Below are positions 1-64,000 of a stretch of 64,000 bases of DNA, one piece after another. Numbering within the stretch: the stretch's first letter is position 1; each line of letters begins with the position of its first letter. The notes beneath the pieces are model-generated. The model did no database searches, was not told where the DNA came from, and saw only the letters and a list, made by a program, of their open reading frames with translations. Made by a program: the position numbers and the translations under genes. Source of the stretch: Desulfobulbaceae bacterium (GTDB lineage: Bacteria > Desulfobacterota > Desulfobulbia > Desulfobulbales > Desulfobulbaceae); NCBI GenBank assembly GCA_026987195.1, contig JALSNC010000301.1:1-64000 (forward strand), given 5' to 3'.

Positions 1-1
1 G

Positions 2-556
2 CACGGCGCCATGAAACACGCCATCGGCCCCAGGCGTGAGATCGGTATCCGCACGGTCTTCAATATTCTCGGCCCCATGACCAACCCGGCACGGACCACG
101 GTCCAGCTCACCGGTGTCTTTGCCCGTGAGCTGACCTCGGTCCTGGCCGAGGTCCTGGTGCGGCTGGGCATGCAGCGGACCCTTGTGGTCTGGGGCGAGG
201 GCAACCTGGACGAGATGACCATCACCGGCACCACCCACGTGGCCGACGGCCGCAGGGGGCGGGTAGAGACCTACACCGTGGAGCCCGAGGACGTCGGCCT
301 TGCCAGGGCCGGCCTGGACGACATCCGCGGCGGCGCCACCGCCGGCGAGTCGGCGGACATGGTACGGGCAGTGCTGGACAATACCCCCGGCCCCAGGCTG
401 GACATGGTGCTGCTCAACGCGGCCGGTGCCCTGCTGGCTGCCGGCCGGGTGGAGGACCTGCGGGCCGGTGTGGACATGGCCCGGGAGATCATTGCCTCGG
501 GCGCGGCCCGGGAAAAACTCGATCAGCTTGTCGCATTCTGCCGCCAGGCGGCCTGA
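2..556 (+). CDS. trpD: Anthranilate phosphoribosyltransferase, C-terminal part (5' end outside window)
   Basis: TrpD transfers a phosphoribosyl group from PRPP to anthranilate, the second step of tryptophan synthesis, in the cytoplasm. The frame is open from the window edge. The visible part begins HGAMKHAIGPRREIGIRT and continues FNILGPMTNPA, the conserved block of the C-terminal nucleoside-phosphorylase-like domain. A later GEGNLDEMTITGTT stretch matches the family's G-x-G-x-DE region. Only about 185 of the roughly 340 residues expected are here, so the N-terminal domain lies upstream. trpC follows after 23 bases and trpF overlaps trpC, so this is the tail of a trp operon running into the window. 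Confidence 0.95.
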   Translation, partial: HGAMKHAIGPRREIGIRTVFNILGPMTNPARTTVQLTGVFARELTSVLAEVLVRLGMQRTLVVWGEGNLDEMTITGTTHVADGRRGRVETYTVEPEDVGLARAGLDDIRGGATAGESADMVRAVLDNTPGPRLDMVLLNAAGALLAAGRVEDLRAGVDMAREIIASGAAREKLDQLVAFCRQAA

Positions 557-579
557 AAACCCGCTCAATCCCCAGGATC

Positions 580-1344
580 ATGATCCTCGATACCATAGTC
601 GAAAAAAAACACGAAGAGGTGACGGCCCTGCAGCGGACCGGCATCATCCCGCCCGCCGGGGAGGTCGATCCGCCACGCGGCTTCATGGCGGCACTCACCG
701 GCACCGGTACCATCGCCATCATTGCCGAGGCCAAGAAGGCCTCGCCCTCCAAGGGGCTGATCTGTCCTGATTTCGACCCGGTCCGGATCGCCGAGAGCTA
801 CAGGGCCGCCGGTGCCCATGCCATGTCCGTGCTCACGGACGAACAGTTTTTCCAGGGCTCGCTCGCCTACCTGGTCCGGGTCCGCGCCGCCGTCGACCTG
901 CCGGTCCTGCGCAAGGATTTTATCATTCATCCCCTGCAGATCAGCGAGGCCCGCGTCCATGGTGCCGATGCCATCCTCCTGATTGCCGCCATCCTTGAAA
1001 CATCGCAGATGGAGGACTATCGCCTCCAGGCCGAGGAACTGGGCATGGACGTGCTGGTGGAGGTCCATGACGAGGCGGAACTGGAGCGGGCCCTGGCAGC
1101 CGGTTCCAGGCTGATCGGCATCAACAATCGCAACCTCAGGGATTTCTCCGTTGACCTGGGGACCACCTTCCGCCTGCGGACGCTGATTCCCGATACGATC
1201 CCGGTGGTCAGCGAGTCAGGGATCGGCAGCCCCGATGACATGCGCCGTCTGCGGGAGGCCGGAGTGACCGCCGCCCTCATCGGCGAGAGCTTCATGCGGG
1301 CCTCGGACCGGGGTGAGATCCTGCAGCAGTTCCTGTCCGCATGA
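580..1344 (+). CDS. trpC: Indole-3-glycerol phosphate synthase
   Basis: TrpC closes the indole ring from carboxyphenylaminodeoxyribulose phosphate to give indole-3-glycerol phosphate. The 254-residue length fits a stand-alone TIM barrel. Visible family blocks are AEAKKASPSKG (catalytic lysine region), VLTDEQFFQGS, LRKDFI (second lysine), GINNRNL and VSESGI, in the order expected along the barrel. It lies 23 bases after trpD, and its TGA overlaps the ATG of trpF as ATGA, indicating translational coupling. Nothing is odd in length or motifs. Confidence 0.97.
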   Translation: MILDTIVEKKHEEVTALQRTGIIPPAGEVDPPRGFMAALTGTGTIAIIAEAKKASPSKGLICPDFDPVRIAESYRAAGAHAMSVLTDEQFFQGSLAYLVRVRAAVDLPVLRKDFIIHPLQISEARVHGADAILLIAAILETSQMEDYRLQAEELGMDVLVEVHDEAELERALAAGSRLIGINNRNLRDFSVDLGTTFRLRTLIPDTIPVVSESGIGSPDDMRRLREAGVTAALIGESFMRASDRGEILQQFLSA

Positions 1345-2003
1345 AGAGTTCCGGTCGCATACGAATCAAGATGTGCGGGGTCACCCGCCTGGAGGACGCC
1401 CTGGCGGCGGTGGAGGCCGGTGTTGATGCCCTGGGTTTCATCTTCTTCGAGAAGAGCCCGCGCAACATCGATCCCGAGGAGGCGCGCCTGATCATCGAGG
1501 CCCTGCCGCCCCTGGTCGATACGGTGGGGGTGTTCGTCGACCGGAAGCGCAACGAGGTGGAGGAGATCATCGATTTCTGCAGCCTGGCCTATGCCCAGCT
1601 CCACGGCAGCGAGTCACCCAAGTACTGCGAGCGGCTGGCGCGCTTCGCCTCGCCGTGCCAGGTGCTCAAGGTGCTGCGGGTGGGCCGCACCATGGACACG
1701 GACCAGCTCCACGCCTATGATGAGCACGTGCGCGGTTATCTCCTCGATACCCTTGCCAGTGGCAGCATGGGTGGCACGGGCAAGGTCTTTGACTGGTCCC
1801 TTATAGGCGGCCTGGGGTTACAAAAACCCTTTCTCCTGGCCGGCGGCCTCAACGAAGACAATATCCTTGACGCCCTGGCAACGGTGCGTCCCTACGGGGT
1901 GGATGTCAATTCCGGGGTCGAGAAGCGGCCCGGGATCAAGGACCACGAAAAGATCCGCAGGTTCGTGCAGATCGTCCGCAGGGCAACGCTGGAGACCGAC
2001 TGA
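1341..2003 (+). CDS. trpF: Phosphoribosylanthranilate isomerase
   Basis: TrpF performs the Amadori rearrangement of phosphoribosylanthranilate, the step before TrpC. The 220-residue protein shows IKMCGVT with the catalytic cysteine near residue 12, then DALGFIF, AQLHGSE, GTGKVFDW, LLAGGL and DVNSGVE with the catalytic aspartate near the C-terminus. Start and upstream stop share ATGA. It is the last gene of the trp cluster visible here: the next gene is convergent on the opposite strand and no trpB or trpA follows within the window. Confidence 0.96.
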   Translation: MKSSGRIRIKMCGVTRLEDALAAVEAGVDALGFIFFEKSPRNIDPEEARLIIEALPPLVDTVGVFVDRKRNEVEEIIDFCSLAYAQLHGSESPKYCERLARFASPCQVLKVLRVGRTMDTDQLHAYDEHVRGYLLDTLASGSMGGTGKVFDWSLIGGLGLQKPFLLAGGLNEDNILDALATVRPYGVDVNSGVEKRPGIKDHEKIRRFVQIVRRATLETD

Positions 2004-2039
2004 GCGGCGGCACGTCGCCTGCATCGGCTATGCGGCCGG

Positions 2040-2813
2040 TCAGCGGGCGATGACCAGGGCATTGGGAAAGCCTGATGCTTCCAGGTGTTTTTCGTATCTC
2101 TTTGCCCCGGCCAGCGAGGTGCCGCTGTAGACCATGACCCGGTAGAGGCTGATGCCGGCGGCCGGGAACTGCTGGATCACCACGTCCCGGCCCCGGGCGG
2201 CAAAGCTCCGGGCCAGTTTTCTCGCCTTTTCTATCTCGACAAACGATCCCACCTGGACATAGAACCTGCCCTTGTCGAAATCCTGGTGCTTCAGCCTGAT
2301 CGGCCGCCCGGCCGCAGTCCTCCCGGCGGCTGATACCTTCTCCCGTTCCCCGAGGGCGGTTATCTCCACCCGGGCCGTTCCATTGCGTATCATGCCGATT
2401 TCCCTGGCAGCACCGTAACTCAGATCAATGATGCGGTTCCTGACAAAGGGCCCGCGGTCATTGACCCGGACCACGGTGGTCCTGCCATTGTCCAGGTTAC
2501 GGACCAGCAGGACCGTACCCATGGGCAGAGTCTTGTGGGCTGCGGTATGATCGTGCATGTTGTAGATCTCGCCGTTGGCCGTGCGCCGGCCATGGAACCT
2601 GCCGCCGTACCACGAGGCCACCCCCTGTTCCCGGTAGCCCTCGGCAGAGGGGATGGGATAGTAGCGCCTGCCGCCGATGGTGTAGGCCCGCTGGGTGGCC
2701 TTGAGCCCGGACCCGCCCTTTCCTGGTCGTTCGATCCGGCCGGTGGTGCAGCCGGCCACAAGGCACGAGACGAACAGCCCCGCACACAGCAGGTGGATCC
2801 AGCTTTCTTTCAT
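2040..2813 (-). CDS. RlpA-like septal ring lytic transglycosylase lipoprotein (DPBB + SPOR)
   Basis: The 257-residue product starts with a lipoprotein signal (hydrophobic stretch, then VAGC at about residue 22). A double-psi beta-barrel domain follows (GVASWYGGRFHGRRTANGE ... TLPMGT ... VRVNDRGPF), with the Asp-Arg-Gly-Pro-Phe motif typical of RlpA. The C-terminus (FYVQVGSFVEIEKARKLA to the end) is a SPOR domain, which binds denuded glycan at the septum. RlpA proteins cleave or bind peptidoglycan in the periplasm. Its ATG overlaps the stop of the upstream multiheme cytochrome gene (ATGA), so the two are co-transcribed, which is unusual for rlpA. Confidence 0.88.
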   Translation of the reverse strand: MKESWIHLLCAGLFVSCLVAGCTTGRIERPGKGGSGLKATQRAYTIGGRRYYPIPSAEGYREQGVASWYGGRFHGRRTANGEIYNMHDHTAAHKTLPMGTVLLVRNLDNGRTTVVRVNDRGPFVRNRIIDLSYGAAREIGMIRNGTARVEITALGEREKVSAAGRTAAGRPIRLKHQDFDKGRFYVQVGSFVEIEKARKLARSFAARGRDVVIQQFPAAGISLYRVMVYSGTSLAGAKRYEKHLEASGFPNALVIAR

Positions 2814-4303
2814 GGCATGGATTCTGTCTGTTGATCCTGTTGGAGAAGATCTGAAAAACGCTGGCGGTAGAACATGCCGGCCGGACCCGTGGTATGGGGC
2901 GTATAGGGCCGCAGGCCGTCATCCCGGCCGCGAAGGTTGTCAAAACGGACCATCTCGTCTTCATCCATAAAGGAAAGGCGCAGGTCGAGGATCGGCCGGA
3001 AGATCCGGATGACCCCTTGCCGGTCACGGCGAATGATGAAGTCCTCCCACCGGCGCTGGCCATAGCCCAGGTACCAGATTCCAGGCCGCATCTCGCCGGT
3101 GATGCCGTCGGGCATGGCCGGTTCCAGCTCATCCTCGTCGCTGTAGAGATTGTGGTCGAGGAAGGCCTCTACCCAGGAGTCAGACTGCACGGTGAGCCGG
3201 TCCCACATCTCGTAGTCGTCGGTATCGCTGCGCAGGAGAGAGGTGGTGGAGTCATTGTATATCCACTGGGCATGACAGACCTGGCAGGCGACTTTGCGGC
3301 CATATTTCTCGTGAGCCGGATCACGGAGCGGTACCACCTGATGCCGGGCGCCGTCCCCCCGCCCGGTCAGGACCAGGCTGCCATCCTCCACCCTGATGTT
3401 GCCCAGCTCCGGCTTCCTGTCGCCCGGCTGCCATGCGTGGCAGGTACGGCAGGTGATCCGGCGACCTCCGGTGGCCATCAGTGTCTCGCCACTGTGGCAG
3501 TCGATACAGATCATGCCGCGCTGCTGGTGGATATCAGGGCTCAGATCATGGTATTCAACCCCGTAGGGCCGGATAAAGGGTTGCCTGGTGGTGTAGGGTG
3601 TCCGGTATTCCCAGTTGAAGTCATGCTCGAATCGGCCGTGGAAGTCCGCTCCCACCCGGTTGGCATAGTGACAGCTCAGGCACTGGCGATCAGCGGGTCG
3701 GGCCAGGAAGACATGGCTCTGCAGATGGCCGTCCGCATATTCCAGGTGACAGGCGGCGCAACCCGTGCCGCGACGGACATAGGCGTAATTATCTCCGGGC
3801 GAGTAGACATGACAGCGCAGGCAGCGGCGTCGAAGCATATCGTCGACCAGCTCGATCCGGTTTGCCGGGCTTTCGCTGACCGGAATCTCAGTGAGGCGAT
3901 CCAGCTTCGCGTTGGCGCCAAAGTGCTGCCGGACCAGGTTGACCGCTTTCTTCAGGGTGAAATGGAGGGAGTCTTCGCATCCCTGAACCTGTTTCTCATG
4001 GCAGCGGCCGCAGCGTCTGGCCATACGGTCCGGATGGGCGGGCCGGGCCACCAGACCGGCATGGGCCCTGTCCCTGTCAGCGGTGGTGTTGTCACCATCG
4101 TGGCAGTCGGTGCAGGCAAAGTCATGACCGGCATCTATCTGCAGCTCACCGTGGCAGCCGCGGCATCCCGGCCGGGGGGGTGGCTGCGGCGCCGGCTCCT
4201 GGGCCGGCGCGGGCCCGGACGGTGCCTTCCCCGGTTGTTCATCCCGGCAGCCGGTCAGGCAGAGCAGGAGCACGGTGAGCAGGAGCACGAAATTTCGATT
4301 CAT
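2810..4303 (-). CDS. Nine-heme c-type cytochrome lipoprotein
   Basis: The 497-residue protein begins with a short lipoprotein signal ending LTGC (cysteine near residue 19), followed by a Pro-rich linker. It contains nine CxxCH heme-binding motifs: CRGCH, CTDCH, CGRCH, CLRCH, CAACH, CLSCH, CIDCH, CRTCH and CQVCH, all within the first two thirds. The last 150 residues or so lack heme motifs. Such proteins carry electrons in the periplasm or at the outer membrane of metal- and sulfur-respiring bacteria; the partner here is unknown. The downstream rlpA-like gene overlaps its stop. No close named homologue can be assigned from sequence reading alone. Confidence 0.85.
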   Translation of the reverse strand: MNRNFVLLLTVLLLCLTGCRDEQPGKAPSGPAPAQEPAPQPPPRPGCRGCHGELQIDAGHDFACTDCHDGDNTTADRDRAHAGLVARPAHPDRMARRCGRCHEKQVQGCEDSLHFTLKKAVNLVRQHFGANAKLDRLTEIPVSESPANRIELVDDMLRRRCLRCHVYSPGDNYAYVRRGTGCAACHLEYADGHLQSHVFLARPADRQCLSCHYANRVGADFHGRFEHDFNWEYRTPYTTRQPFIRPYGVEYHDLSPDIHQQRGMICIDCHSGETLMATGGRRITCRTCHAWQPGDRKPELGNIRVEDGSLVLTGRGDGARHQVVPLRDPAHEKYGRKVACQVCHAQWIYNDSTTSLLRSDTDDYEMWDRLTVQSDSWVEAFLDHNLYSDEDELEPAMPDGITGEMRPGIWYLGYGQRRWEDFIIRRDRQGVIRIFRPILDLRLSFMDEDEMVRFDNLRGRDDGLRPYTPHTTGPAGMFYRQRFSDLLQQDQQTESMP

Positions 4304-4307
4304 AATC

Positions 4308-4336
4308 TTGACACTATACCATAAAATTGCTACATC
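4308..4336 (+). promoter_or_regulatory. Possible sigma70 promoter of tRNA-Thr
   Basis: A perfect TTGACA lies at 4308-4313 and a weak -10 candidate (TACATC) at 4331-4336 after a 17-base spacer, about 40 bases upstream of the mature tRNA. The -35 box touches the start of the divergent cytochrome gene. The weak -10 box keeps confidence low. Confidence 0.35.
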
Positions 4337-4377
4337 AATAAACCTCTATTCCCGCCTGTCTGGTGTGCATGTCATAT

Positions 4378-4454
<77 letters not shown>

Positions 4455-4458
4455 GAAC

Positions 4459-4501
4459 GAAAAAAGGGTCTGGCAGCGCTGTGCTGCCTGACCCTTTTTT
4501 T
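4459..4501 (+). terminator. Rho-independent terminator after tRNA-Thr
   Basis: A stem GGGTC-t-GGCAGC pairs with GCTGCC-t-GACCC around a short loop. A run of A precedes it and a run of seven T follows it. The A and T runs extend the stem and could let it work in both directions. Confidence 0.9.
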
Positions 4502-4549
4502 ATTCGAGAATCTTCGTGTTGCCTGCTGCGGATGATGAGCTGTTTTTTT

Positions 4550-4707
4550 GTAAGCGCTCACAGGCAGCGCATCTTTGCACGGTCGCGTTTGTCAGCATAG
4601 AGGGGCTATAGCGAACAAACGCGCCTGCACAAATATTGCACTACCTGTGAACGCTTACAGCTCTGAGGTTGTGAAACCGCATAGTTGCCAACCCTGTGAG
4701 GGGTTTC
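4550..4707. mobile_element. Type I palindromic MITE (158 bp), copy 1
   Basis: The element begins GTAAGCGCTCACAGG and ends CCTGTGAGGGGTTTC, imperfect terminal inverted repeats. It is flanked by GTTTTTTT (4542-4549) and GTTTCTTT (4708-4715), a 7/8 match as expected of an aged 8-bp target duplication. The interior is a long palindrome with arms CGCGTTTGT and ACAAACGCG. It ends directly before the stop codon region of the TauE/SafE gene. Confidence 0.8.
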
Positions 4708-4715
4708 GTTTCTTT

Positions 4716-5501
4716 TCAGTTCAGCGAGGAGAGGGCTGTCAGGCCGATCCTGAGTGCGGCCAGGCCGATACAGACAGCCAGGATGATCCGCAGGGTGTCC
4801 ACCCTGACCCTTCTGCTCAGGCTGGCGCCGAGATAGGCCGCCGGCAGGACCGTGGCCACGATGGGCAGGGTGAGGGGCCAGTCGATCTGGGCGGTCAACG
4901 CCTTGCCGAGCAAGGCGGCAAGGGTGGAGAGGAAGACAATGGCCAGGTTGCTGCCAATGGCGATGCGGGTCGGGACCTTTACAAACACCGTCATGAGGGG
5001 GATGAGGATGAAGGATCCGCCCTGGCCCACCAGGCCACTGAAGAAGCCCACCACCACGGAGACCGCCAATGCCCGCAACCTGTTGAAGGAAAAGTGCGCC
5101 AGGTCCGGATATTCGGCCTCTTTCCTCTTCGGCAGCGCGATCAGGACCGCGGCCACGAAGGCCATGATCGCAAAGACCAGCAGCAGGTGGCTGTTGTCGA
5201 TGTGACCGGCGCTGGCCCCGCCGATGAAGGACGACGCGAACAGGGTGATGCCCATCCACAGGACCAGGGACGGCGAGAGAAAGTGGTGCCTGGTATGGGT
5301 GAGGCCGCCGGAGATGCAGGCGGCCAGTCCCTGGACAATGGTCAGTCCGGCAACCGTCTGCATGGGCAGCGGCGCACACCCGAACAGGGGCGGGACATAG
5401 AGCAGGAGCGGTGCCATGATGATGCCGCCCCCGATCCCCAGCAGCCCGGACAGAAAGCCGGTAACGACACCCAGCAGGCCGACGATGAAAAAGAGCGGCA
5501 T
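4716..5501 (-). CDS. TauE/SafE (TSUP) family membrane permease
   Basis: The 261-residue protein is almost entirely hydrophobic, with about eight membrane segments and the family's two Gly-rich repeats: GFLSGLLGIGGGIIMAPLL near the N-terminus and GFFSGLVGQGGSFILIPLM in the second half. TSUP proteins move small sulfur or organic anions such as sulfite, sulfoacetate or taurine. It follows selD by a single base, so the two are almost certainly one operon. That context suggests a selenium or sulfur oxyanion as substrate; this is inference. A type I MITE abuts its 3' end. Confidence 0.88.
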   Translation of the reverse strand: MPLFFIVGLLGVVTGFLSGLLGIGGGIIMAPLLLYVPPLFGCAPLPMQTVAGLTIVQGLAACISGGLTHTRHHFLSPSLVLWMGITLFASSFIGGASAGHIDNSHLLLVFAIMAFVAAVLIALPKRKEAEYPDLAHFSFNRLRALAVSVVVGFFSGLVGQGGSFILIPLMTVFVKVPTRIAIGSNLAIVFLSTLAALLGKALTAQIDWPLTLPIVATVLPAAYLGASLSRRVRVDTLRIILAVCIGLAALRIGLTALSSLN

Positions 5502-5502
5502 C

Positions 5503-6555
5503 CTAGATCACGGTCAGGCCCACTGTCTCGTCGGTGATGTCGCCGATCTTCACCGCTGTCGTGACGCCGGCCCCGTGAAGCCTTCGGACCAGCTCCGCCG
5601 CCTGACTCTCCGGAACAGCCAGCACCAGGCCGCCCGAGGTCTGCGGGTCGTAGAGCAGTTCCTCTTCCACGCTGTCGAGGTCACGCCGGATCTCCAGCCG
5701 GTGCCGAGCCACCATCTCCCGGTTGGCCCTGTTGCTGCCCGTGGTTTCCCCCTTGCGGTACATGGTCTCGGCATGGGGATAGAAGGGCAGTCGCGCATAC
5801 TCCACCATCACCCGGGCATCGCAGCCGTGGGCCACCTCGAGCAGGTGCCCCAGGATGCCGAACCCGGTGACGTCGGTGCAGGCATGGAGCTCGAAGTCCA
5901 GAGCCGTCTCCATGGCCGGGCCGTTCAGGGCCGCGAGCATGGGCAGGACATCGCGTTCCAGGTCGGCGAAGGCGAGCTTGCCGGAACGGACCGCGTTGAA
6001 GAGCACGCCCGAGCCCAGGGGCTTGGTCAGGATCAGGGCATCGCCGGGACGGGCACCGGCATTGGTGATGATCCGCTCCGGGTGGACCGTGCCGTTGACA
6101 CAGAGGCCGTACTTGGGTTCCTCGTCATCCACGGTATGGCCACCCACCAGGCAGGCCCCGGCCTCCACCACCTTGTCGTGGCCGCCCCGCAGGATATCCT
6201 TCAGCAGGCCCATGTCCAGCTGTTTTGATGGAAACATCACCACGTTGAGGGCTGTCAGCGGCCTGCCGCCCATGGAGTAGACATCCGAGATCGAGTTGGC
6301 CGCCGAGATCTGGCCGAACCAGTAGGGATCGTCCACCGGCGGGGTGATGAAATCCACGGTGCTGATCATGGCGATCTCGTCCGTGAGCCGGTAGACCGCC
6401 GCATCATCAGCCGTCTCGATACCGACCAGCAGGTTGGGGTCGGCCGGCGCCGGCAGGCCTTCGAGCGCGTCCGACAGAGCCGTCGGACCGATCTTCGCGG
6501 CTCAGCCGCAGGTGCGGGCCAGGCTGGTCAGTGTTTTTTTTCTGAATATCCGCAT
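5503..6555 (-). CDS. selD: Selenide, water dikinase, itself a selenoprotein (in-frame TGA = Sec18)
   Basis: SelD makes selenophosphate from selenide and ATP, the selenium donor for selenocysteine and selenouridine. A naive reading starts at 6369, but the same frame continues upstream through one TGA (6502-6504) to ATG at 6555. This adds an N-terminus containing TCG-U-AAKIGP and ADPNLLVGIETADDAAVY, both standard SelD blocks, and the full 350 residues. The TGA sits where other SelD proteins carry catalytic Cys or Sec. Downstream blocks include VDFITPPVDDPYWFGQISA, GGRPLTALNVV and GGHTVDDEEP. A hairpin directly after the TGA fits a bacterial SECIS. A GAAGGG ribosome site precedes ATG 6555. Confidence 0.95.
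6469..6488 (-). promoter_or_regulatory. Candidate SECIS hairpin of selD
   Basis: On the coding strand, 13 bases after the TGA, GTCCGAC and GTCGGAC form a perfect 7-bp stem around the six-base loop GGCTCT. The distance from TGA to loop (about 20 bases) and the G-rich start of the loop fit bacterial SECIS elements recognised by SelB. Confidence 0.7.
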
Positions 6556-6709
6556 GGAGCCCTTCTCGTTATAAGTTATTTCTATCAATTTTTATCAATT
6601 CATATTATATTCTTATAACAGGGCCACGGTGTGGCTGTCAAGGAGGAAAAGGCCGACAGGAGGCCCTGGCCAATGCTACGCAACCGGGACAGGAAGGATA
6701 TGGGATGGA
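6556..6709. promoter_or_regulatory. AT-rich control region between selD and the LysR gene
   Basis: The stretch 6565-6620 is very AT-rich compared with the surroundings. It holds inverted copies of GTTATAAG (6568-6575) and CTTATAAC (6612-6619), and two direct copies of TATCAATT ten bases apart (6583-6590, 6593-6600). Such symmetric and phased sites suit LysR binding. A TATAAT-like box on the minus strand falls here and could serve selD. Nothing coding is seen. Confidence 0.5.
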
Positions 6710-6891
6710 GTAACAGTTCAGCAGCACGCCATCTGCATGCCCTTGCGACTGCCCGCATAGCGGGCTGTCGGCGTCTCGCTGCGCTCGCTTGCCTGTCGGC
6801 CGGTCACGATCAGGCACAACTGAGGCACTGCTGAACTTTTATCAAAACCACCGGCAATTCAATGGGCTTGCCGATATCTGTAAGCTGTCAC
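6710..6891. mobile_element. Type II MITE (182 bp) directly upstream of the LysR gene
   Basis: It starts GTAACAGTTCAGCAGCACGCC and ends in a degenerate AAGCTGTCAC, with internal CTGCTGAACTTTTAT. The flanks GGGATGGA and TGTATGGA agree at 6 of 8 positions, a weak target duplication. The element stops 3 bases before the LysR start codon. Confidence 0.6.
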
Positions 6892-6894
6892 TGT

Positions 6895-7818
6895 ATGGAA
6901 ACACGTCAACTACGCGTATTTATTACGGTCTTTCGCAGCGGCGGTTTCACTCGTGCGGCGGAGATGCTCTCCATGAGCCAGCCTGCCGTGAGCGAGCAGA
7001 TCCGCGCCCTGGAGCGGCGGCTGGGATGCCGGTTGTTCGACCGGCTCGGGCGCTCCATTCAGCCCACCAGGCAGGCGAAACTGCTCTATCCCGGGGCCCT
7101 GGCCATTCTCGATGACATCAGCCGGCTGGAGCAGGAGCTCACCCGGCAGGCGAGCGAGGTCGCCGGCGAGATCCTGCTGGGGGCCAGCACCATACCCGGC
7201 GCCTACATCCTGCCGCGGATCGCAGCCGATTTCAAGACCCGGCACCCGGAGGTCTCCTTTACGATCCGGATCAGTGATTCCGCCGCGATCATCGACAACG
7301 TCCTGAACCACGAGCTGCTCCTCGGTATCGTCGGCACCCGGGCCACTTCGCCGGTCCTGGATTTTGTTCCCTTTGTCGAGGACGAGCTGGTGCTGGCGGC
7401 CTCGGCGGATCGTGAGCTTGGCAATCCCGTGTCCCTCGCCCGCCTGGCCCAACTGCCGTTCCTCCTGCGTGAGCAGGGATCCGGGACCCGGAAAACCCTG
7501 GAAGAGTACGTCCTCCGGAACGGCCTTGACCCGGGCCGGCTGAATACTGTGGCCGTGCTCGGCTCCAACGCGGCCATCAAGGAGGCTATCAAGGAGGATC
7601 TCGGTGTCTCCATCCTCTCCCGTATCTCCATTCGCGACGAGGTACACTGCGGCAGGATCCGGGAAATCGGGATCCGTGACATCACCCTGGGCCGCCGTTT
7701 CTACACGGTCACCCACAAAAAACGTACCCTGCCCAACCACTACGACGTCTTCCTCCAGCACCTGCGCCGGGCAGGCGAGAAACCGAACCCGGGCAGCCCG
7801 GAAGCGGCAGGGGTCTGA
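6895..7818 (+). CDS. LysR-family regulator, probably selenium-metabolism associated
   Basis: METRQLRVFITVFRSGGF opens a classical LysR winged helix-turn-helix (TRAAEMLSMSQPAVSEQI), followed by a linker helix and a type 2 periplasmic-binding-fold effector domain to residue about 300. ATG 6895 is chosen over 6862 because LysR proteins start right at this block. The upstream extension reads through a repeat element. The gene is divergent from selD and the shared spacer has symmetric AT-rich sites, so it likely controls selD and itself. A LysR subfamily tied to selenium metabolism is known; membership here rests on context. Confidence 0.88.
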   Translation: METRQLRVFITVFRSGGFTRAAEMLSMSQPAVSEQIRALERRLGCRLFDRLGRSIQPTRQAKLLYPGALAILDDISRLEQELTRQASEVAGEILLGASTIPGAYILPRIAADFKTRHPEVSFTIRISDSAAIIDNVLNHELLLGIVGTRATSPVLDFVPFVEDELVLAASADRELGNPVSLARLAQLPFLLREQGSGTRKTLEEYVLRNGLDPGRLNTVAVLGSNAAIKEAIKEDLGVSILSRISIRDEVHCGRIREIGIRDITLGRRFYTVTHKKRTLPNHYDVFLQHLRRAGEKPNPGSPEAAGV

Positions 7819-7833
7819 GCAGAGAATAAAAAC

Positions 7834-8049
7834 GTAACCCCTCACGGGGTGACTAACCATCGGTTTTTCCGGGCACAGTGGTGTAAGCGCTCCCAGGGGC
7901 CGCAGATTCGGAGTCTACGCTTACCTGTGCAGGCGTGCCTGACCGCAGGTAAGCGAGCGCAGCGAGACTCCGATAGCCTACCTATGCGGGCAGGCACGAC
8001 CGTGCAAAGAGGTAAGCGAAGACTCCGTGCGGTTCCTGTGAGCGCTTAC
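7834..8049. mobile_element. Type I MITE (216 bp, expanded), copy 2
   Basis: It begins GTAACCCCTCACGGG and ends CTGTGAGCGCTTAC, the reverse orientation to copy 1. It carries about 60 bp extra compared with the 157-bp form (GAGTCTACGCTTACC-like segments). The flanks are A-rich and match at 6 of 8 bases, which is not informative. Confidence 0.7.
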
Positions 8050-8055
8050 AAAAAA

Positions 8056-8092
8056 AATCCCCGGAGGTGATGTGCCTCCAGGGAGTTTTTTC
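8056..8092 (-). terminator. Bidirectional terminator between the LysR gene and the HEAT-like gene
   Basis: CCCCGGAGG pairs with CCTCCAGGG around TGATGTG with one mismatch. A T run lies on the plus side and an A run on the other, so it can end transcription from both convergent neighbours. Confidence 0.75.
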
Positions 8093-8111
8093 ACCGGATC
8101 ACAGAATGATA

Positions 8112-9125
8112 TTACATCACTTCCGCCGGTTTTCTGGATGGTGCCGGTTGCCGTTTGGAGGTTGTCCTGGTGCCGGCAGTCACCGAGCGCAACTCGAACC
8201 GGCCGTCCCGCCGGAAATGGCCTTCAGCCTTCATGGGGAAAACACCCGGCCATTCGACGCTGCGTATGGTGAACTTCGCCTCGTCCCGTCCTTCCGCCCT
8301 GGCAGTGCCTGCAAAACACGGCTCTCCACCCGGGCGGGTGAGTATGATGTTGACCCGGCCGTTTCTTTTCACCGGCGAGGTGAAGATCAGGAAGGCTCCT
8401 GAGTACCGCTCTGTTTCGGGATTTTTGGTGGCAAGGATCCCGAAGAGCGCTTTTTTTCCGGCCAGACGTTCCATCCCGCCCCGTTTGTCGAATGTACTGT
8501 TCAGGACCAGCATCCATCGTTGTCCCGCACAGTCGATGCAGACCTGGGAAGAAGACGAAAGGGGAATTCCGTAAGGGTCGGCGGCCAGGGTTTCGAGGCA
8601 CAGTTTTTTCTCCTGCTCATCAGGTTCACCCGCCCGGACCTTGACTGTGCCCCTGCGCGGCAGTGCCTGGAATTTTTCCGGCATGGGCAGGTCATGTCCC
8701 TCAAGGCCGAAACGGTGTGCCAGCAGGATCTCGGCAAACCCGGCCTGACGTGCCAGCAGGCCGCCGGCATCCCGCTTGATACGGGACACGACCTCCAGGG
8801 CCTCCTGATCTCCGATCCTGCCCAACCCCTTGACAATGGCAGTAAGCGTTTTTGCATCCCTGGCTTGTTGCCCCGCGTCCTTCAGGGCGTTGCCGGCCTT
8901 TTCGGAGCCGAGCAGCCACAGGTTGGTCGCTGCCAGGTACCTGATTCTCGGGTTTTCTTCTTCATCAACGAGGAGCCGGTGAAAGATTTCGACACGATCC
9001 TCTGCTCCTGACCGGCGGTAGAGCGACAGGGCGGCCTGCCGTGGAAACCGCTTGTCCTTTCCCAGGACAATGGCCAGGAGGACATCGTGCTCGAGTGGTA
9101 TGGGTGGTTGTATGATCGATGGCAT
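8112..9125 (-). CDS. HEAT-repeat-like protein of unknown function
   Basis: The 337-residue protein has no signal peptide. Residues about 10-150 are a series of Ala/Leu-rich helical pairs (ALSLYRRSG, RYLAATNLWLLGSEKAGNAL, TAIVKGLGRIGDQEALEVV) that look like HEAT repeats. The second half is beta-rich with no motif I recognise (VCIDCAGQRWMLVLN, YSGAFLIF, VNIILTRPGG). An AGGAGG site lies 6 bases before ATG 9125. It is the third gene of an operon with a metzincin-like protease (gap 22 bases) and a beta-repeat protein. Confidence 0.8.
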   Translation of the reverse strand: MPSIIQPPIPLEHDVLLAIVLGKDKRFPRQAALSLYRRSGAEDRVEIFHRLLVDEEENPRIRYLAATNLWLLGSEKAGNALKDAGQQARDAKTLTAIVKGLGRIGDQEALEVVSRIKRDAGGLLARQAGFAEILLAHRFGLEGHDLPMPEKFQALPRRGTVKVRAGEPDEQEKKLCLETLAADPYGIPLSSSSQVCIDCAGQRWMLVLNSTFDKRGGMERLAGKKALFGILATKNPETERYSGAFLIFTSPVKRNGRVNIILTRPGGEPCFAGTARAEGRDEAKFTIRSVEWPGVFPMKAEGHFRRDGRFELRSVTAGTRTTSKRQPAPSRKPAEVM

Positions 9126-9147
9126 GGCAGCCTCCTGTTACCTGAAG

Positions 9148-9804
9148 TCAACATCCTGAATTGACAAAACAGTGATCCCGCATGGTATTTCCCTGGCCAG
9201 ATGTGAGGCCACCGCCGTTCGGCACCGACGGGTTCATCAGGTTGGTACTGTTGTTGACATGATGCAGGCCAAGGTAATGCGCAGCTTCATGGGCCAGGAC
9301 CAGACCGGTGATGCTGGTTGAACCTTCGATCGCAACCACGCTGCCGTCCATGCCCTTGGCATCCTTGTCACACGGGCCGTCCACCCTTGATAGGCCAATG
9401 GTGGAACCGGAATAGGTAAGGACGAAAAAGATATCCATGGCATGGTTGTCAACGGTCCATTCGTCGGTGAGGGCCTCTGCCTCGCCGTCACTGTCTATGT
9501 GATCCCTGCCATTCGCCTGGGAAGCGGTGATGTAGTACCATTGGGCCCGTCCCACTCCCAGATTCACCTGGGCATAGGTATCCCGCATATCCTGGAGGGC
9601 GCTGGACACCTCCCGGCGATCGGCGGTGGTGAAGTTGCCCACTGTAATGAGGTTGACATGCACGTGCCGTCCCTGCACCCGTCGTACCTGGGTCAGCACC
9701 GAAACGTCTGTCGGGACACGGTCCCAGAATCCGAAAAAATTCCGAACCAGGGAGACCTGTCCGGAAAGACCGAGGCAGTGACAGGCCTGTTTCAACGAAA
9801 CCAT
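9148..9804 (-). CDS. Metzincin-type zinc metalloprotease-like protein
   Basis: The 218-residue product contains HEAAHYLGLHH near residue 175, the HExxHxxGxxH zinc site of metzincins. About 10 residues later comes NLMNPSV, resembling the Met-turn. The N-terminal half (VRRVQGRHVHVNLITVG ... DTYAQVNLGVGRAQWYYI) fits a matrixin-like fold. No clear Sec signal peptide is visible, so secretion, if any, would use another route. A GGAGG site precedes ATG 9804. It sits between the beta-repeat gene (9-base gap) and the HEAT-like gene. Substrate unknown. Confidence 0.82.
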   Translation of the reverse strand: MVSLKQACHCLGLSGQVSLVRNFFGFWDRVPTDVSVLTQVRRVQGRHVHVNLITVGNFTTADRREVSSALQDMRDTYAQVNLGVGRAQWYYITASQANGRDHIDSDGEAEALTDEWTVDNHAMDIFFVLTYSGSTIGLSRVDGPCDKDAKGMDGSVVAIEGSTSITGLVLAHEAAHYLGLHHVNNSTNLMNPSVPNGGGLTSGQGNTMRDHCFVNSGC

Positions 9805-9813
9805 GGCATCCTC

Positions 9814-11190
9814 CTATTGCAGAGCGACCAGAATCGGGATCAACCCCTGACCGGAGGACAAGGGCTCAAGGGCCTTGCCGATGATTGTTCCCAGGGAGCG
9901 GGCACCATCGGTTGCCTTCATTGCATGGCCGGCGGTGGGCGAGCTGGTAAGCAGGTCTCCGACCCTGATCGATCCGTAGTCTCCGTCCACCTTGCAGTAT
10001 ACCTTTCCGTTCAGGGCAATGGGGCGCCTGCTGCTCCCGGCCTCCTGCCGGTCGAGTATGATCCCCGGCCGGTACCCGCCGGCACCGGAAACGACACCCG
10101 CCACCCGCCTGTCATACCCCTCTGAACAGGGACAAAGGCTGCCACTGTCATCAAGGACCATCACCGTTCCCGGCTCGACCTCGTCGGCCAGATTGGCGGC
10201 AATGTCGAATTCTTCGGCACAGTCGGCATTTTTCAGGATAATGTCACCAGCCTGACCGTCCAGGTGGATGGACGCCTGGCTCAAGTCATGGATGTCCGTT
10301 GCGCCGGAGGGAAAGAGAATGATATCGCCGTCTGTACCGTGCCCGCCGAACCAGGCGTTGCCACCGCCGGCATCCAGGTGAATGGTCGCCTGCTTCAGGT
10401 CGTGAATGTTGCTTACTCCGGAAGGAAAGAGAACGATATCACCATCGGTTCCGTGCCCGCCGAACCAGGCGTTACCACCGCCGGCATCCAGGTGAATGGT
10501 TGCCTGCTTCACGTCATGGAGATTGGTCGCCCCGTCGGGGAAAAGGACAATGTCCCCGTCAGCACCATGTCCGCCGAACCAGGCATTGCCGCCGCCGGCG
10601 TCCAGGTGGATACGGTTTCTGCCATCGTTGTCCTTGAGATAGATGTCACCATCAGCACCGTTGCCGCCGGCGACAATATCGCCATTGTTGCCCGTGAGGC
10701 GGATCCGGTCCTGGGACGTGCTGTTTTTCAGCCTGATCGTCCCGTTGGCACCGTTTCCCCCGAATGTCCCGGAGCCGCTGGTGCCGTCAAAGCTGATATG
10801 GTCTCGTGAACTTTCATCCCTGATAAAGATATCCCCGTCAACGCCCTGTCCGCCGACATAGATGTTGCCGCTGCCGGCATCGAGAATGATCCGGTTATGG
10901 CCCTCTGCTCCGCGGAGGCGGAGATCGCCGTCCTGGCCTGCCCCGCCCATGTTGATGTCGCCATGTGCGCTGATCGTCATCACCAGGCCGCCCTCGGCCG
11001 AATAGATGCGGATAACACCCGAATTCGCATCCAGGCTGATCCGGGTGGCCCCCGCTGCATCCCGCAGCCTGATGTCGCCGTCTTCGCCGGCACCTCCCGC
11101 AACAAGATCGCCGGTGTCACCGTTGATCGTAATGGTTATTGCCGAATCAGCCGCCTTGCCGACAGTGAATGGTCCTGTGTGATCAGCCAT
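9814..11190 (-). CDS. Gly/Asp-rich beta-repeat protein with a tail-associated-type C-terminal domain
   Basis: MADHTGPF at 11190 is preferred over an upstream TTG because AGGAGG lies just before it. Residues about 10-320 are a chain of degenerate 30-38-residue repeats of the form GxGxDGDIxLxD...RIxLDAxxGN, predicted to build a beta-solenoid. Three units of exactly 38 residues (IHLDAGGGNAWFGGHG...) are nearly identical. The C-terminal 100 residues (GKVYCKVDGDYGSIRVGDLL, TSSPTAGHAMKATD, GTIIGKALEPL) form a conserved domain that I recognise from phage-tail-like and surface proteins but cannot name. No signal peptide. First gene of a three-gene operon. Confidence 0.8.
   Translation of the reverse strand: MADHTGPFTVGKAADSAITITINGDTGDLVAGGAGEDGDIRLRDAAGATRISLDANSGVIRIYSAEGGLVMTISAHGDINMGGAGQDGDLRLRGAEGHNRIILDAGSGNIYVGGQGVDGDIFIRDESSRDHISFDGTSGSGTFGGNGANGTIRLKNSTSQDRIRLTGNNGDIVAGGNGADGDIYLKDNDGRNRIHLDAGGGNAWFGGHGADGDIVLFPDGATNLHDVKQATIHLDAGGGNAWFGGHGTDGDIVLFPSGVSNIHDLKQATIHLDAGGGNAWFGGHGTDGDIILFPSGATDIHDLSQASIHLDGQAGDIILKNADCAEEFDIAANLADEVEPGTVMVLDDSGSLCPCSEGYDRRVAGVVSGAGGYRPGIILDRQEAGSSRRPIALNGKVYCKVDGDYGSIRVGDLLTSSPTAGHAMKATDGARSLGTIIGKALEPLSSGQGLIPILVALQ
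10261..10602. repeat. Tandem repeat, three units of 114 bp
   Basis: Units start at 10261, 10375 and 10489 with CAGGTGRATGG, and a fourth partial start lies at 10603. Each unit encodes 38 residues of the beta-repeat protein, so copy number can change without a frameshift. Confidence 0.9.
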
Positions 11191-11432
11191 CTGCAACCTC
11201 CTTTCAACGCCCGATTTCTCTTTTTCGCGGTCACCGGCTCCCTGTGGACAGGAAGGTCCTGATGTTCAACGCCCCAGGCAGAGACCCTGCCTTTGTATTT
11301 CAATATACAAGGAAGAAGGTAACAGTATGGTAACAGCCGGAATCTTTTTTCAGGAGACCGGGAAATTTTCCCGTTGTCGTCTTGGCCGGGCACTGTGTAC
11401 GAATGCGGTCATCCGGTATGGGCGGGAGAAAC
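11191..11432. promoter_or_regulatory. Spacer upstream of the beta-repeat operon
   Basis: No gene is seen. An AT-richer patch (11275-11350) includes two copies of GGTAACAG ten bases apart (11318-11325, 11330-11337) and probably holds the promoter of the operon on the minus strand. Confidence 0.3.
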
Positions 11433-11468
11433 AAAAAGGGCCCGGGATGCTCATCGCATCCCGGGCCC
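11433..11468 (-). terminator. Strong terminator of the small membrane protein gene
   Basis: GGGCCCGGGATG and CATCCCGGGCCC form a perfect 12-bp stem around CTCATCG. On the minus strand it is followed by five T. Confidence 0.92.
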
Positions 11469-11494
11469 TTGATACTTGAACAGATTCCGGGGGA

Positions 11495-11698
11495 CTACAT
11501 GCCAATGACCGCGCCGAGCCATGCCTTGGCCAGGGCGATGGGGCCGCCGGTCAGGACCATGGCGCTGGCCAGGCTGGCAAAGGCCCACAGGCCGACAAGG
11601 GCGCCGGTGGATGCCATGACGACGGCCGCGCCTTTTGAGATCTCTGCCTGGGTATTGACGATGGTCTGAACTCGGGTCCTGGTGGTTGCTGCGGTCAT
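11495..11698 (-). CDS. Small two-helix membrane protein, unknown function
   Basis: The 67-residue product has a polar N-terminus (MTAATTRTRVQTIVNTQAE) and two hydrophobic segments (VVMASTGALVGLWAFASLA and MVLTGGPIALAKAWLGAVIG). A GGAGGAACG site stands before ATG 11698 and a perfect terminator follows. The clean promoter-spacer-terminator layout supports a real single-gene unit. Two identical palindromes 140-160 bases upstream may be its operators. No family recognised. Confidence 0.75.
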   Translation of the reverse strand: MTAATTRTRVQTIVNTQAEISKGAAVVMASTGALVGLWAFASLASAMVLTGGPIALAKAWLGAVIGM

Positions 11699-11837
11699 GA
11701 TCGTTCCTCCTGGGATGGTGTCGATACGTGTGTATCGTTCATGGTGTCTGTTGTTTTGCCTTCAATGTTGCCAGTATCGTGCCAGGTGAAAAAACCGCGT
11801 AATTTCAAGGTGAGTGGGCCATGAACCGGTCCTGGCC

Positions 11838-11874
11838 GTGCCAGATTGGCACGCTGTCCCTGCCAGATTGGCAC
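11838..11874. promoter_or_regulatory. Pair of identical palindromic operator-like sites
   Basis: TGCCA-gat-TGGCA occurs at 11839-11851 and again at 11861-11873, centres 22 bp apart, i.e. about two helical turns. Such phased identical palindromes are typical of dimeric repressor or activator sites. They lie between the 67-residue membrane protein (minus) and the 205-residue secreted protein (plus). The rest of the 11699-12108 spacer shows only a short type II MITE end at 12059-12079. Confidence 0.5.
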
Positions 11875-12058
11875 ACCCTGCCTGCCCCGCCACCCTGTGG
11901 CCGGAGACCGGCAGAGGTACGAGGGCCGTGGTTGAAAGACCCGCCGGAATGAGATATTATGGTCGATGTTATTGAAATAATGTGGTAAAATGGCATGCAC
12001 CTGGCAGGATTTCAGGGAATCGGAAACCGGAATACCGGAAGCCTGCAGTCTTTCCAGG

Positions 12059-12079
12059 AGCGTGCTGCTGAACTTTTAC
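12059..12079. repeat. Type II MITE end fragment
   Basis: Contains GTGCTGCTGAACTTTTAC, the right end of type II elements, with no left partner visible. It lies 30 bases upstream of the next start codon. Confidence 0.6.
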
Positions 12080-12108
12080 GCGCGGTCCGGGATCGTAAGG
12101 AGGGTGCC

Positions 12109-12726
12109 ATGAAGAGGCGGACGGGAAGGGCAGCGTTGGTTCTGGTCATTATGTTCTGTGCAGCCTGGGCCCGGGGGATGGGGACAGACATCCGGGAACT
12201 CTGGCCTACGGACAACCTGTACACGAGGGAGCAGGTCGGGGACCTTTTCTATAATATGAGTTTCAGGCCGTTTGACAGGAAAGATCTGTCGTTCAGCATG
12301 CTCGTCGCGAAAGACTGGCAGGGGATTGCACTGAAGGTCTCCCCGGTGCAGCTGGAACAGGAGGAGAGAGCATTATTGCCGCTGGCCGAACTTAGGGCGC
12401 CCGACTGGGGCAGGACCAGGGCCGCAATCTCTGTTCACAGCGTGAAGACCCCGGACAAAACGGTACTTGAAGAATGGACCGACGCCTATCTGCAGGGAAA
12501 CGGGATAACTCCCCTCTCCCGCAGGAAAGGGACGTTCAACGGCAGGGTTGTCGAAGATGTTCTTGCCCGCATCCCACAGGAGGAGAAGGCCTTTCTCGTC
12601 AGGATGATTTTTTCCGCCCATGGCTCCCATCTGTTTATGGTGACATGTTCGGCTCTCGAGGATTCATTCAGAAAATACGCCAGGATCTTCAGCATGGCCG
12701 CCATAACTTTTCAACCCCTGCAGTGA
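12109..12726 (+). CDS. Secreted protein of unknown function
   Basis: The 205-residue product starts with a Sec signal (MKRRTGRAALVLVIMFCAAW, then ARG). ATG 12109 is preferred because AAGGAGGG precedes it; an upstream in-frame start at 11995 has no site and crosses a repeat fragment. The mature part is mixed alpha/beta with no cysteine pair pattern. FSAHGSHLFMVTCSALEDSF near the end resembles periplasmic stress or chaperone-like DUFs that I cannot place. It converges on the anti-sigma gene. Confidence 0.75.
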   Translation: MKRRTGRAALVLVIMFCAAWARGMGTDIRELWPTDNLYTREQVGDLFYNMSFRPFDRKDLSFSMLVAKDWQGIALKVSPVQLEQEERALLPLAELRAPDWGRTRAAISVHSVKTPDKTVLEEWTDAYLQGNGITPLSRRKGTFNGRVVEDVLARIPQEEKAFLVRMIFSAHGSHLFMVTCSALEDSFRKYARIFSMAAITFQPLQ

Positions 12727-12909
12727 AGGGTGAGGTGAACAGGGTACTGCCACCGGGCAGTGTGGCGAGGATGGAGCGGGCGGGCAGGACGCAGTGGGAC
12801 CAGGGCAGCGACCCGGTCGCTGGGGATCCTGCTGCGAGTCCATCAACCGTGCCGAGGCGCGGTTGTTGCTCCTCCTCGTGCCCTTTGTCCGGCCGGATCG
12901 TCGCTTAGC

Positions 12910-13491
12910 TCAGTACACCGGACCGACAAAGGACACCAGCGGCGAGCGTTTCAATACTTCTATGATGTCCGCCTGGTCAGTGTATTTCTCCCGTGGCACG
13001 GCCAGGGTGTAGATGCCACGCCTCCCCGGACCATTGACAATGGAGGCCCCGACCTGCAGGAGCAGCCGGTCGATATCCCCGATCCGGGAAGATTCCTTGA
13101 AAATCACATGCAGGGCTACACTCCTGCACGTGGAAAACGCGTCCTGCGGCGCGGACAAGGTATGGTAGGGCGGAGAACCGTTGGAAAAAATGAGCAGCAG
13201 GACAATGGCCACGGCCTGCACGCCGGCCAGGCCCCAGGCGAGCCGGGGACGACCGGACTGAGACCGGAGCCATTGCCGCAGTCTTGACCATGTCGCGGCC
13301 AGACGGCCCGGGGAGGCCATCTGCCCGGCTCCGGCATCATTGATCCGTTCCTCTATCCTGGAAAAGAGTGTCGGCGGCACTTGTTCGATGTCCCCGGATG
13401 CGTCATTGAACAGTTCGCGCAGCAGGGCGTCGTCCATGGGCTCATCATTGACACGGTCGCGCTTTATGTGCCTGTCTTGACGGGGTGTCAT
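12910..13491 (-). CDS. Anti-sigma factor-like single-pass membrane protein
   Basis: The 193-residue protein has a cytoplasmic N-terminal part (about 90 residues, DDALLRELFNDASGDIEQVPP ...) and one membrane segment (LAWGLAGVQAVAIVLLLIF). The periplasmic domain of about 80 residues includes SVALHVIFKESSRIGDIDRL and ASIVNGPGRRGIYTL. It starts 17 bases after the ECF sigma gene, the usual order for sigma/anti-sigma pairs. The expected function is to hold the sigma factor at the membrane until an envelope signal releases it. No zinc-binding HxxxCxxC motif is seen, so it is not a ZAS-type anti-sigma. Confidence 0.75.
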   Translation of the reverse strand: MTPRQDRHIKRDRVNDEPMDDALLRELFNDASGDIEQVPPTLFSRIEERINDAGAGQMASPGRLAATWSRLRQWLRSQSGRPRLAWGLAGVQAVAIVLLLIFSNGSPPYHTLSAPQDAFSTCRSVALHVIFKESSRIGDIDRLLLQVGASIVNGPGRRGIYTLAVPREKYTDQADIIEVLKRSPLVSFVGPVY

Positions 13492-13508
13492 TTGATTGCT
13501 TTGGCAGG

Positions 13509-14066
13509 TTACAGGTCGTCTTGCCGGATACCCATTCTTTTCAGTACCCTGGCCAGGGATGCCTTGGCGTGAAAGACGCGGGACTTTACGGTGTTTTCCG
13601 GGATACCGATCAGCCCGGCGATCTCCCTGTAGGGAAGATCCTGGTAAAAGGCGAGATCAAGAATCTCCCGGTGTTTTGCTGACAGGTGCCCGAGAGCCCT
13701 GTTGAGGATCTCTTTCCTGTCCAGGGCGCAATGGTCCGGGCCAGGAGAGGCAAGTTCAGGATGGTCGTCAATGGGGTCATGGTACGTTGTCCTGTTCAGG
13801 TCACGCAGGGCGATGTTCCTGGCAATGCCGATCATCCAGGTCATTACCGCAGATTGCTGCCTGAACCTGGTGCTGCATCGCCACACCTCCGTGTAGGTCT
13901 CCACCAGGATATCCTCGATACGGCTTCTGTCGCGGAGGAGCCGGTAGAGGTAGACCGTCAGCCGGTGATGTGTTGCCTCGTACAGGTCCTGAAATGCCCG
14001 CCTGTCACCCCCGGCGGTCCGCAGGAGCAGGGACAGCAGTTGATCCTGTGAGGTTTTTCTGTGCAT
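13509..14066 (-). CDS. ECF-type RNA polymerase sigma factor
   Basis: Region 2 is clear (RAFQDLYEATHHRLTVYLYR, DILVETYTEVWRC, VMTWMIGIARNIALRDLNR). Region 4 follows (LSAKHREILDLAFYQDLPYR, EIAGLIGIPENTVKSRV), with a typical helix-turn-helix. From MHRKTSQDQ at 14066 the length is 185 residues, standard for ECF sigma factors; the longer frame to 14159 adds an unrelated stretch. It is followed by its probable anti-sigma gene. Target promoters are unknown. Confidence 0.88.
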   Translation of the reverse strand: MHRKTSQDQLLSLLLRTAGGDRRAFQDLYEATHHRLTVYLYRLLRDRSRIEDILVETYTEVWRCSTRFRQQSAVMTWMIGIARNIALRDLNRTTYHDPIDDHPELASPGPDHCALDRKEILNRALGHLSAKHREILDLAFYQDLPYREIAGLIGIPENTVKSRVFHAKASLARVLKRMGIRQDDL

Positions 14067-14260
14067 GTGTGCCGGGGCAGGGGAAAAAGGTTCAAGTTTT
14101 TTTCGGAAAACAACATCGGCGTGCCAGGTATATGGTAAATATTGGCAGGTGCAGGCCACGGATACTTATTGTAACGTACCTGATTGATGGAAAAATACCA
14201 TAAAGCGGAATGGCTGTCATGATGAAAACAGAAAGGCAGGAGACGTGCGCGGAAGAAAAG

Positions 14261-14463
14261 ATAAAGGTTCAGGGTACGCCATCCGGGGTCTACGCTTACC
14301 TGCACGCGCTCGCGGCTGCCCGCTGCCGGCTATCGGAGTCTCGACACGTTCGTTTACCTGCCGGCCAGTTGTGACTCCGCACAGTTGACGCGCTGCTGAT
14401 CTGATCTTTCATAAAAAAAGTACCGGTATTTCAAGGTAGTTGCCGATATGGGTGAACTGTTGC
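14261..14463. mobile_element. Type II MITE (about 203 bp)
   Basis: It runs from ATAAAGGTTCAGGGTACGCC to GGGTGAACTGTTGC, and includes GTAGTTGCCGATATGGG, the mark of the type II right part. No target duplication is recognisable. It fills most of the 656-base spacer upstream of the selenoprotein gene. Confidence 0.6.
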
Positions 14464-14522
14464 AAGATCCCTTGATATTCACGAGATACTGCCGGAAGGT
14501 GTTTCCGGTGCATGTCAATCAA

Positions 14523-14686
14523 GATGGCGTCGCAAAAAGTCCGATCTACTGTGTTGTAGCGGGTCTGGCCAATGCTCGACGTACTTCGTTACGCCTCGGC
14601 CTGGCTGACACCGCTACGCCTTGCATATCGAATTTTTATGTGAGCCATCTTTACAGTGAGATGGACTTTTTACAGATCCATCAAGT
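14523..14686. mobile_element. Type III palindromic repeat, copy 1 (164 bp)
   Basis: It begins GATGGCGTCGCAAAAAGTCC and ends GGACTTTTTACAGATCCATC; the two ends are inverted repeats. An inner inverted pair is TTGTAGCGG and CCGCTACGCC. It is about 85% alike with the copy at 42603, and both end shortly before a start codon. Confidence 0.75.
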
Positions 14687-14721
14687 TTGAAAATATACAG
14701 GAAAAAGAGGAGATAGAGGAA

Positions 14722-15216
14722 ATGGAGAACAGGAGCGCAATGGGCAGGCAGGCCATGGCGGAGCGGGCGGTGGAACTTTTCCTGGCACGGTTTCACTGAA
14801 GCCAGGCCATTCTCGGCGCGTGCGCCGGGCTGTTTCGCGATGAACCGCCACCTCCGGAACTGGTCGCCGCCATGTCCCCCTTTGGCGGCGGCATGGGCTC
14901 GAGCGGTCAGCTCTGCGGCACCCTGGCCGGCGCCCTGGCCGTGATCGGCTTCACCTGGGGCAAGACCGAGCCCAGGGGCCGGGATCACAAACTGATGTGG
15001 AAACTCAGCAACGCCATGGTCGCCCGGTTCGCGGAGATCTGCCAGCCCTACGGCGGCACCGACTGTATCGACATCGCGCGGGTTGACTGGAAGGATGCAG
15101 AGCAGGTGCGGGCCTTTTACAGGGATCCGGACAGTTGCCGCAACAACTGTATCCGGGTGGTACGGGAGACGGCCGCCTCACTCCACGACCTGGTCAGTAC
15201 TGTTGCCCGGAGGTGA
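14722..15216 (+). CDS. C_GCAxxG_C_C family redox selenoprotein (in-frame TGA = Sec26)
   Basis: ATG 14722 opens MENRSAMGRQAMAERAVELF. The frame meets TGA at 14797-14799 and continues with SQAILGACAGLFRDE, MSPFGGGMGSSGQLCGTLAG, then a Cys-rich end with DSCRNNCIRVV. This is the putative redox-active disulfide family whose first conserved cysteine lies in CSQA; here the TGA takes that place (U-SQAIL). The protein is 164 residues, the usual size. A hairpin 12 bases after the TGA fits a SECIS, and the genome uses Sec (see selD). Partner or substrate unknown. Automated annotation would truncate it to start at 14872 or call it a pseudogene. Confidence 0.88.
14812..14829 (+). promoter_or_regulatory. 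Candidate SECIS hairpin of the redox selenoprotein
   Basis: CTCGGCG and CGCCGGG form a 7-bp stem (one T-G wobble) around the loop CGTG. It starts 12 bases after the TGA, the right distance for SelB recognition. Confidence 0.6.
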
Positions 15217-15404
15217 CCGTTCACCGCCATCGGCAATCGTTTTGAATCACCAGTGTTTTCTGATGGCGTCGCAAAAAGTCCGATCTGCTGCGTTGTAGCG
15301 GGTAGGGCCTATGCTCGACGTACTTCAGGTGCGCCTCTTCCTGGCCGCCACCGTTACGCCTTGATTCAGCAGTGCGCCGGCTGTGCGTGATCGCGGCTGG
15401 CCGG
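15213..15404. repeat. Composite of type II MITE and truncated type III repeat
   Basis: A type II left end (GTTCACCGCCATCGGCAATC) starts near 15219. It is interrupted at 15262 by a type III repeat (to about 15363), then resumes with TTCAGCAGTGCGCCGGCTGT and runs into the stop codon of the histidine kinase. This looks like one element inserted in another, the inner one having lost its 3' tail. Confidence 0.6.
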
Positions 15405-17555
15405 CTATGGCCGCCATACGGCCCGGGGCAGGTGGAGGGTGAAGACCACGCCCTGCCGTCCCTTGTCCAGGTCGGCCACGGTCACCGTGCCGCCGTGGTG
15501 ATCGAGGATGGTACGGACGATGTAGAGGCCCAGGCCCAGGTGGGGGCGGTCGTCTCCGGCCGGGCGGAGGGAGACCATGGAGTCGAAGATCCGTGCCTGC
15601 AGGGCAGGTGGTATGGTGTTTCCCTGGTTGCTGACCTGCAGCAGAACCTGCCGGCGTCCGGACCGGACCTCTAGTTCGACCGGTGTGCCCGGCCGGTGAA
15701 AGGAGACCGCGTTTTCCACCAGTTTTTCCGTTGCCTGGCGCAGGCGGACCGGGTCTCCCTTGACCGGGAGCGGTCCGTCGGGCACCGTGCAGCGGAATTC
15801 AACCCCGGTAAAGGTTTGTTGCCAGCCGTGTTGCAGCCACATGGGCAGAGCGCGGCCCAGGTCGAAGATCTCCATGGACTCCTGCTGCAGGGCCTCCCTG
15901 AGCGAAGTCGCCTCCCGGATGGAGGTGAGCAGTCCTTCCAGCCGTCGCACATCGTTGCGCGCCCAGTCGAGGTAGTTCCTGATCCGGGGTGACGGCTCTT
16001 CCAGTTCCTGTTCCAGGTTGTTCAGCGATGCGGACACCGCGGCCAGCGGGGTGCGCATCTCGTGTTCCAGGTTGTCGGCCATCCTCTCCCGGTGCTCCAC
16101 CTGCTGTTCGAGCTGGCTGAGCATGGAGCGCAGGGTCCCGGCCAGGTCGCCTATCTCGTCCCTGGCCCTGGTGCCGATACTGGCGCTGCGGATATGGCCG
16201 TCCGGAGAAATGGCTGCCGCGGCCTGGTCGCGCAGGCGCCGGATCCTGGCCGAGATGCGGGAGGCGAACAGCAGCAGGCCGCCACCGCCGAGCAGAAAGG
16301 CCAGGAGCGACAGGGAGACGGTCTCCTCGATCAGGCGGTTGCTCAAGGCGAGGATGGAGTTTGTCGTCTGTTCCACGACCACGGCGCCGACGATTTTTTT
16401 CTTTTCGTACAGGGGCGTGATCGCGGCCATGACCTCCACCTGCCCTTTGGCGAGCAGGTAGCGGGTGATTGAACTGCGGCCTTCAGCCAGGGCCTCGCCG
16501 ATGCCCTGCAGGTCCAGTTCCGTGGGCTGGGATGTCTGGTCGACGATGTCGGCGCTGAAAGAGGTGGTGAAGAAACGGAACAGGGGGCGGAGCAGGTCGT
16601 GGATGCGGGTCATGATCCGGGCCGAGAGTTCCTGCGAGGAGGCGAGCGGATCGCGGGCCTCGCGCAGGCCCCCCACCTGGGCCCGGATCCGCTGGTTGCG
16701 GTCCACGATCCGGATGCGGGCATAGGGGCGGTCCAGGGATCTGAGGATCTCCTCGATGGCCGTGGAGGTGGTCAGCAGCCAGCCGGGCTCCCGGTCCTGT
16801 GCCAGGTTGGCGGTGCCGATCAGGGTCGTGACCAGGCGCGTTTTCGGATCGTCCACGTCGGCGATGGTAAAGGCCAGCCGGCTGCCGAGCAGGTCCAGGG
16901 GGATCCGAAACTCGAGGATGTAGCCCTGGCCGGTCTGACGCCAGACCCCCTGGATGCGCGGCTCCGGAACCGGGAAAAGGCCCGGTTCGTCCGGCATCCG
17001 GAATCCGTTGACCCAGCCAGGTGCATGGGCGGTGATGATGTAGCTGCGCCTGCCGCCTTCATCCTCGATAATGATCCGCAGGTGGTCGGACCGGTCCAGG
17101 CGCAGGGATTTTCGGCTTCGATAGACCACGCGGTCGTCCCGGACCTCGAACAGGGAGTAGAGATGCCCTCCCTGCCGGCCGGAGAGGTGGCGGAAGGAGA
17201 GGGTGTCTGGATGGTAGCGGTTGCGCGGACTGAGCAGGTGCTCCCTGCCGAATTCCTCGGCCTGGGCCAGCTCGGGCTGCCAGTCACCGGTTCTGCCGTC
17301 GAGGCGGATGGTGTTGGAGAGGTGAAAGATGTAGAGATCACGGGCCTGGTCCAGGGCATGGAACCGTTCCCGGGCAAAGAGGTCGCTGCGGTTGGCCAGG
17401 GCAGCCGAGACCGCCTGCGCGGTCAGGGCCAGGGTATCCTGCTGGCTGGTGAGCAGGCTCTGCTTGAGGATGGAGTTGAGGCGGATTCCGAGCAGGGGAA
17501 AGAGGAGCAGGAACAGGGAGACCAGGGCCAGCTTGAATCGCAGGGAGACGCGCAT
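15405..17555 (-). CDS. pdsS: Sensor histidine kinase of the proteobacterial dedicated sortase system
   Basis: From MRVSLRFKLALVSLF the protein has about 716 residues: a first membrane segment, a large periplasmic sensor region (about 40-400), a second membrane segment (TVSLSLLAFLLGGGGLLLF), HAMP, a HisKA box (HEMRTPLA) and an HATPase domain (N box KLVENAVSF, G box HLGLGLYIV). Length, sensor region and position beside a regulator, a VIT/VWA target and a class GN sortase match the kinase of the dedicated sortase system. The longer frame starting at 17588 translates a repeat (MPIAVNYYL) and is not preferred. It lies downstream of the response regulator. Confidence 0.87.
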   Translation of the reverse strand: MRVSLRFKLALVSLFLLLFPLLGIRLNSILKQSLLTSQQDTLALTAQAVSAALANRSDLFARERFHALDQARDLYIFHLSNTIRLDGRTGDWQPELAQAEEFGREHLLSPRNRYHPDTLSFRHLSGRQGGHLYSLFEVRDDRVVYRSRKSLRLDRSDHLRIIIEDEGGRRSYIITAHAPGWVNGFRMPDEPGLFPVPEPRIQGVWRQTGQGYILEFRIPLDLLGSRLAFTIADVDDPKTRLVTTLIGTANLAQDREPGWLLTTSTAIEEILRSLDRPYARIRIVDRNQRIRAQVGGLREARDPLASSQELSARIMTRIHDLLRPLFRFFTTSFSADIVDQTSQPTELDLQGIGEALAEGRSSITRYLLAKGQVEVMAAITPLYEKKKIVGAVVVEQTTNSILALSNRLIEETVSLSLLAFLLGGGGLLLFASRISARIRRLRDQAAAAISPDGHIRSASIGTRARDEIGDLAGTLRSMLSQLEQQVEHRERMADNLEHEMRTPLAAVSASLNNLEQELEEPSPRIRNYLDWARNDVRRLEGLLTSIREATSLREALQQESMEIFDLGRALPMWLQHGWQQTFTGVEFRCTVPDGPLPVKGDPVRLRQATEKLVENAVSFHRPGTPVELEVRSGRRQVLLQVSNQGNTIPPALQARIFDSMVSLRPAGDDRPHLGLGLYIVRTILDHHGGTVTVADLDKGRQGVVFTLHLPRAVWRP

Positions 17556-17564
17556 GAGGTTCAG

Positions 17565-17620
17565 GTAATAGTTCACCGCTATGGGCAACCACCTGAAAAG
17601 ACCGACTCTTTTGGCAAAAG
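17565..17620. repeat. Type II MITE left half between regulator and kinase genes
   Basis: GTAATAGTTCACCGCTATGGGCAAC, then CTTTTGGCAAAAGTTCAG. It fills the spacer inside the two-component operon and ends at the regulator's stop codon. Confidence 0.65.
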
Positions 17621-17621
17621 T

Positions 17622-18317
17622 TCAGGGTTGCCAGCGGTAGCCCATGCCGTACTCGGAGCGGATGGCGTCGAAGCCGGGGTCGATCTCCCGGAACTTGTCA
17701 CGGATCCTGCGGATGTGGGCGGCAATGGCATTGTTGGTGACGATGACGCTGGCCGCCTCCATGAGCTGGTCATGGTTGCGGACATGGCCCGGACGGCGGG
17801 CCAGGCAGAGCAGGATCCAGAATTCGGTCAGGGTCAGGCTGACCGGCCGGCCCTGCCAGAGGACCTCCTTGCGGTCCTCGTCGATACGCAGGCATCCGTG
17901 CTCGATAACCCGGTCCTGGTGATGGTGCCCGCTCCGCAGTGCTTCCACGGTCCTGAACAGGGCCGTTATCCGGGCCGGCAGGAAGTCCAGGGTGGTGGTA
18001 TCCTTGGTGAGGTAGTCCCAGGCGCCGAGCCGCAGACCCGAGACCCGGTCCAGGTCCGAGTCACGGGCGGTCAGGAAGATGATGGGGATGATGGGCGAGA
18101 GACTGCGCAGGTAGGTGCAGAGCTCGAAGCCGCCGGTCATCTCCGGGCCGAGCATGATATCGAGGATGACCAGGTCCGGCAGGCCGGCGGCAAAGGCGGC
18201 CATGGCCTCCTGCCTGGAGGTGTAGGCACGGACCCGGTAACCTTCGCGCTCCAGGGCCCGGGCGTAGTTTGCCTGGAGCTGGGGATCGTCTTCAACCAGG
18301 GCAATACGGTAGGGCAT
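17622..18317 (-). CDS. pdsR: OmpR-family response regulator of the dedicated sortase system
   Basis: MPYRIALVEDDPQLQANY at 18317 begins a receiver domain with the acidic pair ED, phospho-acceptor LVILDIML and lysine YLTKD. Residues about 140-231 form a winged-helix DNA-binding domain (LTLTEFWILLCLARRPGHV, AAHIRRIRDKFREIDPGFD, EYGMGYRWQP). ATG 18317 is chosen because receivers begin at this block; the extension to 18419 is repeat-derived. It probably controls the divergent target/sortase pair from the 18318-18762 spacer. Confidence 0.9.
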   Translation of the reverse strand: MPYRIALVEDDPQLQANYARALEREGYRVRAYTSRQEAMAAFAAGLPDLVILDIMLGPEMTGGFELCTYLRSLSPIIPIIFLTARDSDLDRVSGLRLGAWDYLTKDTTTLDFLPARITALFRTVEALRSGHHHQDRVIEHGCLRIDEDRKEVLWQGRPVSLTLTEFWILLCLARRPGHVRNHDQLMEAASVIVTNNAIAAHIRRIRDKFREIDPGFDAIRSEYGMGYRWQP

Positions 18318-18370
18318 GGGAACGGTTGCAACTCCTGTCCGGTTTGCATCGGCTAACAGCTCGGCAGCAC

Positions 18371-18502
18371 GTAAAAGTTCACCAGCACGCCGTCTGCACG
18401 CGCTCGTGACTGCCCGCATAGCGGGCTATCGGAGTCTCGCTGCGCCCGCTTACCTGCAGCCAGGCACGCCTGCACAAATCTGCGGCCCCTGAGAGCGCTT
18501 AC
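18371..18502. mobile_element. Chimeric MITE (type II left end, type I right end)
   Basis: It opens GTAAAAGTTCACCAGCACGCC and closes CCTGAGAGCGCTTAC. No flanking duplication is visible. The remaining spacer to 18762 should hold the divergent promoters of regulator and target; it contains a few TCATC/TCTGTCAT-like repeats (18605-18660) but no clear operator. Confidence 0.65.
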
Positions 18503-18762
18503 GCTGCTCCTGCCGGCGGCAGTTCTTTCCGGCGCGGCCGGCGACCGGCAGCTACCTCTGATCTGTTCCCGATCTGTACCATAGAAAACAGGTTTGGGCC
18601 AGTTCCGGCTCCTGTTTGTCATCTTCTGTCATTTTTTCTTTCCCTTCTGTCATCATCCCGGACACGGCCGGTCATCGTCGGAGTCTACAGTGAGCGGCAA
18701 CCGCTGGAACGGGCGGAAAAAGAAAAATATCCATGTCTGCGCCGGTGCGCAAGGAGGGGAAG

Positions 18763-20826
18763 ATGAGGTGGAAACGTTCTGTGGACCCCGGAGTGGTGCT
18801 GGTTACGCTGTACCTGGCCCTGGTGCTGCTGTTCCTGCTGCTTGGGGGGGCAGGGGCGGCAGGTGCCGCGGTCGATCCCGGGGCGGTTCGTCCGGAGACC
18901 GTTCGCCGGGGCGCCCTGCTGGTGGCCGGAGACGGGCCGGAGAGTTTTTCGCCGGTGCCCATGCTGGAGATGGACGTGGACATCACCGTCACCGGGATCG
19001 TTGCCCGGACCCGGGTCAGGCAGCGGTTCAGAAACGATTCCTCCATCTGGTTCGAGGCCCTGTACGTTTTTCCCCTGCCCGAAGAGAGCAGCGTCGATCA
19101 CATGCGCCTGCGGGTGGGTGATCGGATCATCACCGGCAGGATCCGGGAGAAGGAGGCGGCACGCCGCATCTACGAGGCGGCCCGGCAGGACGGGAAAAGG
19201 GCCTCCCTGCTTGCCCGGCAGCGGCCCAACATCTTTTCCGTTGCAGTGGCCAATGTGGGCCCGGGCGAGACGGTGACCGTGGAGATCGAGTACCAGCAGG
19301 TGGTGGCGCGGCAGGGAAAGAGCTTTTCCCTCCGTTTTCCCATGGTGGTGGGCCCCAGGTACATGCCCGCAGGCCCGGAGACCGGTGGTCCGGGCCCGTC
19401 GGACGCAGCCTTTCCGGCAGTCGGCGTCACAGGCCTGATCCAGCCGCCGGTAGTGGCGCCGGGCGGAGCGGTCGTCAACCCGGTGCGCCTGCACGTCAGC
19501 CTGGCGCCGGGTTTTGGCGTGGGCCGGGTCGAGTCTCTCTACCACGGCATCACCACGGAGCGTAAAAACGGCCTCATCGACATCCGTTTCAACGGCAGGG
19601 TGGCTGCAGACCGCGATTTCGTCCTCGAATGGGAACCGGAACAGGGCCGGGTACCTGGTGCGAGCCTGTTCGCCGAGCACCGGGGCGGCGAGACCTTTCT
19701 CCTGCTCATGCTCACCCCGCCTGCCACGCCGCTCCGTGAGCCGCTGGCCCGGGAGACGATCTTTGTTCTCGACAACTCCGGTTCCATGGCAGGGTCCTCC
19801 ATCCGCCAGGCCAGGGCGGCCCTGCGGTATGGTGTGGCCATGATGCGGCCCCGGGACCGGTTCAACATCATCACCTTCGAGAGCGTCACCCGTTCGCTCT
19901 TTGCCTCCAGCCGGCCGGGAACACGGAAAAATCTTCTGGCCGCGGACCGCTTCATCGACACGATCCGGGCCCGGGGCGGCACCGAGATCCGTCCGGCCCT
20001 GGCGCTGGCCCTGGATGGCCGCAGCGATCATGCCCGCCTGCGGCAGGTGGTCCTGCTTACCGACGCCTGCGTGGGCAACGACGATGAGCTGCTGTCCCTG
20101 GTTGCCTCCCGCCTGGGGGATACGCGCCTGTTCACGGTCAGCATCGGTTCGGCGCCCAATACCTCCTTCATGGCCAGGGCTGCGACCATGGGCCGGGGCG
20201 CCCATACCTTCATCGGCAAACCGGACGAGGTGAGGGAGCGGATGAGTGGCCTGTTCGCCATGCTCGGCCAGCCGGCGGTGACACACCTGCGGCTCAGCGG
20301 CGACGCCATGGCCGAAACCCTGCCCGCTCCGCTGCCCGATCTCTATCACGGCCAGGTCCTGACCGCTCTTGTCAGGATGCGGGGCGAGGCGGGGAGGCTC
20401 AGGCTCAGTGGCCTGCTGCCGGACAGAACGCCCTGGCAGGTGGATCTGGACAGCAGCCGGTTCGGTGACCGGCCCGGCATCGCCGTGCTCTGGGCCAGGA
20501 AAAAGATGAACAGCCTGATGGAGGGACTGGTCTCCGGTGCCGACCCGGACCAGGTGCGCCGGGCCGTGGTCCGCCTGGCCCTGGCCAACCACCTGGTCAG
20601 CCGTTACACCAGTCTGGTGGCGGTGGAAGAACAACCGGCCCGGCCGGTGGACAGGACACTCCGGACCCATCGCCAGCAGGTCAACCTGCCGGCGGGATGG
20701 CAGTATGGCATGGTCTTTGCCGGCTCCGCTGCCACGGCCACGGCCTGGCCCCTGCTCCTGAGCACGGGATTCCTGCTCCTTGCGGTCGCGGCCCTGGCGG
20801 CCTTCCTGCGCCGGAGGCCGGAATGA
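18763..20826 (+). CDS. Sortase target protein with VIT and von Willebrand A domains
   Basis: ATG 18763 follows AAGGAGGGG by 3 bases and is preferred to 18733. The 687-residue protein has a signal segment (VVLVTLYLALVLLFLLLG), a VIT domain (about 45-170, VRQRFRNDSSIWFEALYVFP), a VWA domain (about 325-500) with MIDAS motif DNSGSMAGSS, and a C-terminal tail with one membrane helix followed by RRRPE. This is the plan of the single target of the proteobacterial dedicated sortase. In the usual place of the LPxTG-like motif it reads AGSAATATAWPLLL, so the sorting signal looks degenerate. The sortase gene overlaps its stop. Confidence 0.9.
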   Translation: MRWKRSVDPGVVLVTLYLALVLLFLLLGGAGAAGAAVDPGAVRPETVRRGALLVAGDGPESFSPVPMLEMDVDITVTGIVARTRVRQRFRNDSSIWFEALYVFPLPEESSVDHMRLRVGDRIITGRIREKEAARRIYEAARQDGKRASLLARQRPNIFSVAVANVGPGETVTVEIEYQQVVARQGKSFSLRFPMVVGPRYMPAGPETGGPGPSDAAFPAVGVTGLIQPPVVAPGGAVVNPVRLHVSLAPGFGVGRVESLYHGITTERKNGLIDIRFNGRVAADRDFVLEWEPEQGRVPGASLFAEHRGGETFLLLMLTPPATPLREPLARETIFVLDNSGSMAGSSIRQARAALRYGVAMMRPRDRFNIITFESVTRSLFASSRPGTRKNLLAADRFIDTIRARGGTEIRPALALALDGRSDHARLRQVVLLTDACVGNDDELLSLVASRLGDTRLFTVSIGSAPNTSFMARAATMGRGAHTFIGKPDEVRERMSGLFAMLGQPAVTHLRLSGDAMAETLPAPLPDLYHGQVLTALVRMRGEAGRLRLSGLLPDRTPWQVDLDSSRFGDRPGIAVLWARKKMNSLMEGLVSGADPDQVRRAVVRLALANHLVSRYTSLVAVEEQPARPVDRTLRTHRQQVNLPAGWQYGMVFAGSAATATAWPLLLSTGFLLLAVAALAAFLRRRPE

Positions 20827-21434
20827 GGAGACGCCGGCCGGGCAGGGCGGGCCTGTTGCTGCTGGCCGGGGGTCTTATCTTCTGCCTGGCCGGAGCGTGG
20901 ATCCCGGTCAAGGCCGAACTCGCCCAGATCCTGCTGGCCCTGGCCTGGCAGGAGAGTCTTGACCTCGGCCGTCCGGTCAGGCCCTGGCCCTGGGCTGACA
21001 TCCGGCCTGTGGCCAGGCTGCGGGTGCCGCGCCTGGGCCGGGACATGATCGTCCTCTCGGGCCAGAGCGGCGCGGCGTTGGCCTTTGGCCCGGGCATGCA
21101 CGAACAGGGGGCAGGGCCGGGCGGGCAGGGGACCTGCATCCTGGCAGGACACCGGGATACCAGCTTCAGGTTCCTGCGGCGCCTGCGAAGGGGTGACCTG
21201 GTCCTGCTCGACGACGGCCGCGGTCGCCGCTGGCGCTACCGGGTGGAATCGACCACTGTCCGCCGGGCAGAGGATCTCTGGTTCAGCCGCGGCCCCGGCG
21301 CGGGTCTGGCCCTGGTGACCTGCTATCCCTTTGACGCCCTGCGTCCCGGCACCCGGCACCGTTTCGTGGTCCTGTGCAGGTTGGACCCGGCCACGTTCCG
21401 CCACCGGCCGGCGAGGCCGGAACGGGTGAGGTAG
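20823..21434 (+). CDS. Class GN sortase
   Basis: The 203-residue protein has an N-terminal membrane anchor (LLLLAGGLIFCLAGAWIPV) and a sortase core. Catalytic residues are visible: His in CILAGHRDTSF, Cys in LALVTCYPFDAL and Arg in PGTRHRFVVL. Class GN sortases of Gram-negative bacteria act on one dedicated target, encoded here just upstream with an ATGA overlap. The whole four-gene module lies between 15405 and 21434, kinase and regulator on one strand, target and sortase on the other. Confidence 0.92.
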   Translation: MRRRRPGRAGLLLLAGGLIFCLAGAWIPVKAELAQILLALAWQESLDLGRPVRPWPWADIRPVARLRVPRLGRDMIVLSGQSGAALAFGPGMHEQGAGPGGQGTCILAGHRDTSFRFLRRLRRGDLVLLDDGRGRRWRYRVESTTVRRAEDLWFSRGPGAGLALVTCYPFDALRPGTRHRFVVLCRLDPATFRHRPARPERVR

Positions 21435-21468
21435 CCGGCGTCGCCGAACCGGTACCGTGCGCCTGCTG

Positions 21469-22062
21469 TCAGCCGCGGCCCCGGACAAACTGCAGGGTAA
21501 TCCCGGCAATACGCCTGCCATAGGCCTCTGCCGTGGCGATATCACCTGCCGGCGGCGCTGCCGGCGGATCGACCTGGAAACTGGCTGCCATGGGACCGAT
21601 GAATGAGCCCACCCGGTTTTGCGCCTCCGGCCCCGGGCCCTGGGTCGAGTTCATGGATTCCGGTTCATTGGCTGCCGGAAACATCCCGGTTCCCACGTAG
21701 ATCATTCCCTGCTGCATGGCAATGACAACCAGGCCCAGCAGGGTGTTGAGCTTGTCACCGGAGAAAGAACTTGAATTGGTGAAGGCACCGGCTATTTTAT
21801 CTTTCCAGGACTGGGAAAACCATTTGACCACTGCCGCTTCCTGGAATTTTTTCATCTCGGCCGAGATATTGCCCATGTAGGTCGGGCAGCCGAAGATGAT
21901 GCCATCGGCTTTGTCCAGCTCGTCCAGGCGATCGGTTGCCTCGGTGGTTGTCAGCAGCTCGGCCTCCACGCCTTCAACCGAGGCCGCGCCGCGATGCACG
22001 GCCTCTGCCTGGAGCCTGGTGTGACCGAAGCCGCTGTGATAAACGACAACAATCTTTGTCAT
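21469..22062 (-). CDS. Flavodoxin/WrbA-like NAD(P)H quinone reductase family protein
   Basis: The 197-residue protein opens MTKIVVVYHSGFGHTRLQAE, the FMN phosphate-binding loop of flavodoxin-like proteins, and continues with IIFGCPTYMGNISAEMKKF and AGAFTNSSSFSGDKLNTL, typical of WrbA. This family reduces quinones with two electrons, protecting against redox cycling. Length and motifs agree with a complete protein. An AGGAGG site lies before ATG 22062. No operon partner. Confidence 0.85.
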   Translation of the reverse strand: MTKIVVVYHSGFGHTRLQAEAVHRGAASVEGVEAELLTTTEATDRLDELDKADGIIFGCPTYMGNISAEMKKFQEAAVVKWFSQSWKDKIAGAFTNSSSFSGDKLNTLLGLVVIAMQQGMIYVGTGMFPAANEPESMNSTQGPGPEAQNRVGSFIGPMAASFQVDPPAAPPAGDIATAEAYGRRIAGITLQFVRGRG

Positions 22063-22097
22063 GATGCACCTCCTGGTTGTGGCTGACTGGATATCGG

Positions 22098-22412
22098 GTC
22101 AACGTTCAGCAGTGCGTCAGCTGTGCGTGATCGTGACCGGCCGTCAGGTAAGCGAGCGCAGCGAGACCCCGATAGCCGTAACCCCTCACAGGGTTGACAA
22201 CTATGCGGCTTCACAACCGCAGATCTGTAAACGTTCACGGGTAGTGCATATTTGTGCAGGCGCGTTTGGTCGCTATAGCCTCTCTATGCGGACAAGCGTG
22301 ACCGTGCAGAGATACGCCGCCTGTGAGCGATTACCGATAGCCCGCCATGCGGGCAGTCGCGGGTACGGGCAGGTAAGCGTGGACCCCGGGTGACGTGCTG
22401 CTGAACTTTTAC
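22098..22412. mobile_element. Type II MITE split by an inserted type I MITE
   Basis: The left part has GTTCAGCAGTGCGTCAGCTG, the right part ends GTGCTGCTGAACTTTTAC. They are the two halves of one palindromic type II element, interrupted by the element at 22178-22334. Confidence 0.8.
22178..22334. mobile_element. Type I MITE (157 bp) nested in a type II MITE
   Basis: It starts GTAACCCCTCACAGGG and ends CCTGTGAGCGATTAC. The 8 bases CGATAGCC occur directly before (22170-22177) and directly after (22335-22342): an exact target duplication. Confidence 0.92.
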
Positions 22413-22485
22413 GAATGGTCGGCCTGTTACGCAAAAAAGCGCCAGCCCGGTTGATTATCGACAACTCTATCCTGTTCCGTGAAAA

Positions 22486-23415
22486 ATGTCTGCAACTTCT
22501 CCCGACATGACAGGCCGGCCTGAACCCCTGGTCATCCGGCCGCCCTCCGAGTGGCGCAGCCTGCTGGTCCGGATCACCCGGGGCTGCAACTGGAACCGGT
22601 GCCGGTTCTGCGGTATCTACCCTGCCATGGGGCAGCCTGATTTTTCCTGCCGGTCCCTGGCGGAGATCTGCCGGGACATCGACCTGCTCACCGGGCGTCA
22701 CTCCAGGTTCGAGACCGCCTTTTTCGGCGACGCCGATCCCCTGGCCGCAGGCATGGAGATCTTTACCGGCGCGGCCAGGTATCTGCGCAGGCGGATGCCG
22801 GTGCAGCGGCTCACCTGCTACGGCCGCATCTCCACCCTGTACCGCCTTGGCCCGGCCAATATCCGCCTGCTGGCCGAAGCCGGCCTGAACAGGATCCATG
22901 TCGGTCTCGAATCCGGCAGTGACGAGGTGTTGCGCTTTCAGCGCAAGGGGCAGTCCGCGGAGATGGTGGCCCGGGTGGCCGGCTGGCTGAAGGCGGCCGG
23001 GATCGAGCTTTCCTGCTACGTCCTGCTCGGCCTTGGCGGCAGAGATCTGTGGCAGCGCCATGTCACGGCCACGGCCCGGCTCATCAACCGGATAGAGCCA
23101 GGCTTTGTCCGCATCCGCCGCCTGTGGCTGCACGGCCGGAACGAGGAGGGCGGCTGCCCGCTCTGGCGGGAGGTGCGGACCGGGATCTTTGTCGAGCAGG
23201 ATCCCGAGGGCACCGTGCGTGAGGTGGAGCTGCTCCTGGAACTGCTCGAACCGCTGGAGACATTTTTTGCCTGCGATCATGCCAACAACTACATCCGGGT
23301 CAGCGGCCTGCTGCGCGAGGACCGGCAGGAGATGCTCGCCGAGGTACGGGCCTTCCTGGCCCTGCCACCGGAGCAGCGCCAGGCGCACTATACCATGGTC
23401 GGCTCCAGGATCTGA
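22486..23415 (+). CDS. Radical SAM protein, uncharacterised
   Basis: The 309-residue product has RITRGCNWNRCRFCGIYP near residue 33: a CxxxxCxxC cluster motif, one residue longer than the classical CxxxCxxC. Further blocks GDADPLAAG, RIHVGLESGSDEVLRF and LSCYVLLGLGG follow the HemN/MiaB-like radical SAM barrel. No additional Fe-S domain is visible. Such proteins reductively cleave SAM to start radical chemistry; the substrate here is unknown. It is not obviously in an operon: MITE sequence lies on both sides. Confidence 0.85.
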   Translation: MSATSPDMTGRPEPLVIRPPSEWRSLLVRITRGCNWNRCRFCGIYPAMGQPDFSCRSLAEICRDIDLLTGRHSRFETAFFGDADPLAAGMEIFTGAARYLRRRMPVQRLTCYGRISTLYRLGPANIRLLAEAGLNRIHVGLESGSDEVLRFQRKGQSAEMVARVAGWLKAAGIELSCYVLLGLGGRDLWQRHVTATARLINRIEPGFVRIRRLWLHGRNEEGGCPLWREVRTGIFVEQDPEGTVREVELLLELLEPLETFFACDHANNYIRVSGLLREDRQEMLAEVRAFLALPPEQRQAHYTMVGSRI

Positions 23416-23424
23416 ACCGCGGAG

Positions 23425-23475
23425 GTAACAGTTCACCGCCATCGGCAACCGTGTTGAATTGGCAGTGATCTTTTC
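23425..23475. repeat. Type II MITE fragment
   Basis: Starts GTAACAGTTCACCGCCATCGG, ten bases after the radical SAM stop codon; the right end is degenerate. Confidence 0.6.
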
Positions 23476-23490
23476 CCGGCGGAGCACGGA

Positions 23491-24573
23491 TTATTCGTCT
23501 CCCGGGGGCAGCCAGTGCAGGCCCTCCCGGCCGATGCCGATGCGCACCTCCCGGCCCGGTCCGGGCATGGAGGAGAGGCGGCCCGCCTCGCGGCGTGACA
23601 GGGTGGCATGGAGGGTGATGGAGCGACCCCGGGCAAGCTCCACCTCCACCTGACTGTCGTTCCTGCGGACATCCCTGATCCGGGCCGTTCCCTGCCACCA
23701 GAGGGCGTGATCCGCAGGATCAGGTTCCAGTTCCACTGTCCAGGAGGGAAAGGTGAGCAGGATGTCCTCCATCGGGTATGGCGGCGGCGACGCCAGCAGG
23801 CCCGGATCCAGATGTCCCAGGTCCTGGACCGCAATGGCGCCGCCGGCTGCCACCCGGGCCGGGATGAAGTTTTTCAGCCCCATCAGCCCGGCCACGAACC
23901 GGGTGGCCGGCTGACGTGAGATGGCCTCCGGTGTGCCCTCCTGGAGCAGGATCCCGTTCCGTACCACCGCCATCCGGTCGGCAAGGAAAAATGCCTCGTC
24001 CAGGTCATGGGTGATGTGGAGGATGGTGATACCGAACTGCCTGTGGATTCGCTGCAGTTCGCGGCGTAACCGGTCCCGGGTGATGTGGTCCAGCGCACTC
24101 AGGGGCTCATCCAGCAGCAGGAGGTGGGGGCGTAGAACCAGGGCCCGGGCCAGGGCCACCCGTTGACGTTCACCGCCGGAGAGATTGCCGGGCCGCCGGG
24201 CAAGCAGGCGGCTGATACCGAGAAAATCCGCCATCGCGCCCACCTTTTTTTTCATCTCCCTGCCACGTTCCCCTCCCATCCTCAGGCCAAAGGCGATGTT
24301 GTCAAAAACAGTCAGATGTGGAAACAGGGCATACTCCTGGTAGACCACGCCCAGGTTCCGCTGCTCGGGCACGGTGGTGGTGATCTCCCGGCCGTGGAGG
24401 AGGATCCTGCCCCGGTCCGGGGTGTGGAGCCCGGCAATGGTTTCCAGGAGCACGGTCTTGCCGGTGCCGGTGGGGCCGAGCAGAACCCGGTATTCGCCCG
24501 GACCTATATGGAGGGCGTCGATTGCGAGCCTGAAGCGGCCGAGCCGCAGACGGATGTCCTCGAGCCGGAGCAC
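23491..24573 (-). CDS. wtpC: ABC transporter ATP-binding protein, tungstate/molybdate importer
   Basis: From GTG 24573 (GGGAGGAA six bases upstream, two bases after the permease stop) the product has 360 residues. It shows Walker A GPTGTGKT, signature LSGGERQRVALARAL, Walker B LLLLDEPLSALD and switch histidine ILHITHD. The C-terminal 110 residues form a TOBE-like domain, which binds oxyanions in ModC/WtpC proteins. The frame continues upstream but that part overlaps the permease in another frame. Assignment to tungstate or molybdate rests on the WtpA-like binding protein in the same operon. Confidence 0.9.
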   Translation of the reverse strand: MLRLEDIRLRLGRFRLAIDALHIGPGEYRVLLGPTGTGKTVLLETIAGLHTPDRGRILLHGREITTTVPEQRNLGVVYQEYALFPHLTVFDNIAFGLRMGGERGREMKKKVGAMADFLGISRLLARRPGNLSGGERQRVALARALVLRPHLLLLDEPLSALDHITRDRLRRELQRIHRQFGITILHITHDLDEAFFLADRMAVVRNGILLQEGTPEAISRQPATRFVAGLMGLKNFIPARVAAGGAIAVQDLGHLDPGLLASPPPYPMEDILLTFPSWTVELEPDPADHALWWQGTARIRDVRRNDSQVEVELARGRSITLHATLSRREAGRLSSMPGPGREVRIGIGREGLHWLPPGDE

Positions 24574-24575
24574 GG

Positions 24576-25352
24576 TTATTCCTCCCGGCCGCTGCGGGCG
24601 GCCAGCCAGCGCAGGCCGGCAAAAAAGACCAGGCAGATGAGGATCAGGAGAACGGCCACCGGTCGTGCGTAGCGCAGGCCATAGGACTGAAACCGTTCCC
24701 AGATCAGGATGGGTGCCACCATGGGATGGTAGGCCAGAACCACCACGGCCCCGAATTCGGAGATGCCGCGCGCCCACATCATGATCGCGCCCGAGAGGAT
24801 GGCCCGCCAGCACAGCGGCAGGGTGACCAGGAAAAAGGCCTGCCAGGGCGAGGCGCCCAGGGTGCGGGCCACCTTCTCCAGCCTGGGATCCACGCCGGCA
24901 AAGCCGTCCCGGGCCGCGTTGACCAGGAAGGGCATGGAGACATAGGCCATGGCCAGGCTGATACCGGCCTCGGTGCCGACAAAGGAGATGCCCAGCCTCT
25001 CAAACAGGCCGCCCAGCATAAATTTTCTGCCATAGATCATGAGCAGGGCCACGCCCATGGCCGTGTGCGGGATCATCACCGGCAGGTCCACCAGGCCCTG
25101 GACGATACTCTTGCCGCGAAATTCCCAACGGGCCAGGAGATAGGCCAGGGGAACGCCCAGGAACAGGCCGGCCAGGGTGGCCCGGAGGGCGCACCGCAGT
25201 GTCAGGAGAATGGAGCGGGTCACCTCCCGGTCGGCCAGGGTGGAGGCGAGGATGGCCGGATCGGCGCTGACGATCATGTTGGCCAGGGGCAGGATGAGCA
25301 GCAGGAGCAGCAGTATGGCCGCAACTGGAAAGAGGATGCGAAAACTTTTCAT
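24576..25352 (-). CDS. wtpB: ABC transporter permease, tungstate/molybdate importer
   Basis: The 258-residue protein starts MKSFRILFPVAAILLLLLL at 25352 and has about six membrane helices with the permease loop EKVARTLGASPWQAFFLVTLP (EAA motif) that contacts the ATPase. Membrane topology and length match ModB/WtpB. It lies between the binding-protein and ATPase genes; the gap to the former is 90 bases and holds a type II MITE remnant. Confidence 0.9.
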   Translation of the reverse strand: MKSFRILFPVAAILLLLLLILPLANMIVSADPAILASTLADREVTRSILLTLRCALRATLAGLFLGVPLAYLLARWEFRGKSIVQGLVDLPVMIPHTAMGVALLMIYGRKFMLGGLFERLGISFVGTEAGISLAMAYVSMPFLVNAARDGFAGVDPRLEKVARTLGASPWQAFFLVTLPLCWRAILSGAIMMWARGISEFGAVVVLAYHPMVAPILIWERFQSYGLRYARPVAVLLILICLVFFAGLRWLAARSGREE

Positions 25353-25382
25353 CGTCTCAACCCCCTGCCTCTCCTGGAACCT

Positions 25383-25430
25383 GATAGTTCGCCGCCACTG
25401 GCAGCAAGCTTGCATTTTGCAAGAAATTGT
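25383..25430. repeat. Type II MITE remnant
   Basis: GATAGTTCGCCGCCACTGGCAGC resembles the type II left end; the right end is lost. Confidence 0.45.
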
Positions 25431-25442
25431 CACAGTTACGGG

Positions 25443-26423
25443 TTACCGGCGGACGAGGGCGGCAAGCGAGGGCGCCATCCGCTCCACGCGGCCGCTTGCC
25501 CGGGGCGGAAAGATGGGCGGCTGGCCGTTGGCCTGCATGATCTTCCTTCCCTCGGGCCCGATCACGAAGGCGACAAAGGCCTCGGCCACCTCCCGGTTGG
25601 GGGCCTTTTTGCAGATCGTGATGCCGTAGACCATGGGCTTGCCGGTCTTGGTGACGGTCTCGCCCGGCTTTTTCCCTGAGATCCTGATGGATGCCTGCCT
25701 GTAGTAATCAGCCATGGCCGCGGATTTCAGATTGATCTCGTCGGGGAGGATCACGTAGGGCATGCCGTGCTGCCGGGCAATGGACCGGTAGATGAAGAGA
25801 TAGTCCAGTTCGCCGCTTTCCAGGAGGGCGATCAGATCGGTCTCCTTGGGGCGGATGTTTGCAGGCGGGCAGTGCTGCCGCAGTTTCCGATAGAGGCCGG
25901 GCAGGTGGTAGTACTTCTCGGCAAGCTGCCAGGTGAGCTGGCTGCGGTAGCCGCAGGGATCGGCATCGGGATCGGAGTGCCCGTACCGAACGCCTTTGCG
26001 CAGCAGGATCTCCGGCCAGTTGTCGGAGGTTATCTCGTCGGCAAAGGCCGAGTCGGGACGGTACATGATCGCCATCTCGTTGGTGGCAAAGGCGATGTTC
26101 CAGTCGGCATGATCAGGGATCAGGAGGTTGTCGATCACGGTATAATCGGCAGAGGCCATGACATCGCAGGGTTTGCCAAGATCGGTGATCTTGCGGGCAC
26201 AGGTCCGGGAGCCGGCGGCTTCCCGCAGGATCCGTACCCCGGGATTGGCGGCCATGAAGGCCTCGCTGATCTGTTTGAAAGGGATGGCCAGCGAACCGGC
26301 ATGGAAGATGATCAGGTCGCCCTGCAGGCCACTGGCCCGGGCCGGGCTCAGCAACAGCAGCGGTATCAGCAGGGCAAGGGCGGACCATCTTGTTTCCCGG
26401 GATCTCGTTTTTTCGTGTTTCAT
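25443..26423 (-). CDS. wtpA: WtpA-like tungstate/molybdate-binding protein
   Basis: The 326-residue precursor has a signal peptide (LLIPLLLLSPARA, cleavage near ASG). The mature protein opens LIIFHAGSLAIPFKQISEAF, then PCDVMASADYTVIDNLL, FATNEMAIMYR and PDADPCGYRSQL, a block typical of WtpA-type oxyanion-binding proteins. It captures tungstate or molybdate in the periplasm for WtpBC. Its ATG overlaps the stop of the regulator gene upstream (ATGA). Tungsten versus molybdenum preference cannot be read from sequence. Confidence 0.9.
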   Translation of the reverse strand: MKHEKTRSRETRWSALALLIPLLLLSPARASGLQGDLIIFHAGSLAIPFKQISEAFMAANPGVRILREAAGSRTCARKITDLGKPCDVMASADYTVIDNLLIPDHADWNIAFATNEMAIMYRPDSAFADEITSDNWPEILLRKGVRYGHSDPDADPCGYRSQLTWQLAEKYYHLPGLYRKLRQHCPPANIRPKETDLIALLESGELDYLFIYRSIARQHGMPYVILPDEINLKSAAMADYYRQASIRISGKKPGETVTKTGKPMVYGITICKKAPNREVAEAFVAFVIGPEGRKIMQANGQPPIFPPRASGRVERMAPSLAALVRR

Positions 26424-27364
26424 GGTTTTTCCATTTTTTCTGTTCGGACAGAATCCCGGGGAAAGACCATTCGCGACGACAGGCTGAGGTCATAGCCGGG
26501 CAGTTCCGCGGCCAGGGTATGGAAGTCCGGCTCGTGGAGGAGACCGAGAAAGAGCTGCACGCCCTTTTCAAAAAACATCTCCCGCCGGATCAGCAGGTCG
26601 AACCGTTCATGGCAGAGCGGCAGGAAGTCGAGCCCCAGCAGGCCGGCCACGGCTCGGATGCAGGGTGCGGCATCGGCGCGGCCGGCCAGCACCTCGAGGC
26701 CGACGTCCAGGTGTCGCTGGAATTCGCGGTCGTAGCCGGCAATATCCTCTCCCTTGATGCCGCTGCGGATCAGTTCCCGGTCCAGCAGCAGTCTGGTGCC
26801 GGTGCCCACCGGCCGGTTGACGATCCTGACACCGGGCCGCCCCAGGTCGCTGATCGAGGTGACCGCCTTGGGATTGCCCCGGGCGAGCAGGATTCCCTGC
26901 TCACGCCTGCAGAAGTTGATCACCGCCGGAAGCTGTCCCAGTTCCTCCCTGGCAAAGGAAAAGTTGTATTCACCGCCCTCTTCCTGCAACAGGTGACTGG
27001 CCGCCATGTGGCACTGATTGCGGCCCAGGGCCCGCAGTCCGCCCATGCTGCCGATATCGGCCATCACCATCAGGTGGTCGGGATGGAGACGGTTGAAGAG
27101 GGTGATCGTCCTCTCCAGCAGGATGTCGTTGCTGCCGCAGAGGATGATCAGGCCGTGCCCCGGACCGCCCGCTGTCCCGGGACCAGGATGGTTGACGGTC
27201 TGCCGGTCCAGCCACCGCTCCACGAGATGCCGGGGAAAGGTCCACTTGCCCGTAACCTTGGTGGCCGGCAGGCCTTTTTCGGCGATCAGGGCATAGACCA
27301 TCTTCTCGTTGACCTTGAGGTAGCGCGCCACCTCGCGGGTGGTCATCAGCCGTTCCTCCTGCAT
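26420..27364 (-). CDS. HTH regulator with periplasmic-binding-protein-like domain
   Basis: From MQEERLMTTREVARYLKV the protein has 314 residues. An excisionase-type helix-turn-helix (residues 7-55, NEKMVYALIAEKGLPATKV) is joined to a PBP-like domain (GSNDILLERTITLFNRLHPD ... NRPVGTGTRLLLDRELI) that probably binds the transported oxyanion. Both ATG 27364 and the internal ATG 27346 have good AGGAGG sites. It is the first gene of the wtpABC operon and likely a co-effector-dependent regulator of it, a common layout for molybdate and tungstate transport. Confidence 0.85.
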   Translation of the reverse strand: MQEERLMTTREVARYLKVNEKMVYALIAEKGLPATKVTGKWTFPRHLVERWLDRQTVNHPGPGTAGGPGHGLIILCGSNDILLERTITLFNRLHPDHLMVMADIGSMGGLRALGRNQCHMAASHLLQEEGGEYNFSFAREELGQLPAVINFCRREQGILLARGNPKAVTSISDLGRPGVRIVNRPVGTGTRLLLDRELIRSGIKGEDIAGYDREFQRHLDVGLEVLAGRADAAPCIRAVAGLLGLDFLPLCHERFDLLIRREMFFEKGVQLFLGLLHEPDFHTLAAELPGYDLSLSSRMVFPRDSVRTEKMEKP

Positions 27365-27377
27365 TGCCAGCCTCCTG

Positions 27378-27425
27378 CCGTAACCATTCGCCGCTATCGG
27401 CAACGACCTTGAAATACCGGGACGT
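27378..27425. repeat. Type II MITE fragment
   Basis: GTAACCATTCGCCGCTATCGG, then CCTTGAAATACCGG: the left part of a type II element, just upstream of the regulator gene. Confidence 0.6.
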
Positions 27426-27521
27426 TCACCCCATATCCATGACGTGGTGAGGGTGTCACCACCAGGCAGGGGCACATGGAGCAGGTCGGCCCTGGCCGTA
27501 CCCGCACCACCGAAATAGTTC

Positions 27522-27602
27522 ATCGCTATCGGCAACTACCTGAAAAGACCGATACTTTTGGTAAAAGTTCAGCGGTGCGTCATTCCGTGAGGGGGTACAT
27601 CA
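27522..27602. repeat. Type II MITE fragment
   Basis: ATAGTTCATCGCTATCGGCAAC, then CTTTTGGTAAAAGTTCAGCGG, ending where the 61-bp type I element and its duplication begin. Confidence 0.6.
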
Positions 27603-27610
27603 TGCATGCC

Positions 27611-27671
27611 GTAACCCCTCACGGGATAACCAACCATCGGTTTTCTCGACCACAATCCTGTGGGCGCTTAC
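27611..27671. mobile_element. Minimal type I MITE (61 bp) with exact duplication
   Basis: GTAACCCCTCACGGG to CCTGTGGGCGCTTAC, with the central hairpin of longer copies missing. TGCATGCC stands at 27603-27610 and again at 27672-27679. The remaining spacer to 28015 is AT-rich around 27765-27815 and probably contains the promoter of the DUF5335 gene. Confidence 0.9.
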
Positions 27672-28015
27672 TGCATGCCTGTGGTCCTGAAGCGCGACAG
27701 CCGCGGATGGCAACGGGGCAGACAATACACTTCCTGGTAAGTTCCTGTCAATTCAATTCTGTTGCCACTCTTTAGATTTGGAAAATAACCGATAATAACG
27801 AATTATTACAGAGACGGACAGGTAGTGCCGCGTCAGGCGTGTTGACAATGACCATCGGAACGGCCCGGAACGATCAATGGCCCACCGTCGTCCCGATCTG
27901 CCGGTTGCCGATTTTCCCGGAAAAAAACAATTTTCCCTTAACAAGGCGGGACAGGGTGCTTAGATTCTGCTGGGAAAGGGAAAATCAGGAAACCAGGAAA
28001 AAAGGAGGTAGCAAT

Positions 28016-28342
28016 ATGGCATGGAGAAAACTCGAAAAGTCTGAAGCCGAGGCCTATTGTGACACACTGTCCAGAGCGCTGAAAGACAACCAGGCCGAGA
28101 TCGAGATCATGGCCGTGGGGGTTATGGACAGAAAGGAGACCGCATGGATCAGGATCCATGGTCTCACCTATAATCCGGATGAGGATATTCTCTACATTTA
28201 CTGCGACAATCTGGATCACCAGATCAAGAAACCTCGCGAGATCAACCTCTACGAAACCGACAGCGGTCTGGAAATGATCGAGATCGTTGCCGCCGACGGC
28301 TATAAACATCTGCTGCACTTCAGGAAGCCGGTCAAGGCCTGA
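28016..28342 (+). CDS. DUF5335-like small protein
   Basis: ATG 28016 is preceded by AAAGGAGGTAGC. The 108-residue cytoplasmic protein (MAWRKLEKSEAEAYCDTLSR ... WIRIHGLTYNPDEDILYIYC ... KKPREINLYETD) matches my memory of DUF5335, whose function is unknown. The sequence is mixed alpha/beta without catalytic motifs. It is followed by an 11-bp perfect hairpin (28365-28393) and then marC. Confidence 0.75.
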   Translation: MAWRKLEKSEAEAYCDTLSRALKDNQAEIEIMAVGVMDRKETAWIRIHGLTYNPDEDILYIYCDNLDHQIKKPREINLYETDSGLEMIEIVAADGYKHLLHFRKPVKA

Positions 28343-28364
28343 TTCAGCGCTTTCTCCCGGCCCT

Positions 28365-28393
28365 GCCATTCCCGCTTTCATGGCGGGAATGGC
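28365..28393 (+). terminator. Perfect 11-bp hairpin after the DUF5335 gene
   Basis: GCCATTCCCGC and GCGGGAATGGC pair fully around TTTCATG. No T run follows, so it may stabilise the transcript end or attenuate rather than terminate fully. Confidence 0.5.
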
Positions 28394-28410
28394 GCGCTGA
28401 TCTGTCACAA

Positions 28411-29052
28411 ATGATCTTCTCCCCCCATTACACCCTCTACGCCAAGGCCGTGGTCGGCCTGCTTTCCATTGTCAATCCCATGGGCGCCATTCCGGTCTTT
28501 CTGTCGCTGTGCGGGGAGCGCAGTCCTGCCGAACGAAAACATATCGCCCGCCGCGCCGCCCTGGCCGTGTGCCTGATCCTGGCGATCTCGGCCTGGACCG
28601 GCGAGGCGCTGCTCCGCTTTTTCGGCATCAGCCTGCCCGCCTTCCGGGCCGGTGGCGGGCTGCTGATCCTGCTGATGGCCATTGCCATGATGCACGCCCG
28701 TCTCAGTCCCTCACGGCAGAGCAGGACCGAGGCCGAGGAAGCGGACAGCCGGGAGGATATCGCCGTGGTTCCCCTGGCCATTCCCCTCATGGCCGGTCCC
28801 GGCGCCATCAGCATGGTCATCGTCGACACCCACCAGGCCGCAGGGCCGGCCAGCAGACTGGCGCTCACCGCCGTCATCGCTGTGGTGGCCCTTGTTGTCT
28901 GGCTGGTTCTCCATCTTGCCGAACCCATCGGCAGCAGGCTCGGTATTACCGGGCTCAATATCGCCACCAGGGTCATGGGGCTTCTCCTTGCCGCCATCGG
29001 CATCCAGATGATGGCCGAGGGATTGATCAGATTGTTTCCGGGGCTGGCATAG
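28411..29052 (+). CDS. MarC family integral membrane protein
   Basis: The 213-residue protein has six predicted membrane helices. The opening LYAKAVVGLLSIVNPMGAIPVF with its N-P-x-G motif and VPLAIPLMAGPGAISMVIV identify the MarC/UPF0056 family. Function in this family is unclear; the early link to multiple antibiotic resistance was not confirmed. It lies 3 bases before the mechanosensitive channel gene, so the two are likely co-transcribed. Confidence 0.9.
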   Translation: MIFSPHYTLYAKAVVGLLSIVNPMGAIPVFLSLCGERSPAERKHIARRAALAVCLILAISAWTGEALLRFFGISLPAFRAGGGLLILLMAIAMMHARLSPSRQSRTEAEEADSREDIAVVPLAIPLMAGPGAISMVIVDTHQAAGPASRLALTAVIAVVALVVWLVLHLAEPIGSRLGITGLNIATRVMGLLLAAIGIQMMAEGLIRLFPGLA

Positions 29053-29055
29053 ATC

Positions 29056-32000
29056 ATGGTCACAGAGAGAATTCCAGGGCCGATCCGCCAGGGCAGGGCA
29101 CAGGCGGGGCCATCGCAGGGCGCGGGCCGGTGGTGGTTCTGTTGCCTGGTGCTGCTGCTGGTCCTTTTCCCGGTTACGGCCCGGCCTGCAGACGCCGATG
29201 GTGACTCCCTGCGGGTGGGCCGTAATGCCGTGCGGGCAGAGGCCGCTGCCCTGAAGAAGCTGCAGGCCGATGTGACGCGGCAGAAAAAGGACCTGGAGGC
29301 CCGCCTGGCACGGCTGCGCGAGGAAACCGTCTCCGCCACCATGCTGGAGGAGACCCGGCTGGCCATGGAATCGGCCCGGCTCAAGGTCCGTTCGGTGGAT
29401 CTCGACTTGACCAATGAGCAGCAGAAGATCCAGGCCCTCCAGGCCAGGATCAAAGAGATCAGCACCCGGCTCGCCACCCCTGCCGGTGCCGGCAAGGGAA
29501 AAGAACAGGAGGATGCCGCCGGGTTCAAGAAGACACTTGGAGATCTGCGGGCCCTGCTGGCCGTGGAACAGCAACGGCTTGCCCAGCTCGAGGAACGTCA
29601 GGAACTGCTGCGGGAAGAGGCCGCCATGGCGGCCTCCTGGTGGCAGAACGTGCAGGCGGTTTATCAGCAGCAGCAGAAAAAACGGCACCGTGAATCCATC
29701 GAGGAGCTGCAGCACCGGCTGCAGGTGGAGGAGCAGAGAGTCCAGGAGGAGACAGCCCGGCTGCAGAAGGAGCTCGCCGGCCTCACCGGTGATGATCGGC
29801 AGACCGCTGCCCGGCGGGACCTGATCCACTGGCGCATGGAGGCGATTGACGAATCGCTCAATGTCCTGCGCACCCGGCTCAGGATCCAGGAGATCAGCAG
29901 CAGACTGGATGCCATGAATCTGGGTGGCGGCACCGCTCTGAGTGCGGAAACCCTCAAGACATATCAGCAGACACTGCAGCAGCTTGCCGCAGAGGTGGGG
30001 CAGCTCCGGACCCTGACCGCCAGCAAGCTGGATGTCTTCAGTCAGCAGTGGGCCCTGCTCCAGAAACAGTATGCCCTGAAAGAAATCCAGGCCAGGATTT
30101 TCAAGAAGGAGAAGAAGATTCTCCTTGGCATCATCGACAGCCTCAATCGCCAGCTTGACAGTCTCAAGTCCCTTGCCGATCAGATCGATCGGGACCTGAA
30201 GAGTGCGCGCGCCGCCTATGCCGCCAACGTCAAACAGAGCCTGACCGCCCGCCAGAGGCTGCCCCGTGATCTGGCCACCTGGAAAAACCTCTTTTTTGAA
30301 TTTCTCTCCCTGCCCCGTTCCTTTGCCACCATCACCGGTGATATCGCCGGCCAGATGACCTCGGGCTGGGACGGTACCGGCACCGGCAGACGCCTGATCT
30401 TTTTCGGTTCACTCCTGCTGCTCGTCCTGCTCAGTCTCGCCCTGGGGCGTCTGCCCGGCCCTCCCGCCGGTCCAAAAGCCCAGGACCTCCGGTTCACGGT
30501 CAAGGCCAGGGCCATCTTCATGGCCCTGCTGCGCGGCTGCCGCCCCGTGCTCCTGGTGGGAGGCACCCTGCTGCTCCTGGGACGGCTCGCTGCCATCGAA
30601 GCCGCCTCTTTCCGGGTCCTGCTGCTGGTGGTCAGCATCTGGTTCGTCCTCCAGCTCGTCATCAAGCTCAGTTACTGGGTCTTTATTTCACCCATGGTGG
30701 CGCCGGAACACCGGCAGCCGCGCCTTCATGCCGCCATTGTCGGCGTTGCCGGGATGAGTGCCCTGTTCACCCTGCTGGTGGGCCTGGGCAACATCGGTCT
30801 GCTGTCGACGGAACTGCGGGACGTGATCGACCGGGGTTTCATGTTCCTCCTCCTCGTGGTCGTCTACCTGTTCATGCGGTTGCGGACCCTGCTGGTGGAC
30901 AGGATCAAGGCCGAGTGGAAATCCGGGTTCTGGGTCAAGCTGGTTGCCCTGGGCAGTCTCTCCATTCCCCTCACCGCCCTCACCGCCGCCCTTGTCGGCC
31001 TGGCCGGCTACATCAACCTGGCCTGGTTCGTGGCGGCCCAACTGGCCATTTTCCTCGGCGTGATCATGGTCTGGATGGTGGCCCGGGACCTGGTCCGGGA
31101 TCTGCTCCGAAACTGGAGACAGCGCCTGGAACGCCGTGGCGGCGCCCGTGAATCCCTGGGCCCGCGGATGGTCGACTCCCTGGAGCATATGGTGCAACTG
31201 GTGCTGGTGGTGCTCGTGCTCTGGAGCCTGGCCAGGCTTTATGGCTGGGGCAGCGGCAATGCGGTGAGCGGGTTTCTCAAGAGCTGGCTCGGCTATCCCC
31301 TGTTCCATGTGGGCGGACAGACCGTTACTCTCCTCAATGTGGCCGCCACCCTCTTTCTGCTGGTCCTGGTCTTCTATCTCGGTGGCCTGGCCCGGCAGGT
31401 CGCCTACTGGTTCTTCTACCGCAATGTCAGTGATCGGGGGCTGCGCAACAGCCTTTCCATCTTCACCCAGTACGCGGTCCTGGTGGTGGGAGTGCTGGTT
31501 GCCCTCAACACCATGGGCTTCAACCTGACCAGCCTGACCGTCTTTGCCGGCGCTCTGGGTGTGGGAATCGGCTTTGGTCTGCAGAATATCGCCAACAACC
31601 TGATCTCCGGCCTCATCCTGCTTGCCGAGCGGCCGGTCCGCATCGAGGACTGGGTCACCATTGGCGACAAACAGGGCGTGATCACTCGCATCGGTATCCG
31701 TTCCCTGACCCTGAAGACCTGGAACAACCAGGAGGTCATCCTGCCCAATGCGCAGCTCATCACCGAGCCGGTGACCAACTGGACCCTGTCCGACAGGATG
31801 ATCCGCACGGTCTTCCAGGTGGGTATCCATTACCGTGATGATCCGCACCGGGCCCGCGATGTCATTCTCGATGCCGTTTCCATGGTGCCCGCGGTATCGC
31901 TGGATCCGGCGCCGCGGGTGTTTCTGACCGAGTTCGGCAACTCCTCGGTCAACTTCCGGGTCGAGTTTTTTTCCGAGTCTGATGGCCAGTCCGGCCAGCT

Positions 32001-32202
32001 GGAGGTGAAATCCACCGTGATGTTCGCCATCTGGGATGCGCTCAAGGATGCCGATATCGGTATTCCCTTCCCGCAGCAGGATATCTATATCAAGGAACTG
32101 CCCTCCGGTGTGGTGGCGGAGCTGCAATCGCCTTCTCCTGAAGAGACCTTCACCGGAGACGGGGGAAAACCCGGGCAACCGGCTGCCGGTCCGGCACGAT
32201 AG
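29056..32202 (+). CDS. Large mechanosensitive ion channel of the MscS/MscK type
   Basis: The 1048-residue protein has a signal segment, a long periplasmic coiled-coil region (about 50-410, many Glu/Gln/Leu heptads), about eleven membrane helices, and a C-terminal MscS core: pore helix VFAGALGVGIGFGLQNIANN, then LISGLILLAERPVRIEDWVT and the beta domain with NNQEVILPNAQLI. The architecture is that of MscK (KefA), which releases osmolytes when membrane tension rises. The N-terminal coiled coils may sense envelope components. Confidence 0.9.
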   Translation: MVTERIPGPIRQGRAQAGPSQGAGRWWFCCLVLLLVLFPVTARPADADGDSLRVGRNAVRAEAAALKKLQADVTRQKKDLEARLARLREETVSATMLEETRLAMESARLKVRSVDLDLTNEQQKIQALQARIKEISTRLATPAGAGKGKEQEDAAGFKKTLGDLRALLAVEQQRLAQLEERQELLREEAAMAASWWQNVQAVYQQQQKKRHRESIEELQHRLQVEEQRVQEETARLQKELAGLTGDDRQTAARRDLIHWRMEAIDESLNVLRTRLRIQEISSRLDAMNLGGGTALSAETLKTYQQTLQQLAAEVGQLRTLTASKLDVFSQQWALLQKQYALKEIQARIFKKEKKILLGIIDSLNRQLDSLKSLADQIDRDLKSARAAYAANVKQSLTARQRLPRDLATWKNLFFEFLSLPRSFATITGDIAGQMTSGWDGTGTGRRLIFFGSLLLLVLLSLALGRLPGPPAGPKAQDLRFTVKARAIFMALLRGCRPVLLVGGTLLLLGRLAAIEAASFRVLLLVVSIWFVLQLVIKLSYWVFISPMVAPEHRQPRLHAAIVGVAGMSALFTLLVGLGNIGLLSTELRDVIDRGFMFLLLVVVYLFMRLRTLLVDRIKAEWKSGFWVKLVALGSLSIPLTALTAALVGLAGYINLAWFVAAQLAIFLGVIMVWMVARDLVRDLLRNWRQRLERRGGARESLGPRMVDSLEHMVQLVLVVLVLWSLARLYGWGSGNAVSGFLKSWLGYPLFHVGGQTVTLLNVAATLFLLVLVFYLGGLARQVAYWFFYRNVSDRGLRNSLSIFTQYAVLVVGVLVALNTMGFNLTSLTVFAGALGVGIGFGLQNIANNLISGLILLAERPVRIEDWVTIGDKQGVITRIGIRSLTLKTWNNQEVILPNAQLITEPVTNWTLSDRMIRTVFQVGIHYRDDPHRARDVILDAVSMVPAVSLDPAPRVFLTEFGNSSVNFRVEFFSESDGQSGQLEVKSTVMFAIWDALKDADIGIPFPQQDIYIKELPSGVVAELQSPSPEETFTGDGGKPGQPAAGPAR

Positions 32203-32236
32203 TTCTTGACAGGCATGCGGGGTGGTGGATTATTAG

Positions 32237-32435
32237 GTAGAAGTTCAGCAGCACGCCATCCGGGGTCTTCGCTTGCCTGCACGCGCTCGCGGCTGACCGC
32301 ATAGGTAGTCTATCGGAGTCTCCCTGCGGTCGCTTACCCGCGGTCAGGCACGCCTGCACAAATCTGCGGCCCCTGAGAGCGCTTGCACCATTGTGGTCGG
32401 ACAAACCGATGTGTAGCCATCCCGTGAGGGGGTAC
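32237..32435. mobile_element. Chimeric MITE (type II left, type I right)
   Basis: From GTAGAAGTTCAGCAGCACGCC to CCCGTGAGGGGGTAC, with CCTGAGAGCGCTTGC inside. No duplication flanks it. The spacer downstream (32436-32625) holds the porin promoter region, with no other structure seen. Confidence 0.65.
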
Positions 32436-32625
32436 CACCGGTTAGGGTGAACCGGGATGGCGGCCGGACCCTCTGCCGCCGATCTCCCGTTCCCTCTGTT
32501 CCGTCGATCGGTGCGCCGGTTGAGATAATTTTTCTGTGTTCCATCTGTTTTTGCGGATTACGCGTTGTATGAGCCTCTGGGCGCCAGGTGTTCTGATGCC
32601 CGCAAACAGCAACAAGGGAGATGGT

Positions 32626-33843
32626 ATGATGAAGAAACGGTACCTGTTGGCAATGGCGGTAATTCTGGCTTCCGGCTGCCCCGGCCTGCACAGTGCCCAT
32701 GCCGGGGCAAAGATCACGATCAGCGATGATTCCAACTTCGATCTTGGTTTCAGGCTGCAGACGCTCTACCTCAACAATGACAGTTCCCGCACCAGCAATA
32801 CCAACGAATTCAAGCTGCGCCGGGCCCGTATCCGCCTCAAGGGCAACGTGACCAAGTGGGTCACCGGATTCCTGCAGACCGATTTCGCCGACGATGACAT
32901 CAACACCGGCGGTGATGTGCGGCTGATCGACGGCTGGATCATGATCAAGCCGCACGAGCTGTTCAACGTGATCGGCGGGCTGCAGATGGCGCCCGTGACC
33001 CGGGAGGGGATGACCTCCTCGGGCGGGGCCATGACCATGGACCGGCCCGGTATCAACAATTATATGCTCACCTGGGGCTCCCGCGGTCGGGTCGCCTTCA
33101 ATACCGCCAGTCTTGCCGGCACCAGGGACGGGCTTGGCGGCGACGTCATGGTCCGTGACCTGGGTTTTTCCCTGTTCGGCAGCACTTCCTTCACCGACAG
33201 CGCCCATTTCAAGTATTACCTGGGCGTCTTCGAGGGGCAGGATCCCGCCACCAGGTCATCGGATTCGCAGCGCTATACCGGTCGGGTCCAGTTCAACTTC
33301 CTCGATGCCGAAAGCGGCCTGTTCAATCTCTCCACCTATCTCGGCAAGAAGAAGACCATTGCCCTGGGGGCAGGCTACGATACACAGAACGATGTCGCCA
33401 TCGACAGCCTTACCGGGGAGAAGATCAACTATACTTTCTATACCTTTGATGCCTTTGCCGAGTATCCCTTGGGACCCGGTGCGGTGACCGCGGAGATGGC
33501 CTATAATGACCTGGACCTCGACGACGCCCGCGGTGTGCTCGCGGACGAGAAGACCGGCACCCCGTTTGCCGGGGCAGTGGCGGCACCGCAGTCCCAGGGC
33601 AGCGGTTTCTATGCCCAGGTCGGCTATTACATCGACAAGTGGCAGCCCTGGCTGATGTATGAGCAGTGGGACAGCGACGCAGCCGACGATGCCGGCGACT
33701 GGCATGCATACCGTGTCGGCCTGTCCTATTTCATCAAGGGCCACAATGCCAACGTCAAGATCGGCTATGAAAAACTGACCAACGACACACCCGGCGAAGA
33801 GGATAGCGATACCTTTGTTGTCGGCTTCTATGTCACCTACTGA
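32626..33843 (+). CDS. Outer-membrane porin, phosphate-selective porin O/P type
   Basis: The 405-residue precursor has a signal peptide (MMKKRYLLAMAVILASG, mature from about AGAKITISDD). The mature part is a run of amphipathic beta strands (FDLGFRLQTLYLNN, FKLRRARIRLKGNVTKWV, TGFLQTDFADDDI) and ends in a C-terminal aromatic-rich strand (DTFVVGFYVTY) as outer-membrane barrels do. The RARIRLKG block is characteristic of the OprO/OprP family. The ion or solute is unknown. AGGGAG lies five bases before ATG 32626. Confidence 0.88.
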   Translation: MMKKRYLLAMAVILASGCPGLHSAHAGAKITISDDSNFDLGFRLQTLYLNNDSSRTSNTNEFKLRRARIRLKGNVTKWVTGFLQTDFADDDINTGGDVRLIDGWIMIKPHELFNVIGGLQMAPVTREGMTSSGGAMTMDRPGINNYMLTWGSRGRVAFNTASLAGTRDGLGGDVMVRDLGFSLFGSTSFTDSAHFKYYLGVFEGQDPATRSSDSQRYTGRVQFNFLDAESGLFNLSTYLGKKKTIALGAGYDTQNDVAIDSLTGEKINYTFYTFDAFAEYPLGPGAVTAEMAYNDLDLDDARGVLADEKTGTPFAGAVAAPQSQGSGFYAQVGYYIDKWQPWLMYEQWDSDAADDAGDWHAYRVGLSYFIKGHNANVKIGYEKLTNDTPGEEDSDTFVVGFYVTY

Positions 33844-34010
33844 CGAGCCTGGCACATCCCCCCGGGAATCCCGGCCGGATTCCATCCGTTGGCAGCCGCC
33901 GGCATTCCCGGGCCTTCTCCGCCCAGGCCGTCAAACCCGCCGCAGGCGGCACGGAGACTACTGACTTCTGGCCTTCTGATTTTCTGATCTTCTGCCAAGG
34001 AACCAAGAAC

Positions 34011-34541
34011 ATGTTGAAACGGAAACCGTATCGTCCCGCAGTTTTGTATGCCGCTGTCCTGTTCGCTGCCTTTCTGGCCGGAATCCCGGCCGCTCTCTGC
34101 GCAGCCGGCGATGATCCGGAAGCCGGATTTGCCGAGCTGTATGCCCGTATCCTGCACGCCGTGGATTCCGGCAGGCTGGAGAAGTCCATGGCCAGGAAGG
34201 CACGCGCCATCAATACCAGTCTGCAGAAGGAGGTCCTGGCCATTGATGAGAGGATCAGCGCACTGAAAACCGCCTCGGCAAAGGCGGAGGGCGCCCGGCA
34301 GGAGGAGCTGCTGGACGAGCTCGTTGAACTGGGAAGCAGGCGGGAGAGGGCGTTTTCTGTCCACCGGCGGCAGCTGGAACAGCTCGTCGGCGGCAGGGAG
34401 GGTGATGCCACGCTTTCGGCGCGACCCGCCGACACCGCGGTCACCGGGAAAGAACCGGATGACGACACCCCGGCGTCCACAAAGCGTACCATACTGTTTG
34501 AAAATGTCCCTGAAGATATTGCAACCGGTCAGTTTGACTGA
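34011..34541 (+). CDS. Secreted coiled-coil protein, unknown function
   Basis: The 176-residue protein has a signal peptide (VLYAAVLFAAFLAGIPAALC, cleavage near AAG) followed by a helical region rich in Glu/Arg/Leu (RLEKSMARKARAINTSLQKE, ELLDELVELGSRRERAFSVH) likely to form coiled coils, and a disordered acidic C-terminus. It overlaps no neighbour but stands 14 bases before the DUF202 gene, so they are probably an operon. Codon use looks like its neighbours. Confidence 0.75.
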   Translation: MLKRKPYRPAVLYAAVLFAAFLAGIPAALCAAGDDPEAGFAELYARILHAVDSGRLEKSMARKARAINTSLQKEVLAIDERISALKTASAKAEGARQEELLDELVELGSRRERAFSVHRRQLEQLVGGREGDATLSARPADTAVTGKEPDDDTPASTKRTILFENVPEDIATGQFD

Positions 34542-34555
34542 GCGGTCCGGTTGAC

Positions 34556-34951
34556 GTGGCACGACAGGGCGTGGAGACAGAACCGAAAGATCTTGCCGAC
34601 ACCTGTCCGGACAGGACGAGGCTGGCATTGGACCGGACCGTCCTGGCCAATGAGCGGACATTTGCCGCCTGGATCCGCAGCGGGCTCGCCTGCCTGATCT
34701 CCGGCCTGGGGGTGGCCAGGTTCATGCTTGATACCTGGCCACCGTGGAGTATCCGCATCATCGCCGCCATCCTGATCCTCTTTTCTGCCGCCTCCTTTCT
34801 CCTCGCCGGCTGGCGGTATCACCATCTTCATCTCCGCCTGGTTCACGTGGATGTCGATATGGTCCCCCTGGGCCTGGTCCGGCTGCTCAGCGCGGTGCTT
34901 GCCCTCTGTTCGCTCCTTGCCCTGCTGGTGGTCTGGAAAATCATCGAATGA
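34556..34951 (+). CDS. DUF202 (YidH-like) membrane protein
   Basis: The 131-residue protein contains RTVLANERTFAAWIRSGLAC, the signature of DUF202, then three membrane helices (ISGLGVARFML, IIAAILILFSAASFLLAGW, LLSAVLALCSLLALLVVW). Function is unknown; family members are small inner-membrane proteins. It follows the secreted coiled-coil gene. Confidence 0.9.
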   Translation: MARQGVETEPKDLADTCPDRTRLALDRTVLANERTFAAWIRSGLACLISGLGVARFMLDTWPPWSIRIIAAILILFSAASFLLAGWRYHHLHLRLVHVDVDMVPLGLVRLLSAVLALCSLLALLVVWKIIE

Positions 34952-34981
34952 ACCAGTATGGCTGGCCCCTGCCACCTGGCC

Positions 34982-36151
34982 TCAGTCCATACGCAGATAT
35001 CCCTCCGGCAGCAGGCTGGAGGCCAGCATGACCATATTGATTTCCCGGTGGTCCTGCCAGGTCGCGGCCGCCTGGGCGTCCGGCCGAAGCCAGAATTTTT
35101 CTATTTCTCCGGCCAGCGGCTGATAGGGGAGTATTCCGTTCAGCGCTTCGTCCAGGGATGGCAGTGGCCCTTTCAGTGAGGTCTTCAGCAGGCCCTGAAG
35201 GCCGACGACTGCGTGCAGGCCGATCCCCAGGCCCAGTTCCCGGAAGGCAAGACGATGATGTGGCGGCAGGCCCAGGGTCCCGCTGCGGATGAAAAGCGGC
35301 AGGCCGACCCGGGCTGCCTGCAGAAGGCGTCCCGGCAAGTCGGGATGCGGAAACAGGCCCTGTGCCGCCATCCATGCCGCCCGCCATGCCCCGGTCAGCA
35401 GACCGCCCAGGCCCAGGGGATCGTCCGTTTCCCAGGCCAGGCCGTTGCAGACCTCTTCCATTACCGCGATCTCCGGCCGCAGATCGGGCAGGCCGGGCGC
35501 CGGACAGGCAGCCGCAGTCATCTGCAACTCATGCAGGGTGATCAGGCCGTCCAGGGGATCGTGCTGGCCCATGGCCGCGACCAGGGGACGGCTCAGGTCC
35601 ACGCTCATCTTCCAGTACATCCGTTTCCTTCCGTCCACCGGCGAGACGTGGACGAACCTGGCGCAGGCTGTGACCGCCAGCTCCATGGCCATGCGGTTCC
35701 AGTCCGGATCGCCGCTGGCCCGGGTAAGAGCGGCCAGGGCATGCATCCACTGGGTCAGGTAATGGAAGTACTGGCCGTCACGATCCCATTCCAGTTCCTC
35801 GTCCACTGGTTCGGCAGGGCCCCGTTCCGGCAGTTTCTTGCCGATGCGCAGGCCGCCGGCCGTGGGGTGGCGGCCTCCTTCTTCCTCGGTAAGGCCGCTG
35901 ATCCAGCCGGATCGCGGATCGTCGGTACGATGGCGGCCCAGGATGGCATGGACCTGGTTGGCCAGTGCTGTCGCGAGCTCCATGAACCGGTGGTCGCCGG
36001 TGCGGCGATGCAGCTCCAGGAAGTTGCAGAGCGCAAAGGCATCGGTCCACAGGTAGCGTTGCGGATCAGGACGTACAGGCGCAAGCCCTGTCTGCCGGGC
36101 AAATTTCAGCATCAGGTCCCTGACCGTTGTGATGTGGTCGCTGGTCTCCAT
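34982..36151 (-). CDS. Predicted alpha/alpha-toroid protein, unknown function
   Basis: The 389-residue cytoplasmic protein lacks a signal peptide. Repeated helix pairs with motifs WTDAFALCNFLELHRRTGD, LTQWMHALAALTRASGD and GQHDPLDGLITLHEL suggest an (alpha/alpha)6 barrel as in six-hairpin glycosidases. SGWISGLTEEEGGRHPTAGG, DEELEWDRDGQYFHY and the acidic residues within could be catalytic. I cannot assign an enzyme. It is a single gene; a type I MITE starts 22 bases upstream of its ATG. Confidence 0.75.
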   Translation of the reverse strand: METSDHITTVRDLMLKFARQTGLAPVRPDPQRYLWTDAFALCNFLELHRRTGDHRFMELATALANQVHAILGRHRTDDPRSGWISGLTEEEGGRHPTAGGLRIGKKLPERGPAEPVDEELEWDRDGQYFHYLTQWMHALAALTRASGDPDWNRMAMELAVTACARFVHVSPVDGRKRMYWKMSVDLSRPLVAAMGQHDPLDGLITLHELQMTAAACPAPGLPDLRPEIAVMEEVCNGLAWETDDPLGLGGLLTGAWRAAWMAAQGLFPHPDLPGRLLQAARVGLPLFIRSGTLGLPPHHRLAFRELGLGIGLHAVVGLQGLLKTSLKGPLPSLDEALNGILPYQPLAGEIEKFWLRPDAQAAATWQDHREINMVMLASSLLPEGYLRMD

Positions 36152-36173
36152 GGCAGTGTACCCCGGTCGGGCC

Positions 36174-36329
36174 GTAAGCGGTCACAGGCACCACATCTTC
36201 GCACGGTCGCTCCTGCCCGCATAGTAGGCTATAGCGGCCAGGAGCGACCATGCGAACCTGCGGCACCTGAGACCGCTTACAAAAACGAGGTTGATAAACC
36301 GTGACCTCGCATACCCTGTGATCAGTTAC
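36174..36329. mobile_element. Type I MITE (156 bp), best-preserved copy
   Basis: It starts GTAAGCGGTCACAGG and ends CCTGTGATCAGTTAC. GTCGGGCC stands at 36166-36173 and 36330-36337, an exact duplication. The inner hairpin arms GGTCGCTCCTG and CAGGAGCGACC pair perfectly, and the whole 107-bp left part is nearly palindromic. Confidence 0.95.
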
Positions 36330-36384
36330 GTCGGGCCGGCAACGGCTGCCGAAGGCGTCTGGGACGATCTTTTCGGAAGCAGGA

Positions 36385-36419
36385 GAAAAAACTCCGCCTC
36401 CGGTAATCCGGCAGCGGAG
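36385..36419 (-). terminator. Terminator of the universal stress protein gene
   Basis: On the minus strand CTCCGC-tg-CCGG pairs with CCGG-ag-GCGGAG around ATTA, followed by six T. Confidence 0.88.
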
Positions 36420-36467
36420 ATCTGGAAAGCGTGATCCGGGGTGTCGGAACGTCCCGGAAAGTAGGCC

Positions 36468-36911
36468 CTATTTGAAGGGATTGAAGGTGAGAACGGGACA
36501 GGGCGCCTTCTTGACCACCTTTTCCGCCGTGCTGCCCATCAGGATCTTTTCCAGTCCCTTGACGCCGTGGGTGCCGATGATGATCATGTCGGCCTTTTCC
36601 TTTTCCGCGAAATTGACGATCTCCTCGGCAGCGTCACCCACGGTCACCTTGCCCGAGACACCGGCCTTGAGGTGCTTGTAATCCTCCACCAGTCCGGCCA
36701 TCCGCTGTTCGGATTTCTCCTTCAGCTCTTTGCTCATCTCGGCAAATGACGGATGGACCAGCAGCATGTCGTATCCCTGGAAATCGTTGACAACGTGGAA
36801 AAATATGACGTGGGCGCCCAGTTTGTCCGCCACCGAGGTTGCATAGTCGACAATCTTGCCCATGGTGCTCGAAAAGTCGACCGGGACGACAACCTTCTTG
36901 ATCTCTACCAT
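36468..36911 (-). CDS. Universal stress protein (UspA family)
   Basis: The 147-residue protein opens VEIKKVVVPVDFSSTMGKIV and ends with the ATP-binding motif GTHGVKGLEKILMGSTAEKV followed by PCPVLTF, standard for ATP-binding UspA proteins. It is a stand-alone gene with its own terminator. AGGAGGAC lies before ATG 36911. The usual role is in survival under starvation or oxidative and envelope stress. Confidence 0.93.
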   Translation of the reverse strand: MVEIKKVVVPVDFSSTMGKIVDYATSVADKLGAHVIFFHVVNDFQGYDMLLVHPSFAEMSKELKEKSEQRMAGLVEDYKHLKAGVSGKVTVGDAAEEIVNFAEKEKADMIIIGTHGVKGLEKILMGSTAEKVVKKAPCPVLTFNPFK

Positions 36912-37037
36912 TCTTCCTGTCCTCCTGTTGTTGGGGTATGTGGCAGGGAGGCATGTGCCTTCCCTCTGATTCTGGTAAGACTATTTACATTGCCGCATGT
37001 CTTGTCAATGTCATTTACCGGTCGTTCCGGTGTGTCC

Positions 37038-37261
37038 GTAAGCGCGTAAGCGCTTACGGGGACCGTACGGAGTCTTCGCTTACCTCTTTGCACGGTCGCG
37101 CCTGCCCGCATGGATAGGCTATCGGAGTCTCCCTGCGGTCGCTTGCCTGCGGTCAGGCACGCCTGCACAGGTAAGCGTAGACTCCGAATCTGCGGCCCCT
37201 GAGAGCGCTTACCGCATTGTGGTCGAAAAAACCGATCGTTGGTTATTCCGTGAGGGGTTAC
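37038..37261. mobile_element. Type I MITE (224 bp, expanded) with near-exact duplication
   Basis: From GTAAGCGCGTAAGCGCTTAC to TCCGTGAGGGGTTAC. The flanks are GTGTGTCC (37030-37037) and GTGTGGCC (37262-37269), 7/8. Extra segments (GGAGTCTTCGCTTACC type) double the stem compared with the 157-bp form. Confidence 0.85.
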
Positions 37262-37300
37262 GTGTGGCCTGTCGGCAACATTTTTGCAATACAGGGAATT

Positions 37301-38296
37301 TTATTGTGAATCGCTGTTCAGTCGCCGCCAGAGGGGCAGGCCGGCCATGAGAGAGAAGACCGGCGCGCCGGCGATCAGATACCAGTAGAAGGTGACAAAG
37401 CGCCAGATCAGGACCGCGGCCGCGGCCGTGGCCGGATCGAGATAGGTGGCCAGGAGCAGGGAACCGCTGAACTCGGCGCCGCCGCTGCCGCCGGGCAGCA
37501 GGGTGAGATGGCCTGCGGTGAGGGAGAACATCTGCACCAGCAGGCCATAACTCCAGGAGATGGAGGAGCCCAGGCCCCGGATGGCCAGGTAGAGGACCGA
37601 GTAGCGCAGCAGCCAGTGGCCGGTGCAGAGCAGGTAGATGGTCAGCAGGCGCCAGCGCCGGAAACAGCGTACCATCTGCAGATTGCGCCGGAATTCGAGA
37701 ATGGCGCGGGCCATGCGTCGCCGGGTCACCGGGCTGAGGCGGAAGAAGCGCAGGATACGGCCGGTGACCAGCAGCACCAGCCGGTAGCGATGCACCAGGA
37801 GGATACTGGTGGCCAGGCCGGCGACCAGGATACATCCCAGGGTGAGGAGCTCCCAGTGATACGGCAGGTCGGCCGGGATCAGCAGCCAGTAGAGGGAGAT
37901 GGAGAGCAGGGCGGCGAGAAAGAAGAGCATGTCCATGAACTGGTCAACGGCATACAGGGCCAGGCTGCGGGTGGCGGGAAGACCATCCTGCCGGAGCAGC
38001 CAGGTATAGGTCACCGGACCGCCTGTTCCCCCCGGGGTGGCGCAGATGGCGAATTCGGTGGAGACCAGGATGCCCAGGGCCCGCAGGTGACTGATCCGCG
38101 TGCCGGTGCCGCCGGCCAGGAGACGGAGACGACAGGCGTTGAGGTTCCAGCCCAGCAGGATCATGGCCAGGAGCAGGAGGAGCCAGGGGGGGGCCAGCCG
38201 GGTCAGGACCGGCAGCAGCTCGGGACCGCCCAGGAGCAGGGGGATGCCGAAGCTCAGGCCCAGCGAGAGCAGGGCAAGCAGCCAGTAGCGTTTCAT
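37301..38296 (-). CDS. Flippase-like membrane protein (UPF0104/LPG synthase TM type)
   Basis: The 331-residue protein begins MKRYWLLALLSLGLSFG and has about eight membrane helices. FAICATPGGTGGPVTYTWLL and TLLPGGSGGAEFSGSLLL carry the paired P-G-G-x-G-G motifs of the lysylphosphatidylglycerol-synthase/UPF0104 transmembrane family, thought to move lipids or lipid-linked sugars. ATG 38296 overlaps the deacetylase stop (ATGA), so it is the last gene of a three-gene envelope operon. Confidence 0.88.
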   Translation of the reverse strand: MKRYWLLALLSLGLSFGIPLLLGGPELLPVLTRLAPPWLLLLLAMILLGWNLNACRLRLLAGGTGTRISHLRALGILVSTEFAICATPGGTGGPVTYTWLLRQDGLPATRSLALYAVDQFMDMLFFLAALLSISLYWLLIPADLPYHWELLTLGCILVAGLATSILLVHRYRLVLLVTGRILRFFRLSPVTRRRMARAILEFRRNLQMVRCFRRWRLLTIYLLCTGHWLLRYSVLYLAIRGLGSSISWSYGLLVQMFSLTAGHLTLLPGGSGGAEFSGSLLLATYLDPATAAAAVLIWRFVTFYWYLIAGAPVFSLMAGLPLWRRLNSDSQ

Positions 38297-39048
38297 CGGC
38301 CTGTCTCCAGCCACTGGTTTTTCGTGACCGGCTGCCGTTCCTCCAGCAGCTCACCGATGGTCCGCAGCCAGTAGGTGCGGGCCATGCGGTGGCGCATGTC
38401 CACTGGATGGAGGCCCAGTCGGATCAGTGACGCCCGGTGCCGGTGCCGGTCGAGCCGGCAGGTGTTCCATGCCAGGGAGATGAGGCGCCGCCACCATGTG
38501 GTGGAGCTCCAGACCAGGGTGGGGGCCGGCAGGTGCCGGAATGCGGGCAGCAGCAGCAGGCCGGCCGGATTACTGGTGTAGCGTATGGGTTGGCGGGCCA
38601 GGGCCCGGCGGGCAGGCGCGCCAAGGAGCCAGGCCGGGGGGACGAAACCGTGTACCGGCCAACCCAGGCGCGAGAAGAGTTCCTGTCCTTTGGCCAGGCG
38701 GCGCATGGCCTCAACTTCGGGGAGCCGGTAGAATTCTCCCTCGTGGGTATAGATGCGGCGCATGAACAGTTCGTCGGGTCTCCGGGAAACAGGGCCGGGA
38801 TCGTCATGAAACCAGCCGTGGAGAACGATCTCGTCGCCCCGGGCCAGCCGGGCCGACATGCAGCGGACAAAATCCGGATCCAGGTCGATCCTGTCCTGGC
38901 GGTGGAAGTCCGGCACCACCAGCAGGGTGAGGGGAAGGCCGAGGCGGTCGGTCGCCTCCACCAGGGGACGGTACAGGTGCCAGCGGCAGGGGGCAACGTC
39001 GTGGAGTACGACGCAGAATCGCGGTCGGACAACAACGGCTTCACTCAC
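38293..39048 (-). CDS. Polysaccharide deacetylase family protein (DUF2334-like)
   Basis: The product (251 residues from GTG 39048, which has a GGAGG site; ATG 39072 is an alternative) contains FCVVLHDVAPCRW at the N-terminus, the H-D of NodB-like metal sites. GDEIVLHGWFHDDPG follows, with the second metal ligand pattern, and GFVPPAWLLG later. It probably removes acetyl groups from a cell-surface glycan precursor or glycolipid. Upstream lies a glycosyltransferase, overlapping by a few bases, and downstream a flippase-like protein. Confidence 0.82.
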   Translation of the reverse strand: MSEAVVVRPRFCVVLHDVAPCRWHLYRPLVEATDRLGLPLTLLVVPDFHRQDRIDLDPDFVRCMSARLARGDEIVLHGWFHDDPGPVSRRPDELFMRRIYTHEGEFYRLPEVEAMRRLAKGQELFSRLGWPVHGFVPPAWLLGAPARRALARQPIRYTSNPAGLLLLPAFRHLPAPTLVWSSTTWWRRLISLAWNTCRLDRHRHRASLIRLGLHPVDMRHRMARTYWLRTIGELLEERQPVTKNQWLETGR

Positions 39049-40162
39049 GGCCGGCCTCCATGGAGTGTCCATGGCCGGTCAGGTCCCGGTAATGGCCCAG
39101 CAGCCGGTTCAGGACCCGGTCCCAGGTGTAGTTGTCGGTTACATGCTTCCGGGCCCGCTGCCCCATGGCCGTGTAGTTGCCGGCAAAGAGACGCCGTACG
39201 GTTTCGGCCAGGGAATCTGCCGAGTTAGGTTCGGCCAGAAGGCCGGTTCCCGGCACCACCAGTTCGGCCACGGCACCGGCCCTGACCCCGACCACCGGGA
39301 TACCGCTGGCCATGGCTTCCAGGACCACCAGGCCGAAAGTCTCCGAGTCGCCGCCGTGGAGCAGGGCGTCGCTGCTGGCAAGAATCCTGGAGAGGCGCCG
39401 GGAGTCGACAAACCCGTTGGAGCGGCTGACGTTGTCCGGCAGCCGGCGCGGCATGCCGGAGCCCACCAGGTGGAGATGAAAGCCGGACCCCAGTTCGGTC
39501 ATGGTCCGGAGCAGCAGGGGGATACGTTTTTCGCGGGAGCCGCGGCCGGCAAAGACCAGCAGCCGGACCGTGTGGTCAAGGCCGAGGCGGCGTCGCAGGG
39601 CCTGATCGCGCCGGTCAGGGTGGAACAGGGCGGCGTCCACGCCCAGGGGCTGGACGTGGACCCTGTCCCCGGGCACGCCGAGTCCCCGCAGTTTTTCGGC
39701 CATGACCCGGGAGGGCGCCAGCACGCGGTCGAAGCGGGAGTAGAGACGCAGGATATAGCGGTCGAGCCAGCGGTTGCTCCAGTGGCCGGCACGGGTGGAG
39801 ACAAGCCGCTGCAGGTCGGAATGGTAGAAGCCCACCACCGGAACCCCGAGCCTGTGTCCGGCCTCCAGCGCGGCCCAGGGCAGGACATAGGGATCCCCGG
39901 CCTCGATGATGTCAGGCCGCAGGGAGAGCAGGCGCCTGACCCATGGCCGGCGGCGGAGAGGGAATCGGTAGCCCCTGCCAAAGGGAAGACGCGGTGCCGG
40001 CAGGGTATAGACGTCGAACTTCACCCCTTCATCGGCTCCCGGGACAAGAAGGCTGGAACGGATCCCTTCCCGGCCGGCCAGCCAGTGGCGCTTGGCCTCC
40101 AGGTAGGTGCGGACCCCGCCGCACGACGGGGTCCAGAATATTGTGATATCGGTCAGGTGCAT
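39041..40162 (-). CDS. Glycosyltransferase family 4 protein
   Basis: From MHLTDITIFWTPSCGGVRTY (ATG 40162) the protein has 373 residues with two Rossmann domains. The C-terminal domain shows LLVFAGRGSREKRIPLLL, SDALLHGGDSETFGLVVLEA (E-x7-E motif) and GIPVVGVRAGAVAELV, classical GT4 retaining transferase blocks that bind nucleotide sugar. It is the first gene of a glycosyltransferase-deacetylase-flippase operon resembling those that make a modified membrane glycolipid. The longer frame to 40252 has no support. Confidence 0.9.
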   Translation of the reverse strand: MHLTDITIFWTPSCGGVRTYLEAKRHWLAGREGIRSSLLVPGADEGVKFDVYTLPAPRLPFGRGYRFPLRRRPWVRRLLSLRPDIIEAGDPYVLPWAALEAGHRLGVPVVGFYHSDLQRLVSTRAGHWSNRWLDRYILRLYSRFDRVLAPSRVMAEKLRGLGVPGDRVHVQPLGVDAALFHPDRRDQALRRRLGLDHTVRLLVFAGRGSREKRIPLLLRTMTELGSGFHLHLVGSGMPRRLPDNVSRSNGFVDSRRLSRILASSDALLHGGDSETFGLVVLEAMASGIPVVGVRAGAVAELVVPGTGLLAEPNSADSLAETVRRLFAGNYTAMGQRARKHVTDNYTWDRVLNRLLGHYRDLTGHGHSMEAGRE

Positions 40163-40274
40163 GTGGTTTTCGCTCAGATCTCGGGTCCGGCACAGGGCCT
40201 GCCGGTTGCCGGTATCCTGTCGGGCAGGTGCGTGGAGTGTACAGCAAGCCATAAATGGGCGCTGTTTGCAAGCC

Positions 40275-40321
40275 GTAATAGTTCACCGCCGTCGGCAATG
40301 GTCTGAAAATAGAACTTTTAC
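40275..40321. mobile_element. Minimal type II MITE (47 bp)
   Basis: GTAATAGTTCACCGCCGTCGG to AGAACTTTTAC. The flanks TGCAAGCC (40267-40274) and AGCAAGCC (40322-40329) match at 7 of 8. It sits in the divergent spacer between the glycosyltransferase and the CLC gene. Confidence 0.8.
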
Positions 40322-40437
40322 AGCAAGCCGTGATTCCCGGCCCGAAAAAAAAACATGGTGCCTGGCCGGGGAACAGGGCTATTATAGCCGCTACTGCCGG
40401 TGCGGGATGCCGGAGCGTCACCAGTGCCTGGAAGATC

Positions 40438-40489
40438 GTAACAGTTCACCGCTATCGTCAACTACTCTGGAATACCACGGGACCTTTAC
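40438..40489. mobile_element. Minimal type II MITE-like sequence (52 bp)
   Basis: GTAACAGTTCACCGCTATCG to GGGACCTTTAC; the ends match type II. No duplication was found. It lies 40 bases upstream of the CLC start. Confidence 0.6.
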
Positions 40490-40529
40490 AGGTCACCGGT
40501 CACTGCAGCCGGCAGTGTGTGGAGCGCCC

Positions 40530-42356
40530 ATGAAGATGCCGTCCATCAGCAGCAAGCAGTTCGCGGTTTCGGTTCGTAACTGGATCCGGTATCGGCGGGT
40601 CCTTCTCCTGGCCCTGCCGGTGGGGATCATTGCCGGCCTGGGCTCTGTGTTTTTCTATACCGCCCTGGATGCCGCATCATCCCTGTTCCTGGATCACATG
40701 GCCGGCTACAGGCCTCCGGGTCCCGGCGGCGCGGACTCCCTGTTTGCCCCGTCCACCACCGCCTTTGTTCCCTGGATGCTGCTGCTGGTGCCCACCCTGG
40801 GCGGTATCATCTCGGGCTGGCTCGTCTTCACCTTTGCCCCGGAGGCCGAAGGGCACGGTACCGATGCTGCCCTGGAGGCCTATCACTTCAAGCACGCCCG
40901 TATCCGTGGCCGGGTTCCCCTGATCAAGATCATTTCCTCGGCCGTGACCATCGGTTCGGGCGGTTCGGGGGGCCGGGAAGGACCCATCGCCCAGATCGGC
41001 GCCGCCTTCGGCTCGCTTTTCGCCCATCGCCTCGGCCTGAATGTACAGGAGCGCCGCATCCTGATGATGTCGGGCATGAGCGCCGGTATCGGCTCCATCT
41101 TCCATGCGCCCCTGGCCGGGGCCATCTTTGCCGCCGAGATCCTCTATCGCGACATCGACATGGAGTATGAACTTCTGGTGCCCTCGGCCATCACCTCGGT
41201 GATAGCCTACTGTGTTTTTTCGCTCTTCTTCGGCTTCCAGACCCTGTTCGTCACCCCGTCCTTTGTCTTTTCCAGTGCCCTGGAACTGCTGCCCTATACC
41301 CTGCTCGCCATCGTGGTTGCCCTCAGCGCCGGCCTCTATGCCCGGATCTTCTACGCCATCCGTGATCTTTTCCTGAAGCTGCCGGTCAGGCCCCATGTCA
41401 AGCCGGCCATCGGCGGTCTTCTCACCGGAAGTATAGGTTTTTTTCTGCCCGGCGCCATCTATACCGGCTATGGCGTCCTGCAGCAGGCCCTCAACGGCCA
41501 GGTCTCCATGCAGCTTCTGCTGGTCATTGCCGCGGCCAAGGTCTTCACCACCGCCTTCAGTATCGGTTCGGGTGGCTCCGGCGGCGTCTTCGGGCCCTCG
41601 GTGGTCATCGGTGGCGCCCTGGGCGGCAGTGTCGGCCTCGCCCTGCAGCAGCTCTGGCCCGGCCTGGTGCCCGATGCCCCGGCCTACGTGGTGGTCGGGA
41701 TGGCCGGCTTCTTCGCTTCGGCTGCCTCCACGCCCTTTTCCACCGTCATCATGGTCAGCGAGATGACCGGCAGTTACGATCTGCTCCTGCCCGCGGTCTG
41801 GGTCTCAACCATCGCCTTTCTGCTTCGCGGTCGCAAGGGACTCTACGAGAAACAGATCCCGACCCGGTTCGACACCCCCATCCACCTGGGAGATTTTTTT
41901 TATGGCGTTCTCTCCCGGTTGACAGTACATGAAACCCTTCAGCACAGTGACACACCGCCTCCGGAACCCGTACCCCACGGGATTTCCATGGCCGGGCTGC
42001 TGCGGCACATGGCCCGTTTCCCGCATGCCCATTTTCCGGTGGTTGACGATGAAGAACGCTATATCGGTGTGATCCATGCGCCGGTGGTGCGTAAACTGGT
42101 TGCCACCAGGGGGATTCTCGAGGACCTGAAGGCCCGGGATTTTGTCGAACCGAGGAAGACGGTCTATCCCTGGGAACGGTTGAACCGGGTCCTGGAACTG
42201 ATGGCGGAGGACAATGTGGACGAGGTGGTGGTCCTTTCCCGTGAGAACGGCAGGGAACGGGTCATCGGTATCCTGACCCGGGCCGATATCCTCAGGGCCT
42301 ATGAAAAGCGCATCTTCGGGGAGAATGAGTCGGCGCCGGTGGAAGGAACTTCCTGA
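40530..42356 (+). CDS. CLC-type chloride channel/antiporter with CBS pair
   Basis: The 608-residue protein starts MKMPSISSKQFAVSVRNWIR. Selectivity-filter blocks are GSGGSGGREGP (GREGP variant) and GSGGSGGVFGPS, with about ten membrane helices between residues 25 and 440. Two CBS domains (about 480-600, HFPVVDDEERYIGVIHAP; VVVLSRENGRERVIGILTR) follow and may bind nucleotides. CLC proteins exchange Cl- for H+ or conduct anions. A second, only moderately similar copy lies at 55345. Confidence 0.92.
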   Translation: MKMPSISSKQFAVSVRNWIRYRRVLLLALPVGIIAGLGSVFFYTALDAASSLFLDHMAGYRPPGPGGADSLFAPSTTAFVPWMLLLVPTLGGIISGWLVFTFAPEAEGHGTDAALEAYHFKHARIRGRVPLIKIISSAVTIGSGGSGGREGPIAQIGAAFGSLFAHRLGLNVQERRILMMSGMSAGIGSIFHAPLAGAIFAAEILYRDIDMEYELLVPSAITSVIAYCVFSLFFGFQTLFVTPSFVFSSALELLPYTLLAIVVALSAGLYARIFYAIRDLFLKLPVRPHVKPAIGGLLTGSIGFFLPGAIYTGYGVLQQALNGQVSMQLLLVIAAAKVFTTAFSIGSGGSGGVFGPSVVIGGALGGSVGLALQQLWPGLVPDAPAYVVVGMAGFFASAASTPFSTVIMVSEMTGSYDLLLPAVWVSTIAFLLRGRKGLYEKQIPTRFDTPIHLGDFFYGVLSRLTVHETLQHSDTPPPEPVPHGISMAGLLRHMARFPHAHFPVVDDEERYIGVIHAPVVRKLVATRGILEDLKARDFVEPRKTVYPWERLNRVLELMAEDNVDEVVVLSRENGRERVIGILTRADILRAYEKRIFGENESAPVEGTS

Positions 42357-42467
42357 CGCAAGCGGTCACAGGGACCGCATCTTTGCTTGGTCGCTCCTGT
42401 CCGCTTAGTAGGCTAGGGCGGCCAGTCACGATCACGCACAGCTGACGCACTGCTGAACTGTTAGGAT
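42357..42467. mobile_element. Chimeric MITE (type I left, type II right)
   Basis: It opens GCAAGCGGTCACAGG (degenerate type I) directly after the CLC stop codon and closes GACGCACTGCTGAACTGTTAG (type II). Flanks show no duplication. Confidence 0.65.
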
Positions 42468-42602
42468 CGATGAATCAGGGGGCTGAACCAGATTATTCGG
42501 CCGCATTCACAACCAACAAGGAACATCAGGGACATGGAACGAGGACACTGCCGCAGGCAGCAATCTGTTCCGTCTTTCGTCCTCTGTCTTCTGGTAAAGG
42601 AG

Positions 42603-42766
42603 GATGGCGTCGCAAAAAGTCCGATCTACTGCGTTGTAGCGGGTACGGCCAATGCTCGACGTACTCCATGTACGCCTCCGCTTGGCCGACACCGCTACGC
42701 CTTGTATATCGAACTTTTATGCTTAGCCATCTTTAGAGTGTGATGGACTTTTTACGAGTCCATCAA
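42603..42766. mobile_element. Type III palindromic repeat, copy 3 (164 bp)
   Basis: From GATGGCGTCGCAAAAAGTCC to GGACTTTTTACGAGTCCATC, with an inner pair around GTAGCGGGTACGG. The flanks both read AAGGAG (six bases), a possible duplication; the right copy also forms the ribosome-binding site of the next gene. Confidence 0.75.
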
Positions 42767-42776
42767 GGAGGAAAAG

Positions 42777-43748
42777 GTGAAGGACAGCGACACCTCAGCC
42801 TGCCGGGACGGCAAATGCACACCCCCGCATCCGGAGAGGCGGCGGGAGCCCCTGCCCTGGCAGACACCCAAGGAGACCGAGGACGATCCCCGGGCCCGGG
42901 CCCGGGTGGAGAGAATCATGCAAAGCCCGGGCTACCGGCAGGCGGACGAAGATGTCGATTTTCTCGGTCGTGACGAGACCCGCGGCATCCGGTTGCAGCT
43001 CGATTATCTCAAGCCCGAGCTCCTGCTGCAGCAGCACGGGGTCAGGCATACCATTGTCGCCTTTGGCAGCACCAGGCTCCGTGAGCCCAGGTCGATCTCG
43101 CGCCGTCTGGAGAAGACCAGGGCGGCCCTGGCCGCGAGTCCGCAGGACAGGGAGCTGCAGCGCCGCCTGGCGGTGGAGGAACGCCTGCTGGCCAAGAGCC
43201 GCTATTATGACGTGGCCAGGGAGTTCGGGGCCCTGGTCGGCAGGGCGGGCAGGGGACCGGAGGACAATCGCGTCATGCTGGTCACCGGCGGCGGCCCAGG
43301 TATCATGGAGGCGGCCAACCGCGGCGCCTTCGATGTCCATGCCAAGTCGGTGGGCCTCAACATCACCCTGCCGCATGAACAGTATCCCAATCCCTACATC
43401 ACGCCGGAGCTCTGTTTCCGGTTCCATTATTTCGCCATCCGCAAGCTCCATTTTCTCCTTCGGGCCCGCGCCCTGGTCGCCTTTCCCGGAGGATACGGCA
43501 CCCTGGACGAACTGTTCGAGACCCTGACCCTGATCCAGACCCGCAAGATGCGTCCCCTGCCGGTGGTCCTGGTGGGCGAGTCGTTCTGGCGCCGGGCCGT
43601 GGATGTGGAGTTTCTTGCCGCCGAAGGCGTCATCGATGCCGAGGACCGGGAACTGTTCTGGTATGCCGAGACAGCAGACGAGATCTGGCAGGGACTCAAT
43701 GACTGGTACGAACAGATCGGCGAGCCCTTCCTGCCGGGCATCGAATGA
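42777..43748 (+). CDS. LOG-family protein (TIGR00730-like)
   Basis: The 323-residue protein starts at GTG 42777 behind AAGGAGG. Conserved blocks are TGGGPGIMEAANRGAFDVHA, FRFHYFAIRKLHFLLRARAL and VAFPGGYGTLDELFET, the PGGxGTxxE nucleotide site of LOG-family phosphoribohydrolases. The N-terminal 80 residues are extra compared with the short LOG enzymes. The family cleaves nucleoside 5'-monophosphates; the true substrate in bacteria is often unclear. The ribosome site directly follows a type III repeat. Confidence 0.88.
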   Translation: MKDSDTSACRDGKCTPPHPERRREPLPWQTPKETEDDPRARARVERIMQSPGYRQADEDVDFLGRDETRGIRLQLDYLKPELLLQQHGVRHTIVAFGSTRLREPRSISRRLEKTRAALAASPQDRELQRRLAVEERLLAKSRYYDVAREFGALVGRAGRGPEDNRVMLVTGGGPGIMEAANRGAFDVHAKSVGLNITLPHEQYPNPYITPELCFRFHYFAIRKLHFLLRARALVAFPGGYGTLDELFETLTLIQTRKMRPLPVVLVGESFWRRAVDVEFLAAEGVIDAEDRELFWYAETADEIWQGLNDWYEQIGEPFLPGIE

Positions 43749-43805
43749 GGACCGTCCGGCCGGCACCCCTTCTCTCCATCTTCTTGAGAGGATCGTGAGC
43801 TGCTG

Positions 43806-45575
43806 ATGGAAACCATACCCCTTCTCTCCCGTTACCTGCCCGCTGTCGGCTGGCTGCGCACCTACCGGCGCAAGTGGCTTCGTGCCGATATCCTGGGTGG
43901 CATCACGGTCTGGGCGGTCCTCATCCCCGAGGCCATGGCCTATGCCGGCATTGCCGGCGTGCCGCCGCTGATGGGGCTCTACACCGTGCCGCTGCCGCTG
44001 TTCTTCTATGCCCTGCTGGGCAGCTCCAGACTGCTGGTGGTGGGACCCGACTCGGCCACCGCCCTGCTCTCTGCCGGCATTGTCGGCTCCATGGCCCTGC
44101 AGGGTGGAGACCGTTTTCTGGTCCTGACCTCGGCCCTGGCCATCACCGTGGGCGTTCTTTTCCTCCTCTTCGGTATCTTCCGTCTGGGCTGGCTGGCCAA
44201 CCTGGTCTCCCGGCCGGTGATGAGCGGTTTCCTCCAGGGGATCGTCCTGGTGACCATCCTCGGCCAGCTCCCCGGTCTGATCGGCATCGACCCGGGGACG
44301 GGGCTCTTCTTTCACCGCCTGGCCGCCTGTGTCCGGGCCCTGCCAGGCGCGCATCCTCTGACCCTGGCCCTGGGAGGCGGCAGCCTTGTCCTGCTCCTGG
44401 TCCTGCACCGGAAACTGCCCCGACTGCCCTCGGCCATGATCACCGTCATCGTCATGACCCTGGTCTCCACCATCTTTGATCTCGGCAGCAGGGGAGTGGC
44501 TGTCACCGGTGCCCTGGCCACCTCGCTGCCGCCGCTCTCCTTTCCCGCCATCAGCCCTGCCGAGTATCTCGACCTGGTGCCCGGGGCCCTGACCATTGCC
44601 CTGCTGGGCTATATCGAGTCCCTGGGTGCGGCCGAGGTCTCGTCCCTGAAGAGCGGCCGGGATGTGGACCCGGACCAGGAGCTGATCGCCCTGGGAGTCT
44701 GTAATCTCGGCGCCGGCATGTCGTCGGGTTTCGTTGCCGTAGGCAGTCTGTCCAAGACCTCGGTGGCCGCGGTCTGCGGTGTCAGGAGCCAGGTGGCCTT
44801 CCTGATCAGCGGCCTGCTCTCCCTGCTGACCCTGCTCTTCCTCCTGCCCCTTCTCGCCAACCTGCCCCACGCCACCCTTGCCGCCATCGTCATCGAGGCC
44901 ATGTTGGGCCTGGACCAGAGCGCGGCCATCAGGCAGCAGTTCCGGTTCAGTTGGCTGGAAGGCACACTGGCCCTGGTCTCCCTGTTCGGCGTGCTCTATT
45001 TCGGCGTGGTCGAGGGGGTGGTGGCCGGAGTCATCCTCTCCATCGTCATTCTCCTGGAACGGGCCAGCCATCCGGGCACGGCCGTGCTCGGCAGGATTCC
45101 GGGACATGCCGTCTACCGGGACGTCCGGCGCCATCCCGAGGCTATCACCGTTCCCGGCCTGCTGATCTTCCGGTTCGACTCCGAACTGGTCTTTCCCAGT
45201 GCCCGGTTCTTTCTCCACCAGGCCATGCGGGAGCTGAAGCAGGCCCGTGGTCCGGTCCAGGTCTTCCTCATCAACGCGGAGACCATCAACGATCTGGACC
45301 TGACCGGCGCCCGGGCCCTGTTGCGGCTGGAGGAGAAACTGCACCGCAAGGGGGTCAGGCTGTGGGTGGCGCAGATGCAGGACCCGGTCATTGACAAGCT
45401 GCGCCGGCTGGAGGGCGGGGAGAAACTGGCGGACGGTCACCTCTATGAATCGGTGGGTGACGGTGTGCGCGCCTTTCACCAGTTCATGAGGCGCAAACCG
45501 GCCCGCGACAGGGAACAGAGAGTGCAGGCCGATTCCGCTGATCCGGCACCCACGGCCGGGGGACGGCATTGGTAA
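43806..45575 (+). CDS. SulP-family anion transporter with STAS domain
   Basis: The 589-residue protein shows ITVWAVLIPEAMAYAGIAGVP (SulP signature), many hydrophobic helices to residue about 420, and a cytoplasmic STAS domain at 440-560 (LLIFRFDSELVFPSARFFL, NDLDLTGARALLRLEE). SulP carriers take up sulfate or other anions, here plausibly sulfate or bicarbonate. The last codons are odd: a MITE inserted into the stop codon (TG/A) so that TGG-TAA now ends the gene, adding one Trp to the C-terminus. Confidence 0.93.
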   Translation: METIPLLSRYLPAVGWLRTYRRKWLRADILGGITVWAVLIPEAMAYAGIAGVPPLMGLYTVPLPLFFYALLGSSRLLVVGPDSATALLSAGIVGSMALQGGDRFLVLTSALAITVGVLFLLFGIFRLGWLANLVSRPVMSGFLQGIVLVTILGQLPGLIGIDPGTGLFFHRLAACVRALPGAHPLTLALGGGSLVLLLVLHRKLPRLPSAMITVIVMTLVSTIFDLGSRGVAVTGALATSLPPLSFPAISPAEYLDLVPGALTIALLGYIESLGAAEVSSLKSGRDVDPDQELIALGVCNLGAGMSSGFVAVGSLSKTSVAAVCGVRSQVAFLISGLLSLLTLLFLLPLLANLPHATLAAIVIEAMLGLDQSAAIRQQFRFSWLEGTLALVSLFGVLYFGVVEGVVAGVILSIVILLERASHPGTAVLGRIPGHAVYRDVRRHPEAITVPGLLIFRFDSELVFPSARFFLHQAMRELKQARGPVQVFLINAETINDLDLTGARALLRLEEKLHRKGVRLWVAQMQDPVIDKLRRLEGGEKLADGHLYESVGDGVRAFHQFMRRKPARDREQRVQADSADPAPTAGGRHW

Positions 45576-45728
45576 TCGTTCACCGCTATCGGCAACTACC
45601 TGAAAATAACGACACCTTTGGTAAAAGTTCAGCAGTGCGTCAGCTGTGCGTGATCGTGGCTGGCCGTCTACAGTACGCTATGCGGCCAGCCGCGAGCGCG
45701 TGCAGATGGCGTGCTGCTGAACATTTAC
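45572..45728. mobile_element. Type II MITE (157 bp) inserted into the SulP stop codon
   Basis: It begins GTAATCGTTCACCGCTATCGG and ends GCTGCTGAACATTTAC. CGGCATTG lies at 45564-45571 and 45729-45736, an exact duplication. Removing element and one copy restores the reading CGG-CAT-TGA. Confidence 0.95.
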
Positions 45729-45860
45729 CGGCATTGACGGGGCGGCCGGTGGAAATGCCTGCCCGCCAAGCCCTGTATGCGGGCAGGCAGGCTCTTGCTC
45801 AGATGCGGTGCTATAGTAGGTCCAAACTACAGTGAGAGTTTACCGGCGACCGGGGTCCTC

Positions 45861-48308
45861 TCACCGGGCCCCCTTGTCCCGGAGGAATCCGCTGTACCGT
45901 TTGTCGGTCTGCATGATGTGGTCCACCAGCCAGCCTTTGAGAAACTCCAGCAACGTCATGTCAAGCCCGGCGCCTGATTTGAATTTTTTCTGGTATTCAA
46001 GGACCTGCCTGACCAGCCCTTCATGGATTGCCTTGTGCTGCTGTTCCTCGGCATACCCATACCGCTCAAACAGTTCTTCCTCGGTTCTGAAATGACTGGC
46101 CGTGTATTCAACCAGTTCGTCCAGTATTTCGCCGAGAACCTGTCTGCTCCTGTTGTTGAGCACCGCTCCGTACAGGCGGTTGATCAGGTCGATCAGTCTT
46201 TTATGCTGGTTGTCTATGGTTTCTATCCCCACGGACAGGGCGCTGGACCAGGTAAAGAGCTGGTCGGCATCGGCACTGTTCACTCCGCTTTCCTCCATGG
46301 CGGCCGCAAGAATATGATCGGCGATCCTGAATTTGCCGGTTTCACGTTCCATCTCATCGACAATGGCAGTGAGAAGCTGGGCGCTCATCTCGACCTTGAT
46401 GCTGCATTTTCTCGAATTTTCTGCAAGTTCGCTTACCTCTGCAATGTCTCTTGCGATTTCTCCCGCCACGGTGGAACTCTGGGCGACATTCTCGTTGACC
46501 TTGCCGATACCCCCGGCCGCCTCGACAACATTGGCCGAGATGTCGCTGGTCACACTGGTCTGTTCCTCGACCGCAACAGCGATGGAAGAGACGATCTCGT
46601 TGACATCGTTGATGACGCGCGAGATCTGTTCGATTTCATCGACCGTGTCGTCGGTGGAGGCCTGGATAGAGCTGATCAGATTCTTTATCTCTCCTGTAGC
46701 CTCGGCCGTCTGTTTGGCCAGTTCCTTGATCTCGTTGGCGACCACGGCAAAGCCCTTGCCGGCCTCGCCGGCCCGGGCAGCTTCGATGGTGGCATTGAGA
46801 GCGAGCAGGTTGGTCTGCTCGGAGATCTCGGTGATCACCTCGGTGACCTTGGATATCTCGCGCGCGGCCTCGCCCAGGGTGTTGACCTTCTCGGAAGAAC
46901 TCTCCGCATACTGGACAGCTTCCCTGGTTATGCGGCTTGCCTTGTCCGTACTGGTGGCGATTTCCTGTACCGCAGAGGTCATTTCTTCAACCGCGGTGGC
47001 CACGATATTGACATTGTTTGCTGCCTGTTCACTGGCGGACGATACCGCATCCATATTGACGCTCATCTCTTCGGTGGCCCCGGCAACAGCGTTTGATCGT
47101 TCCGCTGACTCGCGGGCGTCGCCGGCCATCTCCTCGGCCGCCTTCTCCAGGTCCCGGGAAGTTTTTCCCAGTCGCCTGCCCTCTGCCGTGATTTTGCCGA
47201 TAAGCTTCTGGAGATTGATGACCATGTCGTTGAGTGAGGCCAGCAGGCTTGTCCGGTCATCGGAGGAAGTGTCGATGCGAAAATCCAGGTCACCTTTGGC
47301 GATCCGCCGGGCCATTGCCACCATCTCGACAGGTTCTCCCCCCAGAAGACGCAGGACGGACCGGGCATTGAGAAGAAGGATGGCGATAACAATGGTCAAT
47401 GCCACCAGGCTGCCGGTGATGAACGACCAGCGCAGGCGGGAGACCATCTCGGAATTATGAATTCGTATTTCGTCCCGAATACCCATGGCTGTTGTCTGGA
47501 TATCCTGCCGCAGCTTGTCGACGATCTGACTGAGGGCGGAGATGATTCCGGTGGCTTCCCGGCCGATAATGGTCTCTATCTGTTCTTCGTTGTTTTCTAT
47601 CAGGTTGTCGAATTTTTCCTGCATGGCCAATGCCTTGGCACGGGCATCGGTCATGTTCAGTGCCATGGTGACAGAGCCTATGACCTCTCCTTCTGATTGC
47701 ACTGGCTCGCTGAGAACGAGAACGTTGGGATCTTTTTCGCCCCGCTGTATGATGTCGGCGATATCGGGACGGCCTGTGGGCGGGAGCAGTGAACGGAGCT
47801 TCTCGTTTTTCCGGTTCAGAAATCTGGTCAGAGGTTTGCCGGCACTGTCCCGGAAAAAGACAAAAACCACGTTTGGATTTCGGTGCGTCACCCGCACGAA
47901 TTGATTGAGTGCGGCATAGTCACGGGCCAGCACCGCTGATTCCGCCATCCGGGCCAGGAGCAGGGCCACGGTCTCGCCGTTTTGCCGACGCATTGTGCGC
48001 AGGTCCTTCTGGATTGATTCGGCGGTGTCGGTGAGAGCCTGGCTGGCGGAATCGGTGAGAGCCTCTTTTACCGTATCGGCCATGGAGCGCAACTGCTGCT
48101 TCTGCTGTTTCCCCAGGTTTTCGAGACTGCTCTCGACCAGGCTGGCGATGCTGTCGAACCCGCTGCCGATCTCCTCGTTGAGCGCATTGCTCGAGTGGTT
48201 CTGGAGCGTGACCATGAAGGTGACGGCAATGGTGATGGACAGGGTCAGGGCAATGGCGACCGGGGCAATGAGCTGTAACCGAAAGTTGTTGCGCAAGAAG
48301 GAGTTCAT
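45861..48308 (-). CDS. Methyl-accepting chemotaxis protein with C-terminal hemerythrin domain
   Basis: The 815-residue protein has a membrane segment ([17 protein letters not shown]), a periplasmic sensor region (to about 285), a second segment ([17 protein letters not shown]), HAMP, and a methyl-accepting domain with its conserved hairpin tip [20 protein letters not shown]. Residues about 680-815 are a hemerythrin domain ([60 protein letters not shown]) with the expected His, Glu and Asp iron ligands. It probably senses oxygen by a di-iron site and steers flagellar motility, fitting an anaerobe. Confidence 0.93.
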
Positions 48309-48535
48309 GGAATTCCTCTGTTGTGAAAATCGTTAAAGGGTGAACATGTTTCTCTGGAAAAAGTGTATCACTCCGGTACCACCTTGTGTAGGATATTTGA
48401 AAAAAAACAGAGGGGGAGATCGGGGCCGGCAGTACCGATGACGAGAACGGGAAACAGTGGTATTGACAGATGGGAGAATGAACCGTTCTTCTCTTTCGGG
48501 GAAAGGCGCCGTGGAGGCCGGTTGGCGTTTGCGGG

Positions 48536-49252
48536 TCAGTTGAGTTTCCGGCCCAGGCGGTACATGGTGGCATAGAGGGGAGGCAGGCCGTGGCGCTCCA
48601 GGCCGGCGACCACCTGCCCGATATCGTAGGGCGTGCGGAAGTGGCGGACCATGATTCTGTCCGGTTCCAGGTCGAGAATGGCAAACGAGGCGTCCGGATT
48701 GCCGTCGAACATCCGGCCCACCGAACCGGGATTGATGAAATGGACACCGCCGGTCAACCGGTGGTAAGGAGAGTGGGAATGACCGGTGATGATGATGTCG
48801 CAATCGGTTGCGGCCGCCAGTTCGAGAAAGCGATCCTCGGGAGTGTCGGCAAAGAGGAATTCGTCATGATCCTGCGGCGAGCCATGGTAGAGGCCGATGC
48901 GATGGCCTGCCAGCTTCAGTTTCTTCTTCTTTTTCAGACCTTGCAGGTAGACCTTTCCCTGCCAGGCAAGATGGTTGGCCGTGTCCTCGTACATGATCCG
49001 TTTTTCCGGCTTGCGCGGTTTCCTGAAGCTCTTTCCCTTCAGCAGCTTCAGGACCTTGCGGTCGGTGTTGCCGAGGATGGAAATGGCGTCGTGGTCATGC
49101 AGCCAGGCCAGGACCTGGTCGGCAAAGGGGGCGTAGACCGTGGAATCGCCGCAGTTGAGAATCAGGGTGCACGACGCGGCTGCCGGATGAGCGGCCACGG
49201 CGGCCAGAGCGGGGAAGTTGCCGTGGATATCGCTTATGATGAGGATCTGCAT
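48536..49252 (-). CDS. Calcineurin-like phosphodiesterase (YfcE/MJ0936 type)
   Basis: The 238-residue protein shows the metallophosphoesterase motifs: ISDIHGN (DxH), LNCGDST (GD), ILGNTDRK (GNxD), GLYHGS and ITGHSHSP, ending with INPGSVG. This family hydrolyses phosphodiesters with a two-metal centre. No neighbour clarifies the substrate. The region 48309-48535 downstream has no gene; TATA- and hairpin-poor. Upstream lies a type I MITE. Confidence 0.88.
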   Translation of the reverse strand: MQILIISDIHGNFPALAAVAAHPAAASCTLILNCGDSTVYAPFADQVLAWLHDHDAISILGNTDRKVLKLLKGKSFRKPRKPEKRIMYEDTANHLAWQGKVYLQGLKKKKKLKLAGHRIGLYHGSPQDHDEFLFADTPEDRFLELAAATDCDIIITGHSHSPYHRLTGGVHFINPGSVGRMFDGNPDASFAILDLEPDRIMVRHFRTPYDIGQVVAGLERHGLPPLYATMYRLGRKLN

Positions 49253-49265
49253 GAATGCCTTGTCA

Positions 49266-49421
49266 GTAACTGATTACAGGGTATGCAAGGTCACGATTTC
49301 TCAACCACATTTTTGTAAGCGGTTTCAGGTGCAGCAGGTTCGTGCGGTCGCTCCTGGCCGCTATAGCCTGCTATGCGGGCATGAGCGACCGTGCGAAGAT
49401 GCGGTACCTGTGACCGCTTAT
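49266..49421. mobile_element. Type I MITE (156 bp) with exact duplication
   Basis: GTAACTGATTACAGGG to CCTGTGACCGCTTAT, the reverse orientation of the copy at 36174. CCTTGTCA occurs at 49258-49265 and 49422-49429. It stands 5 bases past the cardiolipin synthase stop codon, which lies in the duplication. Confidence 0.95.
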
Positions 49422-49426
49422 CCTTG

Positions 49427-50887
49427 TCAGAGCAGGGGACCGACCAGGAGGGCGCAGTTTTCCAGGAAACGCTGGCCGGCCGGGCGATCACGAAGCTCGG
49501 CACCCCTGATCTGCCGGGCGTGACGCAGGTAGCCGCGCTGGAGATCGCAGAGACGCACGGTGAATTCCTTGTCATAGACAAAGAGTGTCATCTCGAAGTT
49601 GAGCCAGAAGCTGCGCATGTCCAGGTTGACCGAGCCGATGAGGGAAAAGTCCCGGTCCACAGTGATGGTCTTGGCGTGGAGCAGGCCGCCGGAGAAGGCC
49701 ATGAGCTGCACTCCTGCCTCGAGGAGCTGTTCGAAGTGGGCCCGGCTTGCATACTGGACCAGGCGGGAGTCATTCTTTTCCGGCAGGATGATGATTACCT
49801 CGACGCCGCGCTGGGCCGCGGACTTCAGGGCCGCGAGAATGGCGTTGTCCGGCACGAAGTAGGGCGTGGTCAGGATCAGTTCCTGCCGGGCCGCATAGAT
49901 GGTGGTCAGCAGCAGGTTGTGGATCGTATCCTCGCCGTATCCCGGCCCGGAGGGAACCAGCTGGACCAGGGCTCTGTCCGCGGCCGGGACCGGCCGGACT
50001 TCCGGGGAGGTGGTCAGCTCCTTCATGCTCTTCTTGTTCTCGAGCAGCCAGTCATAGAGAAAGGAGGCGGTCATGATCTCGACCACCGGTCCCTCGACCC
50101 GGACCATGGTGTCGATCCACTGGCCGACCCCCTCGTCCTGTTTGAAGTAGCGGGGATCGACCAGGTTCTGGGAGCCGCTGTAGCCGGTCCTGCCGTCGAT
50201 GGTGACGATCTTGCGATGGTTGCGCAGGTCGATGCGCACGAACAGGGCCCGCAGCAGGCCGGCCGGCAGGGCCTCGGTGATCTCGATCCCCTGCCGGCGC
50301 ATCCGCCGGCAGGTACGACCGGAGAAGAACTCCTTGCTGCCGATGGAATCGAGCAGGATCCGGCAGGTGACCCCCCGTTTCCTGGCCCGGATCAGGGCCT
50401 CGGCGACCTGATCGGCCATGCCGCCTTCGTTCCAGATGTAGAATTCGAGAAAGCAGCTCGACTGGGCAGCGTCGATGTCCTCGATCAGGCGGCTGAAGAA
50501 ATCCGTCGGGCTGGCGATCAGCTCAAGCCTGTTACCCGGCATGGTGGGGATGCCGATGATGGCGTCGATCTGGCGGTGCAGAGGCTGGCACTCAGGGTTG
50601 ACCCGCTCCCAGTCCACCCGGGTCCGCTGGCGAAGGGAGTCGGCCCAGCGAGTGATGACCCTGAGATCGGCCGCGGCCCGGGCCGCCCGGTGCTCGCCCA
50701 GCCTGTTCTCTCCGAACAGAAGATAGATGAAGGCACCCACAAAGGGCAGCAGCAGAATGATCACCAGCCAGGCCAGGGTGACGCTTGCCGCCCGCTTGCG
50801 CATGATGACCCTGATGGAGAGACCGATGCGGATGGTGAGATCCGCGATCAGGATCATGCCGGTGGGTATCCAGTAATACGATTCCAT
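49427..50887 (-). CDS. cls: Cardiolipin synthase (phospholipase D superfamily)
   Basis: The 486-residue protein has two N-terminal membrane helices (IPTGMILIADLTIRIGLSI, LAWLVIILLLPFVGAFIYLL) and two HKD motifs: HRKIVTIDGRTGYSGSQN near residue 220 and HAKTITVDRDFSLIGSVN near residue 400. This layout is typical of bacterial cardiolipin synthases that join two phosphatidylglycerols. It is a single gene. The 50888-51212 spacer upstream also holds a degenerate type II MITE (50962-51002), a TA-rich promoter-like patch and a 7-bp palindrome (51117-51131). Confidence 0.92.
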   Translation of the reverse strand: MESYYWIPTGMILIADLTIRIGLSIRVIMRKRAASVTLAWLVIILLLPFVGAFIYLLFGENRLGEHRAARAAADLRVITRWADSLRQRTRVDWERVNPECQPLHRQIDAIIGIPTMPGNRLELIASPTDFFSRLIEDIDAAQSSCFLEFYIWNEGGMADQVAEALIRARKRGVTCRILLDSIGSKEFFSGRTCRRMRRQGIEITEALPAGLLRALFVRIDLRNHRKIVTIDGRTGYSGSQNLVDPRYFKQDEGVGQWIDTMVRVEGPVVEIMTASFLYDWLLENKKSMKELTTSPEVRPVPAADRALVQLVPSGPGYGEDTIHNLLLTTIYAARQELILTTPYFVPDNAILAALKSAAQRGVEVIIILPEKNDSRLVQYASRAHFEQLLEAGVQLMAFSGGLLHAKTITVDRDFSLIGSVNLDMRSFWLNFEMTLFVYDKEFTVRLCDLQRGYLRHARQIRGAELRDRPAGQRFLENCALLVGPLL

Positions 50888-50961
50888 GTGTCCAGTGATC
50901 CACCCGCTCCGGGGCGGGCGGGATGCGGTGTTGAAGAACTGGTATCAGGTAAGAGTGTTGC

Positions 50962-51002
50962 CCTTTTCAGGCCATTGCCAATGGCGGTGGACTATTGCGG
51001 TA
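50962..51002. repeat. Degenerate type II MITE remnant
   Basis: Reverse complement reads GCAATAGTCCACCGCCATTGG, then CAATGGCCTGAAAAG, like the left part of type II elements. Confidence 0.5.
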
Positions 51003-51116
51003 TCAGGATGTACACCTTGGCATATTTTCTGATTCCTGGTCAAGTGAAATGGTGGGCCGGCCGGTTATCCGGCTGACGGACACAATGATATTTTGTTTTT
51101 TCATATTTTTCTGGTA

Positions 51117-51131
51117 GACTGGCTGCCAGTC
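51117..51131. promoter_or_regulatory. Palindrome GACTGGC-T-GCCAGTC upstream of argJ
   Basis: Seven-bp arms with a one-base centre, shortly after an AT-rich patch (51085-51110), about 85 bases before the argJ start. An operator or a small hairpin. Function unknown. Confidence 0.35.
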
Positions 51132-51212
51132 TTCCGGCAGGAGCAGGGCAAGGCCGGTGCAGGTCATCTGATCGGTTTTTCCAAGAAGCGTCACTGTGCA
51201 AGGATGGACGTC

Positions 51213-52397
51213 ATGAGAGTAAAGGGTTTTTCCGCAGCCGCCGTCCAGGCCGGCATCCGTTACAGCGACAGGCTGGACCTGGGGCTCATCTATTCCGATG
51301 TTCCGGCGGTGGCCGCCGGGGTGTTCACCACCAACCTGGTCAAGGCGGCTCCGGTCCTGCTGGACAGGGAACGTCTCCGCCAGGGCAGGGCCCAGGCCGT
51401 GCTGGTCAATGCCGGCAATGCCAACGCCTGCACCGGCGAGCGCGGCATGGAGGTGGCCATTGCCACCGGTGCCATGGCCGCCCGTGAACTTGGGATCGAT
51501 GAGGAACTGGTCCAGGTCGCCTCCACCGGTGTTATCGGTGAGCAGATGGCCACGGAACCCTTTGCCCGCGCCATGCCGGAACTGGTCCGCTCGCTTGCCG
51601 CGGACGGTTTCGACGACCTGGCCCGGGCCATGATGACCACCGATACCGTGCCCAAGATGGCCACGGCCACGGTCTTTCTCGACGGCACCGAGGTGTCGGT
51701 CCTCGGGGTGGCCAAGGGCTCGGGCATGATCATGCCCGACATGGCGACCATGCTCTGTTTCGTGGTCACCGATGCCCAGATCGTCTTCCCGGTGCTCAGG
51801 GAGATCGTCAGGACCGGGGTGGACCGCTCCTTCAACCGGATCACCGTGGACGGTGACACCTCCACCAACGACACGGTACTGGTCATGGCCAACGGCGCGG
51901 CCGGCAATCCCTGGATCGACGAGGAGAATCCCGAGGCGGCCCGGATCTTCGGCGATGCGGTCCACGCCGTTTTCAGGGAGCTTGCCCTCAAGATCGTCGA
52001 GGACGGCGAGGGCGCCACCAAGCTGGTCACCATCCGTGTCACCGGCGCCCGGGATTCGGAAAACGCCATGAACGCCGCCCAGGCCATTGCCAATTCCGCC
52101 CTGGTCAAGACCGCCTTTTTCGGCGAAGATGCCAACTGGGGCAGGATCATCGCCGCCCTGGGCCGGTCGGGCTGCAACTTTTCCCCGGAACGGGTCTCCA
52201 TCGCCTTTGACGACGTGACCATGGTCCGCAACGGCCAGGGACTGGGCAGGGATGCAGAAGAGGCTGCCACGGCAGTGCTGCGGCAGCGTCATTTCACCGT
52301 CACCGTGGACCTGGGTGACGGTATGGAGATGGCCGAGGTCTATACCTGTGACCTCTCGGTGGAGTATGTCAAGATCAACGCGGATTACCGCACCTAG
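51213..52397 (+). CDS. argJ: Bifunctional ornithine/glutamate N-acetyltransferase ArgJ
   Basis: ArgJ moves the acetyl group from N-acetylornithine to glutamate (and in bifunctional forms makes N-acetylglutamate), in arginine synthesis. The 394-residue chain starts MRVKGFSAAAVQAGIRYSD; ATG 51213 is chosen as AAGGA lies 8 bases before it. Blocks: VNAGNANACTGERG, ASTGVIGEQM, KGSGMIIPDMATMLCF, where self-cleavage takes place before the catalytic Thr in ATML. The C-terminal block DANWGRIIAALGRSG-like (EDANWGRIIAAL) follows. Length and motifs are complete. Confidence 0.95.
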   Translation: MRVKGFSAAAVQAGIRYSDRLDLGLIYSDVPAVAAGVFTTNLVKAAPVLLDRERLRQGRAQAVLVNAGNANACTGERGMEVAIATGAMAARELGIDEELVQVASTGVIGEQMATEPFARAMPELVRSLAADGFDDLARAMMTTDTVPKMATATVFLDGTEVSVLGVAKGSGMIMPDMATMLCFVVTDAQIVFPVLREIVRTGVDRSFNRITVDGDTSTNDTVLVMANGAAGNPWIDEENPEAARIFGDAVHAVFRELALKIVEDGEGATKLVTIRVTGARDSENAMNAAQAIANSALVKTAFFGEDANWGRIIAALGRSGCNFSPERVSIAFDDVTMVRNGQGLGRDAEEAATAVLRQRHFTVTVDLGDGMEMAEVYTCDLSVEYVKINADYRT

Positions 52398-52401
52398 AGT
52401 G

Positions 52402-53943
52402 ATGCCCATGCAGGAGCTGCAGCAGGATACCCGTTGTCTGCCCGAGTCGGTGGAGATGCAGGCGCTGATCGACGCCCTTGCCGATACCTTTGCCGTGGAG
52501 ATCGAGGGGGCGCGGGAACATGTCACCACCTGGTATGATACCTTTGACTGGCGTCTGTATAACCGCGGTTATCTTCTCCGTTATAGTGATCGGCACTGGC
52601 ATCTCCTGGAGTATCGGACCGGAGAGGCCGTGGTGGTCGCCAGGGCCGGGGCAGGGAAGAAGCGGCTGTTTGCCCGGGAGCTGCCCCGGGGCAGGCTGCG
52701 CTCCCTGCTTGCGCCGGTGCTGGACGTGCGCGCCCTCCTGCTCCTGGTCTCGCTGGGTTCGGTGGATACCCGCGTCCGCATCCTGAACCGTGACCAGAAG
52801 ACAACGGTGTTTGTCGAGTTCAGCCGTCAGCAGGTCAGAGGGACGGACACTGTCCTGCGCACGGTCCGGCTTGTTCCCGTGCGCGGCTATGACAAGGCGT
52901 TACGGGCGGTACGCGCCTTTTTTGATGACCAGGGTGTGGTTGAGCAGGTCCCCCCCTTCCACACCTTTGAACAGGGGGTGCAGGCGGTCGGCCGCAGGCC
53001 CGGTGATTACAGTTCCAGGTTTGCTGTCCGCCTGGATCCCGATCTGACCTCCCGCCAGGCCGCCATCACCATCTACCGGCGTCTGCTCGATACCATGCAG
53101 GTCAACGAGGAGGGGATCCTCCGTGACCTGGATTCGGAGTTTCTCCACGATTTCCGGGTCGCCATCCGCAGGACCCGTTCCGGCCTGGCGCAGATGAAAA
53201 AGGTCCTGCCCGCCGACATCACCGCCACCATGAAGGAGGAGTTCGCCTACCTGGGCAGGATCACCGGCCCGGTCCGTGATCTCGATGTCTACCTGCTCTA
53301 TGAGCACGACTACCGCGCCCGGCTGCCGGAGCAGCTCCAGGAGGGCCTGGGCAGCTTTTTCGCCGACCTGGCCGAGCAGCGCAGGCTGGAGCAGAAAAAG
53401 CTGGTCCGGGCCCTGCGTTCGCCCCGCTACCGCCAGATCGTCACCGGCTGGGACGAGTACCTGCGCTCCGACGACCCGACACCTTCGGCCGATGCCGACA
53501 AACCCGTCATCGACCTGGCCCGGCGGATCATCCATCGCCGTTTCAGGCGGCTGCTGAAGGACGGCCTGGCCATCGGTGCCGACAGCCCGGATGAAGACCT
53601 CCACCGGCTGCGGATCCAGGGCAAGAAGCTGCGCTACAGCCTGGAGTTCTTCCGTTCCCTTTTCCCGGAACAGGAGATGGATACCGTGATCAGGCAGTTG
53701 AAGAGGCTGCAGAACAACCTGGGCGATTTCAATGACCTTTCGGTGCAGCAGGAGATGCTGACCCGCTACCTGCACGGTCTGCGCCCCGGATCCCGGAAGA
53801 ACATGGAGCTGGCGGCAGCCATCGGCGGCCTGCTGACCAACCTCTTCCATGAGCAGCACCGGGTCAGGGAGCGGTTCGGCAAGACCTTTGCCCGCTTCAG
53901 CAGCAGGAAGAACGTGGCGCTCTTCAAAAAGCTGTTTCACTGA
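52402..53943 (+). CDS. CYTH-CHAD domain protein, probable polyphosphate-binding
   Basis: The 513-residue protein has an N-terminal CYTH-like half (TFDWRLYNRGYLLRYSDRHW ... VFVEFSRQQVRGTD) and a CHAD domain from about 215 (FRVAIRRTRSGLAQM, GRITGPVRDLDVYLLYEHDY, LHRLRIQGKKLRYSLEFF). CHAD helices are rich in Arg/Lys and bind polyphosphate; CHAD proteins are found on polyphosphate granules. Starts at ATG 52402 or 52408. ParA and SixA genes follow in the same direction with 17-base and overlapping spacing. Confidence 0.88.
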   Translation: MPMQELQQDTRCLPESVEMQALIDALADTFAVEIEGAREHVTTWYDTFDWRLYNRGYLLRYSDRHWHLLEYRTGEAVVVARAGAGKKRLFARELPRGRLRSLLAPVLDVRALLLLVSLGSVDTRVRILNRDQKTTVFVEFSRQQVRGTDTVLRTVRLVPVRGYDKALRAVRAFFDDQGVVEQVPPFHTFEQGVQAVGRRPGDYSSRFAVRLDPDLTSRQAAITIYRRLLDTMQVNEEGILRDLDSEFLHDFRVAIRRTRSGLAQMKKVLPADITATMKEEFAYLGRITGPVRDLDVYLLYEHDYRARLPEQLQEGLGSFFADLAEQRRLEQKKLVRALRSPRYRQIVTGWDEYLRSDDPTPSADADKPVIDLARRIIHRRFRRLLKDGLAIGADSPDEDLHRLRIQGKKLRYSLEFFRSLFPEQEMDTVIRQLKRLQNNLGDFNDLSVQQEMLTRYLHGLRPGSRKNMELAAAIGGLLTNLFHEQHRVRERFGKTFARFSSRKNVALFKKLFH

Positions 53944-53960
53944 CTCGGCGGAGAACGGAA

Positions 53961-54707
53961 ATGAGTGTAATCGCGGTATACAACATCAAGGGCGGGGTCG
54001 GCAAGACGGCAACCTCGGTCAATCTCTCCTATCTGTCGGCATGCCAGGGCAACAAGACCCTGCTCTGCGACATGGACTCCCAGGGATCGGCCACCTACTA
54101 TTTCCGTATCCGGCCGGCCAGGAAGTTCAACACCAGGAAGCTGCTCAAGGGTGGCAAGCACATCGACCGCAATATCCGCGGCACCGACTATCCCGGCCTG
54201 GACCTGCTGCCGGCGGATTTTTCCTACCGCAACATCGACATCGCCCTGGACGACCTCAAGAAGTCGAAGCGGCGAATATCGCGGATTCTCAAACCGCTGC
54301 GCGAGGAGTACGACCATATCTTTCTCGACTGTCCCCCCAACGTCACCCTGCTGTCCGAAAACATCTTCCATGCCGCCGACCGGATCCTGGTCCCCCTGAT
54401 CCCCACCACCCTGTCGCACCTCGCTTTGCAGCAGCTCCTGGAGTTCCTGGATGAGATCGGCCAGGAACGGGCCAAGGTCCTGGTCTTCTTCTCCATGGTG
54501 GAAAAACGCAAGAAGATGCACGGCGAGATGATGCGCCTTCTGCAGGATGAGCCCGGTGTCCTGCCGTGCGCCATTCCCTTTCTCGCCGACGTGGAAAAGA
54601 TGGGCATCTACCGGCAGCCGGTGGCGGCCATGCTGCCGGGCTCGGCGGCCGCCGAGAGCTACCGGAGACTGTGGGATGCCATCTGCGGGGAACTGGAGAA
54701 ATCATGA
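53961..54707 (+). CDS. ParA-family partition ATPase
   Basis: The 248-residue protein opens IAVYNIKGGVGKTATSVNLS, the deviant Walker A with signature lysine, followed by LLCDMDSQGSATYYF and HIFLDCPPNVTLL (Walker B). Stand-alone ParA proteins without ParB position plasmids, chemosensory arrays, microcompartments and other cargo on the nucleoid. No parB lies nearby. The gene is between CHAD and SixA genes (17-base gap; ATGA overlap), so the cargo could be polyphosphate granules. This is inference. Confidence 0.88.
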   Translation: MSVIAVYNIKGGVGKTATSVNLSYLSACQGNKTLLCDMDSQGSATYYFRIRPARKFNTRKLLKGGKHIDRNIRGTDYPGLDLLPADFSYRNIDIALDDLKKSKRRISRILKPLREEYDHIFLDCPPNVTLLSENIFHAADRILVPLIPTTLSHLALQQLLEFLDEIGQERAKVLVFFSMVEKRKKMHGEMMRLLQDEPGVLPCAIPFLADVEKMGIYRQPVAAMLPGSAAAESYRRLWDAICGELEKS

Positions 54708-55213
54708 AACGGTTGCTGCTCTGCCGGCATGCCAAGTCGAGCTGGAAGGACCCGTCGCTCACCGACCGGCAGCGACCGCTCAACAGGCGGGGCAAACGGG
54801 ATGCGCCCCTGATGGGTGAATGGCTCGCGACCCGGGGCGTCCGGCCGGACGCCGTGGTCAGCAGTCCCGCCAGGAGGGCGCGCAAGACAGCGAAACATCT
54901 GGCCCGGAAACTGGGCTATCCGCCGGCGAGGATCCGGATCGTCGAGGCGATCTACGGCGCGACCCCGGGAGTCCTGCTGGACTGCATCCGTGAGTTTGAC
55001 CCGGCCTGGGAGCAGGTTCTCATGGTGGGGCACAACAACGAATTCACCGTACTGGCCAACATACTCGGGGACCTGGAGATCGGCAACGTGCCCACCTGCG
55101 GCGTGGTCTGTCTCGATTTTGCCGTCGCCTCCTGGCAGGACGCAGGTGAGGGTGGCGGTATCCTGGTCTTTTTCGATTATCCGAAAAAGATCCTGGCCCG
55201 GCAGGAGCGGTAA
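54704..55213 (+). CDS. sixA: SixA-like phosphohistidine phosphatase
   Basis: The 169-residue protein opens KRLLLCRHAKSSWKDPSLTD with the RHG/RHA phosphatase motif and continues LNRRGKRDAPLMGEWL, VVSSPARRARKTA and VLMVGHNNE, the catalytic His pairs of the histidine phosphatase fold. SixA removes phosphate from histidine in HPt or PTS proteins. Its ATG overlaps parA's stop. Its stop TAA is part of a GTAA at the start of a type II MITE fragment. Confidence 0.9.
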   Translation: MKRLLLCRHAKSSWKDPSLTDRQRPLNRRGKRDAPLMGEWLATRGVRPDAVVSSPARRARKTAKHLARKLGYPPARIRIVEAIYGATPGVLLDCIREFDPAWEQVLMVGHNNEFTVLANILGDLEIGNVPTCGVVCLDFAVASWQDAGEGGGILVFFDYPKKILARQER

Positions 55214-55262
55214 CGGTTCCCCGCTATCGGCAAATACATTGAATTACCGATACGTTCACTCT
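55210..55262. repeat. Type II MITE fragment at the sixA stop codon
   Basis: GTAACGGTTCCCCGCTATCGG, then TTGAATTACCGATACG; the TAA stop is within the first four bases. No duplication or right end is found. Confidence 0.55.
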
Positions 55263-55344
55263 GAGTCTCCGGTCACCCGGCCGATGGAAGCGTACCCCGT
55301 CAACAAGGGGCCGATTCCACGGTTTTCCGGCATCCAGCCAGCCC

Positions 55345-57432
55345 ATGAGCAGCAAGCGTAGCCCCGGTGGTCTCCTTCTTGACAAGATTTCTCCCCCGGA
55401 AGGGCTTCTTCTGCTCGTTCTCGCCATGGTCATCGGTGGCGCCACCGGTCTGGCCGCTGTCTTCTTCATCCGTCTCATCGCCCTGATCCAGGACTGGTCC
55501 TATTCCACCATCCAGCTGACCTTCCCGCGCCTGGGCATGTGGAGTTATGTCCTGGTGCCCGTGGCCGGCGCCCTGCTGGTGGGGCCGCTCATCGCCTGGT
55601 TCGCCCGTGAGGCCAAAGGACACGGCGTGCCCGAGGTCATGCAGGCCCTGGTCCTTCGAGGCGGCCGCATCCGGCCGCGGGTGGCCCTGGCCAAGATCGT
55701 GGCCTCGGCCCTGTGCATCGGCACCGGCGGTTCGGCCGGCCGGGAAGGGCCCATTGTCCAGGTGGGCTCGGCCCTGGGCTCCACCATGGGGCAGATCCTG
55801 CATCTCTCCGACGAACGGATCAAGAACCTGGTCTCCTGCGGCGCGGCGGCCGGGATCGCCGCCACCTTCAATGCACCGATTGCCGGGGTCGCCTTTGCCA
55901 TCGAGGTCCTGATGAGCGAGCTCCAGGTCCGGATGTTCGGCAACGTGGTGATCTCCGCGGTCTCGGCCTCCATTGTCAGCCAGATCTTTCTCGGTGCCCG
56001 GCCGGCCTTCACCGTACCCACCTATACCATGCAGTCGCCGGTCGCCATCCTTTTCTACCTCCTGCTCGGCCTGGTGGCCGCCCTGGTGGGGATCATGTTC
56101 ATCCGCATGCTCGGCTGGTTCGAGGACCGGTTCGACGACTGGAAATTTCCCCTGGCCCTCAAACCGGCCGTGGGCGCGCTGCTGCTCGGCCTGCTCGGAT
56201 TCGGGTACCTGCACCTGCCCGGCATCGGTTTCACCTCCATCACCCAGTTCCGGCTCGAGATGCCGCTGATCGAGAATATTCCCCATGTCTATGGCGCCGG
56301 TTTCACCTTTATCGAGGAGGCGCTGCAGGGCAGGGTGGACTTCTGGCTCCTGGCCCTGCTGGTGTTTCTCAAACCGCTGGCCACCTCCTTCACCCTGGGC
56401 TCGGGCAACTCGGGTGGTGTCTTTGCTCCGTCGCTCTTCATCGGCGCCATGCTCGGTGGCGCCATGGGCAGCCTCTTTTCCACCTGGCAGCCGGAGCTGG
56501 CCGGCCCGCCGGGCGCCTACGCCCTGGTCGGCATGGCTGCCGTGTTTTCGGCCAGTGCGCGCGCCCCGCTCACCGCCATGCTGATCGTCTTCGAGATGAG
56601 CAACGACTATTCCCTGATCCTGCCCCTGATGATCACCTCGGTCATGGCCTCCTACCTGGCCCAGCACCTCTATGCCGATTCCATCTACACCATCAAGCTG
56701 ACCCGCCGCGGTATCCGTTTTGCCCAGGGCCGGGACATGGATATCATGCAGGGGGTGATGGTGGGCGAGGTGATGAATCGTCAGCCGGTGACCATCAGCA
56801 GGAAGAAGACCCTGGCCGAGCTCTACCAGCAGTTCCAGGAGACCAATTTTCTCGGTTTCCCGGTCCTGGACGAGGCGGGGCTGCTCTGGGGGATCGTCAC
56901 CCTGCAGGACATGGAAAAGACCCTGTCGCAGACCGCCATCAACCTGCGCGGCCTCAGGGTGGAGGATGTGGCCGTGACCGATCCGGTCACTGTCTACCCG
57001 GACGAACCGATCTGGACAGCCATCCAGAAGATGGCCCCCCGTGACCTTGCCCGTCTGCCGGTGGTCAGCCGGAAGGAGAAGCGCAGGCTGCTCGGCCTGA
57101 TCAGCCGCAGCGATATCCTGCGGGCCTATGACGTGGGGATCGTCCGCAAGCAGCGCGGCCAGCTCCTGGAGGGCAGCCTTGCTCTCCGCAGACAGGAATA
57201 TAACGGTTTCAGGGAATTTCGCCTCAGGCAGGGTCAGCGGGCCGTGGGCGCCGTGCTGCGGGACCTGGATCTGCCCGAGCCGGTGAACGTGGTCTCTGTG
57301 GAACGTAACGGCATGGTCCTGATTCCGCGCGGTGGCACCCGGTTCGAGGAAGGGGATATCGTGACCGTCTTTGGCAGAAAGGAGTTCCTGCGCCAGGCCG
57401 AGGAAGAGTTCACCCGGAGCGCGACAGATTGA
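55345..57432 (+). CDS. CLC-type chloride channel with CBS pair and TrkA-C-like domain
   Basis: The 695-residue protein has CLC filter blocks GTGGSAGREGP and GSGNSGGVFAPS, about ten helices, two CBS domains (residues about 475-600, FLGFPVLDEAGLLWGIVT; ARLPVVSRKEKRRLLGLISR) and a C-terminal TrkA-C-like segment (VVSVERNGMVLIPRGGTRFE, EGDIVTVFGRKEFL). This extra domain, absent from the CLC protein at 40530, may bind a ligand or cation signal. No operon partner: a repeat fragment lies before it. Confidence 0.92.
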   Translation: MSSKRSPGGLLLDKISPPEGLLLLVLAMVIGGATGLAAVFFIRLIALIQDWSYSTIQLTFPRLGMWSYVLVPVAGALLVGPLIAWFAREAKGHGVPEVMQALVLRGGRIRPRVALAKIVASALCIGTGGSAGREGPIVQVGSALGSTMGQILHLSDERIKNLVSCGAAAGIAATFNAPIAGVAFAIEVLMSELQVRMFGNVVISAVSASIVSQIFLGARPAFTVPTYTMQSPVAILFYLLLGLVAALVGIMFIRMLGWFEDRFDDWKFPLALKPAVGALLLGLLGFGYLHLPGIGFTSITQFRLEMPLIENIPHVYGAGFTFIEEALQGRVDFWLLALLVFLKPLATSFTLGSGNSGGVFAPSLFIGAMLGGAMGSLFSTWQPELAGPPGAYALVGMAAVFSASARAPLTAMLIVFEMSNDYSLILPLMITSVMASYLAQHLYADSIYTIKLTRRGIRFAQGRDMDIMQGVMVGEVMNRQPVTISRKKTLAELYQQFQETNFLGFPVLDEAGLLWGIVTLQDMEKTLSQTAINLRGLRVEDVAVTDPVTVYPDEPIWTAIQKMAPRDLARLPVVSRKEKRRLLGLISRSDILRAYDVGIVRKQRGQLLEGSLALRRQEYNGFREFRLRQGQRAVGAVLRDLDLPEPVNVVSVERNGMVLIPRGGTRFEEGDIVTVFGRKEFLRQAEEEFTRSATD

Positions 57433-57444
57433 GAAGGAGGTGTG

Positions 57445-57639
57445 ATGTCCGGCCAGCTTCACGATCGGAACTGCCTGCGATGCATGCATTATTTCATCAC
57501 CTACGACGTAGCCCGTCCCCGTGGCTGCCGGGCCTATGGTTTCAAGGCAAGGCAGATGCCTGACAGGGTGGTTGCGGAAAGCTCTGGCCAGCCATGCCGC
57601 CTTTTCTCCCCCCGCCGCGCAGGAAGGGCGGCTCAATAG
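57445..57639 (+). CDS. Small Cys-rich protein, unknown function
   Basis: The 64-residue protein starts at ATG 57445 (GAAGGAGG four bases upstream; GTG 57442 is an alternative). It contains NCLRCMHYFITYDVARPRGC with CxxC then a third Cys, a later PCRLF and a basic tail. Two paired cysteine motifs suggest metal binding. I recall similar small uncharacterised proteins in Desulfobacterota and Geobacter relatives but cannot name the family. It is 12 bases after the CLC gene. Confidence 0.75.
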   Translation: MSGQLHDRNCLRCMHYFITYDVARPRGCRAYGFKARQMPDRVVAESSGQPCRLFSPRRAGRAAQ

Positions 57640-57777
57640 GACAATTTTACTTTTCAAATCTGATGTGTTCGTGATACCATACTGCAGGAACCGGAAAGAA
57701 AAAAACAATGGCTGCCGGAGCCCCACAATGAAGGATGTGCGGCTCCGGCGGCTTTCGGATGACACGACACAGGATCC

Positions 57778-58509
57778 ATGGCGCAGACAGTCGGCGGACA
57801 GATTGGCGGGGTTTCCCTGGCATCCTTTCTCCAGATGCTGGAGCAGGAACGAAAGAGTTGCACCCTGGTGGTCAACTGTGACGACCGGTCCGGCTGTTTC
57901 TACTTTGATGGCGGTGTGCTCATTGATGCCTGTTGTGATGACCAGGTGGGCGAGGAGGCCGCTTTCACCCTGCTTTCCTGGAGCGACACCTCCTTTTCCG
58001 TCACTGATCCCGAGGACAGGCTGCAGCGCATCAGGCAGCCCCTGGCCCACCTGCTGCTCACCGCGGCAACCCGCCACGACGAACGTAGATACGAGGAACA
58101 GCAGCGGCAGGGAACCCTGCAGCCCGGATCCCGGGAGGAACAGCGGGAGATCAGGGTCGATGTCCAGGGTAATCCTGCCCTCAGGCGGCTGGTGGAGACC
58201 ATTGTCGCCATGCCGTCGGTGAAGCACTATTATCTGCTCAACCGGCAGGGAAAGGTGATCACCCAGTCTTCGAAGAACCGGAAGGTGGGTGATTTCATCA
58301 CCTACTGCGTGGTCAGTGGCATTCAGATGCGCAAGGTTCTCGAGGTCAAGGGGCCGCACCGTATCCACCTGGTTCTTGACAACGGCGACAGCATGCTGAT
58401 CGTTCCCGGCGCCGGCATGATCATCGGCCTGCTCCTGGAAGAGAACGCCTCCATCTCCGAGGTCACGACCCGTCTGCGGCAGGCGCTCAGCAAGGTGGGG
58501 GATTCCTGA
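57778..58509 (+). CDS. DUF4388-roadblock/LC7 protein
   Basis: The 243-residue protein has an N-terminal DUF4388-like (PATAN-type) domain (VSLASFLQMLEQERKSCTLV, GCFYFDGGVLIDACCDDQVG) and, after a charged linker, a roadblock/LC7-type fold (VETIVAMPSVKHYYLLNRQG, GAGMIIGLLLEENASIS). Roadblock proteins of bacteria (MglB-like) regulate small GTPases and other switches. It shares one base with the next roadblock gene. No GTPase gene is found in the window. Confidence 0.82.
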   Translation: MAQTVGGQIGGVSLASFLQMLEQERKSCTLVVNCDDRSGCFYFDGGVLIDACCDDQVGEEAAFTLLSWSDTSFSVTDPEDRLQRIRQPLAHLLLTAATRHDERRYEEQQRQGTLQPGSREEQREIRVDVQGNPALRRLVETIVAMPSVKHYYLLNRQGKVITQSSKNRKVGDFITYCVVSGIQMRKVLEVKGPHRIHLVLDNGDSMLIVPGAGMIIGLLLEENASISEVTTRLRQALSKVGDS

Positions 58510-59171
58510 TGGCCATGCAGGAGCTGCTCAAGGAGATCGCGGCGATTCCGGGCGTCACCGGGTCGTGTATTTTCGACCGGAAAAAAGGTCCCCTGTGCCG
58601 GGACCTGGATTCCCCGCTGAGCGCGGAGATGTTCCGGGATGTGGGTATGCACCTGGTCCGCCTGGTACAGATGGGCAGAATGAGTGATCTTTCCGTCCGT
58701 TCCAGCCACTTCCGTTTTGATCGGTACACGGTGGTGGGCATTCCCCTGGACAACGGGATGGTGCTGATGACCATCTGCGAGAACCAGGCCAACTGCTCCC
58801 TGATCGCCACCACCGCCGGTATGCTGGTCACCGATATGTGCGAGGCCAGCCATGGTGATGATGGCGCGGCTGCAGACGATGCCGGAGAGGGGACAACGAC
58901 AGGCGAGCCGGCGGCAGGAGAGCCGGAGCCGGTGGACAGCGGGGCAGTGGACCTGGAGATGGAAGGGTACCTGCGCGACATGGAAAAGGCCCTTGCCGGC
59001 GCCATCGGCCCGGTGGCCGAGGTGGTGATGCAGGATCTTCTCGACAGGTGGCGCGCCGGCGGCCCTGCCATCCCTGCCCGCCTCTCCGAGCTGGCCGGCA
59101 TGCTGGCCGAGGAGATCGGCGACGAGGTGCTCGCCGCCGAGTTCCGGTCCCAGATCAGGGATATCATATGA
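58509..59171 (+). CDS. Roadblock/LC7-like protein
   Basis: The 220-residue protein begins MAMQELLKEIAAIPGVTGSC, then IFDRKKGPLCRDLDSPLS and GMVLMTICENQANCSLIATT, a roadblock/LC7-type fold to about residue 120, followed by an acidic linker and a helical C-terminal domain (EKALAGAIGPVAEVVMQDLL) without known motif. It overlaps the previous gene's stop by one base (TGATG), consistent with translational coupling and perhaps heterodimer formation of the two roadblock domains. Confidence 0.82.
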   Translation: MAMQELLKEIAAIPGVTGSCIFDRKKGPLCRDLDSPLSAEMFRDVGMHLVRLVQMGRMSDLSVRSSHFRFDRYTVVGIPLDNGMVLMTICENQANCSLIATTAGMLVTDMCEASHGDDGAAADDAGEGTTTGEPAAGEPEPVDSGAVDLEMEGYLRDMEKALAGAIGPVAEVVMQDLLDRWRAGGPAIPARLSELAGMLAEEIGDEVLAAEFRSQIRDII

Positions 59172-59242
59172 AACAGTGGCCGGGTACCGTTCAGCCGCTC
59201 CTGCCGGCAGAAGTTGATGTGCCTTGGCTGACAGGAGTTCAC

Positions 59243-59593
59243 ATGCTGCGACATCGGAACCTGTACCTACCTCTTGCTCTTTTTCTCTTCTTTTTCTTTT
59301 TTCCCTGCCAGGCCTTTTCCTGGACCGACATTACACAGCTTGGCGCCGGTGGCGGCGCCAAGGAGGTGGCCGTCAACCGGGATGTCTCAAAGGTCCGGTT
59401 CATCTGCAGGAATGCGCCGGTGATCATCAACACCGTGGTCATGCGCGAGGGCGGCAAAAAGACACCCTTTACCATGGGCAAAAGGTTCGCTGTAGATGAA
59501 GAGTTTGTCCTCGATCTTGGCGGCAGGCACCACGTCACCGGCCTGCGCATCAGCGACGACCTGAAGGGCAGCTACCTGGTCCAGGTGGAATAG
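59243..59593 (+). CDS. Secreted beta-rich protein, unknown function
   Basis: ATG 59243 (ACAGGAG eight bases upstream) begins a signal peptide MLRHRNLYLPLALFLFFFFF ending near QAFS. The mature ~90-residue protein is beta-rich (VAVNRDVSKVRFICRNAPVI, RHHVTGLRISDDLKGSYLVQ). The upstream ATG 59168, overlapping the roadblock gene, is possible but lacks a signal-peptide start. It is in the roadblock operon, so the cytoplasmic pair and this exported protein may belong together. Not recognised. Confidence 0.7.
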   Translation: MLRHRNLYLPLALFLFFFFFPCQAFSWTDITQLGAGGGAKEVAVNRDVSKVRFICRNAPVIINTVVMREGGKKTPFTMGKRFAVDEEFVLDLGGRHHVTGLRISDDLKGSYLVQVE

Positions 59594-59633
59594 CTGAGGC
59601 TGCGGAATCTGCCAGACTTTCGCTCCCCGTTTT

Positions 59634-59733
59634 GTAACAGTTTGCCGCTATCGACAGCTATTTTGGAATGCCGGTGTTTTTGCAAAAAAATCGCTGTCGT
59701 TCCATGTGGCTGCCCATGGAGGTGAACTGTTGC
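59634..59733. mobile_element. Type II-like MITE (about 100 bp)
   Basis: From GTAACAGTTTGCCGCTATCG to GAGGTGAACTGTTGC, inverted repeats of type II left-end type on both sides. No duplication visible. Confidence 0.6.
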
Positions 59734-59767
59734 CTGCTCTTGAGTTCTTCCTCACTGATAAGGAAAA

Positions 59768-61753
59768 ATGACTACATCGATGATAGACCGGCTGCGCGCC
59801 TTGTCGCCCGAGGAGCGCCCTGTGCTGCTCCGGGAGACCTACGAGAGCAATATTGCCTTTTTTCGGCAGCATTATCCACACTTGCTGGCATTGATACAGC
59901 AACAGAAATGCCCTTATCAACTGAACGTTACATCTGAATTTCTCTCTATCACCCATGAGAAAACCGGGGAGCTTGCCCATCCGAAGGCCGGTCTTGATCT
60001 GTTTGCGGCAATGATGGGAGACTGGGTGCACGACACCTGGATAGATCTCTGTAACTTCAAGGTCCCGGCCATGGACCTGTATCCGCTCCATGGTGAGCCG
60101 CTGCGAAATCTGTACCGTGAACTGCTGATGGAGTTTCCGGAAACACTGATCAGGTTTTCCAACAAGGAGGTCAACCTGAAAGAACTGCCGGATGGCAGAC
60201 GATTCTCGCCACCAGTGATTTTTCTTGGCATTTTTCACGGGCTCCATATCGACTACTATCTTTCCAGAACCGAGGTCTCGCATATTCTGCTGGTCGAGCC
60301 GGATACGCAACGATTTGAGGTGTCCTGCTATTTTCTCGATTATCGCCAGATTACCAACGGGTCCGATGTCGTTTTTTCGCTGGGACCTGACCCTCAGTCT
60401 GAAGCCATCCGTCTATTTTTCAGCAATTATCATATCAGCCGTTCCTTGTGGGCTCGGGTTTTGCCCGCCTATGAACATGAGGCTGCCCCCCACATGATTG
60501 AATCGTTCAGGATGCACCAGGTGACCATGTCGAATGTGGTGTTTCCTCTGGATAGAGATTATGACGCTCTACGTCAGGCCGATGTGAATCTCAGGCAGAA
60601 ACGCCTGCTCCTCACGTCCCGGCCACGTTTGTCACCAGGATCGAGGATTGCGGTTGTTGCCTCCGGCCCGTCCCTTGATCAGGATATCGATTGGTTGAGG
60701 GAAAATCAGGACAGACTCATCATTCTTGCTGTCTTCAGTGCGGTCAAGCCATTGCTTCGCCAGGGTATTCGGCCCGATTTCCAGGTCACCATGGAGACGG
60801 TTCTGCATGAGGAAGGTTTGCGGAATCCCCTGGGGCTGGATCCGGACATACCGGTGATCGCCGGCTGCAACGCGCCGGCTTCGATCGTACGGTATTTCAA
60901 GAAACTCTTTTTGTGCGGTATTGGCGACAAGGTCGCTCCGGTACGTTTTTCCCTGCCTCTCCACAGGGTGCTTCCCTCCAGCACGAGCATGGCCTTTTCT
61001 TTTGCCAGCTTGTGCGCACCGGCTGAGATCTTTCTCGCTGGTTGCGATTTCGGGTATCTGTCCACTGGACATACTCATGCCGGAAACACTATTTATGACC
61101 GGAATCCCAGCGAGAAGGATGATGTTGTCGTTTCGGACTACCTGGACAAGATGCAGCAGATCGTGGTCGAGGCAAATTTCAAGAGTTCAGAGCGGCAGTT
61201 TGTGACCAGCACGCCGTTTCTGAGCCATGTGCGGATTGTTGTCGAACAATCCATTGCTCGGATGCCGAGAACAAAGATATACAATCTCTCTGACGGTGCC
61301 CGTGTCCGGGGAGCGAAGCCAAAACGATCAGGAACCATCAAACTTAAAAAATATGCCGGAAAAGCAGATGATGTACACCGCATCTGCGAGTCCTTCAGGC
61401 CCGCTGAAAAAGGACTCAACTGGAAGCCGTACAAGAAAAAGTCCAGCGATCTGGTCCAGGATTTCAAGAAGGATGTCCTTCGGGGGCTTTCTTTGGATGA
61501 GTTTTCCTGGAAGGAATTTAATCTGTCAGTGGATCGGGCGGTGTTTGATGCACTTGCAGCCCATAGAGAAAACGATCTGGACCGAAGGCCGGAGGTCTTT
61601 GTTCTTTTTATTCTCCACCTGCTGACCGCCTGGTATAAAGTCGCGCTTTTCAGCGATCATGTGGAGCAGACGGAAGAGATCCATAAGGCAGGGCTTGAAA
61701 AGTTGGAAACCATCTTCAAGCAGCTGTCCTGGCCGGTCAAGGACTCGGTTTAG
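59768..61753 (+). CDS. Maf-type flagellin glycosyltransferase (DUF115 core)
   Basis: The 661-residue protein has a central DUF115/MptE-like domain (RIAVVASGPSLDQDIDWLRE, GIRPDFQVTMETVLHEEG, ILAVFSAVKPLL) with GPS nucleotide-sugar site, as in motility-associated factor (Maf) proteins that add nonulosonic acids to flagellin. AAGGA precedes ATG 59768. AT content is higher here than in the rest of the window, hinting at a different history. It ends one base before a type I MITE; fliT-like, fliS and fliD follow on the opposite strand. Confidence 0.88.
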   Translation: MTTSMIDRLRALSPEERPVLLRETYESNIAFFRQHYPHLLALIQQQKCPYQLNVTSEFLSITHEKTGELAHPKAGLDLFAAMMGDWVHDTWIDLCNFKVPAMDLYPLHGEPLRNLYRELLMEFPETLIRFSNKEVNLKELPDGRRFSPPVIFLGIFHGLHIDYYLSRTEVSHILLVEPDTQRFEVSCYFLDYRQITNGSDVVFSLGPDPQSEAIRLFFSNYHISRSLWARVLPAYEHEAAPHMIESFRMHQVTMSNVVFPLDRDYDALRQADVNLRQKRLLLTSRPRLSPGSRIAVVASGPSLDQDIDWLRENQDRLIILAVFSAVKPLLRQGIRPDFQVTMETVLHEEGLRNPLGLDPDIPVIAGCNAPASIVRYFKKLFLCGIGDKVAPVRFSLPLHRVLPSSTSMAFSFASLCAPAEIFLAGCDFGYLSTGHTHAGNTIYDRNPSEKDDVVVSDYLDKMQQIVVEANFKSSERQFVTSTPFLSHVRIVVEQSIARMPRTKIYNLSDGARVRGAKPKRSGTIKLKKYAGKADDVHRICESFRPAEKGLNWKPYKKKSSDLVQDFKKDVLRGLSLDEFSWKEFNLSVDRAVFDALAAHRENDLDRRPEVFVLFILHLLTAWYKVALFSDHVEQTEEIHKAGLEKLETIFKQLSWPVKDSV

Positions 61754-61754
61754 T

Positions 61755-61936
61755 GTAAGCGCTCACAGGAGCCGCATCTTTGCACGGTCGTGCCTGCCCG
61801 CATAGGTAGGCTATCGGAGTCTCGCTGCGCTCGCTTACCTGCGACCAAGCACGCCTGCACAAATGTGCGGCCCCTGAGAGCGCTTACACCATTGTGGTCG
61901 GACAAACCGATGGTGAGCCATCCCGTGAGGGGGTAC
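61755..61936. mobile_element. Type I MITE (182 bp) at the end of the Maf gene
   Basis: From GTAAGCGCTCACAGGAGCCG to CCCGTGAGGGGGTAC. Flanks GGTTTAGT (61747-61754, containing the stop codon) and GATTTAGT (61937-61944) match at 7 of 8. Confidence 0.88.
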
Positions 61937-61939
61937 GAT

Positions 61940-62353
61940 TTAGTTTGTCGTGTCGATATGGCGGCCCAGACCATCGGCCGGTGTCTGATATCCCTGCATG
62001 GTGGATATGCCGTTTTTGATTTGCAGAAGCTCGGTGCGGTAGCCTGTGAGCCTGGTTTGGAGCTTGGGCAGAACTCTTTTGTTTTGCGCCACAAGTTCAG
62101 CCAGTATGGCTCGTTGTTCTTCCAGAAGCCCGACCGGCATGGTTCGCTTTTTGTCCCCGGCAGTATCGATTGTCTGGAGGAGTTCCAGGTCCGTAGTCTC
62201 TATCTGGTGATGCAATCTGTGGAGATTTTCCACGGCCAGGAGAGTTTGTGCCAGGTCGAGGGAAGAAAGTTGCTCTTCCAGGCAATCCATGGTTGTCTTG
62301 AGCTCCCGATAGAGTTTCGTGGATGCTTCAAACTTTTTTTTCACGGTCATCAT
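61940..62353 (-). CDS. FliT-like flagellar export chaperone candidate
   Basis: From MMTVKKKFEASTKLYRELKT (ATG 62353) the protein has 137 residues, almost fully helical, with no membrane segment (ELLQTIDTAGDKKRTMPVGL, LEEQRAILAELVAQNKRVLP). Size, helical character and position directly downstream of fliS and fliD fit a FliT- or FlgN-type chaperone for flagellar cap or hook proteins. Sequence alone does not distinguish them. The right duplication of the MITE overlaps its 3' end. Confidence 0.7.
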   Translation of the reverse strand: MMTVKKKFEASTKLYRELKTTMDCLEEQLSSLDLAQTLLAVENLHRLHHQIETTDLELLQTIDTAGDKKRTMPVGLLEEQRAILAELVAQNKRVLPKLQTRLTGYRTELLQIKNGISTMQGYQTPADGLGRHIDTTN

Positions 62354-62363
62354 TGCAGTGTCA

Positions 62364-62810
62364 TTACAGTGCAGCGGCAATTTTTGGCTGTGGTGCTGCC
62401 GTAGCTTCTCCGGCGGCGGAATGACCGGCAGCCTGCTCCTGGCGGGCGATTTCAATGGCTTTTGCCCATGTTTCCCTCAGGTCTCTCAGCATATCGACAG
62501 TTTCCTCCAGTGGGGCCGCATCGTTGTCTTTGTTTCCGTTCATCAGTTGTTTGAGGAGGTAGTGGTAGAGGGCGTCCAGATTCTCGGCCAGGGATGCGTC
62601 CTGATTATGGTCCAATGTTGCATCCAGCTCGGAAATAATGGCTGATGCCTTGTTGACATAGTAGGCCCTTTTGGGGATATCGTTGGCTTCGATAGCCTGT
62701 ATCGCCAATTTTGTAAACCGGATTGCTCCATCATAGAGCATGAGCAGGAGCTGTTCCGGGCTGGCACTGGCGATCTGGTTGTTCAGATATTGATTGGCAT
62801 ATCCGTTCAT
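62364..62810 (-). CDS. fliS: Flagellar export chaperone FliS
   Basis: The 148-residue protein starts MNGYANQYLNNQIASASPEQ, then LLLMLYDGAIRFTKLAIQAI, the standard FliS opening, and continues with NVDALYHYLLKQLM-like helices (AENLDALYHYLLKQLMNGNK). FliS binds the C-terminal helices of flagellin and prevents premature polymerisation. It is 9 bases after fliD and 10 before the FliT-like gene. The C-terminal 20 residues are Ala-rich and less typical. Confidence 0.94.
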   Translation of the reverse strand: MNGYANQYLNNQIASASPEQLLLMLYDGAIRFTKLAIQAIEANDIPKRAYYVNKASAIISELDATLDHNQDASLAENLDALYHYLLKQLMNGNKDNDAAPLEETVDMLRDLRETWAKAIEIARQEQAAGHSAAGEATAAPQPKIAAAL

Positions 62811-62819
62811 GGGGAATCC

Positions 62820-64000
62820 TTATTTTTTGTACAGGCCGGAGATGGTATCCAACTGCTGCATCAGATAGTTGCCGGTTGAGTTCCACTGGCTGACCAGTTG
62901 CTCCATTGCCTGGTACTGGGCTCGAATCGTCTCCTCCCGTTTGGCAAGACGTTCTTCGCTTCGAGCTATCTGTTCATCAATCTGCTTGATGTTATTGTTG
63001 GTTGCCTCCTTACGTCCGGCAAGCATACCGTTTGTCGAATCCGTCATGGAGTCGAGATAGTTCTGGAATTCCTTTGCCAGGCCACTCTGGCCGTCATCTC
63101 CGGCCAGGAGACTGATCACGGAATCGAGATTGTTGTCAATGGCATCGCTCAGTTTTTCTTTGTTGACCACCACGCTTCCGTCCTTCTGGGTTTCAAAACC
63201 AAGTTCGGACAGGGTTGAGAACACCCCACTGTTGCCGTATGGCTCTGTAAGCATGTTCTGCAGGTGCCGTTTGATCGAATTGATACCGGCATCACCAGCC
63301 AGTATGCCCGGGGCTGTGTCGCCCATGGTGGACTGACCGGTGATGAATTGGATCACTTCGTTGTATCCCTTGGCGAATGCTTCGATTGTGGACTGAATCT
63401 TTGTTTTGCTCAACTCCACATCGACGCGTGTCTTGTTGCCACTGGATACCTGGGTAAGTTCCAGGGTGACGCCGGGGATGGCATCGCTGACCGTATTGCT
63501 GTCGCTGTAGATATCTATCCCGTCCACCTGGATATGGGCCTGAGTCGCGGCCTGGGTGTCGGTGAATGTTCCCAGGCTGTCGGTTCCTCCGGTGAGACCG
63601 GTGGTGTCAAGGGAAAAGGAGGTCCCGACATTTTCACCTGTGAGCATGAGGCGATAGGGGCTGGCGGTGCCGTCATTGATGATGGAGGCTGTGAGGCCGA
63701 GCCCTGCATCGTTGATGGCCTGCATGATGCCTTCCAGCGAGTTGTTTGCAGACGTTATGTCTATACCTGTCGTCGTAGTCCCTACGGTCAGGTTGAGGGT
63801 GCCGGTGCCGAAGGTATTCGATGTTTTGTCGGCAAACCCTGTATCGGAAACCGTTTTCTGGACCTGGGCGATGTCAAGTACCTCGACCTGGTAACTGGTT
63901 CCGACCAGGGCTTCGCTTGATACGGTGGCAGAGAGGTAGTCGCTGCTGCTGAGACTGACAGACCGTTTGGCCAGGACATCGGGGTTGCCGAGGTCGGTGA
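62820..64000 (-). CDS. fliD: Flagellar cap protein FliD, C-terminal part (5' end outside window)
   Basis: The frame is open from the window edge to its stop at 62820. GIDITSANNSLEGIMQAIND, GVTLELTQVSSGNKTRVDVE and LSELGFETQKDGSVVVNKEK are typical of FliD (hook-associated protein 2). The C-terminal helix region EQLVSQWNSTGNYLMQQLD closes the filament-cap coiled coil. FliD folds and inserts flagellin at the tip. The apparent start at 63725 is an internal Met. At least 393 residues are visible. Confidence 0.93.
   Translation of the reverse strand, partial: TDLGNPDVLAKRSVSLSSSDYLSATVSSEALVGTSYQVEVLDIAQVQKTVSDTGFADKTSNTFGTGTLNLTVGTTTTGIDITSANNSLEGIMQAINDAGLGLTASIINDGTASPYRLMLTGENVGTSFSLDTTGLTGGTDSLGTFTDTQAATQAHIQVDGIDIYSDSNTVSDAIPGVTLELTQVSSGNKTRVDVELSKTKIQSTIEAFAKGYNEVIQFITGQSTMGDTAPGILAGDAGINSIKRHLQNMLTEPYGNSGVFSTLSELGFETQKDGSVVVNKEKLSDAIDNNLDSVISLLAGDDGQSGLAKEFQNYLDSMTDSTNGMLAGRKEATNNNIKQIDEQIARSEERLAKREETIRAQYQAMEQLVSQWNSTGNYLMQQLDTISGLYKK

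What the first reader, a model, noticed from the sequence alone, without database searches (positions are those of the whole stretch)
4542..61944. A population of 156-224 bp palindromic MITEs with GTAA ends and 8-bp target duplications
Eight type I copies start or end with GTAAGCGCTCACAGG-like inverted repeats. Exact 8-bp flanking repeats are visible at 22178-22334 (CGATAGCC), 27611-27671 (TGCATGCC), 36174-36329 (GTCGGGCC) and 49266-49421 (CCTTGTCA). 7/8 matches flank 4550-4707, 37038-37261 and 61755-61936. Terminal GTAA with 8-bp duplications is what I know for the IS66 family, so these look like IS66-mobilised non-autonomous elements. No IS66 gene is in the window. About one copy of any type per 4-5 kb is unusually dense for bacteria.
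Basis: partly seen in the sequence, partly recalled or inferred. Interest (0 to 1): 0.85.

Follow-up and report, generated by a model that had tools for sequence, protein, structure and literature searches.

The report
IS66-driven hairpin MITEs, two types
This bacterial genome is peppered with hundreds of tiny jumping DNA pieces that carry no genes, use the ends of a known transposon family (IS66, ISBst12 group) to move, and share a hairpin kept on one strand across related genera, so they may be more than passive DNA junk.

Summary
Type I copies have GTAA ends and 8-bp target duplications: 35 of 58 typed ends in the home genome have an exact duplication and 42 of 58 at most one mismatch, against 5 of 580 control positions. 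Three copies (one in the window) sit inside another repeat whose intact copies show the empty site. Other copies are empty in two sister genomes.

The IS66 call is supported and sharpened. Canonical IS66 tnpABC elements of this taxonomic family have other terminal repeats. The matching ends (GTAAnnnnTCACAGGG, 8-bp duplication) belong to ISBst12-group, single-transposase IS66 elements: 1,546 bp, or about 2.35 kb with an extra DruA-domain gene. The home genome keeps only an IS66 relic.

A second set of repeats in the window (type II, GTAAnnGTTCA ends) is the same kind of element, with ends like those of a sister ISBst12 clade.

Beyond the finding: every full element is a 49-bp arm plus a 108-bp hairpin. 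The hairpin is conserved across the order with compensatory changes in 28 of 42 pairs, shared by both types, and more stable on one strand in all 40 type I copies tested. The autonomous type I elements lack it. This suggests a structured RNA (or single-stranded DNA) module carried on borrowed transposon ends.

The parts
4550..4707 (-). Type I MITE a (core 4550-4658)
   Evidence: CM R1 105.8 bits on - strand, 54.5 on +; T-rich near-matching flanks, weak TSD
7834..8049 (+). Type I MITE h, 216 bp, with paired 17-bp inserts in both arms and a loop insert
   Evidence: TSD not clear
22178..22334 (+). Type I MITE b, exact TSD CGATAGCC, inserted inside a type II element
   Evidence: RNA fold -68.3 kcal/mol, z -5.1
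27611..27671 (+). 61-bp minimal type I derivative (left arm joined to right end, hairpin lost), exact TSD TGCATGCC
36174..36329 (-). Type I MITE d (CTGATCACAGGG subfamily), exact TSD GTCGGGCC; element absent in sister genomes G001 and G002 (flanks diverged)
   Evidence: 108.2 bits
37038..37261 (-). Type I MITE e, 7/8 TSD, paired 17-bp inserts, terminal 8-bp duplication GTAAGCGC; element absent in G001 and G002
   Evidence: orientation from the L end at 37261
49266..49421 (+). Type I MITE f, exact TSD CCTTGTCA
61755..61936 (-). Type I MITE g, 182 bp with loop insert, 7/8 TSD
45572..45728 (+). Type II MITE (49-bp arm plus 108-bp core 45621-45728), exact TSD CGGCATTG
   Evidence: 76.6 bits with a model built only from type I
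40275..40321 (+). 47-bp minimal type II element, 7/8 TSD; precise empty site in G001 and G002
23425..23476 (+). 52-bp minimal type II element, 7/8 TSD, degenerate right end
6710..6842 (-). Type II MITE core
   Evidence: 29.3 bits
18371..18502 (-). Type II-like core, partly mosaic
   Evidence: 29.8 bits
22104..22412 (.). Type II element interrupted by MITE b
   Evidence: alignment of joined flanks with uninterrupted copies
32251..32436 (-). Mosaic type II/type I element
   Evidence: (19.9 bits)
42358..42464 (-). Mosaic type I/type II core
   Evidence: (23.4 bits)

Best explanation
These are non-autonomous transposons (MITEs) moved in trans by IS66-family transposases of the ISBst12 group.

Anatomy (shown): left terminal repeat L; a 49-bp arm; an internal repeat I that starts a 108-bp near-palindrome; and the right terminal repeat R, which is the complement of I.

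Mechanism (inferred): the transposase binds L and R, joins the element to a staggered 8-bp target, and gap repair makes the TSD. The hairpin is not needed for movement, since 47-61 bp copies without it have TSDs (shown; movement before loss of the hairpin is possible but less simple). Type I ends (GTAAnnnnTCACRGG) match one ISBst12 clade; type II ends (GTAAnnGTTCASC) resemble a sister clade.

The 108-bp hairpin is a shared module, not a piece of the known autonomous elements. It was probably kept by selection for folding of one strand, as RNA or as single-stranded DNA (inferred from covariation and strand asymmetry).
For: TSDs: type I 42/58 ends with at most 1 mismatch and 35 exact, control 5/580; type II 18/36, control 2/360.

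Nested insertions: type I copies b, L021 and L029 lie inside type II copies, each with an exact 8-bp repeat, and uninterrupted type II copies show the site before insertion.

Empty sites in sister genomes: type II 40275-40321 is precise in both; type I copies at L028 and L003 are spanned by contiguous alignments and L024 by a near-contiguous one.

Partner: intact 1,546-bp elements in G076/G081 with perfect inverted repeats GTAACTAATCACAGGGT and exact TSDs; 2,371-bp elements in G064 (GTAACCGATCAGGGG); G066 and G039 copies with GTAATTGGTCACGGGGT and GTAACTGATCACAGGGT. The proteins score above cut-off for PF03050 and NF033517.

Type II partner: the IS66 relic in the home genome lies beside GTAATAGTTCACCG and is closest to G040's transposase (1.5e-28), whose end is GTAACCGTTCACCAGG.

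ISDge4 of the ISBst12 group has GTAACTGCTCAGCA ends and an 8-bp repeat (PMC12898284).

Hairpin: 28/42 pairs with compensatory change, 0/500 shuffles; type I model finds type II at E 1e-18 to 1e-21; sense RNA fold more stable in 22/22 and 18/18 copies; G-U to A-C cells 93:12, while transitions in the left arm are symmetric.
Against: No intact matching transposase is in the home assembly (316 contigs, 95% complete); it could be lost, unassembled or binned away. Similarity between MITEs and the autonomous elements is limited to the terminal repeats, and no transposition was observed. The type II partner rests on one relic and one distant relative whose two ends were not both recovered. The co-occurrence test of matching transposase and end motif is partly circular, because each IS contributes its own ends. 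The hairpin argument cannot separate RNA from single-stranded DNA, copies are related by descent, and no promoter or insertion-orientation bias was found.
Confidence: 0.88

Rival explanations
1. The MITEs are moved by canonical IS66 tnpABC elements of this family of bacteria.
For: Same GTAA start and 8-bp TSD; canonical ends have GTAAGCGC then CCnCATCTT, and MITE right ends have GTAAGCGC then CCGCATCTTTG one base further in.
Against: The diagnostic TCACAGG/TCACGGG block is absent from every canonical end recovered and present in the ISBst12-like clade. The G012 genome has dozens of MITEs and a complete canonical IS66 with non-matching ends.
Confidence: 0.06
2. They are ordinary REP/BIME-like or ERIC-like repeats that spread without an IS66 transposase.
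For: Short, palindromic, intergenic in 29 of 29 typed copies by a simple home-made gene caller, very numerous.
Against: Exact 8-bp TSDs, nested insertions and empty sites show transposon-type insertion; the ends equal those of intact IS66-family elements.
Confidence: 0.03
3. On the hairpin only (compatible with the best explanation for movement): it is a by-product whose arms stay complementary because quasi-palindromes are corrected by template switching, with no selected RNA.
For: Paired 17-bp inserts appear in both arms of the 7832-8049 and 37046-37263 hairpins, as arm-to-arm correction would give.
Against: Arm correction acts on duplex DNA and predicts no G-U over A-C bias and no strand preference, yet both are strong. 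Tandem U-G/G-U pairs and a G-A/A-G mismatch recur at the same positions across genera.
Confidence: 0.35

Closest known systems
IS66 family, ISBst12 group (for example ISDge4)
   Same: GTAAnnnnTCA terminal repeats, 8-bp TSD, one IS66 transposase (PMC12898284; elements)
   Different: The window elements are 47-224 bp without genes. The larger partner elements also carry a DruA-domain gene.
Correia/NEMIS and ERIC elements
   Same: About 100-200 bp, transcripts predicted as long stem-loops; ERIC effects depend on orientation (PMC2229807)
   Different: Not the same family by anything tested here; in this case the partner transposase family is identified and one hairpin is shared by two end types.
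Chunjie MITE of Geobacter uraniireducens
   Same: Dispersed intergenic MITE, 178-235 bp, with conserved TIRs and direct repeats (PMC10969869)
Canonical IS66 tnpABC elements
   Same: GTAA start, 8-bp TSD
   Different: Inner terminal repeat differs.

Membership tests
MITE (miniature inverted-repeat transposable element) | Short, no transposase gene, terminal inverted repeats | tested here: met
   47-224 bp, GTAA..TTAC ends
MITE (miniature inverted-repeat transposable element) | Target-site duplication and empty site | tested here: met
MITE (miniature inverted-repeat transposable element) | Ends shared with an autonomous element | tested here: met
   Type I ends equal ISBst12-like IS66 ends in relatives; type II by one relic and one relative
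MITE (miniature inverted-repeat transposable element) | Interior derived from the autonomous element by deletion (not required by all definitions) | tested here: not met
   No hairpin in the type I-clade ISBst12-like elements searched with the model
IS66 family (as mobilising system) | 5'-GTAA terminal repeats and 8-bp TSD | tested here: met
IS66 family (as mobilising system) | PF03050 / NF033517 transposase on the partner | tested here: met
IS66 family (as mobilising system) | tnpA and tnpB genes beside tnpC (canonical group) | tested here: not met
   Partners have one transposase ORF, or DruA plus transposase, as in the ISBst12 group
IS66 family (as mobilising system) | Transposase actually moves the MITE | not testable with these tools
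   Needs a mobilisation or binding assay
Known structured RNA (Rfam) | Match above gathering score | tested here: not met
   Only a tRNA in the window; no hit near gathering score for one element

The most novel reading that the evidence does not exclude
The 108-bp hairpin is a conserved, strand-specific RNA (or single-stranded DNA) module kept across an order of bacteria. It spreads by wearing the terminal repeats of at least two different ISBst12-group transposases, rather than being a deleted copy of either.
Probability: 0.45. Interest if true: 0.75.

Novelty: new variant of a known kind. Interest (0 to 1): 0.58.

Why it matters
It pairs a very abundant bacterial MITE group with a defined transposase subgroup; no IS66-linked MITE turned up in the library searches made here. 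It also gives a test case for why bacterial MITEs so often form hairpins: here the transposon ends can be separated from the hairpin, hairpin-less copies carry target duplications too, and the hairpin looks selected on one strand across genera. That makes a selfish-only reading and a cargo or host-function reading directly testable.

Tried and rejected
Plasmid collection: no match. Viral contigs: no match. The genome contigs pattern scan gave only two named records, both Desulfobulbus/Desulfobulbaceae. Canonical IS66 as partner was rejected on terminal-repeat sequence. Presence/absence association of matching transposase with the end motif (12 of 13 against 20 of 61, p about 1e-4) was set aside as partly circular. 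One apparent core next to G040's transposase raised the idea that the hairpin is part of the autonomous element; reading the sequence shows it is better explained as a MITE inserted into the gene start. Insertion orientation relative to neighbouring genes showed no clear bias. Strand-biased mutation as the cause of the G-U excess is not supported, because left-arm transitions are symmetric.

Full report
OBSERVATION. Four copies have exact 8-bp flanks, two more match at 7 of 8, and the 4550 copy is weak. Scanning all 256 four-base ends in the window without assuming GTAA, the GTAA..TTAC pair gave the most elements of 40-400 bp flanked by identical 8-mers, 4 against a mean of 0.06.

GENOME SCALE. 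The home assembly is 3.8 Mb in 316 contigs. A first BLAST with a 157-bp copy gave 40 matches, and most full copies show exact 8-bp duplications. The exact type I end occurs 291 times against 1 for the reversed control; the exact type II end 135 times against 0. Elements carry up to three such ends, many with changes. Scaling from the window (11 and 7 exact ends) suggests a few hundred elements; this is an extrapolation. The window is about 2.5 times denser than average.

TSD STATISTICS. Over own-genome loci and the window, 42 of 58 type I ends have a duplication with at most one mismatch and 35 are exact, with 5 of 580 control positions passing. For type II it is 18 of 36 and 2 of 360. The two ends of one element are counted separately. 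No clear target motif was seen.

EMPTY SITES. The window's 20.5-40.5 kb is collinear with contigs of two other species of the genus, mostly at 78-88% identity. The 47-bp type II element at 40275 has a precise empty site in both. Elements d and e are absent from both, though the flanks have diverged. Joined flanks of type I copies L003 and L028 align contiguously across the insertion point in sister genomes; L024 does so with an indel near the junction. Three type I copies (b, L021, L029) are inserted inside type II elements with exact 8-bp repeats; uninterrupted type II copies show the pre-insertion sequence.

PARTNER TRANSPOSASE. The home genome has one IS66 fragment (C110). In 74 genomes of the same taxonomic family, PF03050 elements fall into several clades. 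Canonical tnpABC elements end in GTAAGCGC-n8-CCnCATCTT. A separate ISBst12-like clade has the MITE end: 1,546-bp elements with perfect GTAACTAATCACAGGGT repeats and exact TSDs in G076 and G081; 2,371-bp elements with GTAACCGATCAGGGG in G064; a G066 copy with GTAATTGGTCACGGGGT; a G039 copy with GTAACTGATCACAGGGT. The proteins pass the PF03050 and NF033517 cut-offs. The larger versions carry an upstream ORF with a DruA domain, PF14236, E 5e-37 and 2e-35. A published ISBst12-group element, ISDge4, has GTAACTGCTCAGCA ends and an 8-bp repeat (PMC12898284), which fits the general pattern GTAAnnnnTCA. Assignment to the ISBst12 group rests on the single transposase ORF and this end pattern; no ISfinder reference sequence was available for a direct comparison.

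TYPE II. The C110 relic lies beside GTAATAGTTCACCG, the type II end. Its closest transposase in the set is G040's (1.5e-28), with end GTAACCGTTCACCAGG. In the tree G040, a G075 element and the type I clade form one group (support 0.987). So two end types appear to track two related transposase lineages; the type II side rests on thin data.

DISTRIBUTION. Elements with the same bipartite build, many with TSDs, occur in 20 of 37 genomes searched (own genome included), in several families of the order. The exact L-end motif occurs in 38 of 74 genomes of the taxonomic family with near-zero reversed controls. Named records with the core are Desulfobulbus/Desulfobulbaceae, so the host is probably in Desulfobulbales; this is inferred, not shown.

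THE HAIRPIN. Full type I and type II elements share a 49-bp arm plus 108-bp core build. On a gapless alignment of 15 type I cores from several genera, 95.2% of pair cells are standard pairs, 28 of 42 pairs have compensatory change, and no shuffle of 500 matches any measure. A covariance model built only from type I finds type II cores at E 1e-18 to 1e-21, and in the window the type II core 45621-45728 at 3e-19; the sense strand scores about 34 bits above the antisense on average. Without any model, predicted RNA folding is more stable on the sense strand in 22 of 22 own copies, 18 of 18 others and 5 of 5 type II. Among pairs whose consensus is Watson-Crick, departures are G-U in 93 cells and A-C in 12; by column 25 against 9, p about 0.009. 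Left-arm transitions are symmetric, so strand-biased mutation is not an obvious cause. Copies share descent, so these counts are not independent events. DNA parameters also favour the sense strand, so RNA and single-stranded DNA are not separated. The autonomous type I partners lack the hairpin, and hairpin-less 47-61 bp copies have TSDs, so the hairpin is neither IS-derived on present evidence nor evidently required for movement.

MECHANISM. Shown: transposon-type insertion with 8-bp TSD, matching ends on intact IS66-family elements, the two-module build, and hairpin conservation. Inferred: trans mobilisation by ISBst12-group transposase, and a selected role of the folded strand. Not tested: transposition, transcription, and any host effect.

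NOVELTY. MITEs, IS66/ISBst12 and hairpin-forming MITEs are all known. The new points are this family, its assignment to the ISBst12 group, the shared strand-specific hairpin under two end types, and a DruA-domain gene inside ISBst12-like elements. A library search for DruA with transposase or DUF4338 found one unrelated defence paper; the library lacks most subscription journals, so absence there is weak evidence.

Noticed in passing
L153:511-1389, L163:406-1278, L162:3803-4678: ORF upstream of the ISBst12-like transposase, inside the element, with a DruA (PF14236) domain in the two copies scanned (L153, L163), the domain of an anti-phage Druantia protein. PADLOC gives only a weak hit. The L162 ORF looks like the same protein but was not scanned.
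   Followed up: partly
window 7909-7925, 8011-8027, 37068-37084, 37170-37186: A 17-bp insert (GGTAAGCGnAGACTCCG) sits in both arms of two hairpins so that the inserts pair with each other; related copies occur elsewhere in the window (7 matches, 0.02 expected).
   Followed up: partly
G069 and G085 (whole genomes): 285 and 202 exact type I ends in 1.3 and 2.6 Mb, denser than the home genome.
   Followed up: no
window 10259-10611: Three tandem copies of a 114-bp unit within an ORF region.
   Followed up: no
window 15405-17588 and 18733-20826: A histidine kinase resembling the proteobacterial dedicated sortase-system kinase (below its cut-off) and a marine sortase target protein (above cut-off).
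   Followed up: no
L144:33-141: A MITE core directly before the transposase reading frame of G040's ISBst12-like element, apparently a MITE inserted into the gene start of its own likely helper.
   Followed up: partly

What the first reader, a model, noticed from the sequence alone, without database searches (positions are those of the whole stretch)
14722..15216. Hidden selenoprotein of the C_GCAxxG_C_C redox family
An in-frame TGA (14797-14799) replaces the first conserved Cys in the CSQA motif; the frame on both sides is family-like, and a 7-bp hairpin starts 12 bases after the TGA. Standard gene finders would report a truncated gene from 14872 or a pseudogene.
Basis: partly seen in the sequence, partly recalled or inferred. 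Interest (0 to 1): 0.75.

Follow-up and report, generated by a model that had tools for sequence, protein, structure and literature searches.

The report
Selenocysteine redox protein, family known
The in-frame stop codon in this small redox-protein gene is almost certainly read as the rare amino acid selenocysteine, but this protein family was already listed as containing selenoproteins, so it is a well-supported new member rather than a new kind of thing.

Summary
Frame 14722-15216(+) is open except for TGA 14797-14799, and read through it is a C_GCAxxG_C_C protein (PF09719, 76 bits). In 90 distinct homologues covering this site the codon is TGA (55) or TGC/TGT (35), never anything else. It is one of only four columns that are Cys/Sec in every one of 59 aligned sequences. 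The genome has selA, selB, tRNA-Sec(UCA) and two selD genes, each with its own in-frame TGA; one selD is in this window. The hairpin 12 nt after the TGA fits the published bacterial SECIS model and covaries among close relatives. 29 of 54 TGA homologues but only 2 of 35 Cys homologues pass that model. Selenocysteine insertion is therefore very likely. It is not new: NCBIfam names TIGR01909 a "C-GCAxxG-C-C family (seleno)protein", and two reviews list PF09719 among selenoprotein families. Added here: the fold's one credible PDB relative is split-Soret cytochrome c with its "novel iron centre"; in a sister genus the gene sits in the methylmalonyl-CoA operon; and Cys forms accompany loss of selA in one genus. 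What the protein does is inferred, not shown.

The parts
14722..15216 (+). Selenoprotein gene of the C_GCAxxG_C_C family (PF09719), 164 aa with Sec26; the true start may be ATG 14740
   Evidence: relatives start near residue 6-7
14797..14799 (+). In-frame TGA = selenocysteine codon (residue 26), first of the four family cysteines
   Evidence: TGA or TGC/TGT in all 90 distinct homologues; column invariant
14812..14829 (+). SECIS-like hairpin, 7 bp, loop CGUG, 12 nt after the TGA (19 nt from TGA to loop)
   Evidence: fits the published bSECIS model
14914..14916 (+). Conserved Cys65 (CGxxxG motif)
   Evidence: Cys in 59 of 59
15064..15066 (+). Conserved Cys115
   Evidence: Cys in 59 of 59
15148..15150 (+). 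Conserved Cys143
   Evidence: Cys in 59 of 59
5503..6555 (-). selD, selenophosphate synthetase, with its own in-frame TGA at 6502-6504; part of the Sec machinery
   Evidence: 346 bits to TIGR00476 with 1 TGA inside; read-through and hairpin
14523..14623 (+). Upstream copy of a dispersed repeat of about 103 bp that brackets the gene; not part of the selenoprotein
15262..15363 (+). Downstream copy of the same repeat; not part of the selenoprotein

Best explanation
14722-15216 is a selenoprotein gene of the C_GCAxxG_C_C (PF09719) family. During translation the UGA at 14797-14799 is decoded as selenocysteine by Sec-tRNA and SelB, directed by the hairpin 12 nt downstream (inferred from sequence, structure and comparative evidence; not shown biochemically). 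In the folded all-helical protein, Sec26 is one of four invariant chalcogen residues with Cys65, Cys115 and Cys143. I take these to form one redox site, in which Sec26 is the reactive residue or the ligand of an iron centre like that of split-Soret cytochrome c (inferred). It would serve a cytoplasmic redox step of anaerobic carbon metabolism; in sister genera it is encoded within the methylmalonyl-CoA pathway operon (inferred from context only). The confidence given is for selenoprotein identity and Sec insertion; for the redox-site function I would say about 0.6, and for a link to methylmalonyl-CoA metabolism about 0.25.
For: Family: PF09719 76.3 bits against a cut-off of 27, and TIGR01909 48.5 against 47.4. 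Position: 55 TGA and 35 Cys, no other codon, in 90 distinct homologues from 92 matching genomes of the order plus public MAGs. Coding constraint upstream of the TGA too: pairwise differences 0.32/0.14/0.52 at codon positions 1/2/3 over the 16 codons before it. Machinery: selB 384 bits, selA 642, tRNA-Sec 73 bits with anticodon UCA, two Sec-type selD. SECIS: in close relatives 94.5% of cells paired, 3 of 7 pairs changed on both sides, 0 of 500 shuffles as high in score, peak at zero slide; bSECIS model passed by 29/54 Sec, 2/35 Cys and 4.6% of shuffles, Fisher p = 2e-6. Fold: AlphaFold pLDDT 93; only credible PDB match is 1h21, prob 1.00, TM 0.62; profile hit E = 1.3e-4. Operon in relatives.
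Against: No expression or protein data. The window hairpin's energy alone is only modestly better than shuffles (3.4% as low), and 25 of 54 Sec homologues miss the strict bSECIS energy threshold. In the second Sec clade pairing is high (87.5%) but covariation is not above shuffles. The functional part (redox or iron site) rests on a remote homology whose iron ligands I could not inspect. In this genome the gene is not in the methylmalonyl-CoA operon.
Confidence: 0.94

Rival explanations
1. The TGA is a nonsense mutation or an assembly error, and the gene is a pseudogene.
For: Standard ORF calling breaks the frame here; the gene is solitary and bracketed by dispersed repeats.
Against: The same TGA lies at the same codon in 55 distinct homologues from many separately assembled genomes, the rest having Cys; codon-position constraint holds on both sides; full Sec machinery present.
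Confidence: 0.02
2. The real product is the short protein from ATG 14872 (114 aa), and the upstream frame is chance.
For: That ORF is complete and has an ATG.
Against: It would lack the first helices, including the invariant residue 26 and A16/Q28. Cys-type homologues are translated through the region as intact ORFs, and the model is confident there (pLDDT 98 for residues 11-30).
Confidence: 0.02
3. TGA is reassigned genome-wide to another amino acid, or suppressed as Trp or Cys by an ordinary tRNA.
For: None found beyond the read-through itself.
Against: This very gene ends in TGA (15214-15216). The internal TGA replaces Cys only, as expected for Sec, and tRNA-Sec, SelA, SelB and SelD are present.
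Confidence: 0.02

Closest known systems
C-GCAxxG-C-C family (seleno)protein, TIGR01909 / PF09719
   Same: Above the cut-off of both models; four conserved chalcogen positions; family already named as containing selenoproteins and listed (forms 1 and 2) in the selenoproteome reviews PMC13188914 and PMC9312934
   Different: Nothing essential; the closest relatives are a Desulfobulbaceae clade at 61-72% identity. Which published form it is could not be checked.
Split-Soret cytochrome c (PDB 1h21)
   Same: Same core fold (prob 1.00, TM 0.62), profile E = 1.3e-4, Cys65 and probably Cys143 aligned with Cys
   Different: No haem-binding part (about 165 against 247 residues), and Sec in place of a Cys; not a member of the equivalog NF047622 (13.3 bits against a cut-off of 400)
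DVU_1555 family C-GCAxxG-C-C protein, NF045669
   Same: 62.6 bits over nearly the full length
   Different: Below its cut-off of 103, so not a member

Membership tests
C_GCAxxG_C_C (PF09719 / TIGR01909) | Score above the curated cut-off | tested here: met
   76.3 against 27; 48.5 against 47.4
C_GCAxxG_C_C (PF09719 / TIGR01909) | Four conserved Cys (or Sec) | tested here: met
   Positions 26, 65, 115, 143 invariant in 59 sequences
C_GCAxxG_C_C (PF09719 / TIGR01909) | Redox activity | not testable with these tools
   The family itself is annotated only as putative
Bacterial selenoprotein | In-frame UGA at a site that is Cys in homologues | tested here: met
   55 TGA, 35 Cys, 0 other
Bacterial selenoprotein | SECIS hairpin fitting the bSECIS model (loop 3-9 nt, G in its first two positions, 16-37 nt from UGA, at most -7.5 kcal/mol) | tested here: met
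   Loop CGUG, 19 nt, -10.6 kcal/mol; model from PMC13188914; covariation
Bacterial selenoprotein | selA, selB, selD and tRNA-Sec in the genome | tested here: met
Bacterial selenoprotein | Selenium in the protein | not testable with these tools
   Needs 75Se labelling or mass spectrometry
Split-Soret cytochrome c (NF047622) | Score above the equivalog cut-off; two c-type haems | tested here: not met
   13.3 against 400; no CxxCH motif in the 164 residues

The most novel reading that the evidence does not exclude
The four invariant positions, Sec26 included, bind an iron or iron-sulfur centre like the one in split-Soret cytochrome c, so Sec would be a natural selenolate ligand of that centre, in a protein tied to methylmalonyl-CoA metabolism in anaerobic Desulfobulbaceae-type bacteria.
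Probability: 0.15. Interest if true: 0.6.

Novelty: new member of a known kind. Interest (0 to 1): 0.25.

Why it matters
It corrects a gene model that ordinary ORF calling truncates and adds a well-documented Sec/Cys series to a widespread family of unknown function. The remote link to the iron centre of split-Soret cytochrome c and the methylmalonyl-CoA operon context give two concrete, testable leads on what these proteins do and why selenium is kept.

Tried and rejected
Pseudogene, assembly error, downstream start and genome-wide recoding were considered and rejected (see rivals). Whole-segment folding z-scores do not single out the window (z = +0.56), so I relied on a constrained hairpin test and on covariation. 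A conserved neighbourhood in this genome was sought and not found: the gene stands alone between an ECF-sigma-like region and a sensor-kinase-like gene (names from reading the sequence, not searched). Cys-Sec distances could not be measured because no model coordinates are given. Paper searches gave no open text on the iron ligands of 1h21 beyond its title.

Full report
What is there. The frame 14722-15216(+) is open except for one internal TGA at 14797-14799 and ends at TGA 15214-15216. Read through, it is a 164-residue protein matching PF09719 C_GCAxxG_C_C (76.3 bits, cut-off 27) and TIGR01909 'C-GCAxxG-C-C family (seleno)protein' (48.5 bits, cut-off 47.4). ATG 14740 is an alternative start that agrees better with relatives.

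Sec or stop. A public-genome search and a search of 243 genomes of the same order found homologues in 92 genomes. At the aligned codon all carry TGA or TGC/TGT and nothing else: 55 distinct proteins have TGA and 35 Cys. The nearest relatives, 61-72% identical, all have TGA. Over 59 aligned sequences positions 26, 65, 115 and 143 are the only Cys/Sec columns filled throughout, while Cys34, Cys107 and Cys139 are not conserved. The codons just upstream of the TGA evolve like coding sequence. On a tree the Sec and Cys states change at least twice; the bootstrap had not fully settled. A phylum-wide scan found PF09719 in 183 of 297 genomes, many with one in-frame TGA, and nine of the ten TGA cases inspected have it at the first Cys.

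Machinery. The genome (3.8 Mb, 316 contigs) has selB (384 bits), selA (642 bits), tRNA-Sec (73 bits, anticodon UCA) and two selD genes each with an in-frame TGA, one of them at 5503-6555(-) in this window. In genus g6, whose proteins are the Cys form, selA was found in none of five genomes and tRNA-Sec only as marginal matches. Genus g7 has the Cys form but keeps selA and tRNA-Sec.

SECIS. The published bacterial model asks for a 3-9 nt loop with a G in its first two positions, 16-37 nt from the UGA, and at most -7.5 kcal/mol (PMC13188914). The window hairpin (14812-14829, loop CGUG, 19 nt, -10.6 kcal/mol) fits. Of the homologues, 29 of 54 Sec but 2 of 35 Cys sequences pass, against about 5% of shuffles. 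In the close clade the stem is 94.5% paired with three double-changed pairs, no shuffle reaches the covariation score, and sliding the arms destroys it. In the second Sec clade the hairpin is a different one, 87.5% paired but without covariation above shuffles. A third clade has yet another sequence, UUUUCUGC-AGUU-GCAGAAAA, at nearly the same place.

What it may do. AlphaFold gives a confident all-helical model (pLDDT 93). [quoted passage not shown]), agreeing with a profile match at E = 1.3e-4. Cys65 aligns with a Cys there, and Cys143 probably does in a weak second segment. I infer a redox or iron site built from Sec26, Cys65, Cys115 and Cys143. In sister genus g11 the gene lies between methylmalonyl-CoA mutase plus an acetyltransferase and the epimerase, carboxyltransferase and biotin carboxylase genes. 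In this genome mutase and epimerase are about 40 nt apart without it. A PF09719 protein is induced with acetone in Desulfococcus biacutus (PMC4103992). These are leads, not proof of function.

Known or new. The family is in NCBIfam as partly selenoproteins and in reviews PMC9312934 and PMC13188914 as a selenoprotein family, with two forms in the latter. The finding is right and well supported, but it is a new member of a known kind.

Noticed in passing
window 5503-6555(-): selD is itself a selenoprotein gene, with TGA 6502-6504 and a strong hairpin after it; a second Sec-type selD lies on contig C98.
   Followed up: partly
It does not fold better than shuffles.
   Followed up: partly
L138 (G354:C30): A family member with Cys at the first site but an in-frame TGA at another, normally non-Cys site (GIEHUQAMK), followed by a possible hairpin; perhaps a second Sec position.
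   Followed up: no
L133 (G441:C15) and L134 (G438:C13): Family members with one in-frame TAG each, away from the four conserved Cys; pyrrolysine use, error or decay not tested.
   Followed up: no
G041 (4.0 Mb, 2 contigs) / L093: Sec-form gene and a good tRNA-Sec but no selA match at all in a nearly complete genome; unexplained.
   Followed up: no
L122 (G000:C185) against L009: The methylmalonyl-CoA operon of this genome lacks the acetyltransferase and selenoprotein genes that sit between mutase and epimerase in genus g11.
   Followed up: partly
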